From NCBI GenBank assembly GCA_001769535.1, contig MEOH01000002.1:124001-188000 (forward strand): a stretch of 64,000 nucleotides of DNA, given 5' to 3'. Both the position numbers and the translations under genes were made by a program. This DNA comes from Bacteroidetes bacterium GWF2_38_335. GTDB lineage: Bacteria > Bacteroidota > Bacteroidia > Bacteroidales > GWF2-38-335. Every line of letters starts with the position of its first letter. The stretch's first letter is position 1. The notes under the pieces were generated by a model, which saw only the letters and a program-made list of their open reading frames with translations, was not told the origin of the DNA and made no database searches. Positions 1-64,000 of this stretch are shown piece by piece.

Positions 1-6
1 ATAAGC

Positions 7-357
7 TCAATTTTTAAATGAATTGAAACACAAATCAATAGTTTTTCTAAACTTCGCAATATTTCTAACTGAAAGTTTTATTGCTTCATGATTATTCATT
101 ATAAGCGTATGCTTTTGATTCCGGCACATCTCTTTCACGTGATTTAGGTTGATAATCCAACTTCTGTGACACCTGAAAAAAATTGGTGCAGGTAGCTGTT
201 CTTCAATTTTTTTTAGATGTTTTGAGACGATATAAGATGAATTATCAGTCATCATTATTTTAGTATAGTTTCCTTCTGCGACACAATAAAGTATATCTTT
301 TATATCCAGAAAAGAAATACCAGTTTGTGATTGAATATAGATTTTTTCTTTTTGCAT
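7..357 (-). CDS. Stand-alone LytTR DNA-binding protein (copy 1)
   Basis: This 116-aa protein is almost entirely one LytTR DNA-binding domain, with no receiver or membrane segment. The family hallmarks are the 'GNYTKI' strand, the central 'FFRCHRSWIINL' block and a basic C-terminus. LytTR proteins bind short direct repeats in promoters, so this is a probable transcription regulator; without a receiver, its control must come from its level or from partners. It is divergent from the large operon that starts at 760 and is clearly paralogous to the protein at 27466-27807, sharing the FFRCH-SWIINLN block. A conserved element upstream of the start (376-425) is also found upstream of the paralogue, which suggests auto- or cross-regulation. 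The family call is secure; the target genes are inferred from position. Confidence 0.85.
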   Translation of the reverse strand: MQKEKIYIQSQTGISFLDIKDILYCVAEGNYTKIMMTDNSSYIVSKHLKKIEEQLPAPIFFRCHRSWIINLNHVKEMCRNQKHTLIMNNHEAIKLSVRNIAKFRKTIDLCFNSFKN

Positions 358-759
358 TTTTTAATATTTAAACATCTTTCATACATATGATGCAGAAAAC
401 ATCAAAAAGTGATCACTAAAAATGGTACAATTTTCGAAAAAATAGTTAAATTTTTGTTATTACACTTGTTATCAATTAATTAAAATTTGATTTTAACGCT
501 TATTTATTGATAAATAGCGATTATTTATCATTTGCCAACGCTTATTAAAAATTTTCTGTACTATTTATTTTTTAACATTTTTTTCATTTATAACAAAAAA
601 ACAAGTTATAAATTAGTACAGAATTTTTAGAGGGGATAAGGAAAAGAAAAAAATCATAAATTACAGTTGCAAAATTATTAACCAACACTGGCTCACTTAA
701 ATAAAAAAGTTTTATCTTTAACGGAAAGTCAATACATAATAACCTAAAAACTCAAAAAA
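358..759. other. AT-rich divergent intergenic region with inverted repeat
   Basis: No gene is visible in these 402 bases between the divergent LytTR gene and the large operon. Besides the conserved element at 376-425, there is an inverted repeat: 547-563 (AAAATTTTCTGTACTA) pairs with 613-628 (TTAGTACAGAATTTTT), apart from one extra base. It sits about 130-210 bases before the first gene of the operon and could be an operator or RNA structure for the operon leader. Confidence 0.5.
376..425 (-). promoter_or_regulatory. Conserved element upstream of LytTR gene, copy 1
   Basis: On the minus strand this reads TTAGTGATCACTTT, a variable gap, then TGCATCATAT and ATGAAAG. It contains the perfect palindrome AGTGATCACT at 409-418. 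Related elements lie at 27820-27869, upstream of the second LytTR gene, and at 40921-40968 with no gene attached. Position just 5' of two paralogous regulators suggests a promoter with an operator. The function is inferred. Confidence 0.5.
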
Positions 760-2067
760 ATGAAAAAACTATTTATTGTATTAATTGCCGTTTCTCTTCT
801 TCATGAAGTTTGTGTTTCACAGGATTTCTGGCAGGAGACATTTAATTTTGGATCAAGCACTGGGCCTTTTGATTTTGTCCAGGACTCAGATGGGCGAATT
901 TATGCTGAATACCACAGTTCAATTACACTTTTAAGGTCTACTAATGAAGGATTGACATGGACAGCTTTAGATTCTTATTTACCTGCTGTTCCAATATATG
1001 AACACTGCACTTACAGTTACTTTTGTAAGAATGACATTTTATTCACTCATATTCATTCCGGCTCATACAGTGGATATATTAACATCGGTCATGGTATTTA
1101 CAGATCAAATGATCATGGAACAACTTGGGAAAAAGTTATTGAAGGTCTTGGAGCTGATACAAACATAGTGGAAATGTATCTTGCTCCGAACGGAAATATT
1201 CTAGCCTATCATGAATATTATGGCGATGCTAAAATATATACTTCTACCAATAATGGTAATAGTTGGACATTAACCTACAACCTTGGAAATTCTAAAGATG
1301 CAATATGGGTAAACCCGGCAAATGAAATTTTATTATCTTATGGTGCTAACCTCCTGTACAAATCTACAGACAACGGCATCACTTGGAATTACGTCAATAA
1401 TTCTTTTACCTATGCTATTAAGGATGAAATGTTAAAAACATCAGATGGTGCTTTAATAAATAATACAAGTCTTTCAGCCGGTACCGATATCTGGTATAAT
1501 AACTACAAATCAAATGATAATGGATATACCTGGGTTGACTGCGCTGATAACGATCTTGACAGTATTCGCATCATTACTCAATGCATAACAGCCGGAGATA
1601 CAATTTATTGCGGAACATTCGAAAACGAAATAACCAAATATATTTATTTTTCGGTTGATGAAGCCGAAACATGGGATACTGTTGACTTATCCGGAATAAA
1701 CTATATTAATTCCATATATGAAATTACAATAACAAAAAGTGGCTATCTATTAGCTTCAGTTTACTTTGACGGCATCTATCGCAGTGTTGAAAAAGTTTCT
1801 TCTCCAAGTTCAGGAATTCAGGATAATAATAATGATAAAAGCAACGTTAGTATTTATCCAAATCCTGCAAGTGATTATATTACTATTGAGGGGGAGAATA
1901 TTCAAAGGGTTGAGGTTTTTGATGTTATCGGAACTAAAGTGTTCTTTAAGAAATTGTCAAATGTTTCTGAGATTAGATTAAATACTGAAGAATTGTCAAA
2001 AGGGTTGTATTATATTAAAATATCAACTAATAATGGAATAGCACTAAAAAAACAAATAATAAAATAA
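760..2067 (+). CDS. Exported Asp-box (BNR) beta-propeller protein with T9SS type A sorting domain
   Basis: This 435-aa protein has a Sec signal peptide (about residues 1-20, ending near 'VCVSQ') and at least six Asp-box motifs of the S-x-D/N-x-G-x-T/S-W type, such as RSNDHGTTW and KSTDNGITW. These form a sialidase/VPS10-like propeller, without visible sialidase catalytic residues. Residues about 362-435 form a T9SS type A sorting domain starting with the typical YPNP (366-369) and ending in a basic tail. It should therefore cross the outer membrane through the type IX system and stay on the surface or be released. It is the first gene of a co-oriented run, with a 13-base gap to the next. A binding or scaffold role is likely; the ligand is unknown. 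Confidence 0.85.
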   Translation: MKKLFIVLIAVSLLHEVCVSQDFWQETFNFGSSTGPFDFVQDSDGRIYAEYHSSITLLRSTNEGLTWTALDSYLPAVPIYEHCTYSYFCKNDILFTHIHSGSYSGYINIGHGIYRSNDHGTTWEKVIEGLGADTNIVEMYLAPNGNILAYHEYYGDAKIYTSTNNGNSWTLTYNLGNSKDAIWVNPANEILLSYGANLLYKSTDNGITWNYVNNSFTYAIKDEMLKTSDGALINNTSLSAGTDIWYNNYKSNDNGYTWVDCADNDLDSIRIITQCITAGDTIYCGTFENEITKYIYFSVDEAETWDTVDLSGINYINSIYEITITKSGYLLASVYFDGIYRSVEKVSSPSSGIQDNNNDKSNVSIYPNPASDYITIEGENIQRVEVFDVIGTKVFFKKLSNVSEIRLNTEELSKGLYYIKISTNNGIALKKQIIK

Positions 2068-2080
2068 CTAGAAAAGTATA

Positions 2081-4279
2081 ATGGCTAAGATTCACACATT
2101 TGCTGATTTTGATCTTCTTCCAAATCAAAATGATAACACTCTAATAAACTTAAAGTATGGTCCTGTTTCCGGACATGAAGCCTCAAAATATAGAGTAAGC
2201 AGCATGTTTACAGGTTCAACTGGAAGTGGTGCTGAACATATTTTAGCATTTGCTGTAACAAAAGGTATTATTTTGGTTCAAAAAGCTAGTTCTGGAAGCA
2301 GTTTCAATCTCATTTTAAAACCAATAAATCAAAGTTCAGTTAATTTTACACCAGTAAAATATTTTATTTATAGAGGATTAAGCTGGGAAAGTTTAATTAC
2401 TGACCAAATAAACCCTGAATTCTTGATCCCTAGGAATAATTCATTCATGTCTGATCTTATTGATAAGATGTATGATGACTGGGATAATACTGATGTTTCA
2501 GCGAGTCTTCCTTCAAAGAATCTTGGAATTCACCTTGACTCATCTGTTCTTTCAGATAGTGCATTAATTGAAGAAGCTTTTGACGCATTAGGAACTGATT
2601 TTGACCTACCAATTGTAGAGGCAGGTGATAGTTTAGGTTTTTTTGATAATCTATATACATATGGATTTGAAATCATGCTAGAAGAATTTGGTTTTAACCC
2701 AACCATGAGAGAGGCTAGAGTTATAGATAATATTATTGAAATTACTGATTCATTACCTTCAAATCCAGAAGATGAATCTATAGTTATATTGCATAAGAGA
2801 GAAGCTATTTTAAATTACATCGACCCTGCAGTTTTCTATGGTCTACATTACAACACAAAAATAATCATACATCAAGGCTCTAGCACAGATAAAATCAAAG
2901 GAAATGAGCTTTACAATGAAGTTTTGACAAAATTTGCAACAAAAAATGTAGTTTATATTGATATTAGAAATGAACATCACCATTCATTTAATTACTATAA
3001 TAATTACCGAATGAGTGGAAATAATTATCCAAAGTTCAAATTAGGTATTGGACCTTCACCTGATATGAATCAACCTTACGTTCTTGAAGATTATCATAAA
3101 TATAGATGGCCAATGCATACTGAAGAATTTGACGGGGTGACAAATGACTCTGAAACATTAATATTAACAATGATGTTACCCCATATGGATAACTTACACC
3201 CTATACTTTTTGTTCCACAAAAGTTATTTAAAGAAGATAAAAAAGAAAAGAAAGTATTTAAAATTTTAAATAGAAGTAACTCTGATTGGAAATATACAGA
3301 GGAGTTTAAAATTGAAACCCCTTTTTATTTGAATTCTGGTGATGGTTTAAATTATAGTTTTCCATTTTATGTAAAGATAAACTACAATAAAATATATAAT
3401 GCCGAATTATTAAAAGATTTGTATGATGATGATAAGATAATTACACAGGTTGGAAGAACAATTACTCCTTATACAAATATTGATCATAACTTTTCACCAT
3501 TTTCTTATAAAGCTTCATGGAAGATTGATTCTGTTCCGACCAATTCACCTCAAACAACTGCTCCTTATGTTATAAATTGGGGAGGGTCTCCTGCAGAGTA
3601 CTTCAAAGGTTTAACTAGCTTCTTCGGGATATTGTTTACATCCATTCAAGGTGTTGCCAACGACGGTATTGGAGAAGTTGCCTATTCCTTCCTAGCAAGA
3701 GGTGAAATGACAAAAGATGATGATATAAAAGAGCACTATTCAATAGATTCATCAAAATTAAAAAGTATTAACTTTACTGCTAAAAGCTTAAAGTCACAGT
3801 TTAAATCTTTTTACGAGGCATATTACAAAAACTATGAAGAGTTTTTAAATGTAGTCCCATTTGATTTTGAAGATACTGTAATTCAAAGTGAGGTAGAACC
3901 TTTTGAATTTCTTCCTGTGAAGATATCACCTGAGGGGGAATCTGGTCCATTTACAATTTATAATTTCTTAAATAGTTATGAGAGAATTACGGATAATGAA
4001 TTTGAGATGATTACTTCATTTGCATATACTTTTGCTGAGAAGAATAGTATTATTCAGAAAATACAGGCAGAACTAAGTAATTATTCACATTTATATTTTA
4101 CTGTTCTATCATCTTCTGAAGGCGGATCTATAGATGGTGAAAACAGTTATATAGCAATTGAGCTTGGATTGTCAGGATTAGATTCATTAGGAAATGTTAA
4201 AACAATAAATTTAGGATTAACATTATATAGCCTGGACCAATTGAACTTTTGTTCAAGAAACTATTTTCAAGAAATCTAA
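2081..4279 (+). CDS. Unrecognised 732-aa protein, second gene of the giant-protein operon
   Basis: I do not recognise this protein. It begins MAKIHTFADFD and has no signal peptide, no lipobox and no T9SS sorting domain, so it looks cytoplasmic unless exported by an unusual route. It is acidic and mixed alpha/beta in appearance, with a conspicuous His/Tyr/Asn cluster near the middle (EHHHSFNYYNNY) after a hydrophobic strand pair (KIIIHQG, NVVYIDIRNEH). That pattern would suit a metal- or nucleotide-binding fold, but I cannot name one. It lies 13 bases after the T9SS propeller and 14 bases before the M19-like gene, so co-transcription and a shared function are likely. Confidence 0.7.
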   Translation: MAKIHTFADFDLLPNQNDNTLINLKYGPVSGHEASKYRVSSMFTGSTGSGAEHILAFAVTKGIILVQKASSGSSFNLILKPINQSSVNFTPVKYFIYRGLSWESLITDQINPEFLIPRNNSFMSDLIDKMYDDWDNTDVSASLPSKNLGIHLDSSVLSDSALIEEAFDALGTDFDLPIVEAGDSLGFFDNLYTYGFEIMLEEFGFNPTMREARVIDNIIEITDSLPSNPEDESIVILHKREAILNYIDPAVFYGLHYNTKIIIHQGSSTDKIKGNELYNEVLTKFATKNVVYIDIRNEHHHSFNYYNNYRMSGNNYPKFKLGIGPSPDMNQPYVLEDYHKYRWPMHTEEFDGVTNDSETLILTMMLPHMDNLHPILFVPQKLFKEDKKEKKVFKILNRSNSDWKYTEEFKIETPFYLNSGDGLNYSFPFYVKINYNKIYNAELLKDLYDDDKIITQVGRTITPYTNIDHNFSPFSYKASWKIDSVPTNSPQTTAPYVINWGGSPAEYFKGLTSFFGILFTSIQGVANDGIGEVAYSFLARGEMTKDDDIKEHYSIDSSKLKSINFTAKSLKSQFKSFYEAYYKNYEEFLNVVPFDFEDTVIQSEVEPFEFLPVKISPEGESGPFTIYNFLNSYERITDNEFEMITSFAYTFAEKNSIIQKIQAELSNYSHLYFTVLSSSEGGSIDGENSYIAIELGLSGLDSLGNVKTINLGLTLYSLDQLNFCSRNYFQEI

Positions 4280-4293
4280 AAATATATAAAAAC

Positions 4294-7200
4294 ATGAGTT
4301 TCGAAATAATTCCATATTTGAGATCAGAATTACAAACTTTAATTCCAATTTCACCATTTATTGCTTCCGAGGGGAAAGGTTTCTTATTCTATAATGTTGT
4401 TGAAGTAGATTATATTGATCCAGTTGAAAGTAAGATAGTTTTGAAAAACTCAACAAATTTATTTTCGATTGGAGATAAAATAAAATTACATGATTCAAAT
4501 GGGAGAATATTTGATGGAGAATACACCATCCTTGATATAAAAAATGATAATAAAGAGTATATGATAGATCTCTGGATTTATCATGATGGTTCAATTCAAA
4601 ATCAAACTTCAGCTCGTATCTCAAATATTACTGCATTGAAAATTGTTGATATTCCTGTTTCTCCTAGTCCTACTGGAGTTATTGTTGATGGTGATTATAC
4701 TAGTATAATCACTGGAAATGATGTATTAATTAGATCATCCAATGAATATGACGGATTTTATAATCTTTCTTCTACTCCTGAGTTAAGAAATGATCCAAGT
4801 GTACCAAGTGGAATTAAAAATTGGTTAGAGGAAGATATGTATGCCTGCGATTCTCATCTTCATGTCACAATGACATATAATCTTAAATCTGAGAAAAAAG
4901 GAGGGCAGTTCTATGTGTCACCAGGCTCAGATTCAAGTCAACAACAAGATGTTGGACTTCAAACTGCATTCAATCATCCAGTAATGCCTGGTAAATCAAC
5001 ATATTTATCATTTGTAGATGGTAGAGTAAGAACTGTATTCAATAGCTTGCATACTCCTGAAAGAGGTATGATTGTTAATTTTGCAAACTATTTATTTCCA
5101 ATAGCATTTGCAATAACCTTTGCCTTTCCAGATTGGATGGGCAGGGGGTTTAGAAATGGTCTACTTGGGAGAGCACTTTTAAATTTTAATAAATTGAAAT
5201 ATGGTGAGAATTGGAAAGAAACAAGGAAAGAAATTAGATTTCTACGAAACAAAATATTAAATCAGAATGATAAAATTGTTCTTATTAAAAATACTAGTGA
5301 TTATAATACTTATTTTAACGGAAGAGAATCATATTTTTCTAGTTCATCCAATGCCAAACTAATTAGATTTTTAATTCATATGGAAGGTGGGCATCAATTT
5401 GATATGGACCTCTACAGATTGGATAGAAATTTTGCTTTAGAAGACAATGGAAGTAATACATTAACAGATTCCTATGGAAATTTACTTTATCCACCACATC
5501 CAGATTATAATTCTTCAGTTACTTCTCATGAAATGCTAAATAGTGGCAATGATCCGAGTCACGATTGGTATGGAGGATTTCATAAAACTAATCATATTCA
5601 ATTATGTTTAAATAGATTTTTAAGTTTGTCACAAACTTATGATGGTTCAAATGAATATGCAATTAACTTAATAGGATGGACTCCAATGCATGCATATTGG
5701 AATGGTATGGGAGCCCAGGGTAAAATGATACATGATGAATTCATGTCAATAATTACCATGCCACGCCCAGAGAATTATATGAGAAAAAAAGTATATACAA
5801 GGGATGAAAAGGGTAAGCAATATGAAGATGATCAAATAAGAGGTTTTCGCTTTGAGAAATGCACCAGACTAACAGAACTAGGCAGACAGATGATAAAAAC
5901 TGCATTTAGAAATGGGATTATTATTGATTTGAAACATTATCATAAAAATGCAAGATTACAAATCTTAAATATGGCTGAAAGAGGATTTGACTATAATCCT
6001 GTTTATGGAATCTTTGGTGACCCAAAACTTAATCCAGATCAGTGGTTATATAAAGATGAACTTGAATCTGCAGACCCCGTTATAAATCCAACTATTGATG
6101 ATGGTATTTTCAGTGTTGAAAATCAAAACACAAAAAACACCCTTAGTAACAATAAATATCAAATAATGGTTACACATGCTGCTCTATCATTGGTTGATAG
6201 AAACGGAACCAATATTGATAATATTCGTCAAAAGATTGATAATAACGAAACTTCTACCTTATCTAGCTTTGATATACCACTATTACCATTTTATGAAGAT
6301 GAACTAAGAAAAATACTTAACCAATTATATCCAGATATAAGTGTTAGTTATCAAAAACATCATGATATAAATGGAAGTCCATTATTTTTCTCACAACCAG
6401 ATAGCGTTCAAGACATTAAAAACAAAGTTTCTGCAGTGATATCTACTTATGTAGATGCACCGAAAATACAAGAGTACTTTGAGTATTTCTTTCCAATGTT
6501 TTTAAGAAATACTCATAACCACGATAATTTAAATATTGATAATTATGAAATAGAAAGAATAATAAAACTTGGAGGAGTAATTGGTTTAATTTCGGAAGAC
6601 CGTGTTATTAGAAGTAATGAAAGAATGTTTGGAAAAGGAAATAGAAGAAAAAAGAATAAAGCACCCTCAAAAACATTTAGTAATACATCATTTATAGATG
6701 ACTCAAGTGTTCCATATAATATTAACCTATGGCCAATGTATGGTTCAAATATAACAGAAGTTGATGGAGGAGTTGATTATCTAGCAGGTAAGCCTTTTGA
6801 TTTTAACGATTTGAACTCCTCTGCAGCTTGGATACCATTTGAAGATGAGTTAGCTTGGAACGCCAAAGGTTTATTTGCAGAAATACAAATTGCATTGGAT
6901 AAGATATATCATGAATATATGACCAAACATTATGGAAATACTCCACAAGAATGGCATTATTATAAAAGTTTTTATGCAGCCAATAAAACATATGCAAATC
7001 TTTTTAAAAATGGTGTCCTTGAAAAGTTTAAAGATGGAGATATAACTAAGCCAAATGTTAATATTCAGGCAATTTCATGTATGGAGGCTTTTTATAAAGC
7101 AATAGACCATATTGCTAAGGTTGCAAGATTAAATATATATCAACCATTAAATTTAGATCTATTACCTACAGATTCTTTAGCAACTATTAAAGTAAAAATA

Positions 7201-7545
7201 TTAAGATTCTATCGAAACATATGTATTTCCTCTGATTTTGATGGTATCACGGATGTAATGTCTTTATATGCATCACCTCGTCTCTATCCAGTAATGGCAT
7301 TATATGTTGCAAATAGGCTAAAGTGGGATTTGTATCGAAGATATATTGTAGATCCTTCAATACCAGACATGAAGATTGGTCCCGAAAAAGGACAAACTAT
7401 ACCAATTGATGAAGGTTTTATTATGGCATTAGATAACTTAGATGCAACTCATTTAAATGATATTGTCAAAGATATAATGAAACAATTATTAGATACAAAC
7501 TTTATTAATATGATTGCATATGCTCAAGGTTGGGATACTCCTTAA
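4294..7545 (+). CDS. Giant renal-dipeptidase (M19)-like amidohydrolase
   Basis: I chose the ATG at 4294 rather than an upstream in-frame TTG at 4249 that overlaps the previous gene. The 1083-aa protein has no signal peptide. It carries the ordered landmarks of membrane dipeptidases (peptidase M19, amidohydrolase superfamily): D186-S-H188-L-H190, E364 in HMEGGH, an LTELGRQ block followed by D545-L-K-H548, H628 in MVTHAAL, a GGVIGLI block after RNTHNHDN, and SDFDG (D981, D983). In the family these bind two zinc ions and hydrolyse dipeptides or related amides. Typical members are about 350-400 aa, so the long N-terminal part and large insertions are unusual. The metal ligands look kept, but activity and substrate are unknown. 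It overlaps the next gene by 26 bases. Confidence 0.7.
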   Translation: MSFEIIPYLRSELQTLIPISPFIASEGKGFLFYNVVEVDYIDPVESKIVLKNSTNLFSIGDKIKLHDSNGRIFDGEYTILDIKNDNKEYMIDLWIYHDGSIQNQTSARISNITALKIVDIPVSPSPTGVIVDGDYTSIITGNDVLIRSSNEYDGFYNLSSTPELRNDPSVPSGIKNWLEEDMYACDSHLHVTMTYNLKSEKKGGQFYVSPGSDSSQQQDVGLQTAFNHPVMPGKSTYLSFVDGRVRTVFNSLHTPERGMIVNFANYLFPIAFAITFAFPDWMGRGFRNGLLGRALLNFNKLKYGENWKETRKEIRFLRNKILNQNDKIVLIKNTSDYNTYFNGRESYFSSSSNAKLIRFLIHMEGGHQFDMDLYRLDRNFALEDNGSNTLTDSYGNLLYPPHPDYNSSVTSHEMLNSGNDPSHDWYGGFHKTNHIQLCLNRFLSLSQTYDGSNEYAINLIGWTPMHAYWNGMGAQGKMIHDEFMSIITMPRPENYMRKKVYTRDEKGKQYEDDQIRGFRFEKCTRLTELGRQMIKTAFRNGIIIDLKHYHKNARLQILNMAERGFDYNPVYGIFGDPKLNPDQWLYKDELESADPVINPTIDDGIFSVENQNTKNTLSNNKYQIMVTHAALSLVDRNGTNIDNIRQKIDNNETSTLSSFDIPLLPFYEDELRKILNQLYPDISVSYQKHHDINGSPLFFSQPDSVQDIKNKVSAVISTYVDAPKIQEYFEYFFPMFLRNTHNHDNLNIDNYEIERIIKLGGVIGLISEDRVIRSNERMFGKGNRRKKNKAPSKTFSNTSFIDDSSVPYNINLWPMYGSNITEVDGGVDYLAGKPFDFNDLNSSAAWIPFEDELAWNAKGLFAEIQIALDKIYHEYMTKHYGNTPQEWHYYKSFYAANKTYANLFKNGVLEKFKDGDITKPNVNIQAISCMEAFYKAIDHIAKVARLNIYQPLNLDLLPTDSLATIKVKILRFYRNICISSDFDGITDVMSLYASPRLYPVMALYVANRLKWDLYRRYIVDPSIPDMKIGPEKGQTIPIDEGFIMALDNLDATHLNDIVKDIMKQLLDTNFINMIAYAQGWDTP

Positions 7546-9703
7546 CAGTTCACTATATACACTTACCTTGATTTTTTGCTTTTTAAGTGCAAACTCACAA
7601 AAAAGTGAATCAAGAGTGTACTCTGATAGCTTCTACCAATTGCCTGGTGAAAAAATGGCAATCACTAGCCTAAATGATGGAGGGGTTGTCTATTTGACAT
7701 ATCAAGGTTTTTGGCACTTTGCAAGTTTTAGTAACGATACCTTCTTTATAAAGAACTTTTATGCTTCTCTAGACCTAAAGTTACCCTCGTATAAGTGGGG
7801 CGAGGAATCTGGATTCCTAATACTATATAAAACTAATGATGAAGGAGAGATAATCTGGGCTAAGAATATAGGTAATTATATCACCGGTAGAGTATCGCAA
7901 AGGATGACCATAAAAGAGATTTCGAATAATAATCTATTAGTTTGTTATTTGGGAAATATTATTAAACTAAACTCTTCAGGTGAGAAATTATGGCAAATTA
8001 ACTTAAGAAAAGATAGTGTTCCAGAAGTTAGAAAATCAAAACTATTATCCTTAACTCCAATTTCAGATATTAATGAATGTAAAGATGGTAGTTTGATAGC
8101 ATTGCTTGATGCAAGTTTTTCTTTGTTAAAAATCAACCCAAATGGTGAAATTCAATGGATAAGAAGCACCTTGTTTGAAGATGTTAATGCTTTATTATAT
8201 GACGATGTTACAGATAAATATAAAAATGTTTGCACTAATAAAGCAACAAGAAAGACAGAAAATGGTACCGAGTCTGGGTTAGATAGTACATATTATCGAA
8301 TTTCAAATTATGGACATGGTGGAGGTGTTGATATAAGAACCTTTGCAGTTTATGAAACACATGATAAAGGATATATTGCACTTGGTAAAAATAGTTATAG
8401 GTGCAGAAATATGATTACTAAAATAGAAAAAGGCCAAAAAGAATACAAAAACTATTATTATAACGGGGTAGGTTATTGTAATGAATATGAGATATTAAAC
8501 CCCGAGGTAGTTTATGAGGTTTGTAATTTAATTTATCCTGGATTCTATAGCGAGCAAAAAGAAGGTTGTAAATCTTTTGATGGAATTGTTTTGATTAAAA
8601 CAGATAGTTTAGGAAATGTGGAATGGGAAAGACAAATGGGTGATAAAGGCTTTGCTGATCATTTAACTTATGCGGATCTTTTAAAGTTAGAAGATAATAA
8701 TTTTTTAATTAGAATTAGAACTTGTGATAGTATAAGATATGAGTATAATAATTTTCAAAAAAGAAGAGTGCCAATATATGGAGATGCTCATAGTAAAGTC
8801 TTTATATATAATGAAGATGGTGATTTAGTTGAGGATAATTCCATTTGGCCTTTTAAACTTGACCCATGGTGGATTGACACCTCATCCGAAGGTGGATATT
8901 TTGCAGGAAGTCAGAATAATGTTTATAAGCTGAATAAAAATTTGGAAATAGAGTGGCACTGTGGTTATGGCGGATGGGCATCCGACCTAGGTTATCACTC
9001 TCCTACAAAGGATGATGGCGTACTATGTATAGATAGAAAAATTATATATAAAATTGATAAACATGGAAATCTTATTAATGATTCTATAAGAATCCAACCA
9101 AGTGTTAATGGAGATACATTAAGGCTTATTCGTGAAATGAAATCTAATAAAGACATAGCATGTAGAATTGAAATAAAGGCACTAACTCAATATAATACAG
9201 AAAATCAAGAATTTGCTGTAGATGATAAGGATTTGATTTATAGAAGATATGAACTTGCAAATGTTCTTTTCCCATATAGAAAATTAGTAAATCAAAGAAA
9301 TTATGAAAAAAGTGAGAAGTACTTTGCTATTCCTGTATTTCCTGGGGAGCAAACTGTTACAGATTCAATTGAAAGTAGTATATCTCCAGAAGTATTTTCT
9401 TTTTATCCAAAAAGTATAAAATCAATTTGGTCAAAAGATCAATGGTTAGATTTGCTTAACGATATTAAGTATCATAAAAATTTCATATATTGCATAAATG
9501 ATTTAGATAATCTTAACGGATTAAAAATCAATTCCAAAAAAAGAATTAACCACATAAATACTGTTTTTAACGGTGGAAAGGTATTAATCGTGTTGAACTT
9601 GCCTCAAGGAAAATATATCTATAAAGTATATTCTAATAACAATAATATTGAGTTTGAAAGTAGTCAATTATTATATAAAGGGGAGTTTGAAATAAAAAAT
9701 TAA
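7520..9703 (+). CDS. Exported propeller-like protein
   Basis: I chose the ATG at 7520 over an in-frame TTG at 7514. It gives a clear signal peptide (about residues 1-27, hydrophobic core LYTLTLIFCFL, ending ANSQ). The body has repeats of the form 'G-E/N-x-x-W' preceded by a hydrophobic strand (EIIWAKNIG, EKLWQINL, EIQWIRS, NVEWERQMGD), as in PQQ-like or YVTN-like propellers. The last ~45 residues (VLIVLNLPQGKYIYKVYSNN...) resemble a degenerate secretion-system C-terminal domain but lack YPNP, so T9SS export is only possible. It overlaps the M19-like gene and is followed after 5 bases by the 2758-aa gene. It is one of only two genes in the operon with an obvious signal peptide. Confidence 0.75.
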   Translation: MLKVGILLNSSLYTLTLIFCFLSANSQKSESRVYSDSFYQLPGEKMAITSLNDGGVVYLTYQGFWHFASFSNDTFFIKNFYASLDLKLPSYKWGEESGFLILYKTNDEGEIIWAKNIGNYITGRVSQRMTIKEISNNNLLVCYLGNIIKLNSSGEKLWQINLRKDSVPEVRKSKLLSLTPISDINECKDGSLIALLDASFSLLKINPNGEIQWIRSTLFEDVNALLYDDVTDKYKNVCTNKATRKTENGTESGLDSTYYRISNYGHGGGVDIRTFAVYETHDKGYIALGKNSYRCRNMITKIEKGQKEYKNYYYNGVGYCNEYEILNPEVVYEVCNLIYPGFYSEQKEGCKSFDGIVLIKTDSLGNVEWERQMGDKGFADHLTYADLLKLEDNNFLIRIRTCDSIRYEYNNFQKRRVPIYGDAHSKVFIYNEDGDLVEDNSIWPFKLDPWWIDTSSEGGYFAGSQNNVYKLNKNLEIEWHCGYGGWASDLGYHSPTKDDGVLCIDRKIIYKIDKHGNLINDSIRIQPSVNGDTLRLIREMKSNKDIACRIEIKALTQYNTENQEFAVDDKDLIYRRYELANVLFPYRKLVNQRNYEKSEKYFAIPVFPGEQTVTDSIESSISPEVFSFYPKSIKSIWSKDQWLDLLNDIKYHKNFIYCINDLDNLNGLKINSKKRINHINTVFNGGKVLIVLNLPQGKYIYKVYSNNNNIEFESSQLLYKGEFEIKN

Positions 9704-9708
9704 AAATT

Positions 9709-12700
9709 ATGCCTGAAATAGCTTATTATCCAAAATTAAAACGCCTGATATCAGTTCCGGAATTACCAGAATTGTTCTCTTTTTTTTCAGATAATGTAAA
9801 TGATTTGTTGGATCAATTAAGGTATCATAATTTGATTGTATCAAAAAGCCCATCAGGTGATATGACATATTATAGCGTTGATATTTTAACTGAAAATAAA
9901 ATTGGAATATCTATTCCGGGAACAGGAATAAAAATAGTTTTAAACCCTCCTGACAGCCTCGGTAATCAAGGTGGCTCTGAATTTAAAATAATTATTTTTA
10001 AACGACATGAAGTATTAAAATTTATTCATGAATTTGAATTAGAGACCTTCTCATTTTCAGCAGATGATATAAAGAATTTAATTTTTAATATTTTTAACAC
10101 AAACGAGGAAGACATTATTCAGTCAATCATATCTAACTTTGTTATTCCTTCTGGAACAATTGCTGATGAATTTGAATACATTGAAACATTTATTAATCAA
10201 GTAAATTCAAATTTAGGAGCAGGAGTAGACTTTAATAGTCTTCCAGAAGATCCCAGCTTTGATGAAGTATATGAGTTAATAAAAAGTACTTCAAATATTG
10301 ATTTTATTGAAATTGTGCAATACTACCTCCAAAATAGTCTGACCAACCTGGAAAAATTATTTGAAGCTTGGTTTATAAATTACAATGTTGAAAACAGATT
10401 AAAGGAAATAATAATACCAGAAATTTATGCAAAGATAAAGGATATCTCTATCGGTTTAGAATTCCCAAGGAGGGTGTTAAAACCATTATTCGGTAGCCCG
10501 TCAGGAACTTCACCTAATAATGGTAGAATAATTGATGAGGAGGTTGATGTTAATGGAAATACATTAATAGTTGAAGTGCCTGAAGATGATAGATTAAGAT
10601 CATTTCTAAGATTTGATATTGGAGATATTACTTTCTCGATAATAAATGGCTTACAGTTTAATAATGCCTCAAATATTACATTCTGGTGGTCTCAAATAGG
10701 AAATACAGGTATCGACCTAATGTTCAGCGACATGAAGCTAGACTTAAGTCGAACAAAAAATATTGATGAAGCATCAGCAGATGGTAGACCAAATGATTTT
10801 ATTGGTGTTTTTATTGAAAAAGTTGCAATTGGACTTCCAAAAAAATGGTTTAAACAAGACACATTAAGTAGTAATTCAAGCGGAAATACACTTGAGATTT
10901 ATGGTGAAAAAGTTATTATTGGCACAGGAGGATTTTCGGGAATTATTGGTTTAAGAGCTATTGGTGGTATCCCCGATCCTGAAGACGAAATATTTTTTAG
11001 AATCGGCGGTAGTGACACAGAACCTGAAAAGGGTTTTGCTCTTGGGTTTAAAAATTTCTATATGAAATTTGAAAGAAACTCTATTCTTGAATCTGAAATA
11101 ATAGGTTCAATTACCTTGCCTGATACTTTCAAAACTGCCTCTGAAGATCCTTTTAAAATCGACATCCTTGCTCACTTTTTTGAAGACGGAGATTTCAGTA
11201 TCACAGCTTCAAGTGAATCTGGTTATACAGCTATTATTAAAAATGTCCTTGAAATAAAAATATTCGAACTTGAAGTTGGCAGAGTTGAAGATGAATTTTA
11301 TCTTGAAACAAAAGCTGAGCTTAAAATATTAAATAATGTTATCAGTAAATACATCCCCGATCCAATCCAGATAAAACGGTTAAGGATTTGGGATGATGGT
11401 AGAATAGAGTTCTCCGGAGGAGGCAGTATTGTTCTGCCTGAACCTAAAACTTTAAAAGTTGGTCCGCTTGAATTGTCAATTACCGCCATACATATTGGCT
11501 CCCATGAGCAGTACCATGGTGGTGTAATGAGAAAATACGCCTACATTGGTTTCGACGGGGGAATAAATGTGAACCCGGGCGGAGTTGATGCACGAGGGGA
11601 TGGTGTTAAGTTTTACTTTACAATTGATAATAATAATTCCGGCTTAGATTTAGATTTCTTTATCAGAATTGAAAGCATAGCAATTGATTTGATCATCCCT
11701 GGAAGCGCAACTCCTGAGGCAGCAGCAGTTTTAATTTCGGGATACCTGTCAATGAAAGAACCTGATGCAACCGGAACTAACCCCGATCAGGGAACAGAAT
11801 ACTCTGGCGGTGTCAGTCTGTCATTACCAAAAGCAAATATCTCTGGTAGCGCAGCAATGAGAATGAACCCAAAGGTTCCTTCATTTTTAATTGATTTAAG
11901 CTTAGAACTGCCTGTTCCAATTACACTGGGACCAACCGGCCTTGGAATTTACGGTTTCAGGGGACTTTTAGGACAAAAATATGTAGCAAGTAAAGATGAG
12001 ATTGGTGCTTATGATTGGTGGGATTATTACAAAAAGAAAGTTGCCCCTACTCATAAAGAAGGAATTCAACCTGAAAAATTTGCGCAGGAAAACGGTTTTT
12101 CAGTTGGAGCTGGTGCCTCAATTTCAACAATTGAGCCAAGCGGCGATAAAAAAGCATTTACAAGTAAAATATTCTTTTTGCTTTCTTTACCTGATGTCTT
12201 ACTTATTCAGGGACAAGCAGCAATAATTAAAGAACGTATCGGTCTTGATTGCACAAGCGACCCTCCGTTTAGTGCCATGTTGGCTATTGACAGTACCTCA
12301 ATCACCACAGCATTTGGAGTAAATTACAAAATTCCTGAAACAAACGGGAAAATCTTACAACTTGATGCACTTCTCGCAATGGGTTTCTTTTACCATGATT
12401 CTGATGCATGGTATATCAATATTGGAACAAAAGAACACCCTGTTCAGGGGAAAATATTCAAGGATATTTTCAATATCAATGCTTATTCTTACCTCCAATT
12501 ATATTCGGGTGGAATTGATGCCGGAGCAGGAATTTCATTCTATAAAAAAGCAAAAGCAGGGCCACTTTCAGCCGAACTATCAGCATATATTGATGTATTT
12601 GGTAAAATAAATTTTGTTCCGGTGCAAATTGGAGCAGGTTTGAATTTAGGCGGTTCAGTTTCGCTAAAAATTTGGAAATTTGGATTGACATTATCTGCCG

Positions 12701-15700
12701 CTGCGTCTATTGCTGCAGAAATTCCAAAGCCATTTGTTGTGTCCGGTTCTGTGAAAGCTTGCATTAGAGTGCTTAAGAAAGACAGGTGCATTTCATTTGC
12801 CTTTACTTGGGTAATTGATAATAATGCAAATATTGATGAGATTTTATTACATCAGATTGGCTCCGGTGCAACAGCGATAAATGTAATGTCTAATGAAACA
12901 TTCCCTCTTTATTCATTTATAAGTCCTTCTGGAACAATTCCACCTTCATTAACAATTCCAGAAGAAATAATTATTCCTGTAGACTCAAAAATTGAAATTG
13001 AATTTTTAAAGCCAGTCGATACAACCAATACAGATAACTTTGGAAGTGAATCAACAACTTTACCTAAAAATACTGAACAGGTTCCTAAAAAGAAAGGTAA
13101 ACTTGAGCCAACAACCCATACATTTAAAATTGAAGAAGTAAGTTTATTTTACAAAGATGGTTCAACTTGGCAACCATATAATGTTTTTGAGGCAATTACC
13201 CCCGATGACCCAAATATTATTGTCACACCTCCTTTAAATCCAAATTACGGCTATTGGCAGCGTGATTCGGCAGGTAAAGTTAATAAGTTAAGTATTTTAG
13301 GTCGAAGTCCGTTGGAATGGTTGCGTAACGGAAGTACTTTGCCTGATCTGGGGTTGTTCAATATCAATACACAATCGGCTATTTATTGTCCGAATGAAGC
13401 CCTGAACCCTGTTTGTATTAACTTCGATAATTATCCCAATCCGCAAGTTCCAATTAATACAATAACAAATCATGACGGTATGTGGTTTAAGTTGGTTGGA
13501 ACTGAAGGGTCTGTTTCTCCAATCACAAATCCATTTGGTTTAACCAATGCACTTATTTTAGCTCCGGGTAACACTTTGGAAATATACTTCCAGAATCCTG
13601 TTGCACTGACCAAACTCAGACTATTAACAAAAACGCCATCAGTTTCTGTTTCATACTTTAAAAGAATTGACACCGGAACATTTGATATAAATAATATATC
13701 CATTTACACATATTCTCTCATAGTTTCCAATAGCGTACCACTATCAGGATTAATCCTGCCTGTGGAATATGAAGACGAGAATAATCCTGTTGACAAAATA
13801 GTTATTGAACCCGATGGATCTTGCTTAATAAATTGTCTCGAATTCCAATCCCAAATGGAAGTTTATGTAAACGAAGCCATTCTGGAATTGCAAGATCAGA
13901 TATCTATACTAACTGATGAAATTTCTGACCATCAGTTTTATTGTGAAACATCACCGGATCCTATGTTTGCTAATCAAAGTTGTGTATTGGCCAATATGAA
14001 AACACAACAGATTGAAGAAATACAAAACCTAATAGAATTATTATCCGAATATTCCTTAACATCTTTTTCTTGTTACATATTACAGGAAGACGGAAGTAAA
14101 ATTCTTTTTGAAGACAGTACTGATAAAATCCTGCTCGAAGAACAAACATGCTGTTCAGGTATTTACCCTTGCGGAACTTATGTATTTGGAGTATGTTGGC
14201 AAAACCTGACTGAATACTATGTTCCTGACATCAGTGAATGGACCGAAACTTACGAATCGGTTACTGCTATGATTGAAGCGATGTCCAGAACAGTTGAACC
14301 AATTTGGAGGCCAAATGGCACATATTTAATCAGAATTAAATCCAGAGATTCTGTTACAGGTGGAGGCAATGCAGATTATGAAGAATACTATTTTTATGGG
14401 TTTAACACCAAAGGACCTCTTGGTCATTTCCATCAATTTGATCTAAGACCTGTCGATTCAAAAGGTTATGTAGCTTTAGAAAGTGTTGGCAGAGAGGATG
14501 AATACAAACTCTCAAAGCTTAAAGATTACATTGATGTTGCCAGATCCTATCCTGATGCTGAAGGTAATATTATTGATGCAAAACCGCTATTCTACAAATT
14601 ACCCAAATTAAGGATGCTTTTCAAATATCCTTATGTCTATACGATGTTTTCAAAGTTAGCCAATTATGGAAGCATGGCCCCTGTTCAAACATCACTTAAT
14701 ATCACAATTAAAGACCCTCAGGAACCTGAGGTTATTCCTTATGCCGAGCCACAGTGGAGCATTTCGCAGGCGCCGATTACCGGTGTTGATGTTGAAGTCC
14801 TGAATAATTTTATGAATGGACAGAATTGCGTCCAGGCAACCGAATTTGAATTGTTAAATATCGGACTATATGCTGATTTGCAAAATCTTAAACCATTAAA
14901 ACTCTATACTGCAATTTTCAATGTTGATTATAACAACAGTTACCCCTTAAATCAACCTGTTGAAGTTCACAGATATAATTTCCAAACCTCCAGATATGCC
15001 TGTTTCAGGGAACAGGTTTTGAGCTACCTTACTTTTGAAGAAAGCATTAATTTATGCGAGGAAATGGATTTAAGTTCAGCTACAGTTATAAATGAAGCAA
15101 TTTATGATATTGTAAAAACATTTGACCCTGCTGATCTTTCAGAAGCTGTCAACATCATAGCTAATACGAGTGCCAATGATGAACTGGTAAAGAATTTCTC
15201 CAATAAATATGAAAGAATATTATTTGGCGCATTAAAAATGCAAGCACTGAATAAAGCTGAAACAACAGAATTTAACATTCTTTGGTATAACGATGGAGGT
15301 ACACCTTCAGTTGAAAGAATAATCGGGATACTTGTTCGAAACCCTGAACCATTTAATAATCCTAAACTAACGGATGAAGAGCTAGAGCAAAGTATTAAAG
15401 TTGTTGATGGAGCCGGTAATGAAGACGCCAATTACAAAATAGTACTTTCAAAAGATAAATCCGAAGCATTTATCTCCAATACAAGTCTGAATATTGATGT
15501 TGAAGATATTAATATTCGATTCAGATACCTTGAATACGATGAGGCAACCGGCACCAACATATTATTAAACCCAATGAATGAAGTTGTTGTAAATATTGCC
15601 ATCATTGCTCCTACAACAAAATTATGCGCGGCTGATTGTGGCAGTGTTGAAGTTGATTTGAGAAATACTTTAACTGCCGATTCTGTTCCGAACGCTTATG

Positions 15701-17985
15701 CATATGAGTTTTTAATTGAGAACACATCTATTGGGTATTCTGCTTTATATTTGAGGAATAATGCCGATGGGAAATTACCATTATATGAAATTGTAGATTT
15801 AAAATATAATACCCAGTATACTGTTCGAGTCAGGCCTTTAATAAGCGGCAGAAGGACAATATTTGGAAATAGTTGTTCAATTTCAACTAAAACCCTAACC
15901 TTTTCAATCATTAATCCTGCTGATACTTATGTTGGAATTGCTCAAACAGTTACAATTAAGGTAATTGACCTTAACGGGAACACAATTACTAATTATAATG
16001 AAAATGTTACACTGAACGTTTCAGGAAATGCCAGCGGTGCAGGACTGGTTGATATAATAAACGGAAAAGGATCAATATTAATCAATGATAATTTCGCTGA
16101 AGTAGTTACATTAAGTCTTACAGATTCAGAACTAACCGGAATTCTTCTGGGTCCTGATCAGGATTTGGAATTTCATGCAATAGTTGCTTCAAAATTAGTA
16201 ATTCTTGATCCGGTTGATGCTGAGCAGGGAGAATCGGTTCAAATTACAATTCATGCTCAAAATGTTATAGGATTATTGGATACCTTGTTTAACGGGACTG
16301 TCACCCTGATTTCAAACTCTGCAAATACAACTATTGATAACAGTGGGCTGGTCAATATTATTAATGGAATTGGGACAATAAACCTTACTAACAGCGAAGC
16401 AGAAACGATTATTTTATCTCTGGCTGATTCGGGAAGTACCGGGTTGGATGTTTCAAGCAATCAGGATTTGAATTTTACAACTCAGGGAGCAACTAAATTT
16501 GTAATTATTGATCCGGTTGATTCATCCGAAGGTACTTATGTTACTGTTGTTGTTCAGGCTCAAAACGATTTTGGGGATGTTGATTATGGATATAATCAAG
16601 ACGTAAAATTAATTGCAACCGGATCAGGACCTGTAATTGTTGAAAACAGCGGTTTAGTTAATATTCAAAATGGTGAGGGATCAATACAAGTATTTAGCGA
16701 TATTCCACAGACAGTTACATTAACCCTGGAAGATATTGAATCAACGGGGTTAAATGTTATTGATGCAATCCAATATTTAGTGTTTGTGATGATTGAAGGG
16801 GTTGCATTTAAAGATACTTTTACTGAAGCATCAGGAATAACATTAGAAAACCATTTACCGGATATTGGCGATTCATGGACTAAAATAATCCAAATTGGAT
16901 CAGCAACCATGAAGGTTGATGCCCAAAATGATACTTTGACTCCCGGTACAAACGGACTGAATATTGGTGTTCTTTATACAGCGGATGTTGGGACTGAATA
17001 TACTAACGCTGACTACATTGTTGAAATGAAACAGATTCAGGGAGGTGTTTCAGATTTTGTAAACTATTTGGCAGCAAGGATCCAGGATAATGGCAACATG
17101 TATATTGTCCAGTTTAATAAATCCGCATCAAGGTTAATTAAAAAAATTGGAACAAACTGGGTTACTTTAATTAGTGGTTCCGGTACTTCAGACGGGGCGG
17201 TTGTCAAATTTGAAGTTCTTGGAAATAAATTAAGATTTTACGAAAATTATGAGAATGACCTTCTTTTCTTTATTGACAACGAAATATCAGGAGCCGGAAA
17301 AGCCGGAGCCGGAATGGGCAATATAGGAACAGGAGGAAATTTAATCATGCAGGAATTTGACAGTTTTATTGTCAGATGGGGTGGTGATTTAAAAAGAATA
17401 TTCCTCGATAAATTTACGAATTCCGGATTGTTGGATAACAATATACCTGAAGAAGGAGATGGTTGGCTGCAGGTAATAAATGTTGGGAACAGTGATGGAA
17501 TTAAAATCCAGAATGGAGTTGCCAGAAAAACCTCAAATGGTCAGAAAAATGGCAGAGGATCTTTCTACGTTGCAAATAATCCTGCAAAATACACGACCAA
17601 TAATTATGAAGTTGAATTGACTGTATTGTCTGGTCATAATTCTGATAACACTATATCAATGGGTGTAAGGGTTCAGAACAACGGGCTGGATGGATATTTT
17701 GTCAGAATTAATAATTCTGAAAGCAGACTCTATAAACGTGTTAATGGCGCTTGGGCTGCACTTGGAACCTTAATTGGTTCGGGCGTTCCAAATGGTTCAG
17801 TTGTTATACTAAGAGCCAACGAATCAAATATTGAATTTGAATGTAATGGTCAAATTCTTCTTAACGAATCTGATTCAACAATTTCCGGAATTGGAGAAGG
17901 AGGTTTTGGGATAGGAGCAGTTATAATCTCAGGTGATGTTGAAAAAAACCAGGAAGTTGACAATTTTGTTATTAGAAATTTATAG
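9709..17985 (+). CDS. 2758-aa beta-rich multidomain giant protein
   Basis: No signal peptide is seen (starts MPEIAYYPKLKRL). Residues about 1-1080 are Gly-rich, beta-strand-rich and unassigned; the 'YGFRGLLGQ' and 'WYINIGTKEHP' blocks remind me of large secreted or DUF6603-type proteins, which is a weak impression only. A Pro/Lys linker follows near 1090-1140. Residues 1400-1500 contain a short coiled-coil and a Cys-containing segment. An FN3-like unit lies at about 1980-2060. Three Ig-like (Big1/filamin-like) repeats start near 2065, 2162 and 2263, each with 'SGLVNI-NG-G-I'. Two tandem concanavalin/LamG-like domains start near 2367 and 2565. This architecture suits a fibre, scaffold or adhesin. 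It sits between an exported propeller and another giant gene in one operon. Confidence 0.8.
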   Translation: MPEIAYYPKLKRLISVPELPELFSFFSDNVNDLLDQLRYHNLIVSKSPSGDMTYYSVDILTENKIGISIPGTGIKIVLNPPDSLGNQGGSEFKIIIFKRHEVLKFIHEFELETFSFSADDIKNLIFNIFNTNEEDIIQSIISNFVIPSGTIADEFEYIETFINQVNSNLGAGVDFNSLPEDPSFDEVYELIKSTSNIDFIEIVQYYLQNSLTNLEKLFEAWFINYNVENRLKEIIIPEIYAKIKDISIGLEFPRRVLKPLFGSPSGTSPNNGRIIDEEVDVNGNTLIVEVPEDDRLRSFLRFDIGDITFSIINGLQFNNASNITFWWSQIGNTGIDLMFSDMKLDLSRTKNIDEASADGRPNDFIGVFIEKVAIGLPKKWFKQDTLSSNSSGNTLEIYGEKVIIGTGGFSGIIGLRAIGGIPDPEDEIFFRIGGSDTEPEKGFALGFKNFYMKFERNSILESEIIGSITLPDTFKTASEDPFKIDILAHFFEDGDFSITASSESGYTAIIKNVLEIKIFELEVGRVEDEFYLETKAELKILNNVISKYIPDPIQIKRLRIWDDGRIEFSGGGSIVLPEPKTLKVGPLELSITAIHIGSHEQYHGGVMRKYAYIGFDGGINVNPGGVDARGDGVKFYFTIDNNNSGLDLDFFIRIESIAIDLIIPGSATPEAAAVLISGYLSMKEPDATGTNPDQGTEYSGGVSLSLPKANISGSAAMRMNPKVPSFLIDLSLELPVPITLGPTGLGIYGFRGLLGQKYVASKDEIGAYDWWDYYKKKVAPTHKEGIQPEKFAQENGFSVGAGASISTIEPSGDKKAFTSKIFFLLSLPDVLLIQGQAAIIKERIGLDCTSDPPFSAMLAIDSTSITTAFGVNYKIPETNGKILQLDALLAMGFFYHDSDAWYINIGTKEHPVQGKIFKDIFNINAYSYLQLYSGGIDAGAGISFYKKAKAGPLSAELSAYIDVFGKINFVPVQIGAGLNLGGSVSLKIWKFGLTLSAAASIAAEIPKPFVVSGSVKACIRVLKKDRCISFAFTWVIDNNANIDEILLHQIGSGATAINVMSNETFPLYSFISPSGTIPPSLTIPEEIIIPVDSKIEIEFLKPVDTTNTDNFGSESTTLPKNTEQVPKKKGKLEPTTHTFKIEEVSLFYKDGSTWQPYNVFEAITPDDPNIIVTPPLNPNYGYWQRDSAGKVNKLSILGRSPLEWLRNGSTLPDLGLFNINTQSAIYCPNEALNPVCINFDNYPNPQVPINTITNHDGMWFKLVGTEGSVSPITNPFGLTNALILAPGNTLEIYFQNPVALTKLRLLTKTPSVSVSYFKRIDTGTFDINNISIYTYSLIVSNSVPLSGLILPVEYEDENNPVDKIVIEPDGSCLINCLEFQSQMEVYVNEAILELQDQISILTDEISDHQFYCETSPDPMFANQSCVLANMKTQQIEEIQNLIELLSEYSLTSFSCYILQEDGSKILFEDSTDKILLEEQTCCSGIYPCGTYVFGVCWQNLTEYYVPDISEWTETYESVTAMIEAMSRTVEPIWRPNGTYLIRIKSRDSVTGGGNADYEEYYFYGFNTKGPLGHFHQFDLRPVDSKGYVALESVGREDEYKLSKLKDYIDVARSYPDAEGNIIDAKPLFYKLPKLRMLFKYPYVYTMFSKLANYGSMAPVQTSLNITIKDPQEPEVIPYAEPQWSISQAPITGVDVEVLNNFMNGQNCVQATEFELLNIGLYADLQNLKPLKLYTAIFNVDYNNSYPLNQPVEVHRYNFQTSRYACFREQVLSYLTFEESINLCEEMDLSSATVINEAIYDIVKTFDPADLSEAVNIIANTSANDELVKNFSNKYERILFGALKMQALNKAETTEFNILWYNDGGTPSVERIIGILVRNPEPFNNPKLTDEELEQSIKVVDGAGNEDANYKIVLSKDKSEAFISNTSLNIDVEDINIRFRYLEYDEATGTNILLNPMNEVVVNIAIIAPTTKLCAADCGSVEVDLRNTLTADSVPNAYAYEFLIENTSIGYSALYLRNNADGKLPLYEIVDLKYNTQYTVRVRPLISGRRTIFGNSCSISTKTLTFSIINPADTYVGIAQTVTIKVIDLNGNTITNYNENVTLNVSGNASGAGLVDIINGKGSILINDNFAEVVTLSLTDSELTGILLGPDQDLEFHAIVASKLVILDPVDAEQGESVQITIHAQNVIGLLDTLFNGTVTLISNSANTTIDNSGLVNIINGIGTINLTNSEAETIILSLADSGSTGLDVSSNQDLNFTTQGATKFVIIDPVDSSEGTYVTVVVQAQNDFGDVDYGYNQDVKLIATGSGPVIVENSGLVNIQNGEGSIQVFSDIPQTVTLTLEDIESTGLNVIDAIQYLVFVMIEGVAFKDTFTEASGITLENHLPDIGDSWTKIIQIGSATMKVDAQNDTLTPGTNGLNIGVLYTADVGTEYTNADYIVEMKQIQGGVSDFVNYLAARIQDNGNMYIVQFNKSASRLIKKIGTNWVTLISGSGTSDGAVVKFEVLGNKLRFYENYENDLLFFIDNEISGAGKAGAGMGNIGTGGNLIMQEFDSFIVRWGGDLKRIFLDKFTNSGLLDNNIPEEGDGWLQVINVGNSDGIKIQNGVARKTSNGQKNGRGSFYVANNPAKYTTNNYEVELTVLSGHNSDNTISMGVRVQNNGLDGYFVRINNSESRLYKRVNGAWAALGTLIGSGVPNGSVVILRANESNIEFECNGQILLNESDSTISGIGEGGFGIGAVIISGDVEKNQEVDNFVIRNL

Positions 17986-18012
17986 TGTTTACAAAAGTTA
18001 AAATTAAATATA

Positions 18013-21000
18013 ATGCCACAGAATCCTGAAATAGTAATAAACAGTAATGACAAGGTCCAGTCACAGTATACTTATATACAAGCTACGGGATCGACCGGAA
18101 GTGATGGAAGCACTCAGGGAATTCATTTAAGATGGGATTTCAGAGATGAGTTAGGTGAAAAGCACTTGCCTAAAGGAAACCCTTTATCCTCTTACCCTAC
18201 TTCAAGTCATTTCCATAAACCAGATGATTTTGTAAAAGTTTTCAAAACTGCATACATCAAAAAATACCCTGCAGTTGTTGATTTTGCAAATAAAATGCCG
18301 GACAGGATTAATTCAGGCAGTATAAGGGAATGGGAATTTGATATTCCAATAAATTCAATTCTTAACGAAAGTGTAACTACCACAATTATTATCCGGTTTA
18401 GCAATATAGCTGCATATAACCTTATTGCTTCCTCTATTAATCCATTAACAAACCCATTTAATTTTTTAAGTGAATACTCACAATATACAGGGTCACATAT
18501 TGAAGTTGAAGCAAAAAACAAACTCTGCTTCGCTGTCACCCTTAATATGGTTTACATTAATGAAAGTTTGCCCGGAGCTGTTAAAACTGAAGCTATTTCA
18601 ACTTTTGATAATAAGGAAAACGTAATTTCATGCAGAAAAACTTTTAATATTGACGCTTATTCAGGTCCGGGACAACCTGTCCCAATTGTTGATAACGCTG
18701 TTTTTCTAATTCCAAAAGGCGGGATAATTAGAATTGAAGTTGAAAATATCCAGTACTTGAGATTTAACTATGCAAACGTTACTCCTCTTCAAATAACAGT
18801 TGAAACATATCATGATTTTATAGTTGGCACAAATAATGCCGATTTGAACAACTGGCAGGATATTGGCCAGTTCGCATTAACCGAAGATAATGCCATTGCC
18901 CATGAAAGACTTGAAGGGCCAGCAGGAAGTAACTGGGGAATTAATAATTGGCCCAGATTCATCAACGGACTCACAACAAATATTGTCAATTATAAAGACA
19001 AATGGGATGACCCGTTAAATCCTGAGGACAGAATCAAAAACGGCGTTCAAAGTTACCTTCTTAACAGTACTAATCTTAACCCGGCTTCAAATGTTGTTGT
19101 GCCTTATGAAACCACATCAGAGGAAACAAATGATGCAAGTACTGAAGTAAGCTATTTAAATCTCCTGAAGCTTGTTGCCTGTGATTTTCATATTGCCAGA
19201 ATGCTTGGGCTTGGGTATATTGATGAAATAACCATCTCACCTGACCCAAACAAATACATATACTTATTATTGTATGATACAGTTGCTTCTTTAGGCGAAG
19301 ATCCTGCAGCCCTGGTAAGTCATTTTTACATGACAATGCCAACTTCCAAGAATGATGCCTGTTTGCCGGATACCCCTATTTTAAGTCATCTCTCCTATGG
19401 ATTGGAAGTCCCGGCTACCCCCACACCAATTCAGTTGACCGACCCTGGAGGATATCTTCCTTACCATGACATCAGATATATCAGATTGTTTAGGACAATA
19501 ATACTTAATGAACTCCCCTATTCGCCGGTATTTTATGAAAACCCTGATGAATTCTGTTCAAGGGGTAAAACCGAAACAATTTTCTATGGTTTGGATTATC
19601 GAATTCAAGGAAGTGGTTCATGGGATCCAGGACTTAGCTTTGATGCTGAATATAATGAAGTTGTACCCATTCCTAATCACTCAGGTTCATGTCCAATTTT
19701 TACACATGATGAAAGAAATGAAGGATTTCATGAATACCAGATTTACGGAATTAATTGGTTTTCCCGTCCATCAACTGAGAGCAACATATTAGCTACAAAT
19801 GAAACCAAATTTCCCATAAGGAATACCCTCCTGCCCCCATCAAATTTTTCTGTTCAATTAATTCAAAAGGAAGAACCCAGAATTTTTACAACCATTAGCG
19901 AACAGACCAAATTACAAAATATTGACCCATCCTCGAATGATGATGAAATTTTAGTCAGGTCAACTTTCTATTGGAACCATGTACATCACATGGGCTATCA
20001 GTTTCAGGACCCTTCTTTTGAAACATTTAAAGTTAAAGCAGATAAAATTCAATTGTTTTTCAGACAAAACCAACCTGATTCAACAAGGGGAATAATAACA
20101 GATGTAATCAGCATCAGTGACGAAAAGGCCTGTGTGATTGTTGGCGCTTACAACGATTATACTCAAAACCCTCCTGTCACTTATACGCCTGAAATCATTA
20201 GCGGGGTCCATTATACTTCCTTTAATTCAGGTGAAAAAACGTTTCTTATTGACTCAATTCAGGATTTAGGGGGAATTTATAATATCACTATTTATAAAAT
20301 CGTTGAAACTCAGTTGACAGAAGTAACCATCGGAGGGGTTGGCACCAATGAGTTTGTTGCTGCAAAAACCTATATTTCCCCCAATATTGATGATTATTTT
20401 TCATTAACTGAAGATATTTCCAACCCGGATAATTCAACCTGGCCAAAGAAAATTTCAAATAAAATAATTGATATCGTACATTTTGAAACAAACCTGAAGG
20501 AAGACGGAACTATTTTGACCACTCCACACATTCACACTGAAACAAGGTCTGGAATGGATGGGCAGAATTCAACATTAATAATTGGTGGCATTTTTGAAAA
20601 AGCTGAAGTGGCTGAAGTTCCGGATCGTGACATTAATAATAATGAAATTCCCAATTCCAGAACAGGAGTGTTTAAAATAACCTTTAACGGGAATCCATTG
20701 ATTGTTCACCCCCAGCCCGATGTCTATTGGTATAAAGGAACCATACGAATTAATTACGACCCTGATTTATCATTAAATCCAAATTATAATGACCCAAATT
20801 CAGGATATGAGTTGGATTTAGGTGAAAAAAAGGTATTAGAGGTAATTGATATTGATCAAACAGGCGCAAATTTAGTATTAACTGTTGTTGATTCCACATT
20901 TGAAATTGACACTTCTTCTGGCGGGTATAATATTACAGGTTCCTATCAACCAATTCTGACCGGCACGAATATCCTGGTCAACTTTCATCCAGGATACAGA

Positions 21001-22617
21001 GTATATTTTTATGCAGAAACCGGGTTCGACAAACCTGAAATATTACCCGCAATTGGGGCTGGGTCCCGACGATCATTTATGGGAGCAAATTCCATTGACT
21101 TATCTGAAAACCTTGAATCAAAGGTTTCCTCTCCTGCCCTTTTACTGGCATTGGAAATAATTGTTCCAGAACCACCTGCTGAACCAAGTGGACCTATCTT
21201 TGCAACAAGACCCGACTTTTACGGGAAATCAACTTATACATTTGACACACTGGTTAAGCACAACCCAACCAGACAACCCTATTCATTGATTTTCTATAGG
21301 GCAAATGAAAGGTCTGTGCTTGATACCTTATACAAATCCTCCACGGTTGACAGTATATTATCAGCTATCAAAGCATTATCAGAAACTGATCAACTTTATA
21401 TGAACGATTACTGGCGTGGTTTGGTCAATGCAAATATCACATCAGGTCAGTTTACTGATATTCATGGTGTCTTCCAGTTTCCGGTTCCCGATAACGACCA
21501 ATACGTAATTCCGGGAACAACAATTAAACCTTTTGACGGAATAACATCAATTACAGACGATCTTGTTGTTAAAAATGCAATCAAAGGGGCTTTTTTGCCA
21601 CTTACAGAACAACCGGTCATATACAGTCAAATTGAAATTGGCAAACAAACCCGAAAGTCAACTCCGGTTTTTTATGATAACGAGGGACGAAGATTAATGC
21701 CGGATGATTCAAGGTTTGATCCATTTCCTATGGCCGTTAAATATGATGAAGGAGATGGTGAATATTGGAGTGTAAGATTCACTGACTTCACAATTGATGG
21801 TGCTTCAACTTCAATTTTTTTCTATTATGCAGTTGAAATGACAAATAAAATGATGTTAGGCGATCCTAGTCCAATTGCAGGTCCGATTCATCTGATCAAT
21901 TCATTCCCCCCTGAACCACCAGAGATAAGAAAGGCAACAACTATTCTTGATAACCCGGTTTTGGGAATTAATGCTTCAGTAAAATTAGAAATAAATAAAT
22001 ATTTACCTGCTGATAAAATTTCAGGTATTCAGATATACAGGGCAACAAATGTTAAAGATGCCGGAAGTGTAAGAACAATGAAACTTGTAAAAACTATTGA
22101 GCAGGACCTGCAGGCATCTCCACCAGTTTTATTTACAGATATACAGGAACAAATAATTGATGATTTCTCTGACTTGACAATGCCTCCATTTGGGGATACA
22201 ATTTTCTACAGATTAATCGCATTAAGAAAAATAACAAATGAGCAAGGGTTAGAGGAAAACATCCCGTCAGAGCAATCAACTTTGAGTTTGACCAGCTTAG
22301 TAGACGTGATAAACCCTGAAGCCCCGATATTGTCATTTGAAACGGGCGAAATTATCAACCCGGCAATTCTACCCGCCGTTCTGCTTAAATGGGGAAAAAC
22401 TGTTCATAACGGCAAGTACTATTTATATAAGATGAATAGCTCAGGAAATTGGGGGTTGATTGACACGATCATTACAAATGATGAAAATATTTTTTATGAA
22501 ATCGGAGATATTATAAAAAAAGATGAGGACGACAATACAGTTTACTCCAGGTACAAGGTAAGTGTCGAAAACACATCAGGTTTATTAAATCTTACAGATA
22601 AAGAATTAACTATTTAA
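18013..22617 (+). CDS. 1534-aa FN3-containing structural protein
   Basis: This protein starts MPQNPEIVINSND and has no signal peptide or sorting domain. The N-terminal 60 residues hold a short Thr/Gly/Ser-rich stretch (ATGSTGSDGST) followed by HLRWDFRDELGEKHLPKG, which looks like a conserved family start. The middle and C-terminal parts contain FN3-like beta-sandwich segments with proline-rich joins (LPPSNFSV, FPPEPPEIRKA, PEAPILSF), and 'IQIYRATN' and 'SLIFYRAN' strands typical of such repeats. I cannot assign a catalytic function. It lies 27 bases after the 2758-aa gene and 10 bases before the beta-helix gene, so it probably works in the same assembly. A structural or baseplate-like role is inference. 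Confidence 0.75.
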   Translation: MPQNPEIVINSNDKVQSQYTYIQATGSTGSDGSTQGIHLRWDFRDELGEKHLPKGNPLSSYPTSSHFHKPDDFVKVFKTAYIKKYPAVVDFANKMPDRINSGSIREWEFDIPINSILNESVTTTIIIRFSNIAAYNLIASSINPLTNPFNFLSEYSQYTGSHIEVEAKNKLCFAVTLNMVYINESLPGAVKTEAISTFDNKENVISCRKTFNIDAYSGPGQPVPIVDNAVFLIPKGGIIRIEVENIQYLRFNYANVTPLQITVETYHDFIVGTNNADLNNWQDIGQFALTEDNAIAHERLEGPAGSNWGINNWPRFINGLTTNIVNYKDKWDDPLNPEDRIKNGVQSYLLNSTNLNPASNVVVPYETTSEETNDASTEVSYLNLLKLVACDFHIARMLGLGYIDEITISPDPNKYIYLLLYDTVASLGEDPAALVSHFYMTMPTSKNDACLPDTPILSHLSYGLEVPATPTPIQLTDPGGYLPYHDIRYIRLFRTIILNELPYSPVFYENPDEFCSRGKTETIFYGLDYRIQGSGSWDPGLSFDAEYNEVVPIPNHSGSCPIFTHDERNEGFHEYQIYGINWFSRPSTESNILATNETKFPIRNTLLPPSNFSVQLIQKEEPRIFTTISEQTKLQNIDPSSNDDEILVRSTFYWNHVHHMGYQFQDPSFETFKVKADKIQLFFRQNQPDSTRGIITDVISISDEKACVIVGAYNDYTQNPPVTYTPEIISGVHYTSFNSGEKTFLIDSIQDLGGIYNITIYKIVETQLTEVTIGGVGTNEFVAAKTYISPNIDDYFSLTEDISNPDNSTWPKKISNKIIDIVHFETNLKEDGTILTTPHIHTETRSGMDGQNSTLIIGGIFEKAEVAEVPDRDINNNEIPNSRTGVFKITFNGNPLIVHPQPDVYWYKGTIRINYDPDLSLNPNYNDPNSGYELDLGEKKVLEVIDIDQTGANLVLTVVDSTFEIDTSSGGYNITGSYQPILTGTNILVNFHPGYRVYFYAETGFDKPEILPAIGAGSRRSFMGANSIDLSENLESKVSSPALLLALEIIVPEPPAEPSGPIFATRPDFYGKSTYTFDTLVKHNPTRQPYSLIFYRANERSVLDTLYKSSTVDSILSAIKALSETDQLYMNDYWRGLVNANITSGQFTDIHGVFQFPVPDNDQYVIPGTTIKPFDGITSITDDLVVKNAIKGAFLPLTEQPVIYSQIEIGKQTRKSTPVFYDNEGRRLMPDDSRFDPFPMAVKYDEGDGEYWSVRFTDFTIDGASTSIFFYYAVEMTNKMMLGDPSPIAGPIHLINSFPPEPPEIRKATTILDNPVLGINASVKLEINKYLPADKISGIQIYRATNVKDAGSVRTMKLVKTIEQDLQASPPVLFTDIQEQIIDDFSDLTMPPFGDTIFYRLIALRKITNEQGLEENIPSEQSTLSLTSLVDVINPEAPILSFETGEIINPAILPAVLLKWGKTVHNGKYYLYKMNSSGNWGLIDTIITNDENIFYEIGDIIKKDEDDNTVYSRYKVSVENTSGLLNLTDKELTI

Positions 22618-22627
22618 ATTTTAAAAA

Positions 22628-24415
22628 ATGGCATATCTTCCGGCAGATTTTACAGGAACATATTGGCGAATTCTAGATGGCGACATTTATGTAAGCAGTT
22701 TAGGAGATGACACTTCGGGAAATGGAAGCCCTACACATCCGTATAAGAGTTTTCAAAAAGCGATTAATGTTGCTGTACCAAGTAATAGAATTATTGTTGG
22801 TACCGGATATTATTCTGGTAGTATAAGTGGCTTGGATAAAAACGATTTACATTTTTATGCAGATGGCATAACTAATATTAAAGGTTCGCTTGAAAAACTT
22901 GGAAACAAATGCAGTTTCAATGGTTTTCACTGTAAAGACTTTGTCATCGGCGGAAAATGTAAGTTCATTAATAACTGCCGTTTTATAAATGGCGGGTTGA
23001 GGTCAAATATTGGTACTGTGGCAAACAGTCTCTTTGTAAATAGTCTTATTACAGCATCGGGGACAAATCTGTATAATTGTTCATTTATAAATTGTAAAGT
23101 TGGAGCCGAATTGCAGTATAATTTTATTGAAATTTTAGATTGTCATTTTGATTCTCACACAACAGCCAATCTCAAATCAAACTTAACTTCCGTTTTCGAT
23201 TATTGTAATCAGGAGCCGGGATCGTCGGTTTTTATCGATTCCATTGAATTCGGTAATGCAGCAGCAGTTCATGCTGCTTTTAATTCTTATCAATCAAATG
23301 GAGTAAGTTTCCTGCCTATTTTCAATAATGAATTCATGCTGGATTATACGTTACATTTCACCAGTCCATTGATTGAAAGAGGAAGTAATGGTCAGCATAT
23401 TGGAGCGTATAAAGAGGGTTTCTCCTTGCATAGTCCGGTTAATGTCAGTAATAGTTTTGCACTTACAGGAGCTGCTTTGACAAATATTTTAATTGATCCT
23501 GACGGAAATTATCAGTTAACAGGCTTCCCTTTAGACGGATCAATTGATACAAAGGAAATTGATTTGCAGGGAGTAGTTTTATTAAGTGATTTCTTTTTAT
23601 ATGCAGAACAGTCATTTGAAACCCCAAATCATAATGCTGTTGTTGACACAGAAAATATTTATTCGCATCCTAACATTTTAACTTTTAAGATGCGGTATTC
23701 CGAAAATCCCTTAACCACTGAGCATTTTAAAGTTTTCGCATGGGGTAAGCAACCTACAATTGATGCCAATGGTAAAGCTAATGGGGAGGTCGGCTTTGAT
23801 GTTTCGACAAGTGAAGTTATTTACGCAAGATATGTTCATATTATCATAGTCCTGGTAAATGGAACTGATACAAATCACATTCCCATTTTCAGAGGCACAA
23901 GTATGGCATATTCAAGATCTCAGCTATCATTGAATGTAAAAGATATTTATGGGACAGATTTGGAAAATGCACAAATAACTGTTAATGATGGAATAAATAC
24001 TGTGACAGGGGCAACTGACCAAAATGGTTGCTTTTCTACATTAATGGCACCAAATACTGAATTTGAATTGACTGTCACTAAGCAGTTTTTTGAAGATAAA
24101 AATTGTAAAGCAATGCTGATGAGAAAGCTAAGCTTAAGCGACCCGACTCATAACTTTGCATTTATATTAAGAGATACTGCAGGTAACCCAATTGAAAATG
24201 CAAATGTTACAATTAGTTCACCAAGCCATAGTGAAGCAGGTACGACTTCAATTGAGGGCTTTTATGATGGAAATATTATTCCGGAATTTGAAAATAAGCT
24301 GATTATAGAGAAATCAGGAATTGTTTACCTTCAATTGTTCAATCCATATATTTCACTACAATGTGGAGATCCAAACCTTATTGTTGTTCAGGTAATTGAA
24401 TATGATTTTGTATAA
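22628..24415 (+). CDS. Parallel beta-helix protein with two Cna-B/carboxypeptidase-like domains
   Basis: The 595-aa protein has no signal peptide. Residues about 15-270 begin with the pattern DIYVSSLGDD-SGNGSPTHPYKSFQKAI, the usual start of right-handed beta-helix proteins (DUF1565/pectate-lyase-like), followed by short Cys/Asn-rich coils (CKFINNCRFING, YNCSFINCKV). Residues about 428-510 and 511-590 are two carboxypeptidase-regulatory or Cna-B-like beta-sandwiches (LSLNVKDIYGTDLENAQI and FILRDTAGNPIENANV). Helices of this kind are common in tail spikes and adhesins and often bind polysaccharide. No clear catalytic acid cluster can be picked out. It is ten bases after the previous gene and 24 before the next one. 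Confidence 0.75.
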   Translation: MAYLPADFTGTYWRILDGDIYVSSLGDDTSGNGSPTHPYKSFQKAINVAVPSNRIIVGTGYYSGSISGLDKNDLHFYADGITNIKGSLEKLGNKCSFNGFHCKDFVIGGKCKFINNCRFINGGLRSNIGTVANSLFVNSLITASGTNLYNCSFINCKVGAELQYNFIEILDCHFDSHTTANLKSNLTSVFDYCNQEPGSSVFIDSIEFGNAAAVHAAFNSYQSNGVSFLPIFNNEFMLDYTLHFTSPLIERGSNGQHIGAYKEGFSLHSPVNVSNSFALTGAALTNILIDPDGNYQLTGFPLDGSIDTKEIDLQGVVLLSDFFLYAEQSFETPNHNAVVDTENIYSHPNILTFKMRYSENPLTTEHFKVFAWGKQPTIDANGKANGEVGFDVSTSEVIYARYVHIIIVLVNGTDTNHIPIFRGTSMAYSRSQLSLNVKDIYGTDLENAQITVNDGINTVTGATDQNGCFSTLMAPNTEFELTVTKQFFEDKNCKAMLMRKLSLSDPTHNFAFILRDTAGNPIENANVTISSPSHSEAGTTSIEGFYDGNIIPEFENKLIIEKSGIVYLQLFNPYISLQCGDPNLIVVQVIEYDFV

Positions 24416-24439
24416 AGTTTAATTTTAAAAATAAATACT

Positions 24440-26815
24440 ATGCCAGACAAGAAAATTTCCGAGTTAATAGATGGTGGCGCAGTCCAACCTACCGACTTAC
24501 TAGTAATTGCCCGTGGTACAGAAAACAGAAAAGTGTCTGTCGATAGCTTACTGTCATCTGTGAGCGGTGGAGCAACATTTATTGAGTTGACACAAGGTGA
24601 ATTGATAAATAAAATCAATAATAATGAATTAATAAAGGGCGGTTATTATTGTATTACCGATTATCAGTGTGTAAATCATTTAACAAACGACCTGGATCCC
24701 GGGCTTGTTAATGTTGGTCCGGTTGAGCCATTGGTTGTTCTGGCAATTGGAACGGATAAAGTTAGTAAACAGGCAATATCATTATTGTATCCCGATGATG
24801 TGATTGAATATGATGCTACTGCTATTCAAATGGACGCAAAGCTAAAGGCACAATATAGTGGAGGAACAAATCATGAGTTTGTAAATATCTCCATTCTTAA
24901 TGAGCAAACATTCAGTTTAGATAAAACACCTGTAAATTATCAAACAGACTTTTATATGTCTCTTCAGGTTGGAAATCCAAAAACTGGTTTTTTAGTACCC
25001 TTCACTGAATATAGCCATAACGATTATGGAACAAAATTCACAATTTCAGGTAATCAACTTACTTTTATTGACCCAAATCATGCATATTTAATAACTGGCG
25101 GAACCACAGTGTCAATTACCGTTATTAGCAATTTCAAAATTCTTGAAAACGTAAAAGGGGTAATAAACAGCAGGGAAAACTTAACCAATAACGTTAGATT
25201 GCCTTATGACTTTAGATCTTATCGTGTAAGGAGATATGAATTTGATTTAACCTCAATTGATTCTGAAATTGGAATTGATAAATTAGGTTGGGCTCCTCAA
25301 ATAACAATCGGAAAAGACGAGCATACTTTTAATACTACAGGAGCTTATAAGGATATGCTCACAATCAACATGAACAACTACGATGTAAGAAACTTAATAG
25401 TAGATAAAATAAAGTATTTCCCTATTTACAATTTTGTTATAAAGGGATCGTGTAACGGAGTAAAAATTGAAAATAATTTTTATAACAATACACTTTTTGG
25501 TGATTTTGAAAATGTCACATTTGGAAGTAACTGTATGGAAAATATCATAGTTAATGATATGTCCTGCAACAAAATTGGACACTGGTTTAAAGGAAATATT
25601 ATCAAAAGTCAAATAAAAGACAATCATATACTTAATTACTGTCAGTACAATGAATTCGGAAAGTTATTTGAAAGAAATACAATTGGCAATAAATTTAACC
25701 ACAATAAACTGGTTAATGTATTTATTGACAACCAAATAAAAGATGATTTCAATAGTAATACAATTACATACAGCAATAAATGCTTTTTCGGAAACAGATT
25801 CACACAAAATGTAATTCAGGCTACTTTTAATAATCAGTTTGGCGATGATTGTTCAAATAATAATCTTACATGTTCCCAATTTCATGACAATAATATTGAA
25901 AGCAACTTTAAAAATAACACTATTATATCTAATGACTTCTTCTACAATTGGATAAAAAGCAATTTTATGAACAATACTATTAATTCTCCACTTTTCAAGG
26001 AAAATAGCATTGGGTATTACTTTTACAATAATGTTCTGTCTCAAAATGTTTACAATAATGTTTTCGGGGACAGATTTATGAGTAATTCATTGTTAAGCGG
26101 TGAAATCACCGGAAGTGTTTTCGGAACCAATTGTTCCAATAATCAATTAAGTAGTAATTATAATGGCAATATTGTCGGTAATTTCTTTAGTGACAACGTA
26201 ATTAACAATGCATTCTCAGCAAATGAGATTGGCAATAATTTTTCTCAGAATCAAATAAACGGACTATTTCAAGTTAATAAAATTGATAGTGGCTTTAACT
26301 TAAATACAATTGCAGGAAATTTTAATTACAATAACATTAAAAATGGCTTCGGTTCAAACAATTGCAATGGTAATTTTGGAGGTAATCAAATAAACAATGG
26401 TTTTTTGGGCAATACCTTAGGTTTATTTGAAAACAATGTCATTGAAAACAATTTCAACAGCAATCAGGTTACCGGTACTTTTTCATATAACAAAACCAGT
26501 CAGGTATTTAATAGTAATCAAATAAATGCCAATTTCAAAAATAATATTGTTGAAACAGAATTCATGAACAATATTTTTAACATTGATGCAAACTACAATG
26601 TTTTCAGGTGTTTCTTTAAGCAAAACACTATCGGGGATTCATTGGTTTCAATAATTCAGCGAGCAATTTTTGAGTGCGATTTCCAATCAATTGTTATTGC
26701 CACAGGACCATTATTTGACACTGAATACACAAAACATGTTGAAAAAAGAGAAACAAGTGGACACACTATATGGTATTTTGATAATTTGAATGTTATGCAG
26801 GTTGTTGGGGTATAG
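24440..26815 (+). CDS. Asn-rich beta-helix protein with tail-fibre-like N-terminus
   Basis: The 791-aa protein opens with KISELIDGGAVQPTDLLVIA and then RKVSVDSLLSS. This is the layout seen at the N-terminus of many phage tail-fibre and baseplate-attached proteins. Residues about 313-734 are dozens of short coils of the form N-x-x-x-x-N-F-x-x-N-x-I (for example NNFSQNQINGLF, NFNYNNIKNGF), predicting a long regular beta-helix stabilised by Asn ladders. A short non-repetitive C-terminal cap ends in VMQVVGV. There is no signal peptide. It is the last gene of the eight-gene run. A receptor-binding or spike role is likely by analogy; the surrounding structural genes are not recognisable phage genes. 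Confidence 0.75.
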   Translation: MPDKKISELIDGGAVQPTDLLVIARGTENRKVSVDSLLSSVSGGATFIELTQGELINKINNNELIKGGYYCITDYQCVNHLTNDLDPGLVNVGPVEPLVVLAIGTDKVSKQAISLLYPDDVIEYDATAIQMDAKLKAQYSGGTNHEFVNISILNEQTFSLDKTPVNYQTDFYMSLQVGNPKTGFLVPFTEYSHNDYGTKFTISGNQLTFIDPNHAYLITGGTTVSITVISNFKILENVKGVINSRENLTNNVRLPYDFRSYRVRRYEFDLTSIDSEIGIDKLGWAPQITIGKDEHTFNTTGAYKDMLTINMNNYDVRNLIVDKIKYFPIYNFVIKGSCNGVKIENNFYNNTLFGDFENVTFGSNCMENIIVNDMSCNKIGHWFKGNIIKSQIKDNHILNYCQYNEFGKLFERNTIGNKFNHNKLVNVFIDNQIKDDFNSNTITYSNKCFFGNRFTQNVIQATFNNQFGDDCSNNNLTCSQFHDNNIESNFKNNTIISNDFFYNWIKSNFMNNTINSPLFKENSIGYYFYNNVLSQNVYNNVFGDRFMSNSLLSGEITGSVFGTNCSNNQLSSNYNGNIVGNFFSDNVINNAFSANEIGNNFSQNQINGLFQVNKIDSGFNLNTIAGNFNYNNIKNGFGSNNCNGNFGGNQINNGFLGNTLGLFENNVIENNFNSNQVTGTFSYNKTSQVFNSNQINANFKNNIVETEFMNNIFNIDANYNVFRCFFKQNTIGDSLVSIIQRAIFECDFQSIVIATGPLFDTEYTKHVEKRETSGHTIWYFDNLNVMQVVGV

Positions 26816-26850
26816 ACTGTTTTGTAATAAAACTATCAATTTATCCTTGG

Positions 26851-26903
26851 TTTGCACGTTCCGAAACAATTCTTAGATAATGCTTCCCAATAATGGGAAG
26901 TAA
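26851..26903. repeat. Module-end repeat with hairpin, copy 1
   Basis: This stretch has GCAC, then CCGAAACAATT, then a small hairpin (CTTCCCAATAATGGGAAG) and TAAA. A diverged version lies at 30979-31045, also downstream of the last gene of a LytTR-headed module. No U-tract follows the hairpin, so it is not a standard terminator. Confidence 0.4.
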
Positions 26904-27125
26904 ACAGTAAAGCAAAAGTTTATTGATTATTAAAATAATTACTAGCAAAACCAAAATAAATATAGAAAAACAACTATTGAAGTATTATTTTGAGCAGGAC
27001 AATAGACGATAACAAGATTGCTCTTAAGTTATCTTAGCAATCTCAGGTTATTTTTCTGCCCGCTCACAATCATTGCATTTTGAATTTTGGTTTTCTTCCT
27101 TTCTGGAAGTTATATCAAGACGTAT

Positions 27126-27236
27126 TTATTCTGAAAATTGTGAACTATCAGATTTTTCATTATTTAGGACTTCCAATGGTTTAAAACCATTCAGTTTTCC
27201 ATGATGAGGCCGATTCAAATAGTCGTCAAGCCCTTT
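27126..27236 (-). pseudogene. Possible transposase C-terminal remnant (DDE/integrase-core type)
   Basis: The minus strand can be read without stops for 36 codons. It includes DDYLNRPHHGKLNGFKPLEVL-like residues, similar to the 'NRPH-LG-KTP-EVL' tail of IS3/IS481/IS30-type integrase cores. The frame is closed upstream by a stop and no start or remaining domain is visible, so it would be a decayed insertion sequence end. The match is short and the assignment tentative. Confidence 0.35.
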
Positions 27237-27465
27237 TCAGTTAAACAAGGTACTTGAGGGTATTGAGGAAAGAACCCTGTTATCAGGCATTCCAAAGAGA
27301 AAGGCAAGCATTATGTGAGTGTGGCAGGTGGTTTTCATGAAATTTTTTAAAATTTTGAATACTTAATACATGTGCATATTTCTCTTTAACAGCACTCTGA
27401 AAGTGCTTCTATTTCATTCATAATAATTTTTCAAGTCTGAAACACAGTACAAAATGATTATATCC

Positions 27466-27807
27466 TTAGAATGAACAAAAAAGTTGCAATGCTTTTTTTA
27501 ATTCAGTAGTTTTTCTATCCGATACTTTTATTTTCTCATTATTTTCAAGAACAACTGAACAACTCTGGTTTTGGCATATTTCTTTCACAAAGTTGAGGTT
27601 AATTATCCAACTTTTATGGCATCTGAAAAATATAAATGGTGGCAGTTGTTTTTCAATACTTTTAAGGTGAATGGAAACCAGATGTTTTTTTTCAGATTTC
27701 ATTTTAATAGTACTATAATTACCGTCTGCAGAGAAATATAATATTTCGAAAATATTAAGTATTAACACCTTGTTATGTGTTTTAAACATTATTTTTTTCT
27801 GATTCAT
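27466..27807 (-). CDS. Stand-alone LytTR DNA-binding protein (copy 2)
   Basis: I chose the ATG at 27807 instead of a TTG nine bases further upstream, giving 113 aa. The whole protein is a LytTR domain with the GNYSTI strand and an FFRCHKSWIINLN block nearly identical to that of the protein at 7-357. It also lacks a receiver domain. Like copy 1, it is divergent from a plus-strand operon for exported proteins (28310-30902) across a ~500-base AT-rich gap, with the shared upstream element at 27820-27869. The likely role is local regulation of the divergent genes. The repeated arrangement, not experiment, is the basis for that inference. Confidence 0.85.
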   Translation of the reverse strand: MNQKKIMFKTHNKVLILNIFEILYFSADGNYSTIKMKSEKKHLVSIHLKSIEKQLPPFIFFRCHKSWIINLNFVKEICQNQSCSVVLENNEKIKVSDRKTTELKKALQLFCSF

Positions 27808-28309
27808 ATTGATCAATTCTACTTTATCATAAGATGCAGTAAATTCATAAAAGTAGACAGTAATAAATACTTTTTTTTTAAAAAAAAAAGTATTAGTAAT
27901 AAAACCGACACATAATTAGTCATTTAAGTTTTATTATATTAATAAATGATAAGATTTAATTATACATAAAATAATTTTTATTTTTGAATTTTAGAACAAT
28001 AACACAAAGTTATTGTATTTTTAAATTACAGTTATTCAATAAGATATATTTTATCAAGAAGTAAATATTTAAAATCCATAGACAAAGAAATATAACGTTG
28101 GTTTGGAATTAATACCCCTTAACTTTAATAATTACCTCGTTTATTAAATAAAAAGCACTATTTGTTCTAATAGTCAGTTAATTATTTTGAGTTTTTGCTA
28201 TTAGATATTTATTTTACTTCAACAAAAATTCGGTTTTTATTTATAGAGAAGTATCATTTTTAAAATGTAAAATAAATTAACAATTATACAAATCTAAATT
28301 CTTATTCCT
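27808..28309. other. AT-rich divergent intergenic region
   Basis: About 500 bases without a gene separate LytTR copy 2 from the S74 protein. Apart from the element at 27820-27869, the stretch is runs of A and T with no repeat, terminator or promoter I can defend. Confidence 0.5.
27820..27869 (-). promoter_or_regulatory. Conserved element upstream of LytTR gene, copy 2
   Basis: The minus strand shows TTACTGTCTACTTT, a gap, then TGCATCTTATGATAAAG, matching the copies at 376-425 and 40921-40968 with several substitutions; the central palindrome is less perfect here. It lies directly upstream of the LytTR start and is probably its promoter/operator. Confidence 0.45.
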
Positions 28310-29635
28310 ATGAAAAAAACATTATTTTCTTTATGTGTATTTACACTATGCGTGTTTGGCATAAGTTATGGCCAAACAACAGTTACAGTTGACGCCGGTG
28401 ATGCAACAAATAACTTCATTACAAAATGGAAGAGTGGCGCAAGCGCAACTATTAAAAACAGTCTTTTATATGATGATGGCAGTTATGTCGGGCTTGGAAC
28501 AACATCACCTATCTCTAAATTTCATATGTATGGTACTGATTTTGCTTCAAGTCGTTTGATATTGGATAGATATGATGCGACCGGCAGCGGGCCAACTATT
28601 GATTTTAGAGGAATTGATAACGGTGGACTTACAGCAAGTGGAACATTAATTGGTAATATAGGCTTCTATGGTGAATCAAGTGCCGATAATTTAACAAGAG
28701 GGGCTAAAATTACAGTTTCATCAACTGAAAACTGGAGCAGTTCTGCATACGGTACAAAATTTGTTTTTTCAACTGTTGCCAATGGCTCAACAACACTTGT
28801 TGATCGTTTTACTATTGATCATGATGGTGAAATAGGTATCGGAACAACATCACCGGAAGCATTATTAGATGTTAGAGGAAATGCAATTTTTAATGACGCA
28901 GGGAGCAACTATGATTTCAGAATAGAAGGAGATGGAGAATCAAATTTATTTTTCCTTGATGCAAGTGTAGATATGGTTGGTATTGGAACTGCCAGTCCCT
29001 CTTCAAGATTGTCTGTTAAAGGTGCTGGAAACACTTCCTCAACTAATGCCATGTCGGTAAAAAATTCTGATGATAATTTAATTATTCATTTTCAGGATGA
29101 CAGGAAAGTTGGGATTTATTCAGCTTGTCCTGCAGCCTACAGATTCTCAGTTGATGGAGACAGTTATTTTAAAGGTGAAGTAACTATTGTAGATCATGTT
29201 GGAATTGGTTGTGATCCTGATGTGAATTATGAACTTTATATCTGTGGAGATGCATATGCCACTGGCGACTGGTATTCTCCTTCCGATAAAAGATTCAAAA
29301 AAAATATTAATAGCATTTCAAATGCTTTAAAAGTAATTAACAATATTAATGGAGTTTCCTATGAATATAAAACAAGTGAGTTTAAAGACAAAAACTTTTC
29401 TCAAGGTAAGAAATATGGATATATTGCTCAAGACCTAATGGAAATTGTTCCGGAAGCTGTTTCAAAAGGTGCCGATGGGTATTATTCTGTAAATTATACT
29501 GAAATAATCCCAATAATTACTGAGGCGATTAAGGAACAGCAAACATTGATTACCAATCAAAATGAAAAAATTCAACAACTTGAAAAGGAAATTGAATTGC
29601 TAAAAGAAGTAACAGCAACAGCCTCAAATAAATAA
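28310..29635 (+). CDS. Exported protein with endosialidase chaperone (peptidase S74) domain
   Basis: The 441-aa protein has a Sec signal peptide (1-21, ending SYGQ). The middle contains several 'GIGTTSP' strand motifs, often seen in Bacteroidota tail-fibre-domain proteins. Residues about 320-440 form an intramolecular chaperone domain: SDKRFKKNI, then YGYIAQDLMEIVPEAV, then YSVNYTEIIPIITEAIKEQ, ending in a coiled coil. Serine S325 and lysine K330 have the spacing of the S-D-x-R-x-K catalytic dyad, so self-cleavage after trimer folding is plausible. In phage tail spikes this domain drives trimerisation and is released. Here it follows a signal peptide, so folding would occur in the periplasm or outside. 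It is 19 bases before the T9SS gene. Confidence 0.85.
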   Translation: MKKTLFSLCVFTLCVFGISYGQTTVTVDAGDATNNFITKWKSGASATIKNSLLYDDGSYVGLGTTSPISKFHMYGTDFASSRLILDRYDATGSGPTIDFRGIDNGGLTASGTLIGNIGFYGESSADNLTRGAKITVSSTENWSSSAYGTKFVFSTVANGSTTLVDRFTIDHDGEIGIGTTSPEALLDVRGNAIFNDAGSNYDFRIEGDGESNLFFLDASVDMVGIGTASPSSRLSVKGAGNTSSTNAMSVKNSDDNLIIHFQDDRKVGIYSACPAAYRFSVDGDSYFKGEVTIVDHVGIGCDPDVNYELYICGDAYATGDWYSPSDKRFKKNINSISNALKVINNINGVSYEYKTSEFKDKNFSQGKKYGYIAQDLMEIVPEAVSKGADGYYSVNYTEIIPIITEAIKEQQTLITNQNEKIQQLEKEIELLKEVTATASNK

Positions 29636-29654
29636 CAATAACTATCCATAATAA

Positions 29655-30902
29655 ATGAAAAAGAATAAAAGAATAGTGTGCATACTAACAATTATTTGTT
29701 TTTTATGCATAACATCCATGACTGCTCAAAATATCAAACTTTATTCAATTGGTATTGATGCTTCCAGGGGTGATAACAAGGTGATGTTTTGTAAAATTGA
29801 TCCTGTTACCGCTTCTGTAACTTTAATAGCTCAATTGAATGATGTTAAATCCGTTAATTCGGGATCATCAACTTTTGATCAAAACAGTCATCATTATATC
29901 TTCTCTGGTCATGATGTAAATAATATCACCAGACTGTATTCTATTGATACTTTAGGCAAAGTGGTTTCCAATCCGGTTATTAATAATGCTTTTGTCTTTG
30001 GATTGGAATATGATTTGAAAAGCAATCATTTATATTGTGAAATAAATAACACTTTCCTGGGTATTCGAAGCTTTGGTTCTTTTAATATTGAAAAAGGTGT
30101 AACTGAAGATATAAACAATTTAGACAATGTTTTAGGAATGGCATCCGGAAGCTCTGCGTTTAATTCAAATACTGGTAAATATATTTTTTATGGACCTGAT
30201 AATAACAATGTTAAGAGAATCTGGAGTATTAATTCTGTGGATGGTGTTATTGAAACAAGTCAAATTGTTGATTCATTTTTTGTTAGTGAATTAGAGTTTG
30301 ATAATCTCAATAATAAGCTAATTGGAATTTATCGAAATAATACCGATTTGAGTAAATTATTTTTAGCTGAAATCAACTATTTAACTGCAGAAGTATCAAT
30401 CATATGTAATTTAGATGATGTAACAACATTACAAACAGGATCTTCAGTTTTTGATCAGTCTACAGGATCATATATCTTTAAAGGTCGCGATATTTTTAAT
30501 AATAACAAACTATTCCTAATAAATGCTTTGACAGGTGAAAAGATTTCAAATATTATTACTGATAATTTCTTTTATGAAATTGAATGTGATAATACAAAAT
30601 TTGCTAAGTCTTTTTATGAGTCCACTGATTTAAACATGGAAAATACTATTGACAATTTGTCAGTATATCCCAATCCAAACAGTGGTTTCTTTAACCTTAG
30701 TTTTAGTAGTAGAGCTCCAACTGTTGTTAAAATTCAGGTAATAAATAATTTAGGACAAATTATTTATAATGAAAGCCTTGACAGTTTTATTGGAGGGTAT
30801 TCAAAAAATATAGATATTAGTGCGTTTGGTAGTGGAAAATATTTTTTAAAACTTTCAATGAATGAACAGACAAAAATTGAACAAATAACAGTAATAAAAT
30901 AG
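29655..30902 (+). CDS. Exported propeller-like protein with T9SS type A sorting domain
   Basis: The 415-aa protein has a signal peptide (1-24, ending SMTAQ) and three internal repeats of about 90 residues, each with 'S-S-x-F-D/N-x-x-x-x-Y-I-F-x-G-x-D-x-x-N' followed by 'LFxIN' and a 'ELEFD' strand, suggesting a propeller or stacked beta domain. Residues from about 338 form a T9SS type A sorting domain (SVYPNPNSGFF ... GKYFLKLS). It should be secreted by the type IX system. It is followed by a strong terminator at 30924-30957, so it ends the two-gene unit with the S74 protein. Together the two could form a surface complex; that is inference from adjacency. Confidence 0.85.
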   Translation: MKKNKRIVCILTIICFLCITSMTAQNIKLYSIGIDASRGDNKVMFCKIDPVTASVTLIAQLNDVKSVNSGSSTFDQNSHHYIFSGHDVNNITRLYSIDTLGKVVSNPVINNAFVFGLEYDLKSNHLYCEINNTFLGIRSFGSFNIEKGVTEDINNLDNVLGMASGSSAFNSNTGKYIFYGPDNNNVKRIWSINSVDGVIETSQIVDSFFVSELEFDNLNNKLIGIYRNNTDLSKLFLAEINYLTAEVSIICNLDDVTTLQTGSSVFDQSTGSYIFKGRDIFNNNKLFLINALTGEKISNIITDNFFYEIECDNTKFAKSFYESTDLNMENTIDNLSVYPNPNSGFFNLSFSSRAPTVVKIQVINNLGQIIYNESLDSFIGGYSKNIDISAFGSGKYFLKLSMNEQTKIEQITVIK

Positions 30903-30923
30903 AAATGTTAAATAAACTAAATT

Positions 30924-30957
30924 AAAGAGATAGCCTTTGGCTGTCTCTTTTTTTTTT
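30924..30957 (+). terminator. Rho-independent terminator
   Basis: The stem AAAGAGATAGCC/GGCTGTCTCTTT (one T-G wobble) with a short TTT loop is followed by a run of T. It is 21 bases after the stop of the T9SS gene and closes the module-2 operon. Confidence 0.85.
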
Positions 30958-30978
30958 GAAAGTTATGTATGACCTGCA

Positions 30979-31045
30979 CATTCCGGTGCACAACCCGAAA
31001 CAATTTTGAAACCGCCATTCCACTATTATGGAATTGAAATCTCAA
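30979..31045. repeat. Module-end repeat with hairpin, copy 2
   Basis: GCAC, CCCGAAACAATT and a hairpin (ATTCCACTATTATGGAAT) followed by TGAAAT parallel the stretch at 26851-26903. Both follow the last gene of a LytTR-headed module. Confidence 0.4.
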
Positions 31046-31235
31046 AAGATATCACCGAAACAATCCCGTTTATTTCGGTCTGGTTTATTATCGGTAAGTG
31101 TTCTATCGTGGTTTTCACTTTGTTTTATTTTGACGGACTAAATTAATGCTTTTTCCTGACAAAATTAATTTTGTTAATAAAACATATATGGGCTCTATTT
31201 ATTTGGCTATTGCTCCACACCCCAATACTTTCGGG

Positions 31236-31405
31236 TTTAACGAATCGCTGTATCCCGATGATACTGCTTTTTTAGTCAGAGTGCGACTCTAAGTCGCGCC
31301 CTGACTATCCTATGGGCTGCTGGTTCGGTGGTGTGAGACTTGTCTGATTACCGGCGGAGGCTCTCCCCGTCAGCTTCGCTGGCGGGACCGTCTACTCGAT
31401 TGTAG
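31236..31405 (+). other. Decayed group II intron 3' end (domain V-VI-like)
   Basis: The stretch starts GTTTAACGAATCGCTGTAT and ends with a GGCGGAGGCTCTCCCCG...CGGG hairpin and CTACTCGATT. This parallels the better kept copy at 32764-32853. The domain V hairpin is interrupted by about 60 extra bases, including the palindrome at 31274-31306. No intron-encoded reverse transcriptase is present. This is a relic, not a working intron. Confidence 0.5.
31274..31306. repeat. 33-bp REP-like palindrome
   Basis: The ends AGTCAG and CTGACT and inner GAGTGCGACT/AGTCGCGCCC pair around a CTAA centre. It lies inside the domain V-like part of the intron relic, so it is probably a later insertion of a small mobile palindrome. 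Confidence 0.5.
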
Positions 31406-31419
31406 CCAGTATTCCCTTA

Positions 31420-32475
31420 TCATTTTCTTTTATGCAAGACATAAAAACGATTGTCTAAAGTTACATAAATTTCGTTATTATTTGTTTTTGCAATGATAAA
31501 ATAGGTATACCTTTCACCGTTTTTTGTAACTCTTACTGAGTAGTCTATTATTCCCTTCCTATAATTCTGTAACTGTTTAACTTTTTTACGAAATTCAAGT
31601 GTTAACCTATTTTTTTCTATACCAAACTCTGGAGAAATAAATCTATATTTCCAATAATATTTTGCATCTGGCAATTCTCTTGCCCATGGTATATTGTAAA
31701 AGTACTTATCATTGTTTAAAGCAATTGAATCTTTGGTAATAAATAGCATCATAGTATCTATTTTAGATTTAATAACACCATTATAGCTTGCTTGCTTTAC
31801 ATACTCAATTGTATCTATTTCAATAAAACCATTTGCATACCATTTACCATAAATTTCATTCAGTGTCGTATCTGTACTATTGCATCTTCGACAATAATTA
31901 AACCCTGAAATTGAATCTAAGTTGGTGCTGGCAGGATAAAATTCAAATACTTTTCGAAAAATGCTCTTTATGTCTTTCATCCTATGTCCAAAAGGATGCT
32001 CCATTTTTAACCAAAACACTTTATTTGAATCAACCAAAATATGATTTGGCCTTTTATTTATTCCAAAACCACTAACTAATTCAATTGTCATCAGTTCGTT
32101 AAAATAATCTGTTGCACCTTCATTTGTCTCAAATTCATATATGTTAAAAGGTATGCCTATTTTATATTCATAACAGATATTCTTCTCATTAATTACTGTA
32201 TCTATTTTGCATTTGAATTTATAATCATCCGTTCCCCAGCCAAATGTTTGAAAATAGGTGTTTATTGAATCTCCATATTCTTTCAATTTTTCAATTCTGA
32301 ATTGGTCTAATTCATGTTTATTCTTCAATTCATTAACTTTATTACTATCAATATTTACAATGGATTTATCAAGTGTTTCTTTTACTTCTTTTTTTGGGGT
32401 TTCAGTGCAAGAAAAAAATAAAACACTCAGTAATCCAAATAATGTAAGTGTGTGTTTAACTATATTTTCTCTCAT
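31420..32475 (-). CDS. Hypothetical lipoprotein
   Basis: The 351-aa protein has an N-terminal lipoprotein signal with a lipobox ending at C23 (LFFSC), so it should be anchored in a membrane facing the periplasm or surface. A Lys/Glu-rich linker follows. The body alternates strands and charged turns and holds one CRRC pair near residue 190 (NYCRRCN), but I recognise no domain. It is isolated, with decayed group II intron ends on both sides (31236-31405 and 32503-32583). This suggests that it arrived with, or next to, mobile elements. The lipoprotein call is sure; the function is unknown. Confidence 0.7.
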   Translation of the reverse strand: MRENIVKHTLTLFGLLSVLFFSCTETPKKEVKETLDKSIVNIDSNKVNELKNKHELDQFRIEKLKEYGDSINTYFQTFGWGTDDYKFKCKIDTVINEKNICYEYKIGIPFNIYEFETNEGATDYFNELMTIELVSGFGINKRPNHILVDSNKVFWLKMEHPFGHRMKDIKSIFRKVFEFYPASTNLDSISGFNYCRRCNSTDTTLNEIYGKWYANGFIEIDTIEYVKQASYNGVIKSKIDTMMLFITKDSIALNNDKYFYNIPWARELPDAKYYWKYRFISPEFGIEKNRLTLEFRKKVKQLQNYRKGIIDYSVRVTKNGERYTYFIIAKTNNNEIYVTLDNRFYVLHKRK

Positions 32476-32502
32476 GAATTCTGCTTTTTTTTAATATTGG
32501 CT

Positions 32503-32583
32503 ACAATTGAGTCACGCAAGGGAATTTCACCCTCACGTTCTCACAGAACCGTGCTTGAAAGTCTCCCTTCACATAACTCTTCT
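32503..32583 (-). other. Decayed group II intron 3' end, minus strand
   Basis: On the minus strand the order is GTGAAGGGAGACTTTCAAGC, ACGGTTCTGTGAGAA, then a GAGGGTGAAATTCCCTTGCG hairpin. This is the typical domain V-VI pattern of bacterial group II introns, with the 5' strand of domain V mutated (TTATGTG in place of the usual CCGTGTG). No reverse transcriptase gene is nearby. Confidence 0.6.
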
Positions 32584-32763
32584 TGTTAATCACAAATGTA
32601 ATAATACATTATGGAAATAGCAATGGGCGAAAATTAATTTGTTATACCCCATCCTGGACACTAAATCACCGTTAGCTTACTTTGCAATAGAGGTTATGAG
32701 TCCATGTTATCATGGTATCAGAAAATAAGCCCTCATAAATTTACCCCTACGTTATTTCCTGTT

Positions 32764-32853
32764 GTTTAACGAACCGCCGTATAAGAGACCCGTACGTACG
32801 GTGGTGTGAGAGGCTCTCCCCGACAGCTTGTTGACGGGGCCGACTACTCGATT
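32764..32853 (+). other. Group II intron 3' end (domain V and VI), plus strand
   Basis: GAACCGCCGTATA pairs with TACGTACGGTGGT around GAGACCCG, which is a domain V hairpin. A CCCCG/CGGGG stem (domain VI-like) and CTACTCGAT follow. The rest of the intron and its protein are missing. It lies just beyond the 3' end of the HEPN gene, where a cassette recombination site might be expected if this is a cassette array. Confidence 0.6.
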
Positions 32854-32884
32854 ATGGGTAGTGCTTTCCATTTTTATTTTCTAT

Positions 32885-34138
32885 TTAAATTATTACCTCC
32901 CCGTCTTCCTCAATACAAAGAATAGCTAGTTGTTGTATTATTGGGATAGCCAATTCAACCAGTCTTTCATCGTTTGTATAAGGTACGAATCTAGATTCAA
33001 TATTTCCTTTTCTAGTTTTTTTCGAATGAACTATAGCACATCTGATATCATATAACCATCCAGATATATTATGTTTCAAATTTAAAGGTGAAATATTTAA
33101 CGCTTTAATCTTTACCCCAGTTGATGAAATTAGTTCTTTTTGAATCTCATTCAAATAATTTATCCCTTTTGATTTAACAAAAGTTTCTAAAGAGAATGAT
33201 GCTGCAAAATGTCTTACTACACATGAAATCATCTCTCTTTCATTTTTAGCTGTTTCGCCTAGCTTTTGCGGAGCATCTTCGAAAAAATACTCAAGTACAT
33301 TATAGAAACATCTAAATTTTGAAATTGGAAGATGCTCTCTTACACCAGCAAAATAATATGATAGTAAATCAGCATCATAGTACTTTCCTGTATTAATTTT
33401 TTCAATTGGAATACTAAAATTATCATCTGATTTAAACCCTCTCGAAATATATACTAATCCGTCCTTTTCATTTAATCTGCCTGGTTGTAATAATTCAAAC
33501 ATAGTTGCTTGATTATAAGTCAATATGCTCGTATCAACTTTAACGATTGGAAGGATGAATTCACCAGTACCAAGCTCTTCGTGGTCTTTTGTTATGACTT
33601 TTACTTTCTTGTCGAGCAAGGATTTCATCGATTTAATATATTTCTCAATATACTCATCAGTATAGTTCTTTATAAGGCACCAATTGTTCCAATAACCCTT
33701 ATTTGGATTGTCATCATTACTAATATCAATAATACTCTCATCGTTCAGAGCATCAAGAGCCAACGCGATTGTATTGTTCTCGTCATATCCTAAATATGTA
33801 TGACCGTCATTTTGCCAGTATTTCAGATTTGTAATTTTACTAGTTAATCTTTCTTCTGGATGTCTCTTACTATACTCAAATAAATAATTGTCAATAATAT
33901 ATTCAAATCTTCTTTCAAGCTCCTCTATAGAATTATGTTTTGGCATTACTTTTGGGTCTTCAAACCTTATTCTCACAGCAGATTCTAGTCGGTTTGCATA
34001 ATATAATGCTTGTGTGGTAAGTAGAGGTTCACCATGAATTGTTGGAGCAATAGTAATTGGGAATTCTAATCCTTCGAAGGATAATACCTTAAACATATCC
34101 GTTGAATTTGTTAGTGCTAGTTCAAAATTTAAAGCCAT
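32885..34138 (-). CDS. ApeA-like HEPN domain protein (putative antiphage RNase)
   Basis: The 417-aa protein ends in a HEPN-like helical domain containing R366-C-A-I-V-H371, the Rx4-6H motif of HEPN ribonucleases. An upstream segment (KFRCFYNVLEYFFEDAPQ) resembles the ApeA/Apea-like HEPN family. The N-terminal half is unassigned and may sense the trigger. HEPN proteins often cleave tRNA or mRNA and cause abortive infection. It stands next to a nuclease-like gene, a second HEPN gene and a STAND fusion gene, which supports a defence role. No toxin-antitoxin partner (MNT) is visible. The HEPN call is moderately sure, the phage-defence role is inference. Confidence 0.65.
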   Translation of the reverse strand: MALNFELALTNSTDMFKVLSFEGLEFPITIAPTIHGEPLLTTQALYYANRLESAVRIRFEDPKVMPKHNSIEELERRFEYIIDNYLFEYSKRHPEERLTSKITNLKYWQNDGHTYLGYDENNTIALALDALNDESIIDISNDDNPNKGYWNNWCLIKNYTDEYIEKYIKSMKSLLDKKVKVITKDHEELGTGEFILPIVKVDTSILTYNQATMFELLQPGRLNEKDGLVYISRGFKSDDNFSIPIEKINTGKYYDADLLSYYFAGVREHLPISKFRCFYNVLEYFFEDAPQKLGETAKNEREMISCVVRHFAASFSLETFVKSKGINYLNEIQKELISSTGVKIKALNISPLNLKHNISGWLYDIRCAIVHSKKTRKGNIESRFVPYTNDERLVELAIPIIQQLAILCIEEDGEVII

Positions 34139-34441
34139 AATTTCTAGTCAAGTTATTTTTTAATTAGCAGTATAAATATTAACGAACCGTTTCTTAGCAT
34201 TACCCATAACGGCAGTTTGTCTAATAACCTATTCAAAGATAAAATTATTCAGGCACAAGTAAATAAACATTTTCAAATATTTAATTCTCCTTGAGTTATT
34301 TTTTGTTATTAGACAGTTTGACGGTCGAAAATGTATGTAGTTGCCGATTGCGGGTTGCTTTCCTGTCGAGCCGCAGCACCGTTGTTGCGGGCTGTGAACT
34401 TCCAAATTTGCACGGAAACGGTAATTATCATATATTTTTTG
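34139..34441. repeat. Inter-cassette region with inverted repeats
   Basis: These 303 bases hold an inverted repeat of 10 bp (GTCTAATAAC at 34219-34228, GTTATTAGAC at 34305-34314), then a GC-richer block (34320-34440) with CCGATTGCGGG and GTTGCGGGCTGTG. GTTACCTGC at 34441-34449 marks the edge of the next gene block. No gene is supported here. Confidence 0.45.
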
Positions 34442-35647
34442 TTACCTGCAGTTTTTTGTTCTTTTATTAAAATCAAATTCCATATATTGCATGTTTTCTT
34501 TCTCAAACCACCCTAAATGTTTTAAAATCTTCCTTAATTCATCAGTGTTCTTATCTTTCAATTCAGTTAAATCGACATGTAAGATATTAATATTCTCTTT
34601 CTCAGTAATTCCAATAACAATAAAATTAACAATAGAATAATCTAGGTGTAATGCATAACCATCAGCAGCAATAAGTTTTAGACGCTCTAATTGCTCCCAG
34701 CTAATTCCTGATGGATAGTAAAAAAATACAAATCCAATGTTGTTTATTGATAAATTTCGTCTAATTATCCTATTAAATCCTTTATCAGTATAAGAGTGTA
34801 TAAAAGTCAGTAATGATGCAGTAAAAAATCTTCTTTCTTCTCTATTCAGTGACATTAGTTCTTCCGCAATTTCACGACTTTTTTCATTTATAATCAAATC
34901 ACGATTAACCCAATCGTAAATAAATCCTTCTATTTCTAATAGAATATCTTCGTTCTCATATGATTCTTTTTCTTTAACATAATCATCCCAGCTATTCTCT
35001 CCATCAATTAACAAAACTTTATCTTTATTACTTTCAATGAAATCCTCAAAAGAAGGTTTAATTCTTTGATATAATCCAAGCAAATCTTTTTCTCTTCCTG
35101 CGAAAACTAAATTTTCAATCTTGGCAACTAGAGATTCTCGTGCAATCAAATACTGCACAAAATCAGAGATTGTATTCAATTCATTAAGCAAATATTGAAT
35201 ATCCTCTTTACCAATAATATGTATAAATTCATGATTGGATTTAGTCAAACGACCTAGGTTTTGGAATTGAAATCCTTCACCTATATGTATAACAATTCTA
35301 ATGATTTCGTTGTATTTTTCTTTGTCAAATTTTATTAATCCTTGCTTTTCATTTTTAATCCATATGTCCCGATTTAAATGGAATAATTTCCTTTCAGCTC
35401 CTTGAATCTGGTCAGCTCCACTTTCAACTGTTTTTCTGAAATATCTTTCGTGATTTTCTTTAAATTCATAGTTTTTTATCTGACAGATAATGCAAATATT
35501 TTTAAAGAGTATTAACAAATCACAAATCTCTTTTTTATTTCCTTCTTCATCATGTGGATTTGGAAAACACCAATAATTTAAGAAAGTATTTTCAGCAAGT
35601 TCATTAACGAAAGTTTCACCTCTTTTTCCTTTTAAAAAATTATCCAT
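34442..35647 (-). CDS. PD-(D/E)xK nuclease-like protein, putative defence gene
   Basis: The 401-aa protein has a restriction-endonuclease-like core in its first 60 residues: E11 in RGETFVNEL, then D43 in EICDLLILF, then Q56-x-K58 in CQIKNYEF. This is the E...D...(E/Q)xK layout of the PD-(D/E)xK superfamily. The remaining 300 residues are helical and charged and I do not recognise them. The start lies one base after the reading frame of the preceding HEPN/zinc-ribbon gene (which would end at 35649 if read through its internal stop), so the two form an operon. The likely role is degradation of nucleic acid in phage defence; this is inferred. I see no ATPase motif. Confidence 0.6.
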   Translation of the reverse strand: MDNFLKGKRGETFVNELAENTFLNYWCFPNPHDEEGNKKEICDLLILFKNICIICQIKNYEFKENHERYFRKTVESGADQIQGAERKLFHLNRDIWIKNEKQGLIKFDKEKYNEIIRIVIHIGEGFQFQNLGRLTKSNHEFIHIIGKEDIQYLLNELNTISDFVQYLIARESLVAKIENLVFAGREKDLLGLYQRIKPSFEDFIESNKDKVLLIDGENSWDDYVKEKESYENEDILLEIEGFIYDWVNRDLIINEKSREIAEELMSLNREERRFFTASLLTFIHSYTDKGFNRIIRRNLSINNIGFVFFYYPSGISWEQLERLKLIAADGYALHLDYSIVNFIVIGITEKENINILHVDLTELKDKNTDELRKILKHLGWFEKENMQYMEFDFNKRTKNCR

Positions 35648-35648
35648 T

Positions 35649-36536
35649 TCAGTTTTTTTTGTGTTTATCTACACATTCTTTTGAGCAGAAGATACCGTCA
35701 TTTGTAGTAAATCTTTCATTATCAAAATCTAGAAAGTATTTTTCACATGTTGCACATTTATAAGCATGATAAGACGTGTCACAGTTCAAACATTTCCCCA
35801 TATATTTACCCCCTTCTTGAGGATTCAAACAATCAAGAACAAATGAATTGTCACCACAAATACATTTTGCAATTCCTATTTGATAATCTAATTAAAATGA
35901 GTTCAAACATGTTATACATTGAAACCCTTCGTCATCTAGTTCATCACAAGTAAATATTTTCTTATCAACGAATGACTTGGAATAACAAAACCAACATTCA
36001 TAAACCTTTTTATTGTTCAATTTAGCTAAGTTTTTAGCAAAATCTTCGGTTCCTTTTCGCCATATTTCGTTGCCACTTAGTCCATTTTCAGGGTCTATTG
36101 AAGTCTCAATTAATGTTTCATTAAATTCTCGATTTAATACATTTTGAATAAACAAAGTTGTATTAATTAAATTAACCGCCAATTCTTCATTCCATGAATC
36201 CTTACCAGAATGGACTATCTTGTTTCTTGCTTCTAAGATATTTTTTAAATGAGTTTTTTTTGTTACAAGAAGCTTTTTATCTTTCCTGTAAAATAAATCA
36301 AGGATAACAGAAAAATCCTTAAACTTTAATTTTGTCAAATCCGAAAACAACCAATCAGTCTTTCCTTTTTTTAAGAAATAGTATTTAAGAAATAATTCAA
36401 GTGCTATTTGCATGTTAACTACTGCAAATTTCAAGTTACTATTATTCTTGTCTATGCTTCTGGTTAACTCTAGGGCAAAAAGAAAGAAATCCTTGTAGCT
36501 TTTCTTTAATTCGTTTTCTAATTGAATAATATCCAT
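35649..36536 (-). pseudogene. HEPN plus zinc-ribbon protein interrupted by an in-frame TAA
   Basis: The first open part (35892-36536) codes for 214 aa with an N-terminal helical HEPN-like domain containing R104-N-K-I-V-H109 (Rx4H), then the first Cys pairs (C181/C184, C197, C207/C210). A TAA at 35892-35894 stops it. The same frame then stays open for 80 codons to a TGA at 35649-35651, and codes for more zinc-ribbon pairs (KCICGD, CLNC, CATC, FCSKEC). The frame ends one base before the start of the nuclease gene. The simplest reading is a single 295-codon gene with a recent nonsense mutation; recoding or a sequencing error are alternatives. The truncated HEPN part might still function. Confidence 0.65.
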
Positions 36537-36560
36537 TCTGTCATTTCAGGGTGTAAAATT

Positions 36561-36694
36561 GCAGGTAACGGTCGAGGCTAAAAACTGGCGGGCATTTCGG
36601 AGCACTTCACTGTCAACCTGCGAAAAAGTTTATTAGTTGCAATGCCCTTAAATTAGCACTATCCGCCCGCTTGATTTTAGCCTTTGTTACCTGC
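36561..36694 (-). repeat. attC-like hyphenated palindrome between gene blocks
   Basis: The ends GCAGGTAAC (36561-36569) and GTTACCTGC (36686-36694) are perfect inverted repeats. Inside, GGCTAAAAACTGGCGGGC faces GCCCGCTTGATTTTAGCC with a few mismatches, and the centre is unpaired. The order R''-spacer-L''-centre-L'-spacer-R' and the 134-bp size fit an integron attC site, oriented so that it follows the 3' end of the 1133-aa gene. The R boxes do not fit the classical GTTRRRY consensus, and no integrase is present. Confidence 0.5.
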
Positions 36695-36720
36695 TGGCGT
36701 TATTTTCAAGACTATTTTTC

Positions 36721-39700
36721 TCATTTGCTTAATCCAATTTTTTCCAATTGTCTAATTTTATTTTCAGCTAATTTATTGTTTTTAATTCTAAACCTTTGTG
36801 TTGTAATCCAACTTCTTAATTGGCTATATTCTGGAAGAAATGGCAAATTAATGTGTCCATTATCATCATAAAATTTTTTCAATTTTTTGTAACTATCTTT
36901 CCAATGTATTATTGTATCCCATGGAAAATTAGTTGCATCTAATTTAATAAACCTATGTTTTGGTAAGGTATTCTGTCGCTTCTGTTTTCGCTGTTTATCT
37001 ATCCATCTTCCAAGTTTTGGAAAGTCCAAATCTTGTGTTAATATTGGTCTATCTGGGTATTTCTGTTGATATACTTTCCATTCAAGAAACATTTTCTCCC
37101 ATTGTAGTTCACGTGGATCCCAAATGAAGTTTAATTTATCCAGTCTTTCTATTTGTTCTTTAGACAAAGTAGATTTATATTGTCGCTGAGCAACAACCCA
37201 AGTTCCAAGTGAGCCATCTCTTGCCTTTAAATTAGTGTGTTTATACTTAGTGAAGTATTCTTGTAAATTTCTGTATTGTGTTTCCCAAGCTTCAATTGAT
37301 TTTTGAATGTTACTTCTTAATAAACCTTCGACCTTTTTATAAATTTCTTTTTTAATAGTTTTAGAAGATATAATGTTCTGTACTGTGAAATTGCTTTCTG
37401 CCCGCAAAATAAAATCAGCCCATGATATTAATTTAGAGGCATAAACTTGCCCAGAACTTTTACTTTTAATCCCTTGTCCAAAAAGTTCAGGATTCTTTTT
37501 ATATAGCTGATAAGCAGTAATATTTGTGTTGACTCTAATTACATTTATTGTTGTCTGTATTTTTTCTAATTTCTGTGCCGATCTTGATATAGCTTTTTTA
37601 AATTCTAATTCAGGTATTTCTTTTAATGATTCCCCCTCAATTGTTAATTGAAATGAATCTCCTTTCTTTTCAATTATGCCTAATACTCTTAAATCCCTTG
37701 ATAAACTTGAAGTTAAAGCTGTTCTATATTGCAGAAGTCCTTTATCTAATATAAGTTTAAATGATGTACAGAGCTTCTCAGGATATGTTTGAAGGATTAG
37801 TTCATCCTTAATAGAAAAAAAGTCTTTGTTTGAACCGCGACCTCTATCATGTTTTATTAGCTTGTTTTTCTGTTCCATATCAAGAAAGTACACCCATAGA
37901 ATAAAAGTTTTTGCATAACTAATCCAGCTCTCATCAGATACAGATGCAAACGAAAAGTTCTTTTTAAGTATTCTAGCAATGTCGTTTGAGTCAAGCATTA
38001 CTTCTAGGGAGTTATCAATCTCTTGAATCGTCTTTGAATTTAGGATTCTTTGTCTTGCAATCCTTGTAAAGTGACTAAGAGAGGGCTGAATTTTTTCTTG
38101 TATAAAATAATATCCAGAATCATCTTCTTTAATTACTAAATCCAATTTTCGCAGCTCAATTAAAATATTTTCAAAATGTCCCTTTTTGATTGTTTTTTTC
38201 TTGGAATACAACCCATGTAATTCGTCAAGTGTGTACTTCTCCTCAGATTTGAAAATTTGATATACACTGAGGCAAGCCTCTGGAGATTGTCGCAAAAAGA
38301 AGTTAATTGTTAAAGCAGGAACATTTCCGGTTAATATAAACTCTCTAAAAACATCCCAATAAGGTTTATAAATTGCACCGGATTTAACTATCAATCGTTT
38401 TTGCAACAGAGATAAAATTATTTCGGAAGCCACAATTTCAGGAATATCACTTTCATGAATAAACCTGCCTTTATCAGCGAAATCAGCAATAGTGTTTAGT
38501 GTTTTTAATTCATCATTATTTAATCCTTCAACATCTTGTTTGAATAACTCTGGTACATTAAGATTTGATTTTGAAAGTTCAGAAATTTTGCGCCCTTTAT
38601 ATATTTCATTGAAAATATGTGTACATAGTTTTTTAATTAACCAAGGGTAGCCTTCACTATATTCAGTTAACATATCTTTTAAACCTTTTGGTAGTTTACC
38701 TACCTTTGGTTCTTTTTCAAGTTGTCCAATAATTAAATTCAATTCTTCATTATTAAATCCATCCAATTCAAATGGTTTTGACAAATTTTTAGCTTGCAAC
38801 CAAAATTTATGCGATTCACTATCAGGTGAGAGTGTAATTTCTTTTTTCCATGAAAAACCTAATATAATATTTGATTGGGCATCATTTACATGCAATAAGA
38901 ATTCATGAAAAGGTTTGTAGAGATGTTCTCTTCTAAACACATCTTCGAATTGATCAAAAATCAATATTAATACCTTGTCATTCACTTTAAGGTATTTGAG
39001 TATTTCTTGTACTGAATTTGAACTTAGCAAATCGTAGTCAGAAATAAATGAGATTTTTTTACTTTTAACTTTACTCGATTCAATAAACCCATTTTGTAAA
39101 GCTTTCATTAACATTTTTTCAAATGCAAGTCCAACAAACCTTTGAGTTTCTGCATTTATTGAATCAACAGCAAACGCAAAGAATTTTTTCTTGTGCTGTT
39201 TATTAGAACAAGTTCCTTTAATTGCATTTATTAATGAACTTTTACCCATCCCACTTCTTGCAGCTAAATAGAAAATTCGATTTTTAGTTTTATTTGCAGC
39301 AACATCTTTGAAAAAATGCAAAAAGTCATACCGAATTTTTTTTCGACCAATAAAATGCTTATCAGAAGCAGGTTTAAAATCATGCCATGTATCACTCTCT
39401 GGAATCTCAACAACTGTTTCAGTTTTCGTTTCATTCAGTCTTTTGGGAGATTTAACTTGGTTTTCAGGGGATTTAAATTCTAGCTTTTTTAATTCTGGTA
39501 TTCGGTCTTTGATTATTTGCACTGTTTTGTTATCCGAAACAGGTGTACCATCTTTTGCACTTAACAAACAAAATTCATTGGGACTTGCAAGTGTTGTTGT
39601 ATTAGCAATGAAAGCATAATAATCACCAATATAGGAAAATATTAAAAATCGTTTGGTTACTTCATTTGGCAATAGAGTTTCATCTATTGTATGAATCTTC

Positions 39701-40122
39701 TTCTGTGAAACAAGAAGGCTAATTATGGTTGAAGGATCATAAAAAGTAATATGCTTTAAATCGGAGTGTTTGTCAAATTCTTCTTTTTTAATCCCAGCAG
39801 CATCATGCTCAAGTTCAGTTGTATGAATAAAATAAGCTTTGTCTGGCTTCTTTCTACTGACTTTAAATCCAAATGTTTGCAAATCAGTGACTGATATTTT
39901 TGATTTAGCTTTACATTCAACAAAGAGAGTCTCATTATCAAATTTATGGTTACACCATAAATCAATTTCTCCGTTAGTAATGTTTACATTTGGCGTTGCT
40001 ACATAATCACGGCTCTCTAAAATCCAACGAACCATTCTTTCAAATGCATTCCCTTTAGCCCAACTTAATTCATTTGTATCTGAATTATCGAGAATGATTT
40101 GAATTTCACTTTTTATATTCAT
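36721..40122 (-). CDS. Fusion of PD-(D/E)xK nuclease, STAND-type ATPase and helicase-associated repeats
   Basis: The 1133-aa protein has three parts. Residues 20-130 are an Mrr/REase-like nuclease core (E28, D54, E69-C-K71). Residues about 245-560 are a STAND/AAA-type NTPase with Walker A ARSGMGKSS (K294) and a Walker B stretch ending IFDQFEDVF, about residues 380-393; WH-like helices follow. Residues 942-1133 are three tandem ~65-residue repeats with W at the start, LG/LR-W-I/V and Q-R (LGTWVVAQRQY, LGRWIDKQR, LRSWITTQR), the pattern of the helicase-associated (HA) domain. In Avs-type proteins a nuclease-STAND chain ends in a phage-sensing repeat domain; here HA repeats take that position. 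An antiphage role is the best inference. The downstream attC-like site supports accessory status. Confidence 0.75.
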   Translation of the reverse strand: MNIKSEIQIILDNSDTNELSWAKGNAFERMVRWILESRDYVATPNVNITNGEIDLWCNHKFDNETLFVECKAKSKISVTDLQTFGFKVSRKKPDKAYFIHTTELEHDAAGIKKEEFDKHSDLKHITFYDPSTIISLLVSQKKIHTIDETLLPNEVTKRFLIFSYIGDYYAFIANTTTLASPNEFCLLSAKDGTPVSDNKTVQIIKDRIPELKKLEFKSPENQVKSPKRLNETKTETVVEIPESDTWHDFKPASDKHFIGRKKIRYDFLHFFKDVAANKTKNRIFYLAARSGMGKSSLINAIKGTCSNKQHKKKFFAFAVDSINAETQRFVGLAFEKMLMKALQNGFIESSKVKSKKISFISDYDLLSSNSVQEILKYLKVNDKVLILIFDQFEDVFRREHLYKPFHEFLLHVNDAQSNIILGFSWKKEITLSPDSESHKFWLQAKNLSKPFELDGFNNEELNLIIGQLEKEPKVGKLPKGLKDMLTEYSEGYPWLIKKLCTHIFNEIYKGRKISELSKSNLNVPELFKQDVEGLNNDELKTLNTIADFADKGRFIHESDIPEIVASEIILSLLQKRLIVKSGAIYKPYWDVFREFILTGNVPALTINFFLRQSPEACLSVYQIFKSEEKYTLDELHGLYSKKKTIKKGHFENILIELRKLDLVIKEDDSGYYFIQEKIQPSLSHFTRIARQRILNSKTIQEIDNSLEVMLDSNDIARILKKNFSFASVSDESWISYAKTFILWVYFLDMEQKNKLIKHDRGRGSNKDFFSIKDELILQTYPEKLCTSFKLILDKGLLQYRTALTSSLSRDLRVLGIIEKKGDSFQLTIEGESLKEIPELEFKKAISRSAQKLEKIQTTINVIRVNTNITAYQLYKKNPELFGQGIKSKSSGQVYASKLISWADFILRAESNFTVQNIISSKTIKKEIYKKVEGLLRSNIQKSIEAWETQYRNLQEYFTKYKHTNLKARDGSLGTWVVAQRQYKSTLSKEQIERLDKLNFIWDPRELQWEKMFLEWKVYQQKYPDRPILTQDLDFPKLGRWIDKQRKQKRQNTLPKHRFIKLDATNFPWDTIIHWKDSYKKLKKFYDDNGHINLPFLPEYSQLRSWITTQRFRIKNNKLAENKIRQLEKIGLSK

Positions 40123-40238
40123 CTGTAGTCATTTCAAAATTTACAATATTCCATAATTGAAAGCCAGTTAATAACACCGATATAAGAGTTTACAACCAAA
40201 GATTTTAACCACTTTAATATCCTTAATCAGTCTTCATC

Positions 40239-40547
40239 TTAATCATTCTTTTCCATTTCTCTATTGAAATAATACCATCCTTCGATATCCATATCACTCT
40301 TCACATAAGTACTTTCAATATATTTTAGGAAATATTCTCTTGCTTTTTCACTCGCTAACATGAGTGTATCATCGCAATAATCACACTTTAGAAAATACAT
40401 ACTCCCTTTTGAAGTTTTCTTTTCAGTACATTTAAATGCTCCCCATTCGTCAATGTCGGAGACCGAACGGTAAATACAGTATATTTCTTCATAGTTTTCA
40501 AGTTCTACGAAATCAACCCATTCTTTGAAATTACTTGTTGTTGCCAT
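40239..40547 (-). CDS. Hypothetical 102-aa protein with a CxxC pair
   Basis: The protein starts MATTSNFKEW and has a CDYC pair near residue 56 with another Cys upstream (FKCTEKK), possibly a small zinc ribbon. No family is recognised. It lies 116 bases upstream of the nuclease-STAND fusion gene on the same strand, so it may be the first gene of that unit and might act as its regulator or partner. GCAGGTAAC at 40591-40599, the terminal motif of the 36561-36694 element, lies just before it and would mark the other edge of the block. Confidence 0.55.
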   Translation of the reverse strand: MATTSNFKEWVDFVELENYEEIYCIYRSVSDIDEWGAFKCTEKKTSKGSMYFLKCDYCDDTLMLASEKAREYFLKYIESTYVKSDMDIEGWYYFNREMEKND

Positions 40548-40590
40548 ATGTATATTTATTTTTTAGTGTTTGTCAGTTTTTTTTACGCTT

Positions 40591-40599
40591 GCAGGTAAC
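40591..40599. repeat. Cassette-edge motif GCAGGTAAC
   Basis: The same nonamer forms both ends of the attC-like element at 36561-36694 and occurs inverted at 34441-34449. A variant, GCAGGTAAT, is at 41136-41144. The gene blocks 34441-36569 and 36686-40599 are thus both enclosed by GTTACCTGC on the left and GCAGGTAAC on the right. Confidence 0.45.
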
Positions 40600-40920
40600 T
40601 ATATATATCACCATAACCATGTCACTTTTCAGATATTTCCAAGTCGTTTACATTCTGATTATTTCCCATCAATATTACAAAAAATACCCAGCCCCTCAAA
40701 AAATAAGCAAACAATTTTTTTATTGGTTTTCAAATGATTAAAAGAGCTTTTTATCTTTAGTTGTTTAATTGTTTATTTGTTTCACGTTTCTCATGTACAT
40801 TCGGCTGTAGATGTGCTGTTGTCGAACAAGGAGCAGATCATTAGGCAAAACATATGAAAGAGAATTGTCAGGTTAAATAATAATGCGTTGAGGTTTTTCA
40901 TATTAATATGTATTTGTCCT

Positions 40921-40968
40921 TTCATCTATATGATGCAAAGAGGTGCGGAATGTGATCAGTAAAAAGTA
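40921..40968 (-). promoter_or_regulatory. Orphan copy of the LytTR-upstream element
   Basis: On the minus strand: TTACTGATCACATT, a gap, then TGCATCATATAGATGAAAG. This matches the elements before both stand-alone LytTR genes, yet no LytTR reading frame follows. It may be the remnant of a third module whose genes were lost. Confidence 0.45.
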
Positions 40969-41086
40969 ATTATTTTTGATGGTTTGAAAGGACTTTTTTT
41001 GAAACAGTTGCTGGTAAAGGGATGAGGGAGATAGGTTTTACAACATGTTTGTGGAAATGGCTTGTGGGGTGAACATATTAATTTTT

Positions 41087-41260
41087 AAATGTCAAATGTC
41101 AGAGGGCAAATGGCAAAGGTCAAATGTTTTTGTTTGCAGGTAATTATATAATTAATAGTTTCTTATTGGCATTTTGTTTTTAAGATGAATGTAATAATGT
41201 TTGCAGGAGTCAAAACATTTGACATGAAATATTTGCCATCTGACATCTGACATGAAATGT
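41087..41260. repeat. Small inverted-repeat element
   Basis: The left arm (41087-41133; AAATGTCAAATGTCAGAGGG, then CAAATGGCAAAGG and TCAAATG) and the right arm (41209-41260) are imperfect inverted copies with the words GTCAGATGTCAGATGGCAAAT and GTCAAATG. About 75 bases lie between. It looks like a non-coding miniature element or a hairpin RNA. No target duplication is certain. Confidence 0.45.
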
Positions 41261-41308
41261 AAAAGCCCTAGGCTCCCCCAGAGCTTACAGTAATACACAC
41301 ATTTTCAA

Positions 41309-42118
41309 CTACACAGAATCAAAGAACTTTAATAATTTTTTTAGCGCGTTGTCCGTGGCAAGGATAAACATTTCACCATTGATTTCCTGGTAAAACTCTA
41401 TCCCCACCGCGGCAAGCAGACCAACATTGCCCGTCATTGCCGGAGCACCAGGCAAAACAGCCGTAAGGGAAACCGGGGCGGTAGTGAGGCCGCTTGTTTC
41501 AATGGCTGCACTAATCTGGTAAGCACTCAGCTCGTTCAGCAAAGGTTCTGCAGGCTCATACTTCTTCTTAACTCTCGTGCCTGCAAAATCCGATAAAACC
41601 GAGGCTATACATATCAAACTGAAATGAGTGGCTCCTTCAGGCGCCGACATCCACATGTCCGTATTAAATACAGGCACATTCAGCGTTAGCTCGTTTCTTG
41701 CAGCATTGGCGGTTAGGGTAAACGGCGGACTAAAAAAGTTTTGCAACTTGTCATTCGGGTTGAACTCAAACCCCTCAAGGATTTCTTTGTTGGCAACAAC
41801 CTCAAAAACCCTCTCCCCACGCCTACCGCTTCCGTTCGAGATAATTTCACGCATCAATCCCGTTATCCTTCCAATATAATTTTCGTCGCCAAATCGTTTC
41901 GCAAAAATCCCGAAACAGTTCCTGAACGATTTGCCAATACGGGCACTGGCACCAAACTCAGCCATGTTTTCCCGCGTTCTTTTATAGGCTGGGTCCTTCA
42001 TGATTCTGCCCTTTTCAACTGTACTTGCCATTCTTACAAGGTTTTTGCCCTTGCTCTGGTAAAAGCTAAGATCACCGACCTTGCCTTTGATCTTAATCAG
42101 CCCTACATTCTTAGACAT
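41309..42118 (-). CDS. Hypothetical protein of unusually high GC
   Basis: The 269-aa protein begins MSKNVGLIKIKGKVGDLSFY and has no signal peptide or membrane segment. The N-terminal Lys/Gly-rich strand and a YKRTRENMAEFG segment recall a family of hypothetical proteins widespread in Bacteroidota that I cannot name with certainty; the C-terminal half is beta-rich (LTLNVPVFNTD ... INGEMFILATDN). Base use is visibly richer in G and C than that of all neighbours, with long CGG/GCC runs, which suggests separate origin or strong codon selection. An 11-bp tandem repeat (42403-42454) lies upstream of it. Function unknown. Confidence 0.65.
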   Translation of the reverse strand: MSKNVGLIKIKGKVGDLSFYQSKGKNLVRMASTVEKGRIMKDPAYKRTRENMAEFGASARIGKSFRNCFGIFAKRFGDENYIGRITGLMREIISNGSGRRGERVFEVVANKEILEGFEFNPNDKLQNFFSPPFTLTANAARNELTLNVPVFNTDMWMSAPEGATHFSLICIASVLSDFAGTRVKKKYEPAEPLLNELSAYQISAAIETSGLTTAPVSLTAVLPGAPAMTGNVGLLAAVGIEFYQEINGEMFILATDNALKKLLKFFDSV

Positions 42119-42497
42119 AATTTTAAAATTTGTGGCAAAAAGCCCTTCAACAGTTCATCCCGTTTTTCCGGATAAACAAGCATGAACCCCTTTGGGACAA
42201 TTTGTCGGTTTAACAATAAATTAGCATGGTAAATACCATATTAATAATTATCATGATAAAATAAATACAAGAACCAACTTGATCCCTTGCAGTTTAAAAT
42301 ATTATTATGTGTAAAAACATGAGTGAGTAATGCCGTTGATATAATAACTAAATATACAATATTATGTTGTTTAACTACCAAATTATTTTTTTTTAAAGCA
42401 TGATCAAGGCACTATCAAGGCACTATAAGGGCATTATAAGGCATATAATGGCATAATTTCAGGACAAGACAGACATACAAACAGTTGAAAAAGTTTT
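42119..42497. other. Intergenic region with 11-bp tandem repeat
   Basis: No gene is visible in these 379 bases. The notable feature is a tandem repeat at 42403-42454, about 285 bases upstream of the GC-rich gene. The remainder is AT-rich and shows nothing assignable. Confidence 0.5.
42403..42454. repeat. Tandem repeat, five units of about 11 bp
   Basis: The units read ATCAAGGCACT, ATCAAGGCACT, ATAAGGGCATT, ATAAGGCAT and ATAATGGCAT. The first two are identical and the later ones diverge. The length of one unit is close to a helical turn, so a protein-binding array is possible. Confidence 0.75.
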
Positions 42498-42962
42498 TTA
42501 TTGTTTCCTTACCGTAAGCCCAAGTATTCTGCTCAAATCTTCAAGTTCTTTTCCGGAATTATTTATTGCACCAATTTTTTTTAATGGCATTACAGGTTTT
42601 CCTTGTAGATCAAACAAATAAATTTTGTTCGTTTTGACAAATATTTCAAGAACCCTGTTGCTCTGGCTATATGTACGAAAAGACTTGTTTGATTTCTTGA
42701 TACCGATACTCATGTCATCAGCAATATTCAACCACTTGCCAATTTTTATAAAACCAAAAATGTTATTTGAAAATTTCACTTTTCTGTTTGTATAATCAAT
42801 AGTTGTACCTGAATTTGTAAACCCGACAAAAACACCAAAAAACACCAAAATTAAACCTGTCAATGAAAAATATAATGCTATTAATCCTGCTCCGGCTATC
42901 ACATAACCGGAGAATGATGCAACAGGGCCAAATGCTTTTTCAAATTTGAAATACTCTTTCAT
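42498..42962 (-). CDS. Small membrane protein, unknown
   Basis: I chose the ATG at 42962 rather than an upstream TTG, giving 154 aa. The first part has two adjoining hydrophobic helices (residues about 18-55, AGAGLIALYFSLTGLILVFFGVFVG) and the rest is a soluble beta-rich domain (strands VKFSNNIFGFIKIGKWLNI, RVLEIFVKTNKIYLFDL) that resembles PH-like domains of membrane proteins, although I cannot confirm this. It is likely an inner-membrane protein with a cytoplasmic domain. It lies 77 bases after the 384-aa lipoprotein gene on the same strand and could be co-transcribed. Function unknown. Confidence 0.6.
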   Translation of the reverse strand: MKEYFKFEKAFGPVASFSGYVIAGAGLIALYFSLTGLILVFFGVFVGFTNSGTTIDYTNRKVKFSNNIFGFIKIGKWLNIADDMSIGIKKSNKSFRTYSQSNRVLEIFVKTNKIYLFDLQGKPVMPLKKIGAINNSGKELEDLSRILGLTVRKQ

Positions 42963-43039
42963 GTCCTTTATTTTAAGTTGGTTCAAACGATGAATATTAT
43001 CTCAGCCAATAAAACACAATTGGTGTTACTTTATCAATT

Positions 43040-44194
43040 TTAATCTTCCAAATGGCACAATCCTCTTTTTCCTTTATTAAATGCTTCAAGCTTTTGATTG
43101 TACCAGTTTTTCAGGGTATCATTTATTGCTTCAATTGAAATATCCTTAATATCCAGCCAAACTCTTACCTGCTCTTGTGCATGTTTAATGCTGTTTGTAT
43201 CTATAAAATTTTCAATATACCCTGCAAGATTTTGATTACACACTGGTTTTAAAACAATGTATCCATGACACAAATCTTTTAATGTAAAAGAATCATAGCC
43301 CAATGAATAATAACTTGATGAATCAACTATCTCTCCAAGAATTGATTCATTTGTAAAAAAAGCATACGATTTAAAATCTGAAGGAAGGCTATCGACCAAT
43401 TTATCAAAATATGAATGCATAGGAATTACCAACTTATCATCAAGTCCTTTTTTTCCCGCCCATGAATGATGAATCCATATTGTTATTGTTGTTTCAGGGT
43501 ACTTGTTATATACACATTGTCCAACCCTATCATTTTTATTCGCTTTTCCTATAAATTTCCCATCCTCGACTAATGGTTGTACATAATGAGTTATTGAATG
43601 GTGCGCACCACAATATACAAGTGCTTTTTTGTTCTTTTTATAAGTTTCATCAATTATCCTATTGGCCCAATCACTTTCACCGTCTCCAAAAAATGCTTTT
43701 CGCTTTTCCGGATCATTAAAATCCTCCGGTTTTTGTATTGCTGAACAATTATAATCTTTTAATAAACCAATTATTCGAAATTGTTTCTCGCTTTTTTGAT
43801 TTACTTCCCATGCCACATGAAGAATATCAATATACTCCTGATATGACCATTCAAATAAACTTCTGCTTGTAATTGATCGGGCAAGTTTCTCGTCAAATTT
43901 ATCTGCTGTCAATAATGAATCAATAAGTTTAGTATCATCGTAACTAACAAATTCCGAGAATAAGATATTAATGTCATTTTTGTTTAAAACCGGAATAATT
44001 GATTTAATAAAATCAACCTCTTCTTTTATCCAGTGTGCCTCTCCAATAAATATCACATCCTTATTCTTAAATGCATCAATAATTAAATCTTCAGGCTTAT
44101 ATAATTTGTATTTTTCAACAAAAGTTTGTTCTTTTTTTTGCTCACTACAGGAACAAACAACGATAATTAATAAAGCAAATAATAATGTTTTCAT
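43040..44194 (-). CDS. ChaN/EreA-like lipoprotein
   Basis: The 384-aa protein has a lipoprotein signal peptide with lipobox Cys at C16 (VCSC). The body has the landmarks of the ChaN/EreA/Tiki superfamily: VIFIGEAHW (E52, H54) near the N-terminus, an acidic 'FSEFV' strand, and YCGAHHS (residues around 190-200). Family members include haem-binding ChaN and erythromycin esterase. Similarity is in the motif order, so the substrate is not predicted. It should be anchored to a membrane, probably facing the periplasm. It is followed by the small membrane protein gene, and no antibiotic-resistance context is seen. Confidence 0.7.
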   Translation of the reverse strand: MKTLLFALLIIVVCSCSEQKKEQTFVEKYKLYKPEDLIIDAFKNKDVIFIGEAHWIKEEVDFIKSIIPVLNKNDINILFSEFVSYDDTKLIDSLLTADKFDEKLARSITSRSLFEWSYQEYIDILHVAWEVNQKSEKQFRIIGLLKDYNCSAIQKPEDFNDPEKRKAFFGDGESDWANRIIDETYKKNKKALVYCGAHHSITHYVQPLVEDGKFIGKANKNDRVGQCVYNKYPETTITIWIHHSWAGKKGLDDKLVIPMHSYFDKLVDSLPSDFKSYAFFTNESILGEIVDSSSYYSLGYDSFTLKDLCHGYIVLKPVCNQNLAGYIENFIDTNSIKHAQEQVRVWLDIKDISIEAINDTLKNWYNQKLEAFNKGKRGLCHLED

Positions 44195-44402
44195 TTTCTG
44201 ACTTTTTTATTTATCAAAGAATTATCAATTATATAAAAAAACTTACGAATATCAAATATATCAGTAGATCATTCGCTACCTCATCATAAACATATCTCTA
44301 TTCAAAAATTTACTAGTTTTTTTCATCTTTACTATTTCCACTTCAAAAATAAATAATAAATTGGTTTTCAAGCAAAAATACTCAGTTTTATTTAGTGGAT
44401 AA

Positions 44403-44681
44403 TCAAGTTGTAATTTTAAGAAAAACATAGTAATGATTTTTTTTTACAATGTTTTTTTCATTGATGTATTTTGGAAATACCTTGTATTTCTTAATTAATA
44501 CTTTTATGAAATTTTTTATTACAGATGATGTTCCAGTCGTCATTAACCAGATGTACTTTGTTTTTTCATCAGACTGAAAATACAACTTTTCAAATGATGA
44601 AACAAAGGTAAACCCCTTGCAGTTTTGGATGTTATCGTCAATGGTTTTTTGGACATCATCATCAATACGGAATATTTGCAT
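44403..44681 (-). CDS. Hypothetical 92-aa protein
   Basis: I chose the ATG at 44681 rather than a TTG thirty bases upstream. The protein starts MQIFRIDDDVQKTI. It has no signal peptide, no Cys pair and no recognisable domain; the C-terminal half is Lys-rich with alternating hydrophobic residues. It follows the receiver gene at 44806 on the same strand with a 124-base gap, so a functional link is only possible. Confidence 0.45.
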   Translation of the reverse strand: MQIFRIDDDVQKTIDDNIQNCKGFTFVSSFEKLYFQSDEKTKYIWLMTTGTSSVIKNFIKVLIKKYKVFPKYINEKNIVKKNHYYVFLKITT

Positions 44682-44805
44682 GGTTTTGTTAGTTTTTTGG
44701 CTTAGTATCAATTTTTAACGAATAACAACTTGAAATTTTGTGTTTGTTTGTTTTTTATGGCATATTATAACCCATTGTCGATTATTAGAGTCTATATCCA
44801 ATGGG

Positions 44806-45402
44806 TTACGTTGTCCATAAATCAATAACTTCAACAAACTTATCCAACTCAATTGGTTTTGAAATAAAATCATCGCACCCACAAATGAAACAATTATCCT
44901 GTTCATGTTTCAAAGCACAGACAGTTTGTGCAATTACGGGAATTCCTTCATCAAACAGCTTAATCTTCTTTATTAATTCAAAGCCATTTACTTTTGTTAA
45001 CCAAACTTCAATTAATACAAGGTCAATTTTATTGCTTTTCATCAGTAAACCAAACACTTCAGTTTCATCATTAGCAAAAAGAATATTGCAATATTTATCG
45101 TTTAAAATCTCCGTTATTAATTTTCTGGACATTAAATCTCCATCAATAACTAAAATTGTTTTTCCAATCCAGTTGTACTTTTCTTTGATTTCGAGTGCTT
45201 TTTGAGTTACAGCCATATTCAATGCAAATTCCTCAGTTTCTTTTATTTCATCATCCTGTAGGCATAATTGCAATTCAGGAAACTGTTTGGCCATTTCTTC
45301 ACATATACTTACATTGTCAGACTTATTTGTCACTGTCAGGTATTTAAAAAACTGCATCGATTCGCTTGTAAGTTTTTCTTTTAAAAATTTAATTCTGTTC
45401 AT
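44806..45402 (-). CDS. Receiver-domain protein with Glu replacing the phosphoacceptor Asp
   Basis: This 198-aa protein has an 80-residue helical N-terminus of unknown kind and a C-terminal response-regulator receiver. The usual acidic pair is kept in spaced form (VIDGD, D87 and D89), as are the switch Thr (T160, AQT) and the Lys of the active site (K182 in ISKPI). The strand that normally reads LVLMDI is LVLIEV, so Glu132 stands where the phosphorylated Asp should be. Glu can mimic a phosphorylated state, so this may be a constitutively 'on' pseudo-receiver. There is no DNA-binding domain, so it must act through protein contacts. No kinase gene is directly adjacent. Confidence 0.75.
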   Translation of the reverse strand: MNRIKFLKEKLTSESMQFFKYLTVTNKSDNVSICEEMAKQFPELQLCLQDDEIKETEEFALNMAVTQKALEIKEKYNWIGKTILVIDGDLMSRKLITEILNDKYCNILFANDETEVFGLLMKSNKIDLVLIEVWLTKVNGFELIKKIKLFDEGIPVIAQTVCALKHEQDNCFICGCDDFISKPIELDKFVEVIDLWTT

Positions 45403-45531
45403 ACTATTGCTGTTTTAGAGCATGACAAAAGAGCGTTCATTACACCGCTTTATTTCAGATGTTAACAGGTATCCAATTTTGTTAAATCTTCAACTTTTCA
45501 CTATGCATTTTTTATTTTTAGGATAAAAGAA

Positions 45532-46386
45532 TCACTTTCTTGAAATTCTTATTTTTCTTATCCACAACTTAGTCGGCTGCGACATCTCACTCATTTCCAT
45601 TTGAATATTCTCCATGTTAGGCATAGTATTCTCCGGCATTCCTGGTTTTTCCATATTTCCCATTTGAGGTCTTTCCCCTCCATTAATTCCGCCGTCAGGC
45701 CCACCTACTGGTCCACCGGGCCCGCCAGATGGCATTGCCGGCATTTCAAAGCATCCGGTTTCAACCCCAATGCTAATCAAATTACCTGAGTCTAATTGAT
45801 AACTTAGTGTATCAAATAATTTATAGAAAGGAATTGTTGCAACGTAATAAAAATTGTTCAGAGAATCCATATTAATTTCCACACTCACTCCTGTAGAATC
45901 CTCCGTAAAACACATTTCACTTTGAACATTTTTATTGAATCCAAGCAATTCAATCTGATGCGGTTTTTTAAATTTATTAGCCCATTCGGCCTGTATATTT
46001 TTTTCTTCGATTAAAGCCGGTGGAGAGCTAAAATCCCTTCTATTAGTTTCTTTAAGAGGAAATCTTATTCCTGTTTCTTTTTTCTTTTTCCCTGTTAAGT
46101 CTATCCAAAGCGTAAGTCCAGTTAACATTATCTTTTTCTGGACAATCTTATCAACAACTTTTAATCGAACGTATAGGTTCTTGTCATCATTAGAAACCTT
46201 GTAAACAAGTTTGCTTTCTGAATCATATCTCATTTTTGAAATCCACTCTTCGGACTGAAAATTACACTGAATATTTTCTTTTTGCCAGTTACTCTGATAA
46301 ACATTCTTTTGCCCCATTGAAGCAGCCGGTATAAAAAAAGCAGTATAAACTAAAATAACACTTAAAATCAACTTCGTCTTTTTCAT
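45532..46386 (-). CDS. Exported CBM9/DOMON-like protein with Gly/Pro/Met-rich segment
   Basis: The 284-aa protein has a signal peptide (about 1-25, ending SMGQ). The core (residues about 40-200) has the pattern 'YKVSNDDKNLYVRLKVVD' followed by 'GLTLWIDLTGKKKKETGIRFP', which is typical of carbohydrate-binding module 9-like or DOMON-type beta-sandwiches in Bacteroidota. Near the C-terminus is a low-complexity segment rich in Gly, Pro and Met (MPSGGPGGPVGG). A similar Gly/Pro-rich loop is found in the partial TonB-receptor-like protein at the right edge. It is followed upstream by the TPR gene on the same strand. Binding of a surface ligand is likely; the ligand is unknown. Confidence 0.6.
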   Translation of the reverse strand: MKKTKLILSVILVYTAFFIPAASMGQKNVYQSNWQKENIQCNFQSEEWISKMRYDSESKLVYKVSNDDKNLYVRLKVVDKIVQKKIMLTGLTLWIDLTGKKKKETGIRFPLKETNRRDFSSPPALIEEKNIQAEWANKFKKPHQIELLGFNKNVQSEMCFTEDSTGVSVEINMDSLNNFYYVATIPFYKLFDTLSYQLDSGNLISIGVETGCFEMPAMPSGGPGGPVGGPDGGINGGERPQMGNMEKPGMPENTMPNMENIQMEMSEMSQPTKLWIRKIRISRK

Positions 46387-46486
46387 TTTTTAATTTTCAT
46401 TATTAGTAAATCCAAATCAATATCTTTTTAACAAATCCTTATAGCAATAGTAATTTTTAGATAATTAGGTGATTATACAGAATTAA

Positions 46487-47113
46487 TTAATTTTTAAACT
46501 GGATATCTTTTAACCCTTCCCTCGCAGAATTGCTGTCAGGATAAAATAAGAGGCATTTATAAAAGAGATTTTCTGCTTCATCAAATGCTCCGATCTTCAA
46601 TTTTGACCATGCATAATAAATCAGATTTTCAAAATCAAAAGGATATAGCGTATAGTTCTTTTCAAAAAAAACAACAGCATCCTTATAATTGCCTTCATTA
46701 TATATAATTACACCCAATTGATAATTTGCAGTATAATTATTATTATCCAGCACAATAATATCATTACAAATTTTCTTAATCTCGTCATATTTGCCAATTG
46801 CACTTACAGGTTTAATCAACGCCAACTTCACCTCAATTGAATTAGGGTTTATGGTTATTGCCTTATGGTAATATGCTGATGATTGAATATTCAAACCTAA
46901 CGCATAAGATAACCATCCCATTCTGAAGTTAATCTCATAACTTTCCTCATCATAAATTCCTGTGTCTTGCAAAATTCTTATGGATCTATATAAATCACCA
47001 TCTTTTTCTGCCTGAATACTATTTCTAAAGGCATCTATTATTTTTTCAGTTTTTTGAGAGTTTGATAAGATAAACACCAATAAGAATGACAAAGTAAGTA
47101 GAATATTTCTCAT
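46487..47113 (-). CDS. Exported TPR-repeat protein
   Basis: The 208-aa protein has a signal peptide (about 1-19, ending LSNSQ) and consists of TPR helices with the typical A-x-x-Y/F-x-x-A spacing (SSAYYHKAITINPNS, NYKDAVVFFEKNYTLYP, DEAENLFYKCLLFYPDS). TPR proteins mediate protein-protein contacts, here in the periplasm. It stands between the CBM9-like gene (100 bases) and the LytTR regulator gene (165 bases) on the same strand. It may form an unknown envelope unit with them. Confidence 0.75.
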   Translation of the reverse strand: MRNILLTLSFLLVFILSNSQKTEKIIDAFRNSIQAEKDGDLYRSIRILQDTGIYDEESYEINFRMGWLSYALGLNIQSSAYYHKAITINPNSIEVKLALIKPVSAIGKYDEIKKICNDIIVLDNNNYTANYQLGVIIYNEGNYKDAVVFFEKNYTLYPFDFENLIYYAWSKLKIGAFDEAENLFYKCLLFYPDSNSAREGLKDIQFKN

Positions 47114-47278
47114 GATTTGAATTTTATTTTAAAAATACTATTAACCATATTTGAAATAAAAGAAAATAGAGTAATCAGATGATTTTCCCGAAATAAGGAG
47201 GATAATTATCCACCAATGGATTTATCCATTAATTAAAAAAAAACAATAGCCATTATTAATTGACACTCAAAATGAATT

Positions 47279-48001
47279 CTAAACCATGTGTTTGGTAATA
47301 AATTGCATTAATTTGTCTTTATATTGATCACTAACTGGAATTTGTTTTTCATTAATAATAATTTGGCCTTTGTCAATCATTTTTATTTTACCCAAAGCAA
47401 CAATGAAAGACCTGTGGACACGCATAAACTTATCTTTAGGCAATACATTTTCTATTGCTTTTAAACTTGATATTGTCATAATGGAATTTGATTGATAATC
47501 AACAATGGTTTTTACATAATCCTTTAACCCTTCAAAATAAAGTATTTTATTAAGGTCAACTTTAATATATTTATACGCGGTTTTAATAAAAAGATAATCA
47601 TTGTTGACCTGAACAGAAATATCCTTTTTGTTATTTACCATATCGCACCATATTTTTGCTTTATAAGCTGCACTTAGAAACTCATCATAATCAACAGGTT
47701 TTAAAAGATAATCCATAGCATTTACCTTATACCCTTCCACGGCATAATCAACAAAAGCAGTGACCAAAATAATCTTGACTTCATTTGAAATATTCCTGGA
47801 AAATTCAATTCCGGTAAATTCGGGCATTTGAATGTCTAAAAAAATTAAATCAATTTTTTCATTTTCCATTATTTCAATAACCTCAAACACGCTTTTGCAG
47901 GTTCCTCTAAGCTCCAAAAAAGAAGTTTTTGTCACATAAATTTCAATTTGTTCGCGAGCAAGTGGCTCATCATCTACTATTAAGCACTTTACCTTATTCA
48001 T
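47279..48001 (-). CDS. LytTR family response regulator (RR1)
   Basis: The 240-aa protein has a receiver domain (residues 3-120; acidic D10/D11, phosphoacceptor D56 in LIFLDIQMP, active-site Lys in YLLKPVDYDEF) and a C-terminal LytTR DNA-binding domain (residues about 140-238; FEGLKDYVKT, FMRVHRSFIVAL). It is thus a transcription factor activated by phosphorylation. It starts 13 bases after the histidine kinase gene at 48015, with which it forms a LytS-LytTR two-component pair. The targets are probably the nearby CBM9/TPR or efflux genes. It is a close paralogue of the regulators at 54913 and 56792. Confidence 0.9.
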   Translation of the reverse strand: MNKVKCLIVDDEPLAREQIEIYVTKTSFLELRGTCKSVFEVIEIMENEKIDLIFLDIQMPEFTGIEFSRNISNEVKIILVTAFVDYAVEGYKVNAMDYLLKPVDYDEFLSAAYKAKIWCDMVNNKKDISVQVNNDYLFIKTAYKYIKVDLNKILYFEGLKDYVKTIVDYQSNSIMTISSLKAIENVLPKDKFMRVHRSFIVALGKIKMIDKGQIIINEKQIPVSDQYKDKLMQFITKHMV

Positions 48002-48014
48002 TAGCCAACATTAA

Positions 48015-49061
48015 TTATAAAATTATATTCAATATCACAGAATAACAGCCATCTTCAATACAAAAATTATAATAATATTTATCAGGATATAGCAATTCCA
48101 ACCTTTTTTTAAGATTTTGTAATCCTATTCCTGACCCACTTTTTTCGGATTGGACTTTCGGAAAATAGGAGTTACTACTTTTAAAAATCATTTTTCCATT
48201 AGAAATGACCAAATAGAATTTGATTATTGAATCTTTTGTAGTAAAAACACCATGTTTATATGAGTTTTCAATCAATGGAATCAATAATAGAGGAAAAATC
48301 TGGTAATTTTCAGATTGTTCTTTTTGAAAGTAATAATCAACCTTAACGTTTTCAGGCAAACGTAAATTCATCAATTCAATATAACCCATTAAAAAATCTA
48401 TTTCCATTGATAGTTTCACTTTGCCCCTATTTGAATCATATAACAAGTACCTCATAAGTTTACTTAAATCATGAACTGTTTTTTGTGCTTTTTCAGGTGA
48501 TTTCCCTATCAAAACATAAATAGTATTCAATAAGTTGAAGAAGAAGTGAGGGTGCAGCTGGTACTTTAAATGGAGTATTTCTGATTCAAGGTTTTTATTT
48601 ACAATCTCCTGTTTTTCTTTATCGGTTTTAATCCAAATCTCAATCGCCCGGATTGCTATCGAAATCATAATAGGAATACAAAACGAAATAAAATCTTTAA
48701 TAATAAAGCCTATTATTGGTGGAGGTTTTCCTATCGGTGGACCTCCCTGTGTTTTTACTATTTGGTCAATAAATACAACTTCTCTGATTATCCAATTTGA
48801 ATACAAAACAGCGATAACCATCAAAACATTAATAATTATAAAAACAGAATATTTCTTTTTAAATAAAAACCTGTTTATTAAAACGAAAAAGTTTACATAA
48901 AAAATAATTGCATAGTGAATAACCGGGATCCAGGAATACAACAAAAAATGACTAAAATCACTAATTGCTTTATCAAAAAAAACAAATGGCAATAAATAGA
49001 CAATTAACCAAAAAAACAAGTGCATTCCGACTTGAAAATATTTATTACCTTTTTTATTCAT
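48015..49061 (-). CDS. LytS/YehU-type sensor histidine kinase (HK1)
   Basis: I chose the ATG at 49061; other in-frame candidates are an ATG at 49073 and a TTG at 49094. The protein is about 348 aa, with four hydrophobic helices in the first ~140 residues and no large extracellular domain. A coiled segment (KEKQEIVNKNLESEILHLK) leads to the His_kinase domain: HPHFFFNLLNTI carries the likely phosphorylated His. The ATPase domain shows IPLIENSYKHG and the GSGIGLQNLKKRLELLY glycine block. It belongs to the LytS/YehU family that pairs with LytTR regulators. It is directly upstream of RR1 on the same strand. Confidence 0.88.
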   Translation of the reverse strand: MNKKGNKYFQVGMHLFFWLIVYLLPFVFFDKAISDFSHFLLYSWIPVIHYAIIFYVNFFVLINRFLFKKKYSVFIIINVLMVIAVLYSNWIIREVVFIDQIVKTQGGPPIGKPPPIIGFIIKDFISFCIPIMISIAIRAIEIWIKTDKEKQEIVNKNLESEILHLKYQLHPHFFFNLLNTIYVLIGKSPEKAQKTVHDLSKLMRYLLYDSNRGKVKLSMEIDFLMGYIELMNLRLPENVKVDYYFQKEQSENYQIFPLLLIPLIENSYKHGVFTTKDSIIKFYLVISNGKMIFKSSNSYFPKVQSEKSGSGIGLQNLKKRLELLYPDKYYYNFCIEDGCYSVILNIIL

Positions 49062-49242
49062 TTTTAAAATCATGCAACATTTTTTAATATACAATTTTCA
49101 AAAAAATTCCATAAAACCAAAAGTATCCAAAAAACACACATTTAAATAATTAATTAGATGAGATAAATAAGAACACAGATAAATCAAGGAAATTTGCCCA
49201 TTGTTTTTTACTATAAGAACAAGATTAATGATTTAATTATTA

Positions 49243-52200
49243 CTATTCTGAAATGACATTTTTGGCTTTTCTGAAGAAAAAAATCTTAAATCTATCTTTT
49301 AATCGCTCCATTGTCAAATAAACAGCCGGAACTATAATTAATGTCAAAAATAAAGAACTTGTCAAACCACCGATTATAACCCATGCCAGACCATTTTTAC
49401 TTTCTGCGCTTGCTCCTGTTGCCATAGCAATTGGAAACATCCCAAAGATCATTGATAAAGTTGTCATCAAAATTGGTCTCAGCCGTTTTTTGCCTGATTC
49501 TATTAATGCTTCGACAAGTGTGTTCCCTTCCTCTCTTAGCTTATTTGCAAAATCAACAAGCAGAATAGCGTTTTTACAAACAAGTCCAATAAGCATAATC
49601 AATCCAATTATTGAAAAAATGGTCAATGATTCTCCTGAAAGTGCCAATGCAAATAATGCCCCAATAACAGCTAAAGGAATAGAAAAGAAAACAATAAAGG
49701 GGTAATAATAGGAATTGTACAAAGCAACCATAACCAAATAAACAAATAATAAAGCCGCAGCCAAGGCCAAAAACAGACTACTGAATGCTTCTGCTTGTCG
49801 TTCCATCTGGCCTTTATATTCAATTGAAACCTCGTGGGCGTGGATTTTATCATTTATTGCTGATTTAATTTCGTTCCCAACGGTACCAACAGGTCGGCCA
49901 AATACTGAACATTTTACTGTAAGTGAAGAGATTCGGTTGTACCTTTCAAGTTTATTAGGTCCAAGAGATTGCGTGATGGTTGCGAAATTTTTTAATTCAA
50001 TAAGTTCACCACTGTTGTTTAAAAATTTGACCGAACCAACATCATCAATATTATTCTTGTTAGATTGATCAAACTGAATATTAATATTGTAATCATCGGC
50101 ACCATCAGAATATTGTAAGTCTGAATTTCCGGCAAAAGCCATGTTTAATGTGTTGCCCACTTGCTGAACATTTAGCCCCAATTGCTCCATCTTTTCCCTA
50201 TTGAGTTTGACCTGTAACTCAGGTTTACTTTTTTCAATTGATAATTTTACATCATTAGTCCCCGGAATTTCATTAATAATTGTAATCACACTATCACCAA
50301 CTTCAAAAAGTCTGGCTAAATCCGGACCTCTTAGCAATACCTGTATTGGAGCATCATCTCCGTTACCCATCATTGTTGTTGGAGTTGCGGTAACCTTTAA
50401 ACCGGGTATTTCCTGAACTTCTTTTTTAATCTGTGCTGCGAATTTTTCAATAGAAATTGACCTGTCCTCTTTTGAGACAAGATTCACTGTAATTTCACTT
50501 TTGTTTTTAACACCGCTTCCTGATCCAAAATCAGAACTTGAATATCCAATGTTGGAGAAAACCTTAATAACCTCAGGTTTTTGAAGCAAAATACTTTCAA
50601 CTTCCTGAGTTAGTTGAGTTGTTTGGTAAACAGTATTTTGAGGTTCTCCTTCCAGCTTCACAACAAATTCTCCCTGATCACCATCGTTCATAAATGAAGT
50701 TCCAATTAAGCCCATCCCGACAAGTGAAAAGGATATTAAAATCAGTATCGTTACTGCCAGGTAAACCTTTTTTCGATTGCCCAAGCACCACCTCAGAATC
50801 CTCTCATAGTTTTCTACCAATTTATTAAATAAAGTTTCAATCCAAAGAGAAAACTTTCCAATAAATGATTTATTGGTATGTTCTTTTATTCTTCCGAAGC
50901 GAGAAGCTAAAAGAGGTGTAATTGTGAATGAAACAAACAAGCTCATAAGTGTAGCAAAAACAATTACAAGAGAAAACTCACGCAGCATATTGCCGATCAT
51001 ACCAAAAACCAGTGAAAGGGGCAGAAAAACAACAATATCAACCATAGTAATTGCAACCGCAGTAAACCCGATTTCATTACGTCCATCAAGGGCTGCCTTT
51101 CTTTTATCTTTCCCCATTTCCATGTGACGATAAATATTTTCAAGAACAACAATAGAATCATCAACCAAAATTCCAATTAATAAAGACAACGCCATTAAGG
51201 TGAGCATATTAAGAGAAAAATTAAAAATATACATCGCAATAAAAACAGATATTATAGAAGCGGGTATTGAAATCAAAACAATAATAGAATTTCGAATACT
51301 ATGCAAAAAAATGAACATAACAAATGCAACAAACAAAACAGCCAACCCTAAATCTTCCATTACTGCATTGGCCGAAGCCAGAGTATATACAGAATTATCA
51401 GAAGCAACATCAAATTTTAATTGATATTCATCATACTGAGATTCCAGTAATTTCAATTGTTCTTTAACCATCTTGCAAACGTCAACAGTGTTGGCGTCCG
51501 ATTGTTTCTGAATAAGAAGACCAATAGAGTTTTCACCATTAATTCTGTTCAAATTTGTTTGCTCAGCAGTACCATCAGCAATTTCAGCAACATCTGATAA
51601 TTTCACTATACTTCCTGTAACAGTTCTTATTACAGTGATATTTCGAAGCTCATCCAATGAATTAATTTTCCCCAATAACCTTATTGTATATTGTTTGTTA
51701 TTGTTTTCAATTTTACCTGCAGGCATTTCTAAATTTGAATTGGTTATTGCTTGGTAAACCTGATTAGTTGAAATTTTATATGATTCAAGTTTGCCTTTGT
51801 TGATATTTATTTTGATTTCCCTTTCAGTTCCACCTATCAGTGAAACCTGACCGACACCATTAATTTTTGAAAGTTGTGATTTAATCTGGTTTTCCGTTAA
51901 TAAATACAACTTTACGGGATCCATTTTGGCAGTTACACCAAGCTTTAACACTGGCATTTCGTCGGAAGAGAATTTGTTGATTGAGGGTGATTTTGTACCA
52001 GTCGGGAGGGTGGCAATAATTGCATTAATTTTCCGCTGAGCTTCCTGAACAGCTAGATTTGCATCGGCATTTGATTCCAATTCAATTGATATTGAAGATA
52101 AACCTTCTTGTGAGGTTGATTGCATGCTTTTAACATTTTCAAGCGAGGAAAGGGCATCCTCAAGTTTTTTTGTAACGGTACTTTCCACTTCATTTGCAGA

Positions 52201-52362
52201 GGCTCCTGGGTAACTTGTCACAACACTAAGTGCCGGAAAATTCAGCTTTGGAATAAGTTCATAGTTGAGCTGCATATAACTGGCAATTCCAAGAATTGTA
52301 AGTACAGCAAAAATTACAACTACAAGAGTAGGGCGTTTTATTGCAATTTCAGTTATTGACAT
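49243..52362 (-). CDS. RND efflux pump inner-membrane transporter (HAE1/AcrB family)
   Basis: At 1039 aa this is a full-length RND transporter. It starts MSITEIAIKRPTLVV and has the first membrane helix, two large periplasmic loops and the twelve-helix plan. The proton-relay Asp pair is in GILVDDSIVVLENIYRH, and the matching Lys is in GLVCKNAILLVDFA. Substrates are probably amphiphilic compounds pushed out through a TolC-type channel. It is the last gene of a three-gene operon, starting 12 bases after the membrane fusion protein. The LytTR pairs on either side are likely regulators. The gene is intact and typical. Confidence 0.93.
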   Translation of the reverse strand: MSITEIAIKRPTLVVVIFAVLTILGIASYMQLNYELIPKLNFPALSVVTSYPGASANEVESTVTKKLEDALSSLENVKSMQSTSQEGLSSISIELESNADANLAVQEAQRKINAIIATLPTGTKSPSINKFSSDEMPVLKLGVTAKMDPVKLYLLTENQIKSQLSKINGVGQVSLIGGTEREIKININKGKLESYKISTNQVYQAITNSNLEMPAGKIENNNKQYTIRLLGKINSLDELRNITVIRTVTGSIVKLSDVAEIADGTAEQTNLNRINGENSIGLLIQKQSDANTVDVCKMVKEQLKLLESQYDEYQLKFDVASDNSVYTLASANAVMEDLGLAVLFVAFVMFIFLHSIRNSIIVLISIPASIISVFIAMYIFNFSLNMLTLMALSLLIGILVDDSIVVLENIYRHMEMGKDKRKAALDGRNEIGFTAVAITMVDIVVFLPLSLVFGMIGNMLREFSLVIVFATLMSLFVSFTITPLLASRFGRIKEHTNKSFIGKFSLWIETLFNKLVENYERILRWCLGNRKKVYLAVTILILISFSLVGMGLIGTSFMNDGDQGEFVVKLEGEPQNTVYQTTQLTQEVESILLQKPEVIKVFSNIGYSSSDFGSGSGVKNKSEITVNLVSKEDRSISIEKFAAQIKKEVQEIPGLKVTATPTTMMGNGDDAPIQVLLRGPDLARLFEVGDSVITIINEIPGTNDVKLSIEKSKPELQVKLNREKMEQLGLNVQQVGNTLNMAFAGNSDLQYSDGADDYNINIQFDQSNKNNIDDVGSVKFLNNSGELIELKNFATITQSLGPNKLERYNRISSLTVKCSVFGRPVGTVGNEIKSAINDKIHAHEVSIEYKGQMERQAEAFSSLFLALAAALLFVYLVMVALYNSYYYPFIVFFSIPLAVIGALFALALSGESLTIFSIIGLIMLIGLVCKNAILLVDFANKLREEGNTLVEALIESGKKRLRPILMTTLSMIFGMFPIAMATGASAESKNGLAWVIIGGLTSSLFLTLIIVPAVYLTMERLKDRFKIFFFRKAKNVISE

Positions 52363-52374
52363 AATCGTTTTGGT

Positions 52375-53427
52375 TTAATTTATTATTTTGATTGCCTTAT
52401 TGTCAGACAGGTTAATCTTTCCGTTGACAATTACCTTTTCACCTTCCTTTAATCCTGAAATAATTTTAACATATTTATCATTGCCTTTTCCAATAACAAT
52501 TTTTCTAAGGACGGCTTTGTTTTTTTCAGCAACATAGACCTCAGCATCAGTAGTACTTCCAAGTAATGCCTCACGTGGAATACACAATTCATCTCCAAAA
52601 ACTGGGAGATTGATCATTACATTTGCAAAAGTTCCTGATTTCAGGGGATATCTGCCATTATTGGCAATTTCAATTTCGACCGGATAGTTATGGGAATCAT
52701 CACCCTGAGCACTGATATAGCTTATTTTTCCAACAAAAGTGACACCAGGGTAAACGTCGGTGGCGACAGTTACCATATCATTTAAGTTAATTAGATATAC
52801 ATTTGTTTCAGAGACATTTAATTTGATTTTGAGTTTTGAAATATCAATTATTGTTACAATTGGACTACCAATATTAACAAATTCACCTTTTTCAACTTGT
52901 TTTTTGGTAATTATCCCTTTAATCGGAGATTTGATGGTTGCATTTTGCAATTCTTTTTCTGCCTGATTCAATTGAATCACAGCATCATTGTATAAATTTT
53001 GAGCATCATCAAATTGTTGTTGTGTTAAAGTGCCACCATTATAAAGGTTTTTACTCCTTTCCAAATCTTTTTCAAGTTTTTCTTTCAGGTTTTTTGCCTT
53101 TTGCACTGCAAGATTTTTAATTCTGTCATCAATGGTGGCAATAATATCTCCCTTGCTTTTAGCCTGGCCTAAATCAGAGTTTACAGATGTTAATACGCCC
53201 ATTGCTTCAGAAGCAATATCAATCTCACAAAAAGCTTCCATACGGCCAGTAAGCTGCAAGCTGTCAGTCATGGATATTTTTTTTACAGGTGAAACATTCA
53301 CTGAAACATATGACAAATCGGTACTGACATCTTTATTTGAATTGATTTTTTTGTAATTGGTAGATAGTTGTATTACAATAAGTCCAATAACGACAATGGA
53401 AATTACGATTAAAATAACCCTTTTCAT
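52375..53427 (-). CDS. RND periplasmic adaptor (membrane fusion protein)
   Basis: The 350-aa protein has an N-terminal membrane anchor (residues about 4-25, ILIVISIVVIGLIVIQ). A HlyD-like biotinyl-lipoyl segment follows (LTGRMEAFCEIDIASEAMGVLTSV ... LGQAKSKGDIIATID). A helical hairpin spans residues about 110-160 and a beta-barrel part lies near 170-260 (IVTIIDISKLKIKLNV). This is the plan of RND adaptors that link the transporter to the outer-membrane channel. It lies 6 bases after the TolC-like gene and 12 bases before the transporter gene, so the trio should be co-transcribed. No defects are visible. Confidence 0.93.
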   Translation of the reverse strand: MKRVILIVISIVVIGLIVIQLSTNYKKINSNKDVSTDLSYVSVNVSPVKKISMTDSLQLTGRMEAFCEIDIASEAMGVLTSVNSDLGQAKSKGDIIATIDDRIKNLAVQKAKNLKEKLEKDLERSKNLYNGGTLTQQQFDDAQNLYNDAVIQLNQAEKELQNATIKSPIKGIITKKQVEKGEFVNIGSPIVTIIDISKLKIKLNVSETNVYLINLNDMVTVATDVYPGVTFVGKISYISAQGDDSHNYPVEIEIANNGRYPLKSGTFANVMINLPVFGDELCIPREALLGSTTDAEVYVAEKNKAVLRKIVIGKGNDKYVKIISGLKEGEKVIVNGKINLSDNKAIKIIN

Positions 53428-53433
53428 ATTTTA

Positions 53434-54792
53434 TTATTTTAAATTATTTAAAAAGCTCATTAAAGAACCCTTGGCCTTTTCATATTCTATTCTTGCAATA
53501 AAAAGATTTAGTAGTTTGTTGTAATAATTGCTTTGAGCTACCAAATAAGAATTTTCTGATTGTATTAAATCGATTGTAGAACAAGATCCCTGGTTATATT
53601 CTAATTGTGAGTTTTTAAAAACGCTCTCTGCTAATTCGAGGTTAGCTTTTTCATCAACAATATTATTTAATGCATTTTTATATTGGATAAAATAGTTATA
53701 AATAATTACTTTGATTGACTGCTCAGTTTGATCAAGACTTTCATTTGCTATTTTAACATTCAAATCACTCTGAGCCAATTTAGAATTTCGCTGTAAACCT
53801 GAGAAAATTGGAATGGTTAATTTAATACCCACACCTGAACTTGGGAACCAATCTTTGCTTTTATCAAAAAAATTGAACTCCTGACGCATTGCATTATAAT
53901 TGTAATTACCATAAAATGATAACGAAGGCTGATTGGCATATAATTGTGCTTTTTTCTTCAATTGCATTAATGAAGTGTTTGATTTTTGCAATTGATAATC
54001 AATAACATCATCAATCTGATATTTGAAAGCAGAATCTACTGCAAACAAGTTATAGCTCACAACAATATTCGTATCGGCCAATGATAAAGTACTGTCAACA
54101 GGCATTCCCATATTTAATTTAAGGGAATTTAATGATTGATAATAATTCAATTCAGATTGATCCAATTGAGACTTGGTATTGTTGTAGCTAACCTGTATCT
54201 TATCTACATCAATTTTTTTTGCCATTCCGTTATTGTATTTTAAAGAAATGGACTTTAACAATTCCTCTGAGGAATTAAGTGTAGATTTAAGCACATTCAT
54301 TTGCATCTTGATAATTACAGTCTGAAAAAAAACCAAACAGACATTATAAGCAGAAAGTTCTTGGGTTTGCTGCATAGTAGTCAAAGCTATATTTTTGTTG
54401 AGTTTAGCTGTTTTTATCAACAAAAGGCTTTGTGGGTCATATATTTTCTGGGTAAATTGGATACCACCATTCACACTGTATTTGTTTCCAAATTTTACTG
54501 GTATATATGTCCCTGATTCTCCCCCCATCATTTCAGCCGGCAATAACTGGGTAGAAAGCTTTAAATTATTGTCAATGGTGCCTGAAAAGTTAATTTGGGG
54601 AAGAAAACTACCTATTTGCTCAGCAACTTTTTTTTGAGAAATATCTATATTGAAGTTAGCGATCTTGATGTTGCTATTATTTGTCATCGAGTAATCGACA
54701 CACTCCTTGAGTGTTAATGGTTTTTGGGCTTGCATATACAAGTTGCTAATTGCAAAGCTGAATATTAGGGATATCAATTTAAAAAAATCCAT
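53434..54792 (-). CDS. TolC-like outer-membrane efflux channel
   Basis: The 452-aa protein has a signal peptide (about 1-22, ending MQAQ). It carries two OEP-type repeats of long helices and two short beta hairpins; the first repeat starts with LTLKECVDYSMTNNSNI and the second with a similar AQLYANQPSLSFYGNYNYN and IPIFSGLQRNSK stretch. TolC proteins are trimers that form the outer-membrane exit duct. It is the first gene of the efflux operon, followed after 6 bases by the adaptor gene. The gene on its upstream side is a LytTR response regulator (54913) reading in the same direction. Confidence 0.92.
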   Translation of the reverse strand: MDFFKLISLIFSFAISNLYMQAQKPLTLKECVDYSMTNNSNIKIANFNIDISQKKVAEQIGSFLPQINFSGTIDNNLKLSTQLLPAEMMGGESGTYIPVKFGNKYSVNGGIQFTQKIYDPQSLLLIKTAKLNKNIALTTMQQTQELSAYNVCLVFFQTVIIKMQMNVLKSTLNSSEELLKSISLKYNNGMAKKIDVDKIQVSYNNTKSQLDQSELNYYQSLNSLKLNMGMPVDSTLSLADTNIVVSYNLFAVDSAFKYQIDDVIDYQLQKSNTSLMQLKKKAQLYANQPSLSFYGNYNYNAMRQEFNFFDKSKDWFPSSGVGIKLTIPIFSGLQRNSKLAQSDLNVKIANESLDQTEQSIKVIIYNYFIQYKNALNNIVDEKANLELAESVFKNSQLEYNQGSCSTIDLIQSENSYLVAQSNYYNKLLNLFIARIEYEKAKGSLMSFLNNLK

Positions 54793-54912
54793 TTTGCTTC
54801 TCCTTAAGTCAATTGTTTATAATAATGAAGCAAATATGAAGTCAAAAAAATAGACAAAAAAATTATTGAGAAGAAGGGTATAAGATTGCCGAAGAATGTA
54901 ACCTTTTAAAAA

Positions 54913-55605
54913 TTATTGCTTGTATCTGCCATTAAAATCCTTAATATAAGTTTTGCCAACAGGTATAGCTCTTTCCGGGATAGTTATTGAATTTGACCGG
55001 ACAGATTCAATTCGATCAATAGGTAAAATAAAACTTCGGTGAACACGAATAAAATCTTTAGCGGGCAATTTCTCTACCATATCGTTCATTGTCATTCGGG
55101 CAACAATTGTTTTTCGGTTTCTAATAAATATTTTAAGATAATCAGCCAATCCTTCAATAAATAAAATATCAGCCAATGGTATTTTTGCCAAACTATAGTC
55201 TGCACGAATAAAAATATATTTACCCTCAGTGCAATTTTGTTCGTTTATGTATTTAAAAAAATCATTGGCTTTATCTAAGGCTTTGCTAAATCGCGAAAAA
55301 TTAATCGGTTTTAACAAATAATCAATAGCATTTAGCTCGTAACTCACTACTGCATATTCACTAAATGCTGTTGTAAAAATGATCATTGTATTTTGTTGAA
55401 TGGCTTTTACAAGATTAATTCCGTTTATTGATGGCATTTGTATATCAACAAAAAGTAAATCAACAGGGTACTTCCTTAGATATTTCAAAGCTTCGGTAGG
55501 ATGTGTAAATGTTTTTTGAAGATCAACAAAGTCAATTTTCTCACAATGCGAAATAATCACTTTTAAAGCCAAAGGCTCATCATCTATAGCAATTGCATTA
55601 ATCAT
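54913..55605 (-). CDS. LytTR family response regulator (RR2)
   Basis: The 230-aa protein has a receiver domain (D8/D9, phosphoacceptor D54 in LLFVDIQMP, Lys in YLLKPINFSRF) and a LytTR domain (residues about 135-228; IEGLADYLKIF, FIRVHRSFILP). Its start overlaps the stop of the upstream kinase gene by four bases (ATGA), a clear sign of translational coupling. It lies 120 bases upstream of the TolC-like gene, making it the best candidate regulator of the efflux operon. It is a paralogue of the regulators at 47279 and 56792. Confidence 0.92.
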   Translation of the reverse strand: MINAIAIDDEPLALKVIISHCEKIDFVDLQKTFTHPTEALKYLRKYPVDLLFVDIQMPSINGINLVKAIQQNTMIIFTTAFSEYAVVSYELNAIDYLLKPINFSRFSKALDKANDFFKYINEQNCTEGKYIFIRADYSLAKIPLADILFIEGLADYLKIFIRNRKTIVARMTMNDMVEKLPAKDFIRVHRSFILPIDRIESVRSNSITIPERAIPVGKTYIKDFNGRYKQ

Positions 55606-56624
55606 AACAGATTAATATGAAGTGATACAATAAAATCATTTTCAGTTTCATTAATTGTCAATAAATGCTTTGAAGGATAAATCAAATTTAACCGGTGTTT
55701 CGTGTTTTCAATACCTAATCCGCTGTGTTCATTTATGCCAGACTTAATGTCAACTTTTTTATTTGCAACTAAAAAATGCAATTCTGATTCATTTGCTTTA
55801 ATATCAATCCTGATATTGCTGTTTTGTTCAGAATTAACACCATATTTAAATGCATTCTCAACAAACGGGATAAGCAACATGGGGGCAATTTGCAATTCTA
55901 CAAAATCTCCTTCAATTTCATATTCGAATTTTATTTTACTCTCCAATCTCAATTTTTGCAATTCAATGAAATTGTTAAGATAATTAATTTCTTCCTCTAA
56001 AGGCACAAAATCATTTTGTGTTTCTTTCATTGTATAACGCATCATTTCTGAAAGCTTATCAACCATGTCAGCGGTTCGTGGAGATGCATCAATTGCTGTT
56101 GCATAGATGTTATTTAATGTATTAAATAAAAAATGTGGATTGATTTGCGATTTTAATGAAGAAATCTGAGCTACCAATTTTTCTTTTTCCAATTGTCTCA
56201 AATGATTATTTATTGTCACTGAAATTGATGCCAATATAGAGATAATCAGCATTAAAAATGTGTTCGCTTTCAAGATGGGTTCTATTTTAGTTAAAACAGG
56301 GTTAATAGTTTCAAACTTATCAGGGTCATAATCAAATATATTCAAAAATAAACCAGACAAGACGAAAGCTGTGGTAATACTTAATACAAGTGTACTTACG
56401 TATAATAAATACTTTTTTAATAATAGAAATTTTGGAATCAGAACAAAATAATTAAAGTAAAAAATAACCATAAGAAAAATACTTAATAAAATAATCGGAA
56501 CCAATGAGATATCTTCTGTTGGTGCTAAAGATTTAATAACCTGATATGTAGAGAAAAATGGAACCATTAACAGCAATATCCAAGCTATTATATGAATTGA
56601 GATTGTAATAAAAAGAGTTTTCAT
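55602..56624 (-). CDS. LytS/YehU-type sensor histidine kinase (HK2)
   Basis: I chose the ATG at 56624 over the TTG at 56651, giving 340 aa. Four hydrophobic helices lie in the first ~150 residues, including a paired stretch LVLSITTAFVLSGLFLNIF. The kinase core has LKSQINPHFLFNTLNNIY with the likely phospho-His, then IPFVENAFKYG and the glycine-rich HSGLGIENTKHRLNLIY block. It is a LytS family kinase without an obvious extracellular sensing domain. The stop overlaps the start of RR2 by four bases, so the two form a two-component pair, likely controlling the efflux operon that follows. Confidence 0.9.
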   Translation of the reverse strand: MKTLFITISIHIIAWILLLMVPFFSTYQVIKSLAPTEDISLVPIILLSIFLMVIFYFNYFVLIPKFLLLKKYLLYVSTLVLSITTAFVLSGLFLNIFDYDPDKFETINPVLTKIEPILKANTFLMLIISILASISVTINNHLRQLEKEKLVAQISSLKSQINPHFLFNTLNNIYATAIDASPRTADMVDKLSEMMRYTMKETQNDFVPLEEEINYLNNFIELQKLRLESKIKFEYEIEGDFVELQIAPMLLIPFVENAFKYGVNSEQNSNIRIDIKANESELHFLVANKKVDIKSGINEHSGLGIENTKHRLNLIYPSKHLLTINETENDFIVSLHINLL

Positions 56625-56791
56625 TTTCAGAAAGTTTTGATTACAAATCAAAGATAAACTTTTGTCTTTAATATTTTTTTGCGATGAAAGGAAAGAGTTT
56701 ATAGAAGAACAAAAAATATAATAACTTATCTTTTAACATTTTCAATTAAACTTACCAAAACGTAACCACACCACCCAACAATGCAGCTTGA

Positions 56792-57517
56792 TCAATTCAA
56801 TGCCTTTCCTGAAACAAAATGCTGAAATTTTTCTTTATACTGTTCTGCAATGGTGATACGCTTATCGGAAATAATAACCTGACCGCGCTCTAAGGTTTTT
56901 ATTTTGTCCAGTGAAACAATAAAGGACCGATGAATTCTCATGAATTTTTCTGAGGGTAATTCTTCTTCAAGCGATTTAAGGCTATGTAGTGTAAGAATAG
57001 GTCGGGGCTGTGATTGCAACCATATTTTTACATAATCTTTAAGTCCTTCAATCAGCAGAATATCATCAAGATTTATCTGTATTTGCTTGTATTCAGATTT
57101 CACAAAAATGAAATTTCTTTGCTGTTTTTGAGTTTCGTTTTCCTTTTTTTCTAGCAAGTCAAACCAGCTTTTTGCTTTTTCAGTAGCAGTAAAAAAATCT
57201 TTATAATCAAAAGGTTTAAGCAGAAAATCCAGCGCATCAACCTTGTATCCATCCAATGCATATTGATCAAATGCAGTTGTGAAAATAACCCGAACAGGGT
57301 GTTTTATGGTTTTAGATAAATCCAATCCTGTCATTTCGGGCATCTGTATATCCAAAAAAAGAAGATCCACTTCATACTGATCTAAAAAACTGATAGCTTC
57401 TATGGCATTTTTACATTTGCCTACCAACTCTAAATAGGATGTTTTATGGATGTAATCTTCAAGCAGATTGAGAGCCAGAGGCTCATCGTCAACGATCAGA
57501 CATTTTATTTTATTCAT
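56792..57517 (-). CDS. LytTR family response regulator without an adjacent kinase (RR3)
   Basis: The 241-aa protein has a receiver domain (D10/D11, phosphoacceptor D56 in LLFLDIQMP, Lys in LLKPFDYKDF) and a LytTR domain (residues about 145-240; IEGLKDYVKIW, FMRIHRSFIVSL). It is the nearest paralogue of RR1 at 47279; the N-terminus MNK-KCLIVDDEPLA and the D56 region are almost the same. No kinase gene is next to it, so it may share HK1 or HK2. It is divergent from the TonB receptor gene at 57791, with a ~270-base control region between. It may therefore control that receptor gene or itself. Confidence 0.9.
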   Translation of the reverse strand: MNKIKCLIVDDEPLALNLLEDYIHKTSYLELVGKCKNAIEAISFLDQYEVDLLFLDIQMPEMTGLDLSKTIKHPVRVIFTTAFDQYALDGYKVDALDFLLKPFDYKDFFTATEKAKSWFDLLEKKENETQKQQRNFIFVKSEYKQIQINLDDILLIEGLKDYVKIWLQSQPRPILTLHSLKSLEEELPSEKFMRIHRSFIVSLDKIKTLERGQVIISDKRITIAEQYKEKFQHFVSGKALN

Positions 57518-57790
57518 AAAAAACCAAATTTTAATATCACATAAATTTGTTGATTAGTTTAAAACTAATTTTTGTCTATTTTATTATTTACTGGTTGAAT
57601 GCAGTAAAAGTTTTGTCTATCTAGCTATTTATAATCATGCTTAACAAAAGTAAATTATAACTTTTTTACAACCTCTTGGTAAAATTTGAGTCAAAGTTAA
57701 TAAAACACAAATCTTCGGTTTGTTCGTCTGAATGGTCGATTTCTTTTTAATATCAAGTCATTCAGGACTTATCTTTAAAAAAAATATAAT

Positions 57791-60700
57791 ATGCAGCCAA
57801 AGAATTTGTTACAAATACTAATACCCATGCTGATTTTGGTTTTTTCAGGCAGCTTGCACAGTCAGTATGTTGAAAACTCCTTCAATTCAAAGGGCAATCC
57901 GTGCTATTTCAACTATCTTAGATTCACTAAATCAGAAGATTACAGCCAAAACAATCGTCCAATTATTTTTATTTTAGGTGCCGAAAAAGAAAGTTTAACT
58001 GAAATGTTTGAAAAAGACACTTTGAAAAACATGGTTAATTTTTTCAATTATTTATTTGTTTATATACCAAATTCGGGCGGGAGCCCTGAAAAAAAACTTG
58101 ATTGCATCCCGGCTTTGGCAAGCTTGGTTACAAATGGTTTTAATCAGGGAAATGCAAACCTTTTTCTTTACATCAGAGACAGTAGTATCATTGAAAAGGA
58201 TTTGAGTCAACCATATATGAAACTTGCATTTAGAAATATAATAATATCAGAAAAAAGTCAAAAAATAAACATTGATAATGATACAGCAAATAATGTAGCT
58301 GATAAGTTCAAACAAACATTTATTGAATTTGAACAGGTAAAGCACGATGAAGATGGAAGTGTCTATTACTATACAAACGAAAACGATGAAAATGAAGAAA
58401 TGCAAAAAAAATCAAATCGGCGAACATATTTCGGTCCGCCAACAAGCTTTAATTTTACTTTGTCGGGAATTGTAAAGGACAAATCTACAGGCGAATCGTT
58501 ACCTTTTACTTCAGTTTATATTAGCGGAACAAAAATTGGTACTACAACAAATTCTGATGGTTTTTTCACTTTGATCAAAGTACCAACGGACACATCAACT
58601 CTGGTAATACAGTATATAGGATATGAAAAAACAGAGGTTTTTCTTACTCCTTCTTCCTATAAGAAAAACATTCTTATTGAAATGTACCCCTCAACCAATA
58701 TGCTAAACACAGTGAATGTTTTCGGGCAGAAAAGTGAGGTTGTTTTGTCAAACAAAAGTGAAATATCAATAATAAAAATGACGCCAAAAAAACTTGAACA
58801 ACTTCCCAGCCTTGGGGAGAAGGATATCATGCGTTCTTTTCAGTTAATGCCCGGAGTGAGTGCGGCAAACGAATCCTCATCAGGGCTATATGTACGAGGA
58901 GGTACTCCTAATCAAAACTTGGTGCTGTATGACGGTTTCACTATTTATCATGTGGATCATCTATATGGATTTTTCAGCGCTTTTAATTCAAACGCACTTA
59001 AAGATGTACAACTGATGAAGGGAGGTTTCGAATCGCGTTTTGGAGGCCGTTTGTCAAGTGTCACTGAAATAACAGGGAAAGAGGGCAATCAGAAAAAATT
59101 CAATATGGGAGGTGATTTAAGCCTTCTCAGCATAAATATGTTTGCCGAGATTCCAATCGGCGACAAATTCACATCAATAATCACTTTTCGCAGATCATAT
59201 AAAGGATCTGTTTATAATGCCATTTTCAAAAAATTCAACAATTCAACAACTGTATCTGTTAAACGTCCCGGAGGTGCTATGGGTTCTATGATGCAAGAAT
59301 CAAATATTACATCATATTTTTATGACCTTAATGGGAAAATGACTTATCGTCCTGATGACAAAAACATCTATTCTCTTAGTTTTTACAATGGTACCGACAA
59401 ACTTGACAATAGTATTAGTATGCAGATGCCATCATTTGGGGGAGACGCTGCCAGTGATTTTAGTATGAATTCTACCGACCTTACTAAATACGGAAATACC
59501 GGAAGCAGTCTTAAATGGTCAAAAAAATGGAAAGAAAAGTTTTATTCCAACACCATTGCCAGTTATTCACAATTCTTTAGTTACAGAGACATGTCACAGG
59601 AAAGAACTATGGTAGATACTGCAGGTGAATCTGCACAAGTAAAACAAGGAATTTTTGAAGACAACTTATTGAAAGATTTCAGTTTAAAAAGCGACTGCCA
59701 GTGGGATATTTTTAAATCCAACCAGTTACAAGCAGGTTTTTTCGCAACAAAATTTGATATTGACTACACTTATGCACAAAGCGATACCAGCATAATCCTG
59801 CAGAAGCAAAACCTTGCTTACCTTGCCGGAGTTTACTTACAGGACAAAATAAAAATATTTAATGAAAAAATCCAGATTTTGCCTGGAGTCAGAATGAGCT
59901 ATTATGATATTACTGATAAATATTATCAGGAGCCTAGACTTGCAATGTCTTTAAATCTTACTGATAAAATTAATCTAAAAGGTTCAACAGGTAAGTATTA
60001 TCAATTTGCAAACCGGATTACGCGCGAAGACATACTTTCAGGCAGTAAAGAGTTTTGGATAATGTCTGACGGAGAATCAGTGCCGGTAAGTTCAGCAATT
60101 CACTATAACGGAGGCATTACTTGGGAAAGCCCCTTTTATCTTGTGAGTTCAGAAATATATTACAAAACACTTGAAAATCTCACTGAATATTCACTCAGGT
60201 ATGACAATAGTCCCACGGGAGTAAGTTACGACGAGAATTTTTTCACCGGTGAAGGTTATGCAAAGGGTATTGAATTTCTTTTCCAGAAAAAATCCGGTTT
60301 AATAAACGGTTGGGTTTGCTATACACTTGGTGAGACCAAGAATTTTTTTGAAGTATATTCTGATTCATATTTCCCGGCTAATCAGGATGTAACGCATGAA
60401 TTAAAATTTGTAGCTATGGCAAAATATAAAAGATGGGATTTTTCTTTAACATGGATTTTTGCAACAGGCAAGCCATATACAGCACCTTCAGGGGCTTATA
60501 CCGTCACACTTCTTGATGGATCAACAAAAGATTATTTTACTGTAACAGGGAAAAACTCTCTAAGGTTACCAGACTATCACAGAGGAGACTTGTCAATTTC
60601 CTATAAATTGCTTTCAGGGTCACAAAATAATTTTAGGAGAAAAGAAATAGGATACCTGAGTTTTTCAGTTTTCAATTTTTACGCTCATAAAAATGTCTGG

Positions 60701-60799
60701 TATAAACAATACTCTGTGCAAGACAACCAGATTATTGAAACAAATTATAATTACCTTGGATTTACACCGAACATCACCCTGTCATTAAAAATAAGATAA
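57791..60799 (+). CDS. TonB-dependent receptor with an extra N-terminal domain
   Basis: The 1002-aa protein has a signal peptide (1-25, ending HSQ). Residues about 26-215 form a domain I do not recognise (a hydrophobic strand PIIFILGAEKESL, then FLYIRDSS), which is not usual in such receptors. Residues about 222-305 are a carboxypeptidase-regulatory-like domain (LSGIVKDKSTGESLPFTSVYI). The plug follows (PGVSAANESSSGLYVRGGTPNQNLVLYDG) and a beta-barrel with an aromatic C-terminal strand ending in LSLKIR. It would import a ligand with TonB energy. It is followed after one base by the DUF4249 lipoprotein gene, a common pairing. RR3 upstream may regulate it. Confidence 0.9.
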   Translation: MQPKNLLQILIPMLILVFSGSLHSQYVENSFNSKGNPCYFNYLRFTKSEDYSQNNRPIIFILGAEKESLTEMFEKDTLKNMVNFFNYLFVYIPNSGGSPEKKLDCIPALASLVTNGFNQGNANLFLYIRDSSIIEKDLSQPYMKLAFRNIIISEKSQKINIDNDTANNVADKFKQTFIEFEQVKHDEDGSVYYYTNENDENEEMQKKSNRRTYFGPPTSFNFTLSGIVKDKSTGESLPFTSVYISGTKIGTTTNSDGFFTLIKVPTDTSTLVIQYIGYEKTEVFLTPSSYKKNILIEMYPSTNMLNTVNVFGQKSEVVLSNKSEISIIKMTPKKLEQLPSLGEKDIMRSFQLMPGVSAANESSSGLYVRGGTPNQNLVLYDGFTIYHVDHLYGFFSAFNSNALKDVQLMKGGFESRFGGRLSSVTEITGKEGNQKKFNMGGDLSLLSINMFAEIPIGDKFTSIITFRRSYKGSVYNAIFKKFNNSTTVSVKRPGGAMGSMMQESNITSYFYDLNGKMTYRPDDKNIYSLSFYNGTDKLDNSISMQMPSFGGDAASDFSMNSTDLTKYGNTGSSLKWSKKWKEKFYSNTIASYSQFFSYRDMSQERTMVDTAGESAQVKQGIFEDNLLKDFSLKSDCQWDIFKSNQLQAGFFATKFDIDYTYAQSDTSIILQKQNLAYLAGVYLQDKIKIFNEKIQILPGVRMSYYDITDKYYQEPRLAMSLNLTDKINLKGSTGKYYQFANRITREDILSGSKEFWIMSDGESVPVSSAIHYNGGITWESPFYLVSSEIYYKTLENLTEYSLRYDNSPTGVSYDENFFTGEGYAKGIEFLFQKKSGLINGWVCYTLGETKNFFEVYSDSYFPANQDVTHELKFVAMAKYKRWDFSLTWIFATGKPYTAPSGAYTVTLLDGSTKDYFTVTGKNSLRLPDYHRGDLSISYKLLSGSQNNFRRKEIGYLSFSVFNFYAHKNVWYKQYSVQDNQIIETNYNYLGFTPNITLSLKIR

Positions 60800-60800
60800 A

Positions 60801-61613
60801 ATGAAAATCAAAGCAATTCTATTTCTGATACTTATTGCTGCCACGGCAGTAACTTGCAATAAAAATGGTGAAGTTGAGTTTACCGATTTCCCCATTGTTG
60901 AGTCATATCTTGTTCCGGGACAATTCCTGAAAGTAAAAGTTTCACGTCAACTGCCTTTTGATGAAAATGCAGAATATTCGCCAGATGACATTGATAGCTT
61001 ATCAATTACTGTTACATCAGGAAGCTATTCCAGTGTCCTTTCTCCTATTGGTAACGGAGAATATATTGATAGTTCATTGGTTGTTTACGAAAACATACAT
61101 TATGAAATTACTTTTGATTACAATGGCAAAAATGTATATGCTTACACAATTGTTCCGTCAAAACCTATAAATTTTAGCCAGTCAGCCACTACAATTGAAA
61201 TCCAGAAAATGGATACAACTTCGGGCCCTCCTATTGGTTTTGAAATGCCCGATCCTGTTCAACTTACTTGGGATAATTATGACGGTTCTTATTATATTGT
61301 AATTGTTGAGAATATTGAGAGTTCACCTGAACCAGTTCAGGATTTGGGTGAAGATGATGACAGACCGGATTTTGTATTTCGAAAAGAACCAAACAACTCA
61401 TCAGGAACCGAAATAAGTTCAATGGATTTTCAATATTATGGCACACACCGACTGATCCTGTTCCATGTTCTTTCAGATTATGCTGCCCTATATGATGACA
61501 ACAGTTCAAATTCACAAAATCTTAGTAACCCGTCAACCTGCATTGAAAATGGCTATGGGATTTTTACCGGGTTAAATGCAGATACTTTGTATATTGAGGT
61601 AGTTGAACCCTAG
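60801..61613 (+). CDS. DUF4249-family lipoprotein
   Basis: The 270-aa protein has a lipoprotein signal peptide with lipobox Cys at C19 (AVTC). The body follows the DUF4249 pattern: an early 'PIVESYLVPGQFLKVKVSRQLPF' strand, then DSLSITVTSG, then a YEITFDYNGKNVYAYTIVP segment. DUF4249 proteins usually stand just downstream of a TonB-dependent receptor, as here with one base between. They are probably surface lipoproteins that help capture the ligand. The function of the family is unknown. Confidence 0.85.
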   Translation: MKIKAILFLILIAATAVTCNKNGEVEFTDFPIVESYLVPGQFLKVKVSRQLPFDENAEYSPDDIDSLSITVTSGSYSSVLSPIGNGEYIDSSLVVYENIHYEITFDYNGKNVYAYTIVPSKPINFSQSATTIEIQKMDTTSGPPIGFEMPDPVQLTWDNYDGSYYIVIVENIESSPEPVQDLGEDDDRPDFVFRKEPNNSSGTEISSMDFQYYGTHRLILFHVLSDYAALYDDNSSNSQNLSNPSTCIENGYGIFTGLNADTLYIEVVEP

Positions 61614-61713
61614 GAAAAAATATCATCTACTTGAATCAATCTGGTTTAAGATAGAATATTATGATTCAGCTTTATTTAACTATCCGATTATTTACAGAAT
61701 TTTTTAATGCGTT

Positions 61714-64000
61714 ATGAAAGCACGTTTTTTTTTAGTAATACTTTTTTTGATCATCTTCATCGATAATGCTACAGCCCAGAACCACAGCATCAATGGAACA
61801 ATCCTAAGTGGCTCTGGCGATCCCCTGCCCGGGGCATCCGTCGTTTTAAAAGATAATCAAAACCACACTGTAAACGGAACCACATCAAACGCTAACGGTT
61901 TTTTTGAACTTTCTAAGGTAGCTCCTGGCAACTATAAGTTGTCCATTTCTTTTTTAGGTTTTACGGATACTATCTTGCATATTGCCGTTAAAAGTGAAAA
62001 CATCCAAACAGGAACAATCAGGTTAAAGGAACAATCTAACATCCTGAACGAAGTTGTGGTCTTGCAAAATGCCAGAATAGTCGAGATAAAAGGCGATACA
62101 TCAGAGTATAAAACCCAATCCTTTAAAACCAATCCTGACGCCACTGCCGAAGATTTAATAAAGAAAATGCCGGGAGTAAGTATCGAAAACGGAACCGTAA
62201 ATATTCAGGGTGAGGAAGTTAAAAAGGTACTAGTAAACGGAAAAGAATTTATTGGCAATGATGCCAGTGTCACGCTCAAGACAATTCCGGCTGAAATGAT
62301 CGAAGCCATCCAGGTTTATGATGAAATGAGCGAACAGGCAAAATTCACTGGTTTCAACGATGGTGAAACATCAAAAACCGTTAACCTAAAAACTTTTTCC
62401 AATAAATCAAAAGGTACTTTTGGAAAAGTATTTGCAGGTTACGGGACTGATGAAAGATATTCACTGGGCGGAAATATCAATATTTTCAATGGTGACAGGC
62501 GCATATCCATTCTCGGAATGTCAAACAATATCAATCAACAAAACTTTTCATCTCAGGATTTGTTTAATCTAGCTACCGGAGGACGGGGCGGCTCAGGCCG
62601 GATGGGCGGCCCTCCGATTGGAGGAAATATTCCGGGTCCTCCCTCGGGAACAGGAGGAATGAGTGAAAACATGCGCAGTCCTTCCGATTTCCTTGTTGGC
62701 CAGAACTCAGGCATAAACACTAACAACTCCCTAGGGATTAACTATGTTGATCTGTGGGGCAAAAAATGGGATGTTTCAGGCAGTTATTTTTACAATTCGA
62801 CCATTAACAACACTACTTCGACTACAGACAGGACTTATTTCCTTGACAATAATATCAGACAATACTATGACGAAAGCAGCGAAAGTATAGGAAACAACTA
62901 TAACCACAGGATTAATGCCCGTGTCGAATATAAGATTGACAGCATGAATTCCTTACTGATTATACCATCCATGAACATACAGAAAAACAAGAGCAATAGC
63001 AATACCAATGGTTTGTCATATTATGCTTTAAATGATCTGTTGAACAGTACAGAAAACAGTACTGACAATGATGTTTCGGGCTATAACTTTTCAAACAACC
63101 TGCTCTTCAGGCACAAATTCGACAAATCAGGCAGGACTTTATCAGTTTCTGTCAATAATAATTTAAGCAAAAAAAACACAGATAATTACTTGTTATCAGG
63201 CACAGAATATTTTTCGGAATATATTACAACTGAAATGACAAACCAGCATACCGATGGAAAAACAACAAGTTCAGGTATCAGTTCCAATATCAGCTATACT
63301 GAGCCTGTTTCAAAAACCTCACAATTGATGGCATCCTGGAACCCTTCATATACAAAGAACAATTCCGACAACATGGTAAACCAATATGACAGCATCAATT
63401 ATACTTATGCTGACCTTGATACATTATTATCAAATGTTTACAGAAACACTATAGTAAAACAGAGGGGCGGTTTTTCGATTAGAAAAAACACAGAAAAAAT
63501 CAATCTGAATGCCGGAATTGATTACCAGATTGCTTATCTGTCAGGTTCAAACACATGGCCTGAAGAATCGGTTACTGAAAAAGAATTCAGCAATTTCATG
63601 CCCAAAGCAGACATGTTTTATCATTTTTCCAAATCCGGCTTTTTACATCTCAATTACCGCACGACTACAACAACACCATCTGTGAATCAATTGCAAAATG
63701 TGATTGACAACAGCAATCCTCTGAGCATGACAAGCGGGAACCCCGATTTGGACCAGCAATTCAATCATTCTATACACACTGCCTATAACCGTACAAATCA
63801 GGCAAGGACGAAAATGTTTTTCATGGTGTTTTCGGGAAGCATATCAGATAATTATATCGGTAATTCCACTTTCACTTCTCTATCTGATACTGTTCTGCCC
63901 AACGGGATACAAATGAATAGCGGATCTCAATTAACAGCTCCGGTCAATCTGGAAGGTTACAAAAATGTACAGGGGTTCTTTACTTATGGATTTCCTGTTT
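61714..64000 (+). CDS. TonB-receptor-like outer-membrane barrel protein (3' truncated by the window)
   Basis: The frame starts at the ATG at 61714 and is open for 762 codons to the end of the window. A signal peptide is clear (residues 1-22, ending ATAQ). A carboxypeptidase-regulatory-like domain follows (about 24-105; LSGSGDPLPGASVVL, GTTSNANGFFELSKV). The plug-like part (about 145-225) contains DLIKKMPGVSIENG and KVLVNGKEFIGNDASV, followed by IPAEMIEAIQVYD. Then comes an outer-membrane barrel of the OMP_b-brl_3 type. A Gly/Pro/Arg-rich loop (about residues 288-320) interrupts the early barrel, similar to one in the CBM9-like protein at 45532. It lies 100 bases after the DUF4249 gene. The remaining C-terminus is outside the window. 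Confidence 0.85.
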   Translation, partial: MKARFFLVILFLIIFIDNATAQNHSINGTILSGSGDPLPGASVVLKDNQNHTVNGTTSNANGFFELSKVAPGNYKLSISFLGFTDTILHIAVKSENIQTGTIRLKEQSNILNEVVVLQNARIVEIKGDTSEYKTQSFKTNPDATAEDLIKKMPGVSIENGTVNIQGEEVKKVLVNGKEFIGNDASVTLKTIPAEMIEAIQVYDEMSEQAKFTGFNDGETSKTVNLKTFSNKSKGTFGKVFAGYGTDERYSLGGNINIFNGDRRISILGMSNNINQQNFSSQDLFNLATGGRGGSGRMGGPPIGGNIPGPPSGTGGMSENMRSPSDFLVGQNSGINTNNSLGINYVDLWGKKWDVSGSYFYNSTINNTTSTTDRTYFLDNNIRQYYDESSESIGNNYNHRINARVEYKIDSMNSLLIIPSMNIQKNKSNSNTNGLSYYALNDLLNSTENSTDNDVSGYNFSNNLLFRHKFDKSGRTLSVSVNNNLSKKNTDNYLLSGTEYFSEYITTEMTNQHTDGKTTSSGISSNISYTEPVSKTSQLMASWNPSYTKNNSDNMVNQYDSINYTYADLDTLLSNVYRNTIVKQRGGFSIRKNTEKINLNAGIDYQIAYLSGSNTWPEESVTEKEFSNFMPKADMFYHFSKSGFLHLNYRTTTTTPSVNQLQNVIDNSNPLSMTSGNPDLDQQFNHSIHTAYNRTNQARTKMFFMVFSGSISDNYIGNSTFTSLSDTVLPNGIQMNSGSQLTAPVNLEGYKNVQGFFTYGFPV

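Follow-up and report, generated by a model that had tools for sequence, protein, structure and literature searches.

The eight-gene operon at positions 760–26815 of the window, i.e., the whole stretch of 64,000 nucleotides from Bacteroidetes bacterium GWF2_38_335, probably represents one member of an antibacterial polymorphic-toxin locus, as judged by sequence comparison. Herein, a leaderless toxin, giant carrier proteins, and fibers would be built in the cytoplasm and set free by lysis. The locus class is apparently undescribed and combines giant signal-less proteins with phage-like fibers and a swappable toxin/antidote pair, in most relatives beside an endolysin gene. Its toxin–immunity logic is well supported by the comparison of relatives, and we infer particle formation and release by lysis.

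The operon consists of eight ORFs on one strand, which were obtained by ORF calling and encode proteins of 435, 732, 1098, 729, 2758, 1534, 595, and 791 aa. The distances between genes 1 to 8 are 13, 14, −26, 5, 27, 10, and 24 bp, given ATG starts for genes 3 and 4 (ATG 4294 over TTG 4249 and ATG 7520 over TTG 7514, respectively). The co-oriented, tightly packed layout described in the first-pass annotation is thus borne out, with gaps of 5–27 bp and one 26-bp overlap. P0001 (760..2067, + strand, as are all following genes) is an exported BNR/Sortilin-type propeller with a T9SS type A sorting domain (TIGR04183 with 48.1 bits at a cut-off of 23 in NCBIfam; Por_Secre_tail PF18962 at 6.9e-15 and Sortilin-Vps10 at 1.2e-11 in Pfam) and is considered accessory. 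P0002 (2081..4279) is a conserved, leaderless protein of 732 aa encoded by the first conserved core gene. The toxin slot is occupied by the M19-dipeptidase-like P0003 (4294..7545; TTG-start ORF from 4249) and the immunity slot by P0004 (7520..9703; TTG-start ORF from 7514), a protein of ∼727 aa that has a signal-peptide-like start, as judged by eye, and appears to be exported. This agrees with the earlier count of two exported proteins, one of them of the T9SS type. These are followed by the giant, leaderless, β-rich, and distantly DUF6603-like P0005 (9709..17985; 2758 aa) and the likewise giant and leaderless P0006 (18013..22617; 1534 aa), which is co-conserved with P0005. The two fiber positions are taken by the β-helix-like P0007 (22628..24415), which carries CarboxypepD_reg domains, and by the repetitive P0008 (24440..26815), the start of which is tail-fiber-like by eye.

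As far as gene order in the available genomes indicates, the grouping is more than chance, since the order P0005–P0006–P0007–P0008 is kept in the same-genus genome G001 (66, 70, 57, and 42% identity; the locus ends at the contig edge) and P0002, P0005, and P0006 are colinear in seven other loci (G005, G084, G343, G281, G323, G150, and G635). A lack of co-conservation, which the first-pass annotation had named as a possible refutation, is not what synteny shows, the core being co-conserved in order. P0002, the protein of the toxin slot (slot protein), and P0005 also follow each other in eight of 10 further loci of one large genus; for G780 and G758, no P0005 is seen within the DNA fetched. Within the class, the core of P0002, P0005, and P0006 is mostly accompanied by variable toxin and immunity slots and by fiber genes. 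P0002 itself is matched at 1.1e-53 by an HMM built from other loci. In G005 and G150, a separate slot protein is missing and a longer P0002 relative is found instead (1471 and 1142 aa, respectively); directly behind P0006 of G150, there is no ORF on the P0006 strand.

The toxin–immunity logic is best appreciated in these relatives, where the features of polymorphic toxins are found together: a conserved N terminus with interchangeable C termini, a downstream gene that changes with the toxin, and orphan modules. Among 16 slot proteins (length filter 500 aa, which excludes a 99-aa fragment of G780), the unaligned part of a pair has a median length of 4 aa at the N terminus and of 279 aa at the C terminus; these medians cover 226 of the 240 ordered pairs, as the other 14 give no match at 1e-5. 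G084 and G281 share neighbors of 79–99% identity around slot proteins of 23% identity. In all 16 cases, a small ORF lies directly behind the slot gene and starts −3 to +23 bp from its end. The C-terminal 170 aa and this downstream ORF change together, with five pairs related in both, three in the C terminus only, seven in the ORF only, and 105 in neither (Fisher p 2e-4; 6e-6 with 200 aa; 8 of 10000 permutations). Homologues of the immunity genes also occur as orphans in arrays (G780: 1e-68, 2.4e-61, and 8.3e-60; G758: 8.2e-106 and 8e-75), and in G780, the 99-aa slot-protein fragment precedes an orphan immunity gene. The best Pfam matches of three C termini are EndoU (1.8e-4) and toxin-deaminase (0.0063 and 0.0092), all below the curated cut-offs (EndoU 22.3 of 25.3 bits; Toxin-deaminase 17.1 and 16.6 of 29.6). 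Matches to YwqJ stay below the cut-off as well (12.7 and 11.5 of 25.9), and no slot-protein C terminus attains a curated toxin cut-off in Pfam. Five of the 10 C termini of the second set match no known toxin family in Pfam, and the first set contains no known toxin domain in Pfam or NCBIfam. Some C termini look nucleotidyltransferase-like.

In the window, the assignment of P0003 and P0004 rests on their position, on remnants, and on a weak M19 match, because neither protein matches the slot genes of the other loci (P0003 is not homologous to their slot proteins by sequence search, and P0004 has no match in them at 1e-4). P0003 passes the cut-off of the M19 family PF01244 (4.3e-8, 33.1 bits at a cut-off of 26) with a best stretch of only residues 540–577, and M19 is not a toxin family. 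The motifs HLH, MEGGH, IDLKH, and SSDFDG are retained, in which we presume the metal-binding residues of M19 to lie, and P0003 aligns weakly with two proteins of the M19 family from this genome. A full-length relative was found neither in 345 genomes of the phylum and 60 near genomes nor in a scan of genome contigs. The genes of P0003 and P0004 share 26 bp at their junction. Two remnants are located elsewhere in this genome, each consisting of a P0003 tail (131 and 142 aa) followed by a P0004 homologue, which parallels the slot fragment and orphan immunity gene of G780.

P0005 is conserved along residues ∼1–1370 and 1520–1944, and its C-terminal 800 aa only within the same genus. It narrowly passes the cut-off of DUF6603 (PF20248; 29.1 bits at a cut-off of 27), with a best stretch of ∼128 of the 502 model positions, and scores 20 bits in the genome-wide search. 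A DUF6603-annotated protein of Mycetohabitans shares 23% identity with P0005 over ∼1000 aa and is found at 1.8e-80 by the P0005 HMM. The same HMM matches none of 14 canonical Bacteroidota DUF6603 members at E 0.01 and gives one weak match (Nocardia, 5.9e-5) in the plasmid-borne canonical set. Conversely, P0002 and P0006 go unrecognized by HMMs of the canonical partner families f1–f4 (best E 0.2), and comparing individual window proteins with the DUF6603-cluster families by hhalign yields nothing above threshold, with a probability of 1.6% in one case. Straight DUF6603 membership was rejected, and the link is a distant one, because the canonical-cluster HMMs miss P0001–P0008 and the P0005 HMM misses the canonical members. 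Like P0005, DUF6603 proteins are located in operons of large proteins; the name was not found in the literature searched. A scan of genome contigs with the P0005 alignment returned only the two relatives known beforehand, and PDB sequence searches gave no credible relative. The structure model of the P0005 core, built on an alignment of four sequences, has a pLDDT of 46 and is too poor for use; strands are seen in this low-confidence model. In G281, the N terminus of the P0006 relative weakly matches von Willebrand A.

Release by lysis is suggested by genes that neighbor the core. An endolysin gene lies close upstream of P0002 in 12 of 18 genomes, e.g., GH108 in G005 (8e-24), CHAP in G281 (2e-14), and M15 in G323 (1e-18); in five of the 18 (G150, G635, G694, G794, and G799), no peptidoglycan hydrolase is recognized among the labeled upstream ORFs. 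For the large genus, CHAP is found by profile in 10 of 13 genomes. G005 further encodes a protein that matches the holin family phrog_3427 (6.9e-8), though a family without known function scores better (2.7e-16) and the Pfam holin match stays below the cut-off. G281 has a 95-aa transmembrane protein and a 166-aa lipoprotein, neither of which falls into a holin or spanin family. The window genome is not among the 12. Here, 5.9 kb separate the CHAP endolysin gene from P0002 farther downstream, and this interval holds two other + strand genes, a gap of 786 bp in which an ORF runs on the − strand, and P0001, so that endolysin and core genes do not form one contiguous operon; no holin or spanin is recognized in this genome.

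The rival that fares best also accepts a toxin–immunity locus and takes the large proteins for components of the cell surface or matrix that are exported via T9SS or a different nonlytic route, with the endolysins being incidental. It has a minor but real chance of being correct, as P0001 is of the T9SS type, P0004 looks exported, and, in the available text of PMC7073777, Sec signals are present in most of the TANFOR polymorphic toxins and T9SS-secreted proteins are reported from the neighborhoods of these toxins. However, P0002, P0003, P0005, and P0006 possess neither a signal peptide (by eye) nor a sorting domain (Pfam and NCBIfam scans), and eight of the 13 genomes of the large genus have consecutive transmembrane, CHAP, and lipoprotein genes ahead of P0002, with two more showing these three genes interspersed with small ORFs. 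A partnership with T9SS was rejected, as P0001 has no relative at the equivalent position in other loci of the class; toward its end, the G005 locus encodes a single T9SS-type protein, which matches P0001 over only 93 aa (residues 339–431) in the sorting region. Of the two-part interpretation in the first-pass annotation, the unusual export system with a T9SS partner is not supported, and the intracellularly built fiber complex fits the leaderless giants of the relatives, the phage-type fiber genes behind them, and the lack of a recognized sheath, tube, or capsid in P0001–P0008.

In relatives, phage-type tail-fiber genes lie behind the giant-protein genes (gp53-like C terminus at 2.6e-8, Phage_fiber_rpt at 4.8e-9), and one fiber N terminus matches Flavobacterium phage structural proteins (E 5e-6). 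P0007 matches phrog_4577, a "tail protein" family, at 9.4e-5, a second PHROGs tail family, "major tail protein," at 0.16, and DUF1565 weakly in Pfam (0.0063). P0008 has no match in Pfam or NCBIfam and weakly resembles a protein of Sphingomonas phage PAU (29% identity over 18% of the P0008 length, E 0.007). Another rival is a degraded or domesticated prophage tail module, in which fibers, endolysin, and giant proteins would be phage leftovers, either functionless or cargo. The Flavobacterium phage match, the P0007 tail-family match, the phage families of the endolysins, and one relative that adjoins a prophage speak for it. Nevertheless, it is rather improbable and was dropped as the main reading: a search of 50,697 phage records gave no relative of the G635 P0005 and P0006 proteins, P0002, P0003, or a canonical DUF6603 protein; several families have core ORFs that are long and uninterrupted; and the integrase of G635 sits between the phage genes and the operon. 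The turnover of immunity genes, which implies present selection, and the immunity arrays weaken it further. Scans of viral contigs returned nothing for P0005 alone or for query A1 and only a record already found for query A6. That the operon is an ordinary one, whose metabolic or surface proteins are unrelated and only by coincidence large, is highly implausible: the M19 and BNR domains by themselves are compatible with it, but ordered co-conservation across families, fiber genes, and toxin-type turnover speak against it, and the synteny refutes it.

Within the polymorphic-toxin locus favored here, the leaderless toxin would be loaded onto P0005 and P0006, perhaps via P0002, which is a possible adaptor, and both giant proteins would carry the fibers for target recognition. 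The complex would be made in the cytoplasm, exit by lysis of producer cells, and be aimed at bacteria. For the window genome, this would make the M19-like P0003 a toxin of the target envelope and the exported P0004 its antidote. A bolder and more tentative proposal, which we hold to be possible rather than probable, is that P0005, P0006, and the fibers form a new class of tail-less, fiber-bearing toxin-delivery particle, by which exchangeable toxins would reach the inside of rival bacteria and which would have no relation to contractile systems or Tc toxins. Its distant cousins would be the DUF6603 operons found more widely in Bacteroidota, Actinomycetota, Pseudomonadota, and haloarchaea, which contain a DUF6603 protein with partner families f4 and f3 and, in some cases, an enzyme such as subtilase. 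If the favored explanation is true, the locus would add a delivery vehicle to bacterial warfare, made of giant leaderless proteins and phage-type fibers without a tail, released by lysis and armed with swappable toxins; it would give DUF6603-like proteins their first functional context and possibly provide a source of targeting modules.

Known systems share parts of this arrangement. According to the available text of PMC10847048, the Tc toxin of Yersinia entomophaga leaves cells through a T10SS (holin/endolysin/spanin), and T10SSs are also reported inside Tc operons. As far as that text describes these systems, the likeness lies in toxin proteins of very large size that are cytoplasmic and lack dedicated secretion signals, in the nearby upstream endolysin gene, and in the holin match of G005; unlike them, the locus has no Tc domain in the window proteins and no recognized spanin, adds phage-type fibers, and changes toxin and antidote together. 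Polymorphic toxins, in the available parts of the reports on Vibrio cholerae T6SS arrays (PMC5361080) and Bacteroidetes TANFOR proteins (PMC7073777), likewise show a constant N terminus and variable C terminus, an adjacent immunity gene, orphan arrays, and EndoU and deaminase types, the latter two here as subthreshold matches only. They differ from this locus, which is leaderless and has two giant core proteins as well as fiber and lysis genes. Tailocins and extracellular contractile injection systems resemble it in their fiber genes, toxin cargo, and probable lytic release, whereas the window proteins have no sheath, tube, or baseplate match. We know of no counterpart to the giant P0005 and P0006.

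Among P0001–P0008, Pfam recognizes no sheath, tube, or baseplate, PHROGs shows tail families for P0007 only, and neither recognizes a capsid, portal, or terminase, in agreement with the lack of sheath, tube, and capsid genes noted at first reading, and Pfam no TcA, TcB, or TcC domain at E up to 1. A Tc toxin or contractile injection system was rejected for want of matching domains in these eight proteins. No T6SS family matches in the scans of P0001–P0008, and NCBIfam scans of these and two slot proteins gave no TANFOR match, the presence of a TANFOR model in NCBIfam being unconfirmed.

The toxin–immunity logic and the lysis genes, both absent from the first-pass annotation, are visible only in relatives or outside the window. 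The large genus was covered by 199 genomes, of which 11 encode the slot protein. As some of these 11 are complete, single-contig genomes, cultured strains with the locus probably exist.

The eight genes of the operon (P0001 to P0008) had been described in the first-pass annotation as co-oriented with small gaps or overlaps, and eight plus-strand ORFs indeed occupy window 760-26815, the distances between successive genes being 13, 14, -26, 5, 27, 10, and 24 bp with ATG starts taken. The host genome (G000) comprises 5.27 Mb in 29 contigs, the window lying at C2:124001-188000, and contains P0005 as a single copy. In P0001, a propeller of BNR/Sortilin type is joined to a T9SS type A sorting domain. 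P0003 exceeds the Peptidase_M19 cut-off (33.1 versus 26 bits; best stretch 38 residues), and the 2758-aa P0005 lies narrowly above that of DUF6603 (29.1 versus 27 bits). P0007 contains CarboxypepD_reg domains and a match to phage tail-protein, and no Pfam match was obtained for P0002, P0006, and P0008 at E values up to 1.

The operon is co-conserved. P0005 and the 1534-aa P0006 recur as a pair in the relatives, and seven other loci contain P0002, P0005, and P0006 in this order. By single-protein search and profile alike, P0006 is present in three of the 295 genomes of the order, own included. In G001, a genome of the same genus (JAFGXD010000183.1), P0005 to P0008 are consecutive as far as the contig edge, with identities of 66, 70, 57, and 42%. 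The locus of G005, from another family (JAQICB010000104.1), is composed of a GH108 endolysin, two small ORFs, a holin-like gene, a P0002 relative, an exported 464-aa protein, relatives of P0005 and P0006, and a fibre-like 619-aa protein. Among 395 genomes of the phylum, the P0006 profile detected six, own included; the order of the three core genes is kept in all five new ones, that is, G084, G281, and G343, which belong to one genus, G323, and G150. A scan of viral contigs with the P0005 alignment retrieved one record, IMGVR_UViG_2890587071 (G635), in which phage genes, by eye resembling those for tape measure, portal, and terminase, are followed by an integrase and, on its far side, by the operon.

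As judged from sequence comparison, the slot between P0002 and P0005 in the relatives is that of a polymorphic toxin. A related slot protein of 987-1188 aa is found in G084, G281, G343, G323, and G635; a separate one is absent in G150 and G005, where the P0002 relative is longer (1142 and 1471 aa). Within the genus of G084, 11 of 199 genomes, G084 included, encode the slot protein, and P0002, slot protein, and P0005 are consecutive in eight of the ten further genomes; no P0005 occurs in the 20 kb examined around the G758 and G780 loci. Sixteen slot proteins were compared, one genome contributing two copies. Herein, 226 of 240 ordered pairs match, the unaligned stretch having a median length of 4 aa at the N terminus and 279 aa at the C terminus. 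The proteins of G343 and G760 share 70% identity over residues 1-813 and those of G758 and G817 79% over 1-975, both pairs being unaligned beyond, and the pairs G084/G760 and G758/G794 have a common C terminus, the alignment running nearly to the end. Between G084 and G281, six genes ahead of P0002 are 91-99% identical, P0002 87%, P0005 80%, and P0006 79%, versus 23% for the slot protein. Between G084 and G343, slot-protein identity is 73-85% in the first 360 aa, 51-77% in the middle, and 18-29% in the last 150. At the G694 locus, the unit of P0002 plus slot protein occurs twice in succession ahead of P0005.

A toxin family is the best or second Pfam match for five of ten C termini, every one below the curated cut-off: EndoU_bacteria for G694 (1.8e-4), Toxin-deaminase for G799 (0.0063) and G793 (0.0092), and YwqJ-deaminase for G794 (0.15) and, as second match, G758 (0.34). 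The last two share the motifs G-x-HAEIRALN and PRC-x-DC. Another set of C termini matched no toxin family in Pfam, NCBIfam gave none, and profile searches of the PDB found nothing.

Counting ORFs from 70 aa upward, each of the 16 slot genes has a first downstream ORF that starts between -3 and +23 bp relative to the slot-gene end. When the C-terminal 170 aa and the ORF behind were compared across 120 locus pairs, both were related in 5, only the C terminus in 3, only the ORF in 7, and neither in 105. This association (Fisher p 2e-4; 6e-6 with 200 aa) has indicative p values because the loci are related by descent; the five doubly related pairs were reached in 8 of 10,000 shuffles. Further down the G780 locus, an array contains genes homologous to those in the immunity slots of G343 (8.3e-60), G281 (1e-68), and G769 (2.4e-61), the first being preceded by a 99-aa slot-protein fragment, and an array in G758 holds those of G817 (8.2e-106) and G789 (8e-75). 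Toxin and immunity genes turn over in the relatives. According to PMC5361080, incoming effector-immunity modules of the Vibrio cholerae T6SS displace old effectors, often leaving immunity genes over, and the orphan arrays of G780 and G758 appear to be of like kind.

The slot of the window is occupied by P0003, which is not homologous to the slot proteins of the relatives. Aligned with two M19-family proteins of G000, it retains HLH, MEGGH, IDLKH, and SSDFDG, the metal-binding places of M19 enzymes; with a best BLAST E of 0.02 the match is weak, and the fifth site is unaligned. The exported-looking P0004 overlaps the end of P0003. Two remnant modules lie at C2:285 kb, about 150 kb from the operon; their ORFs (131 and 142 aa) match the last 110 residues of P0003 only (53 and 47% identity), and a P0004 homologue (700 or 702 aa) starts 3-4 bp behind each. 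Such a pair of effector tail and immunity gene would be the expected leftover of displacement. A further scrap of the P0003 tail (46 residues) is present in G027, from another family. Position, remnants, and family match make toxin and antidote the best reading of P0003 and P0004, and an exported antidote would fit an envelope-acting toxin. The P0002 relative of G005, with a weak peptidoglycan-binding match (0.075) and a lysozyme-like tail by eye, is followed directly by the exported-looking 464-aa protein; judging from these two cases, the pairing may be the same. A second diverged M19-like protein of G000 (467 aa, HxH motif) is located at C27:236311-236793.

Close upstream of P0002, 10 of the 13 G084-genus genomes encode a CHAP endolysin (by profile; Pfam-checked in G281, 2e-14), G323 an M15 endolysin (1e-18), and G005 the GH108 endolysin (8e-24), here with a holin match (6.9e-8); none was recognised upstream in G150, G635, G694, G794, and G799. 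Eight of the 13 have the CHAP gene directly between a transmembrane gene (95-114 aa) and a lipoprotein gene, and in two more small ORFs are interspersed; the two partners in G281 match no holin or spanin family. In G000, a CHAP endolysin gene (phrog_9589, 8e-26) is found upstream of P0002 at a distance of 5.9 kb, with other genes and a 786-bp gap between; a 686-aa amidohydrolase-family and a 571-aa membrane-type protein are encoded between it and the operon (L023 14188-17973). We infer that release is lytic. The T10SS of Yersinia entomophaga, by which lysis of a subset of cells frees cytoplasmically folded Tc toxin (PMC10847048), is the closest known release mode.

The products of the locus would form a fibre-bearing particle. 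Behind P0006, G281 shows a gp53-like C terminus (2.6e-8) and Phage_fiber_rpt (4.8e-9), and G323 encodes four related fibres, the first with an N terminus matching Flavobacterium phage structural proteins (E 5e-6). P0007 and P0008 occupy this position in the window; the fibre profiles of the relatives recognise neither P0007 (E 0.049) nor P0008.

In the non-subscription literature searched, DUF6603 is named nowhere and no described system of this make-up was recognised. P0005 resembles annotated DUF6603 proteins on plasmids of the endofungal symbionts Mycetohabitans (23% over about 1000 aa, 2e-32). Herein, a three-gene locus (L062, L063) encodes a 1322- to 1330-aa protein, weakly found by the P0006 profile (7.8e-5 and 6.2e-5), a phospholipase-D-like protein, and the P0005-like giant. 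A canonical DUF6603 protein is encoded in 15 of the 345 phylum-ring genomes, own included (13 above cut-off), as part of an operon with other large proteins; such operons, also present in haloarchaea, Streptomyces, Nocardia, and Rhizobium, are at most distant cousins of the window locus. They consist of the DUF6603 protein and two large proteins of families f4 and f3 (L065-L072; in Bacteroidota L033-L035, L037, and L038), some with a subtilase (L033, L072). At L027 458-2455, a DUF4135-matching protein (9.3e-19) is encoded directly upstream of a DUF6603 protein.

Downstream of the operon, window 28310-29635 encodes a secreted-looking protein with an S74 endosialidase chaperone-like C terminus and, behind it, a protein whose tail is T9SS-like, and window 36721-40122 a 1133-aa protein with a restriction-endonuclease-like N terminus and a P-loop region, possibly a defence gene, all as judged by eye.
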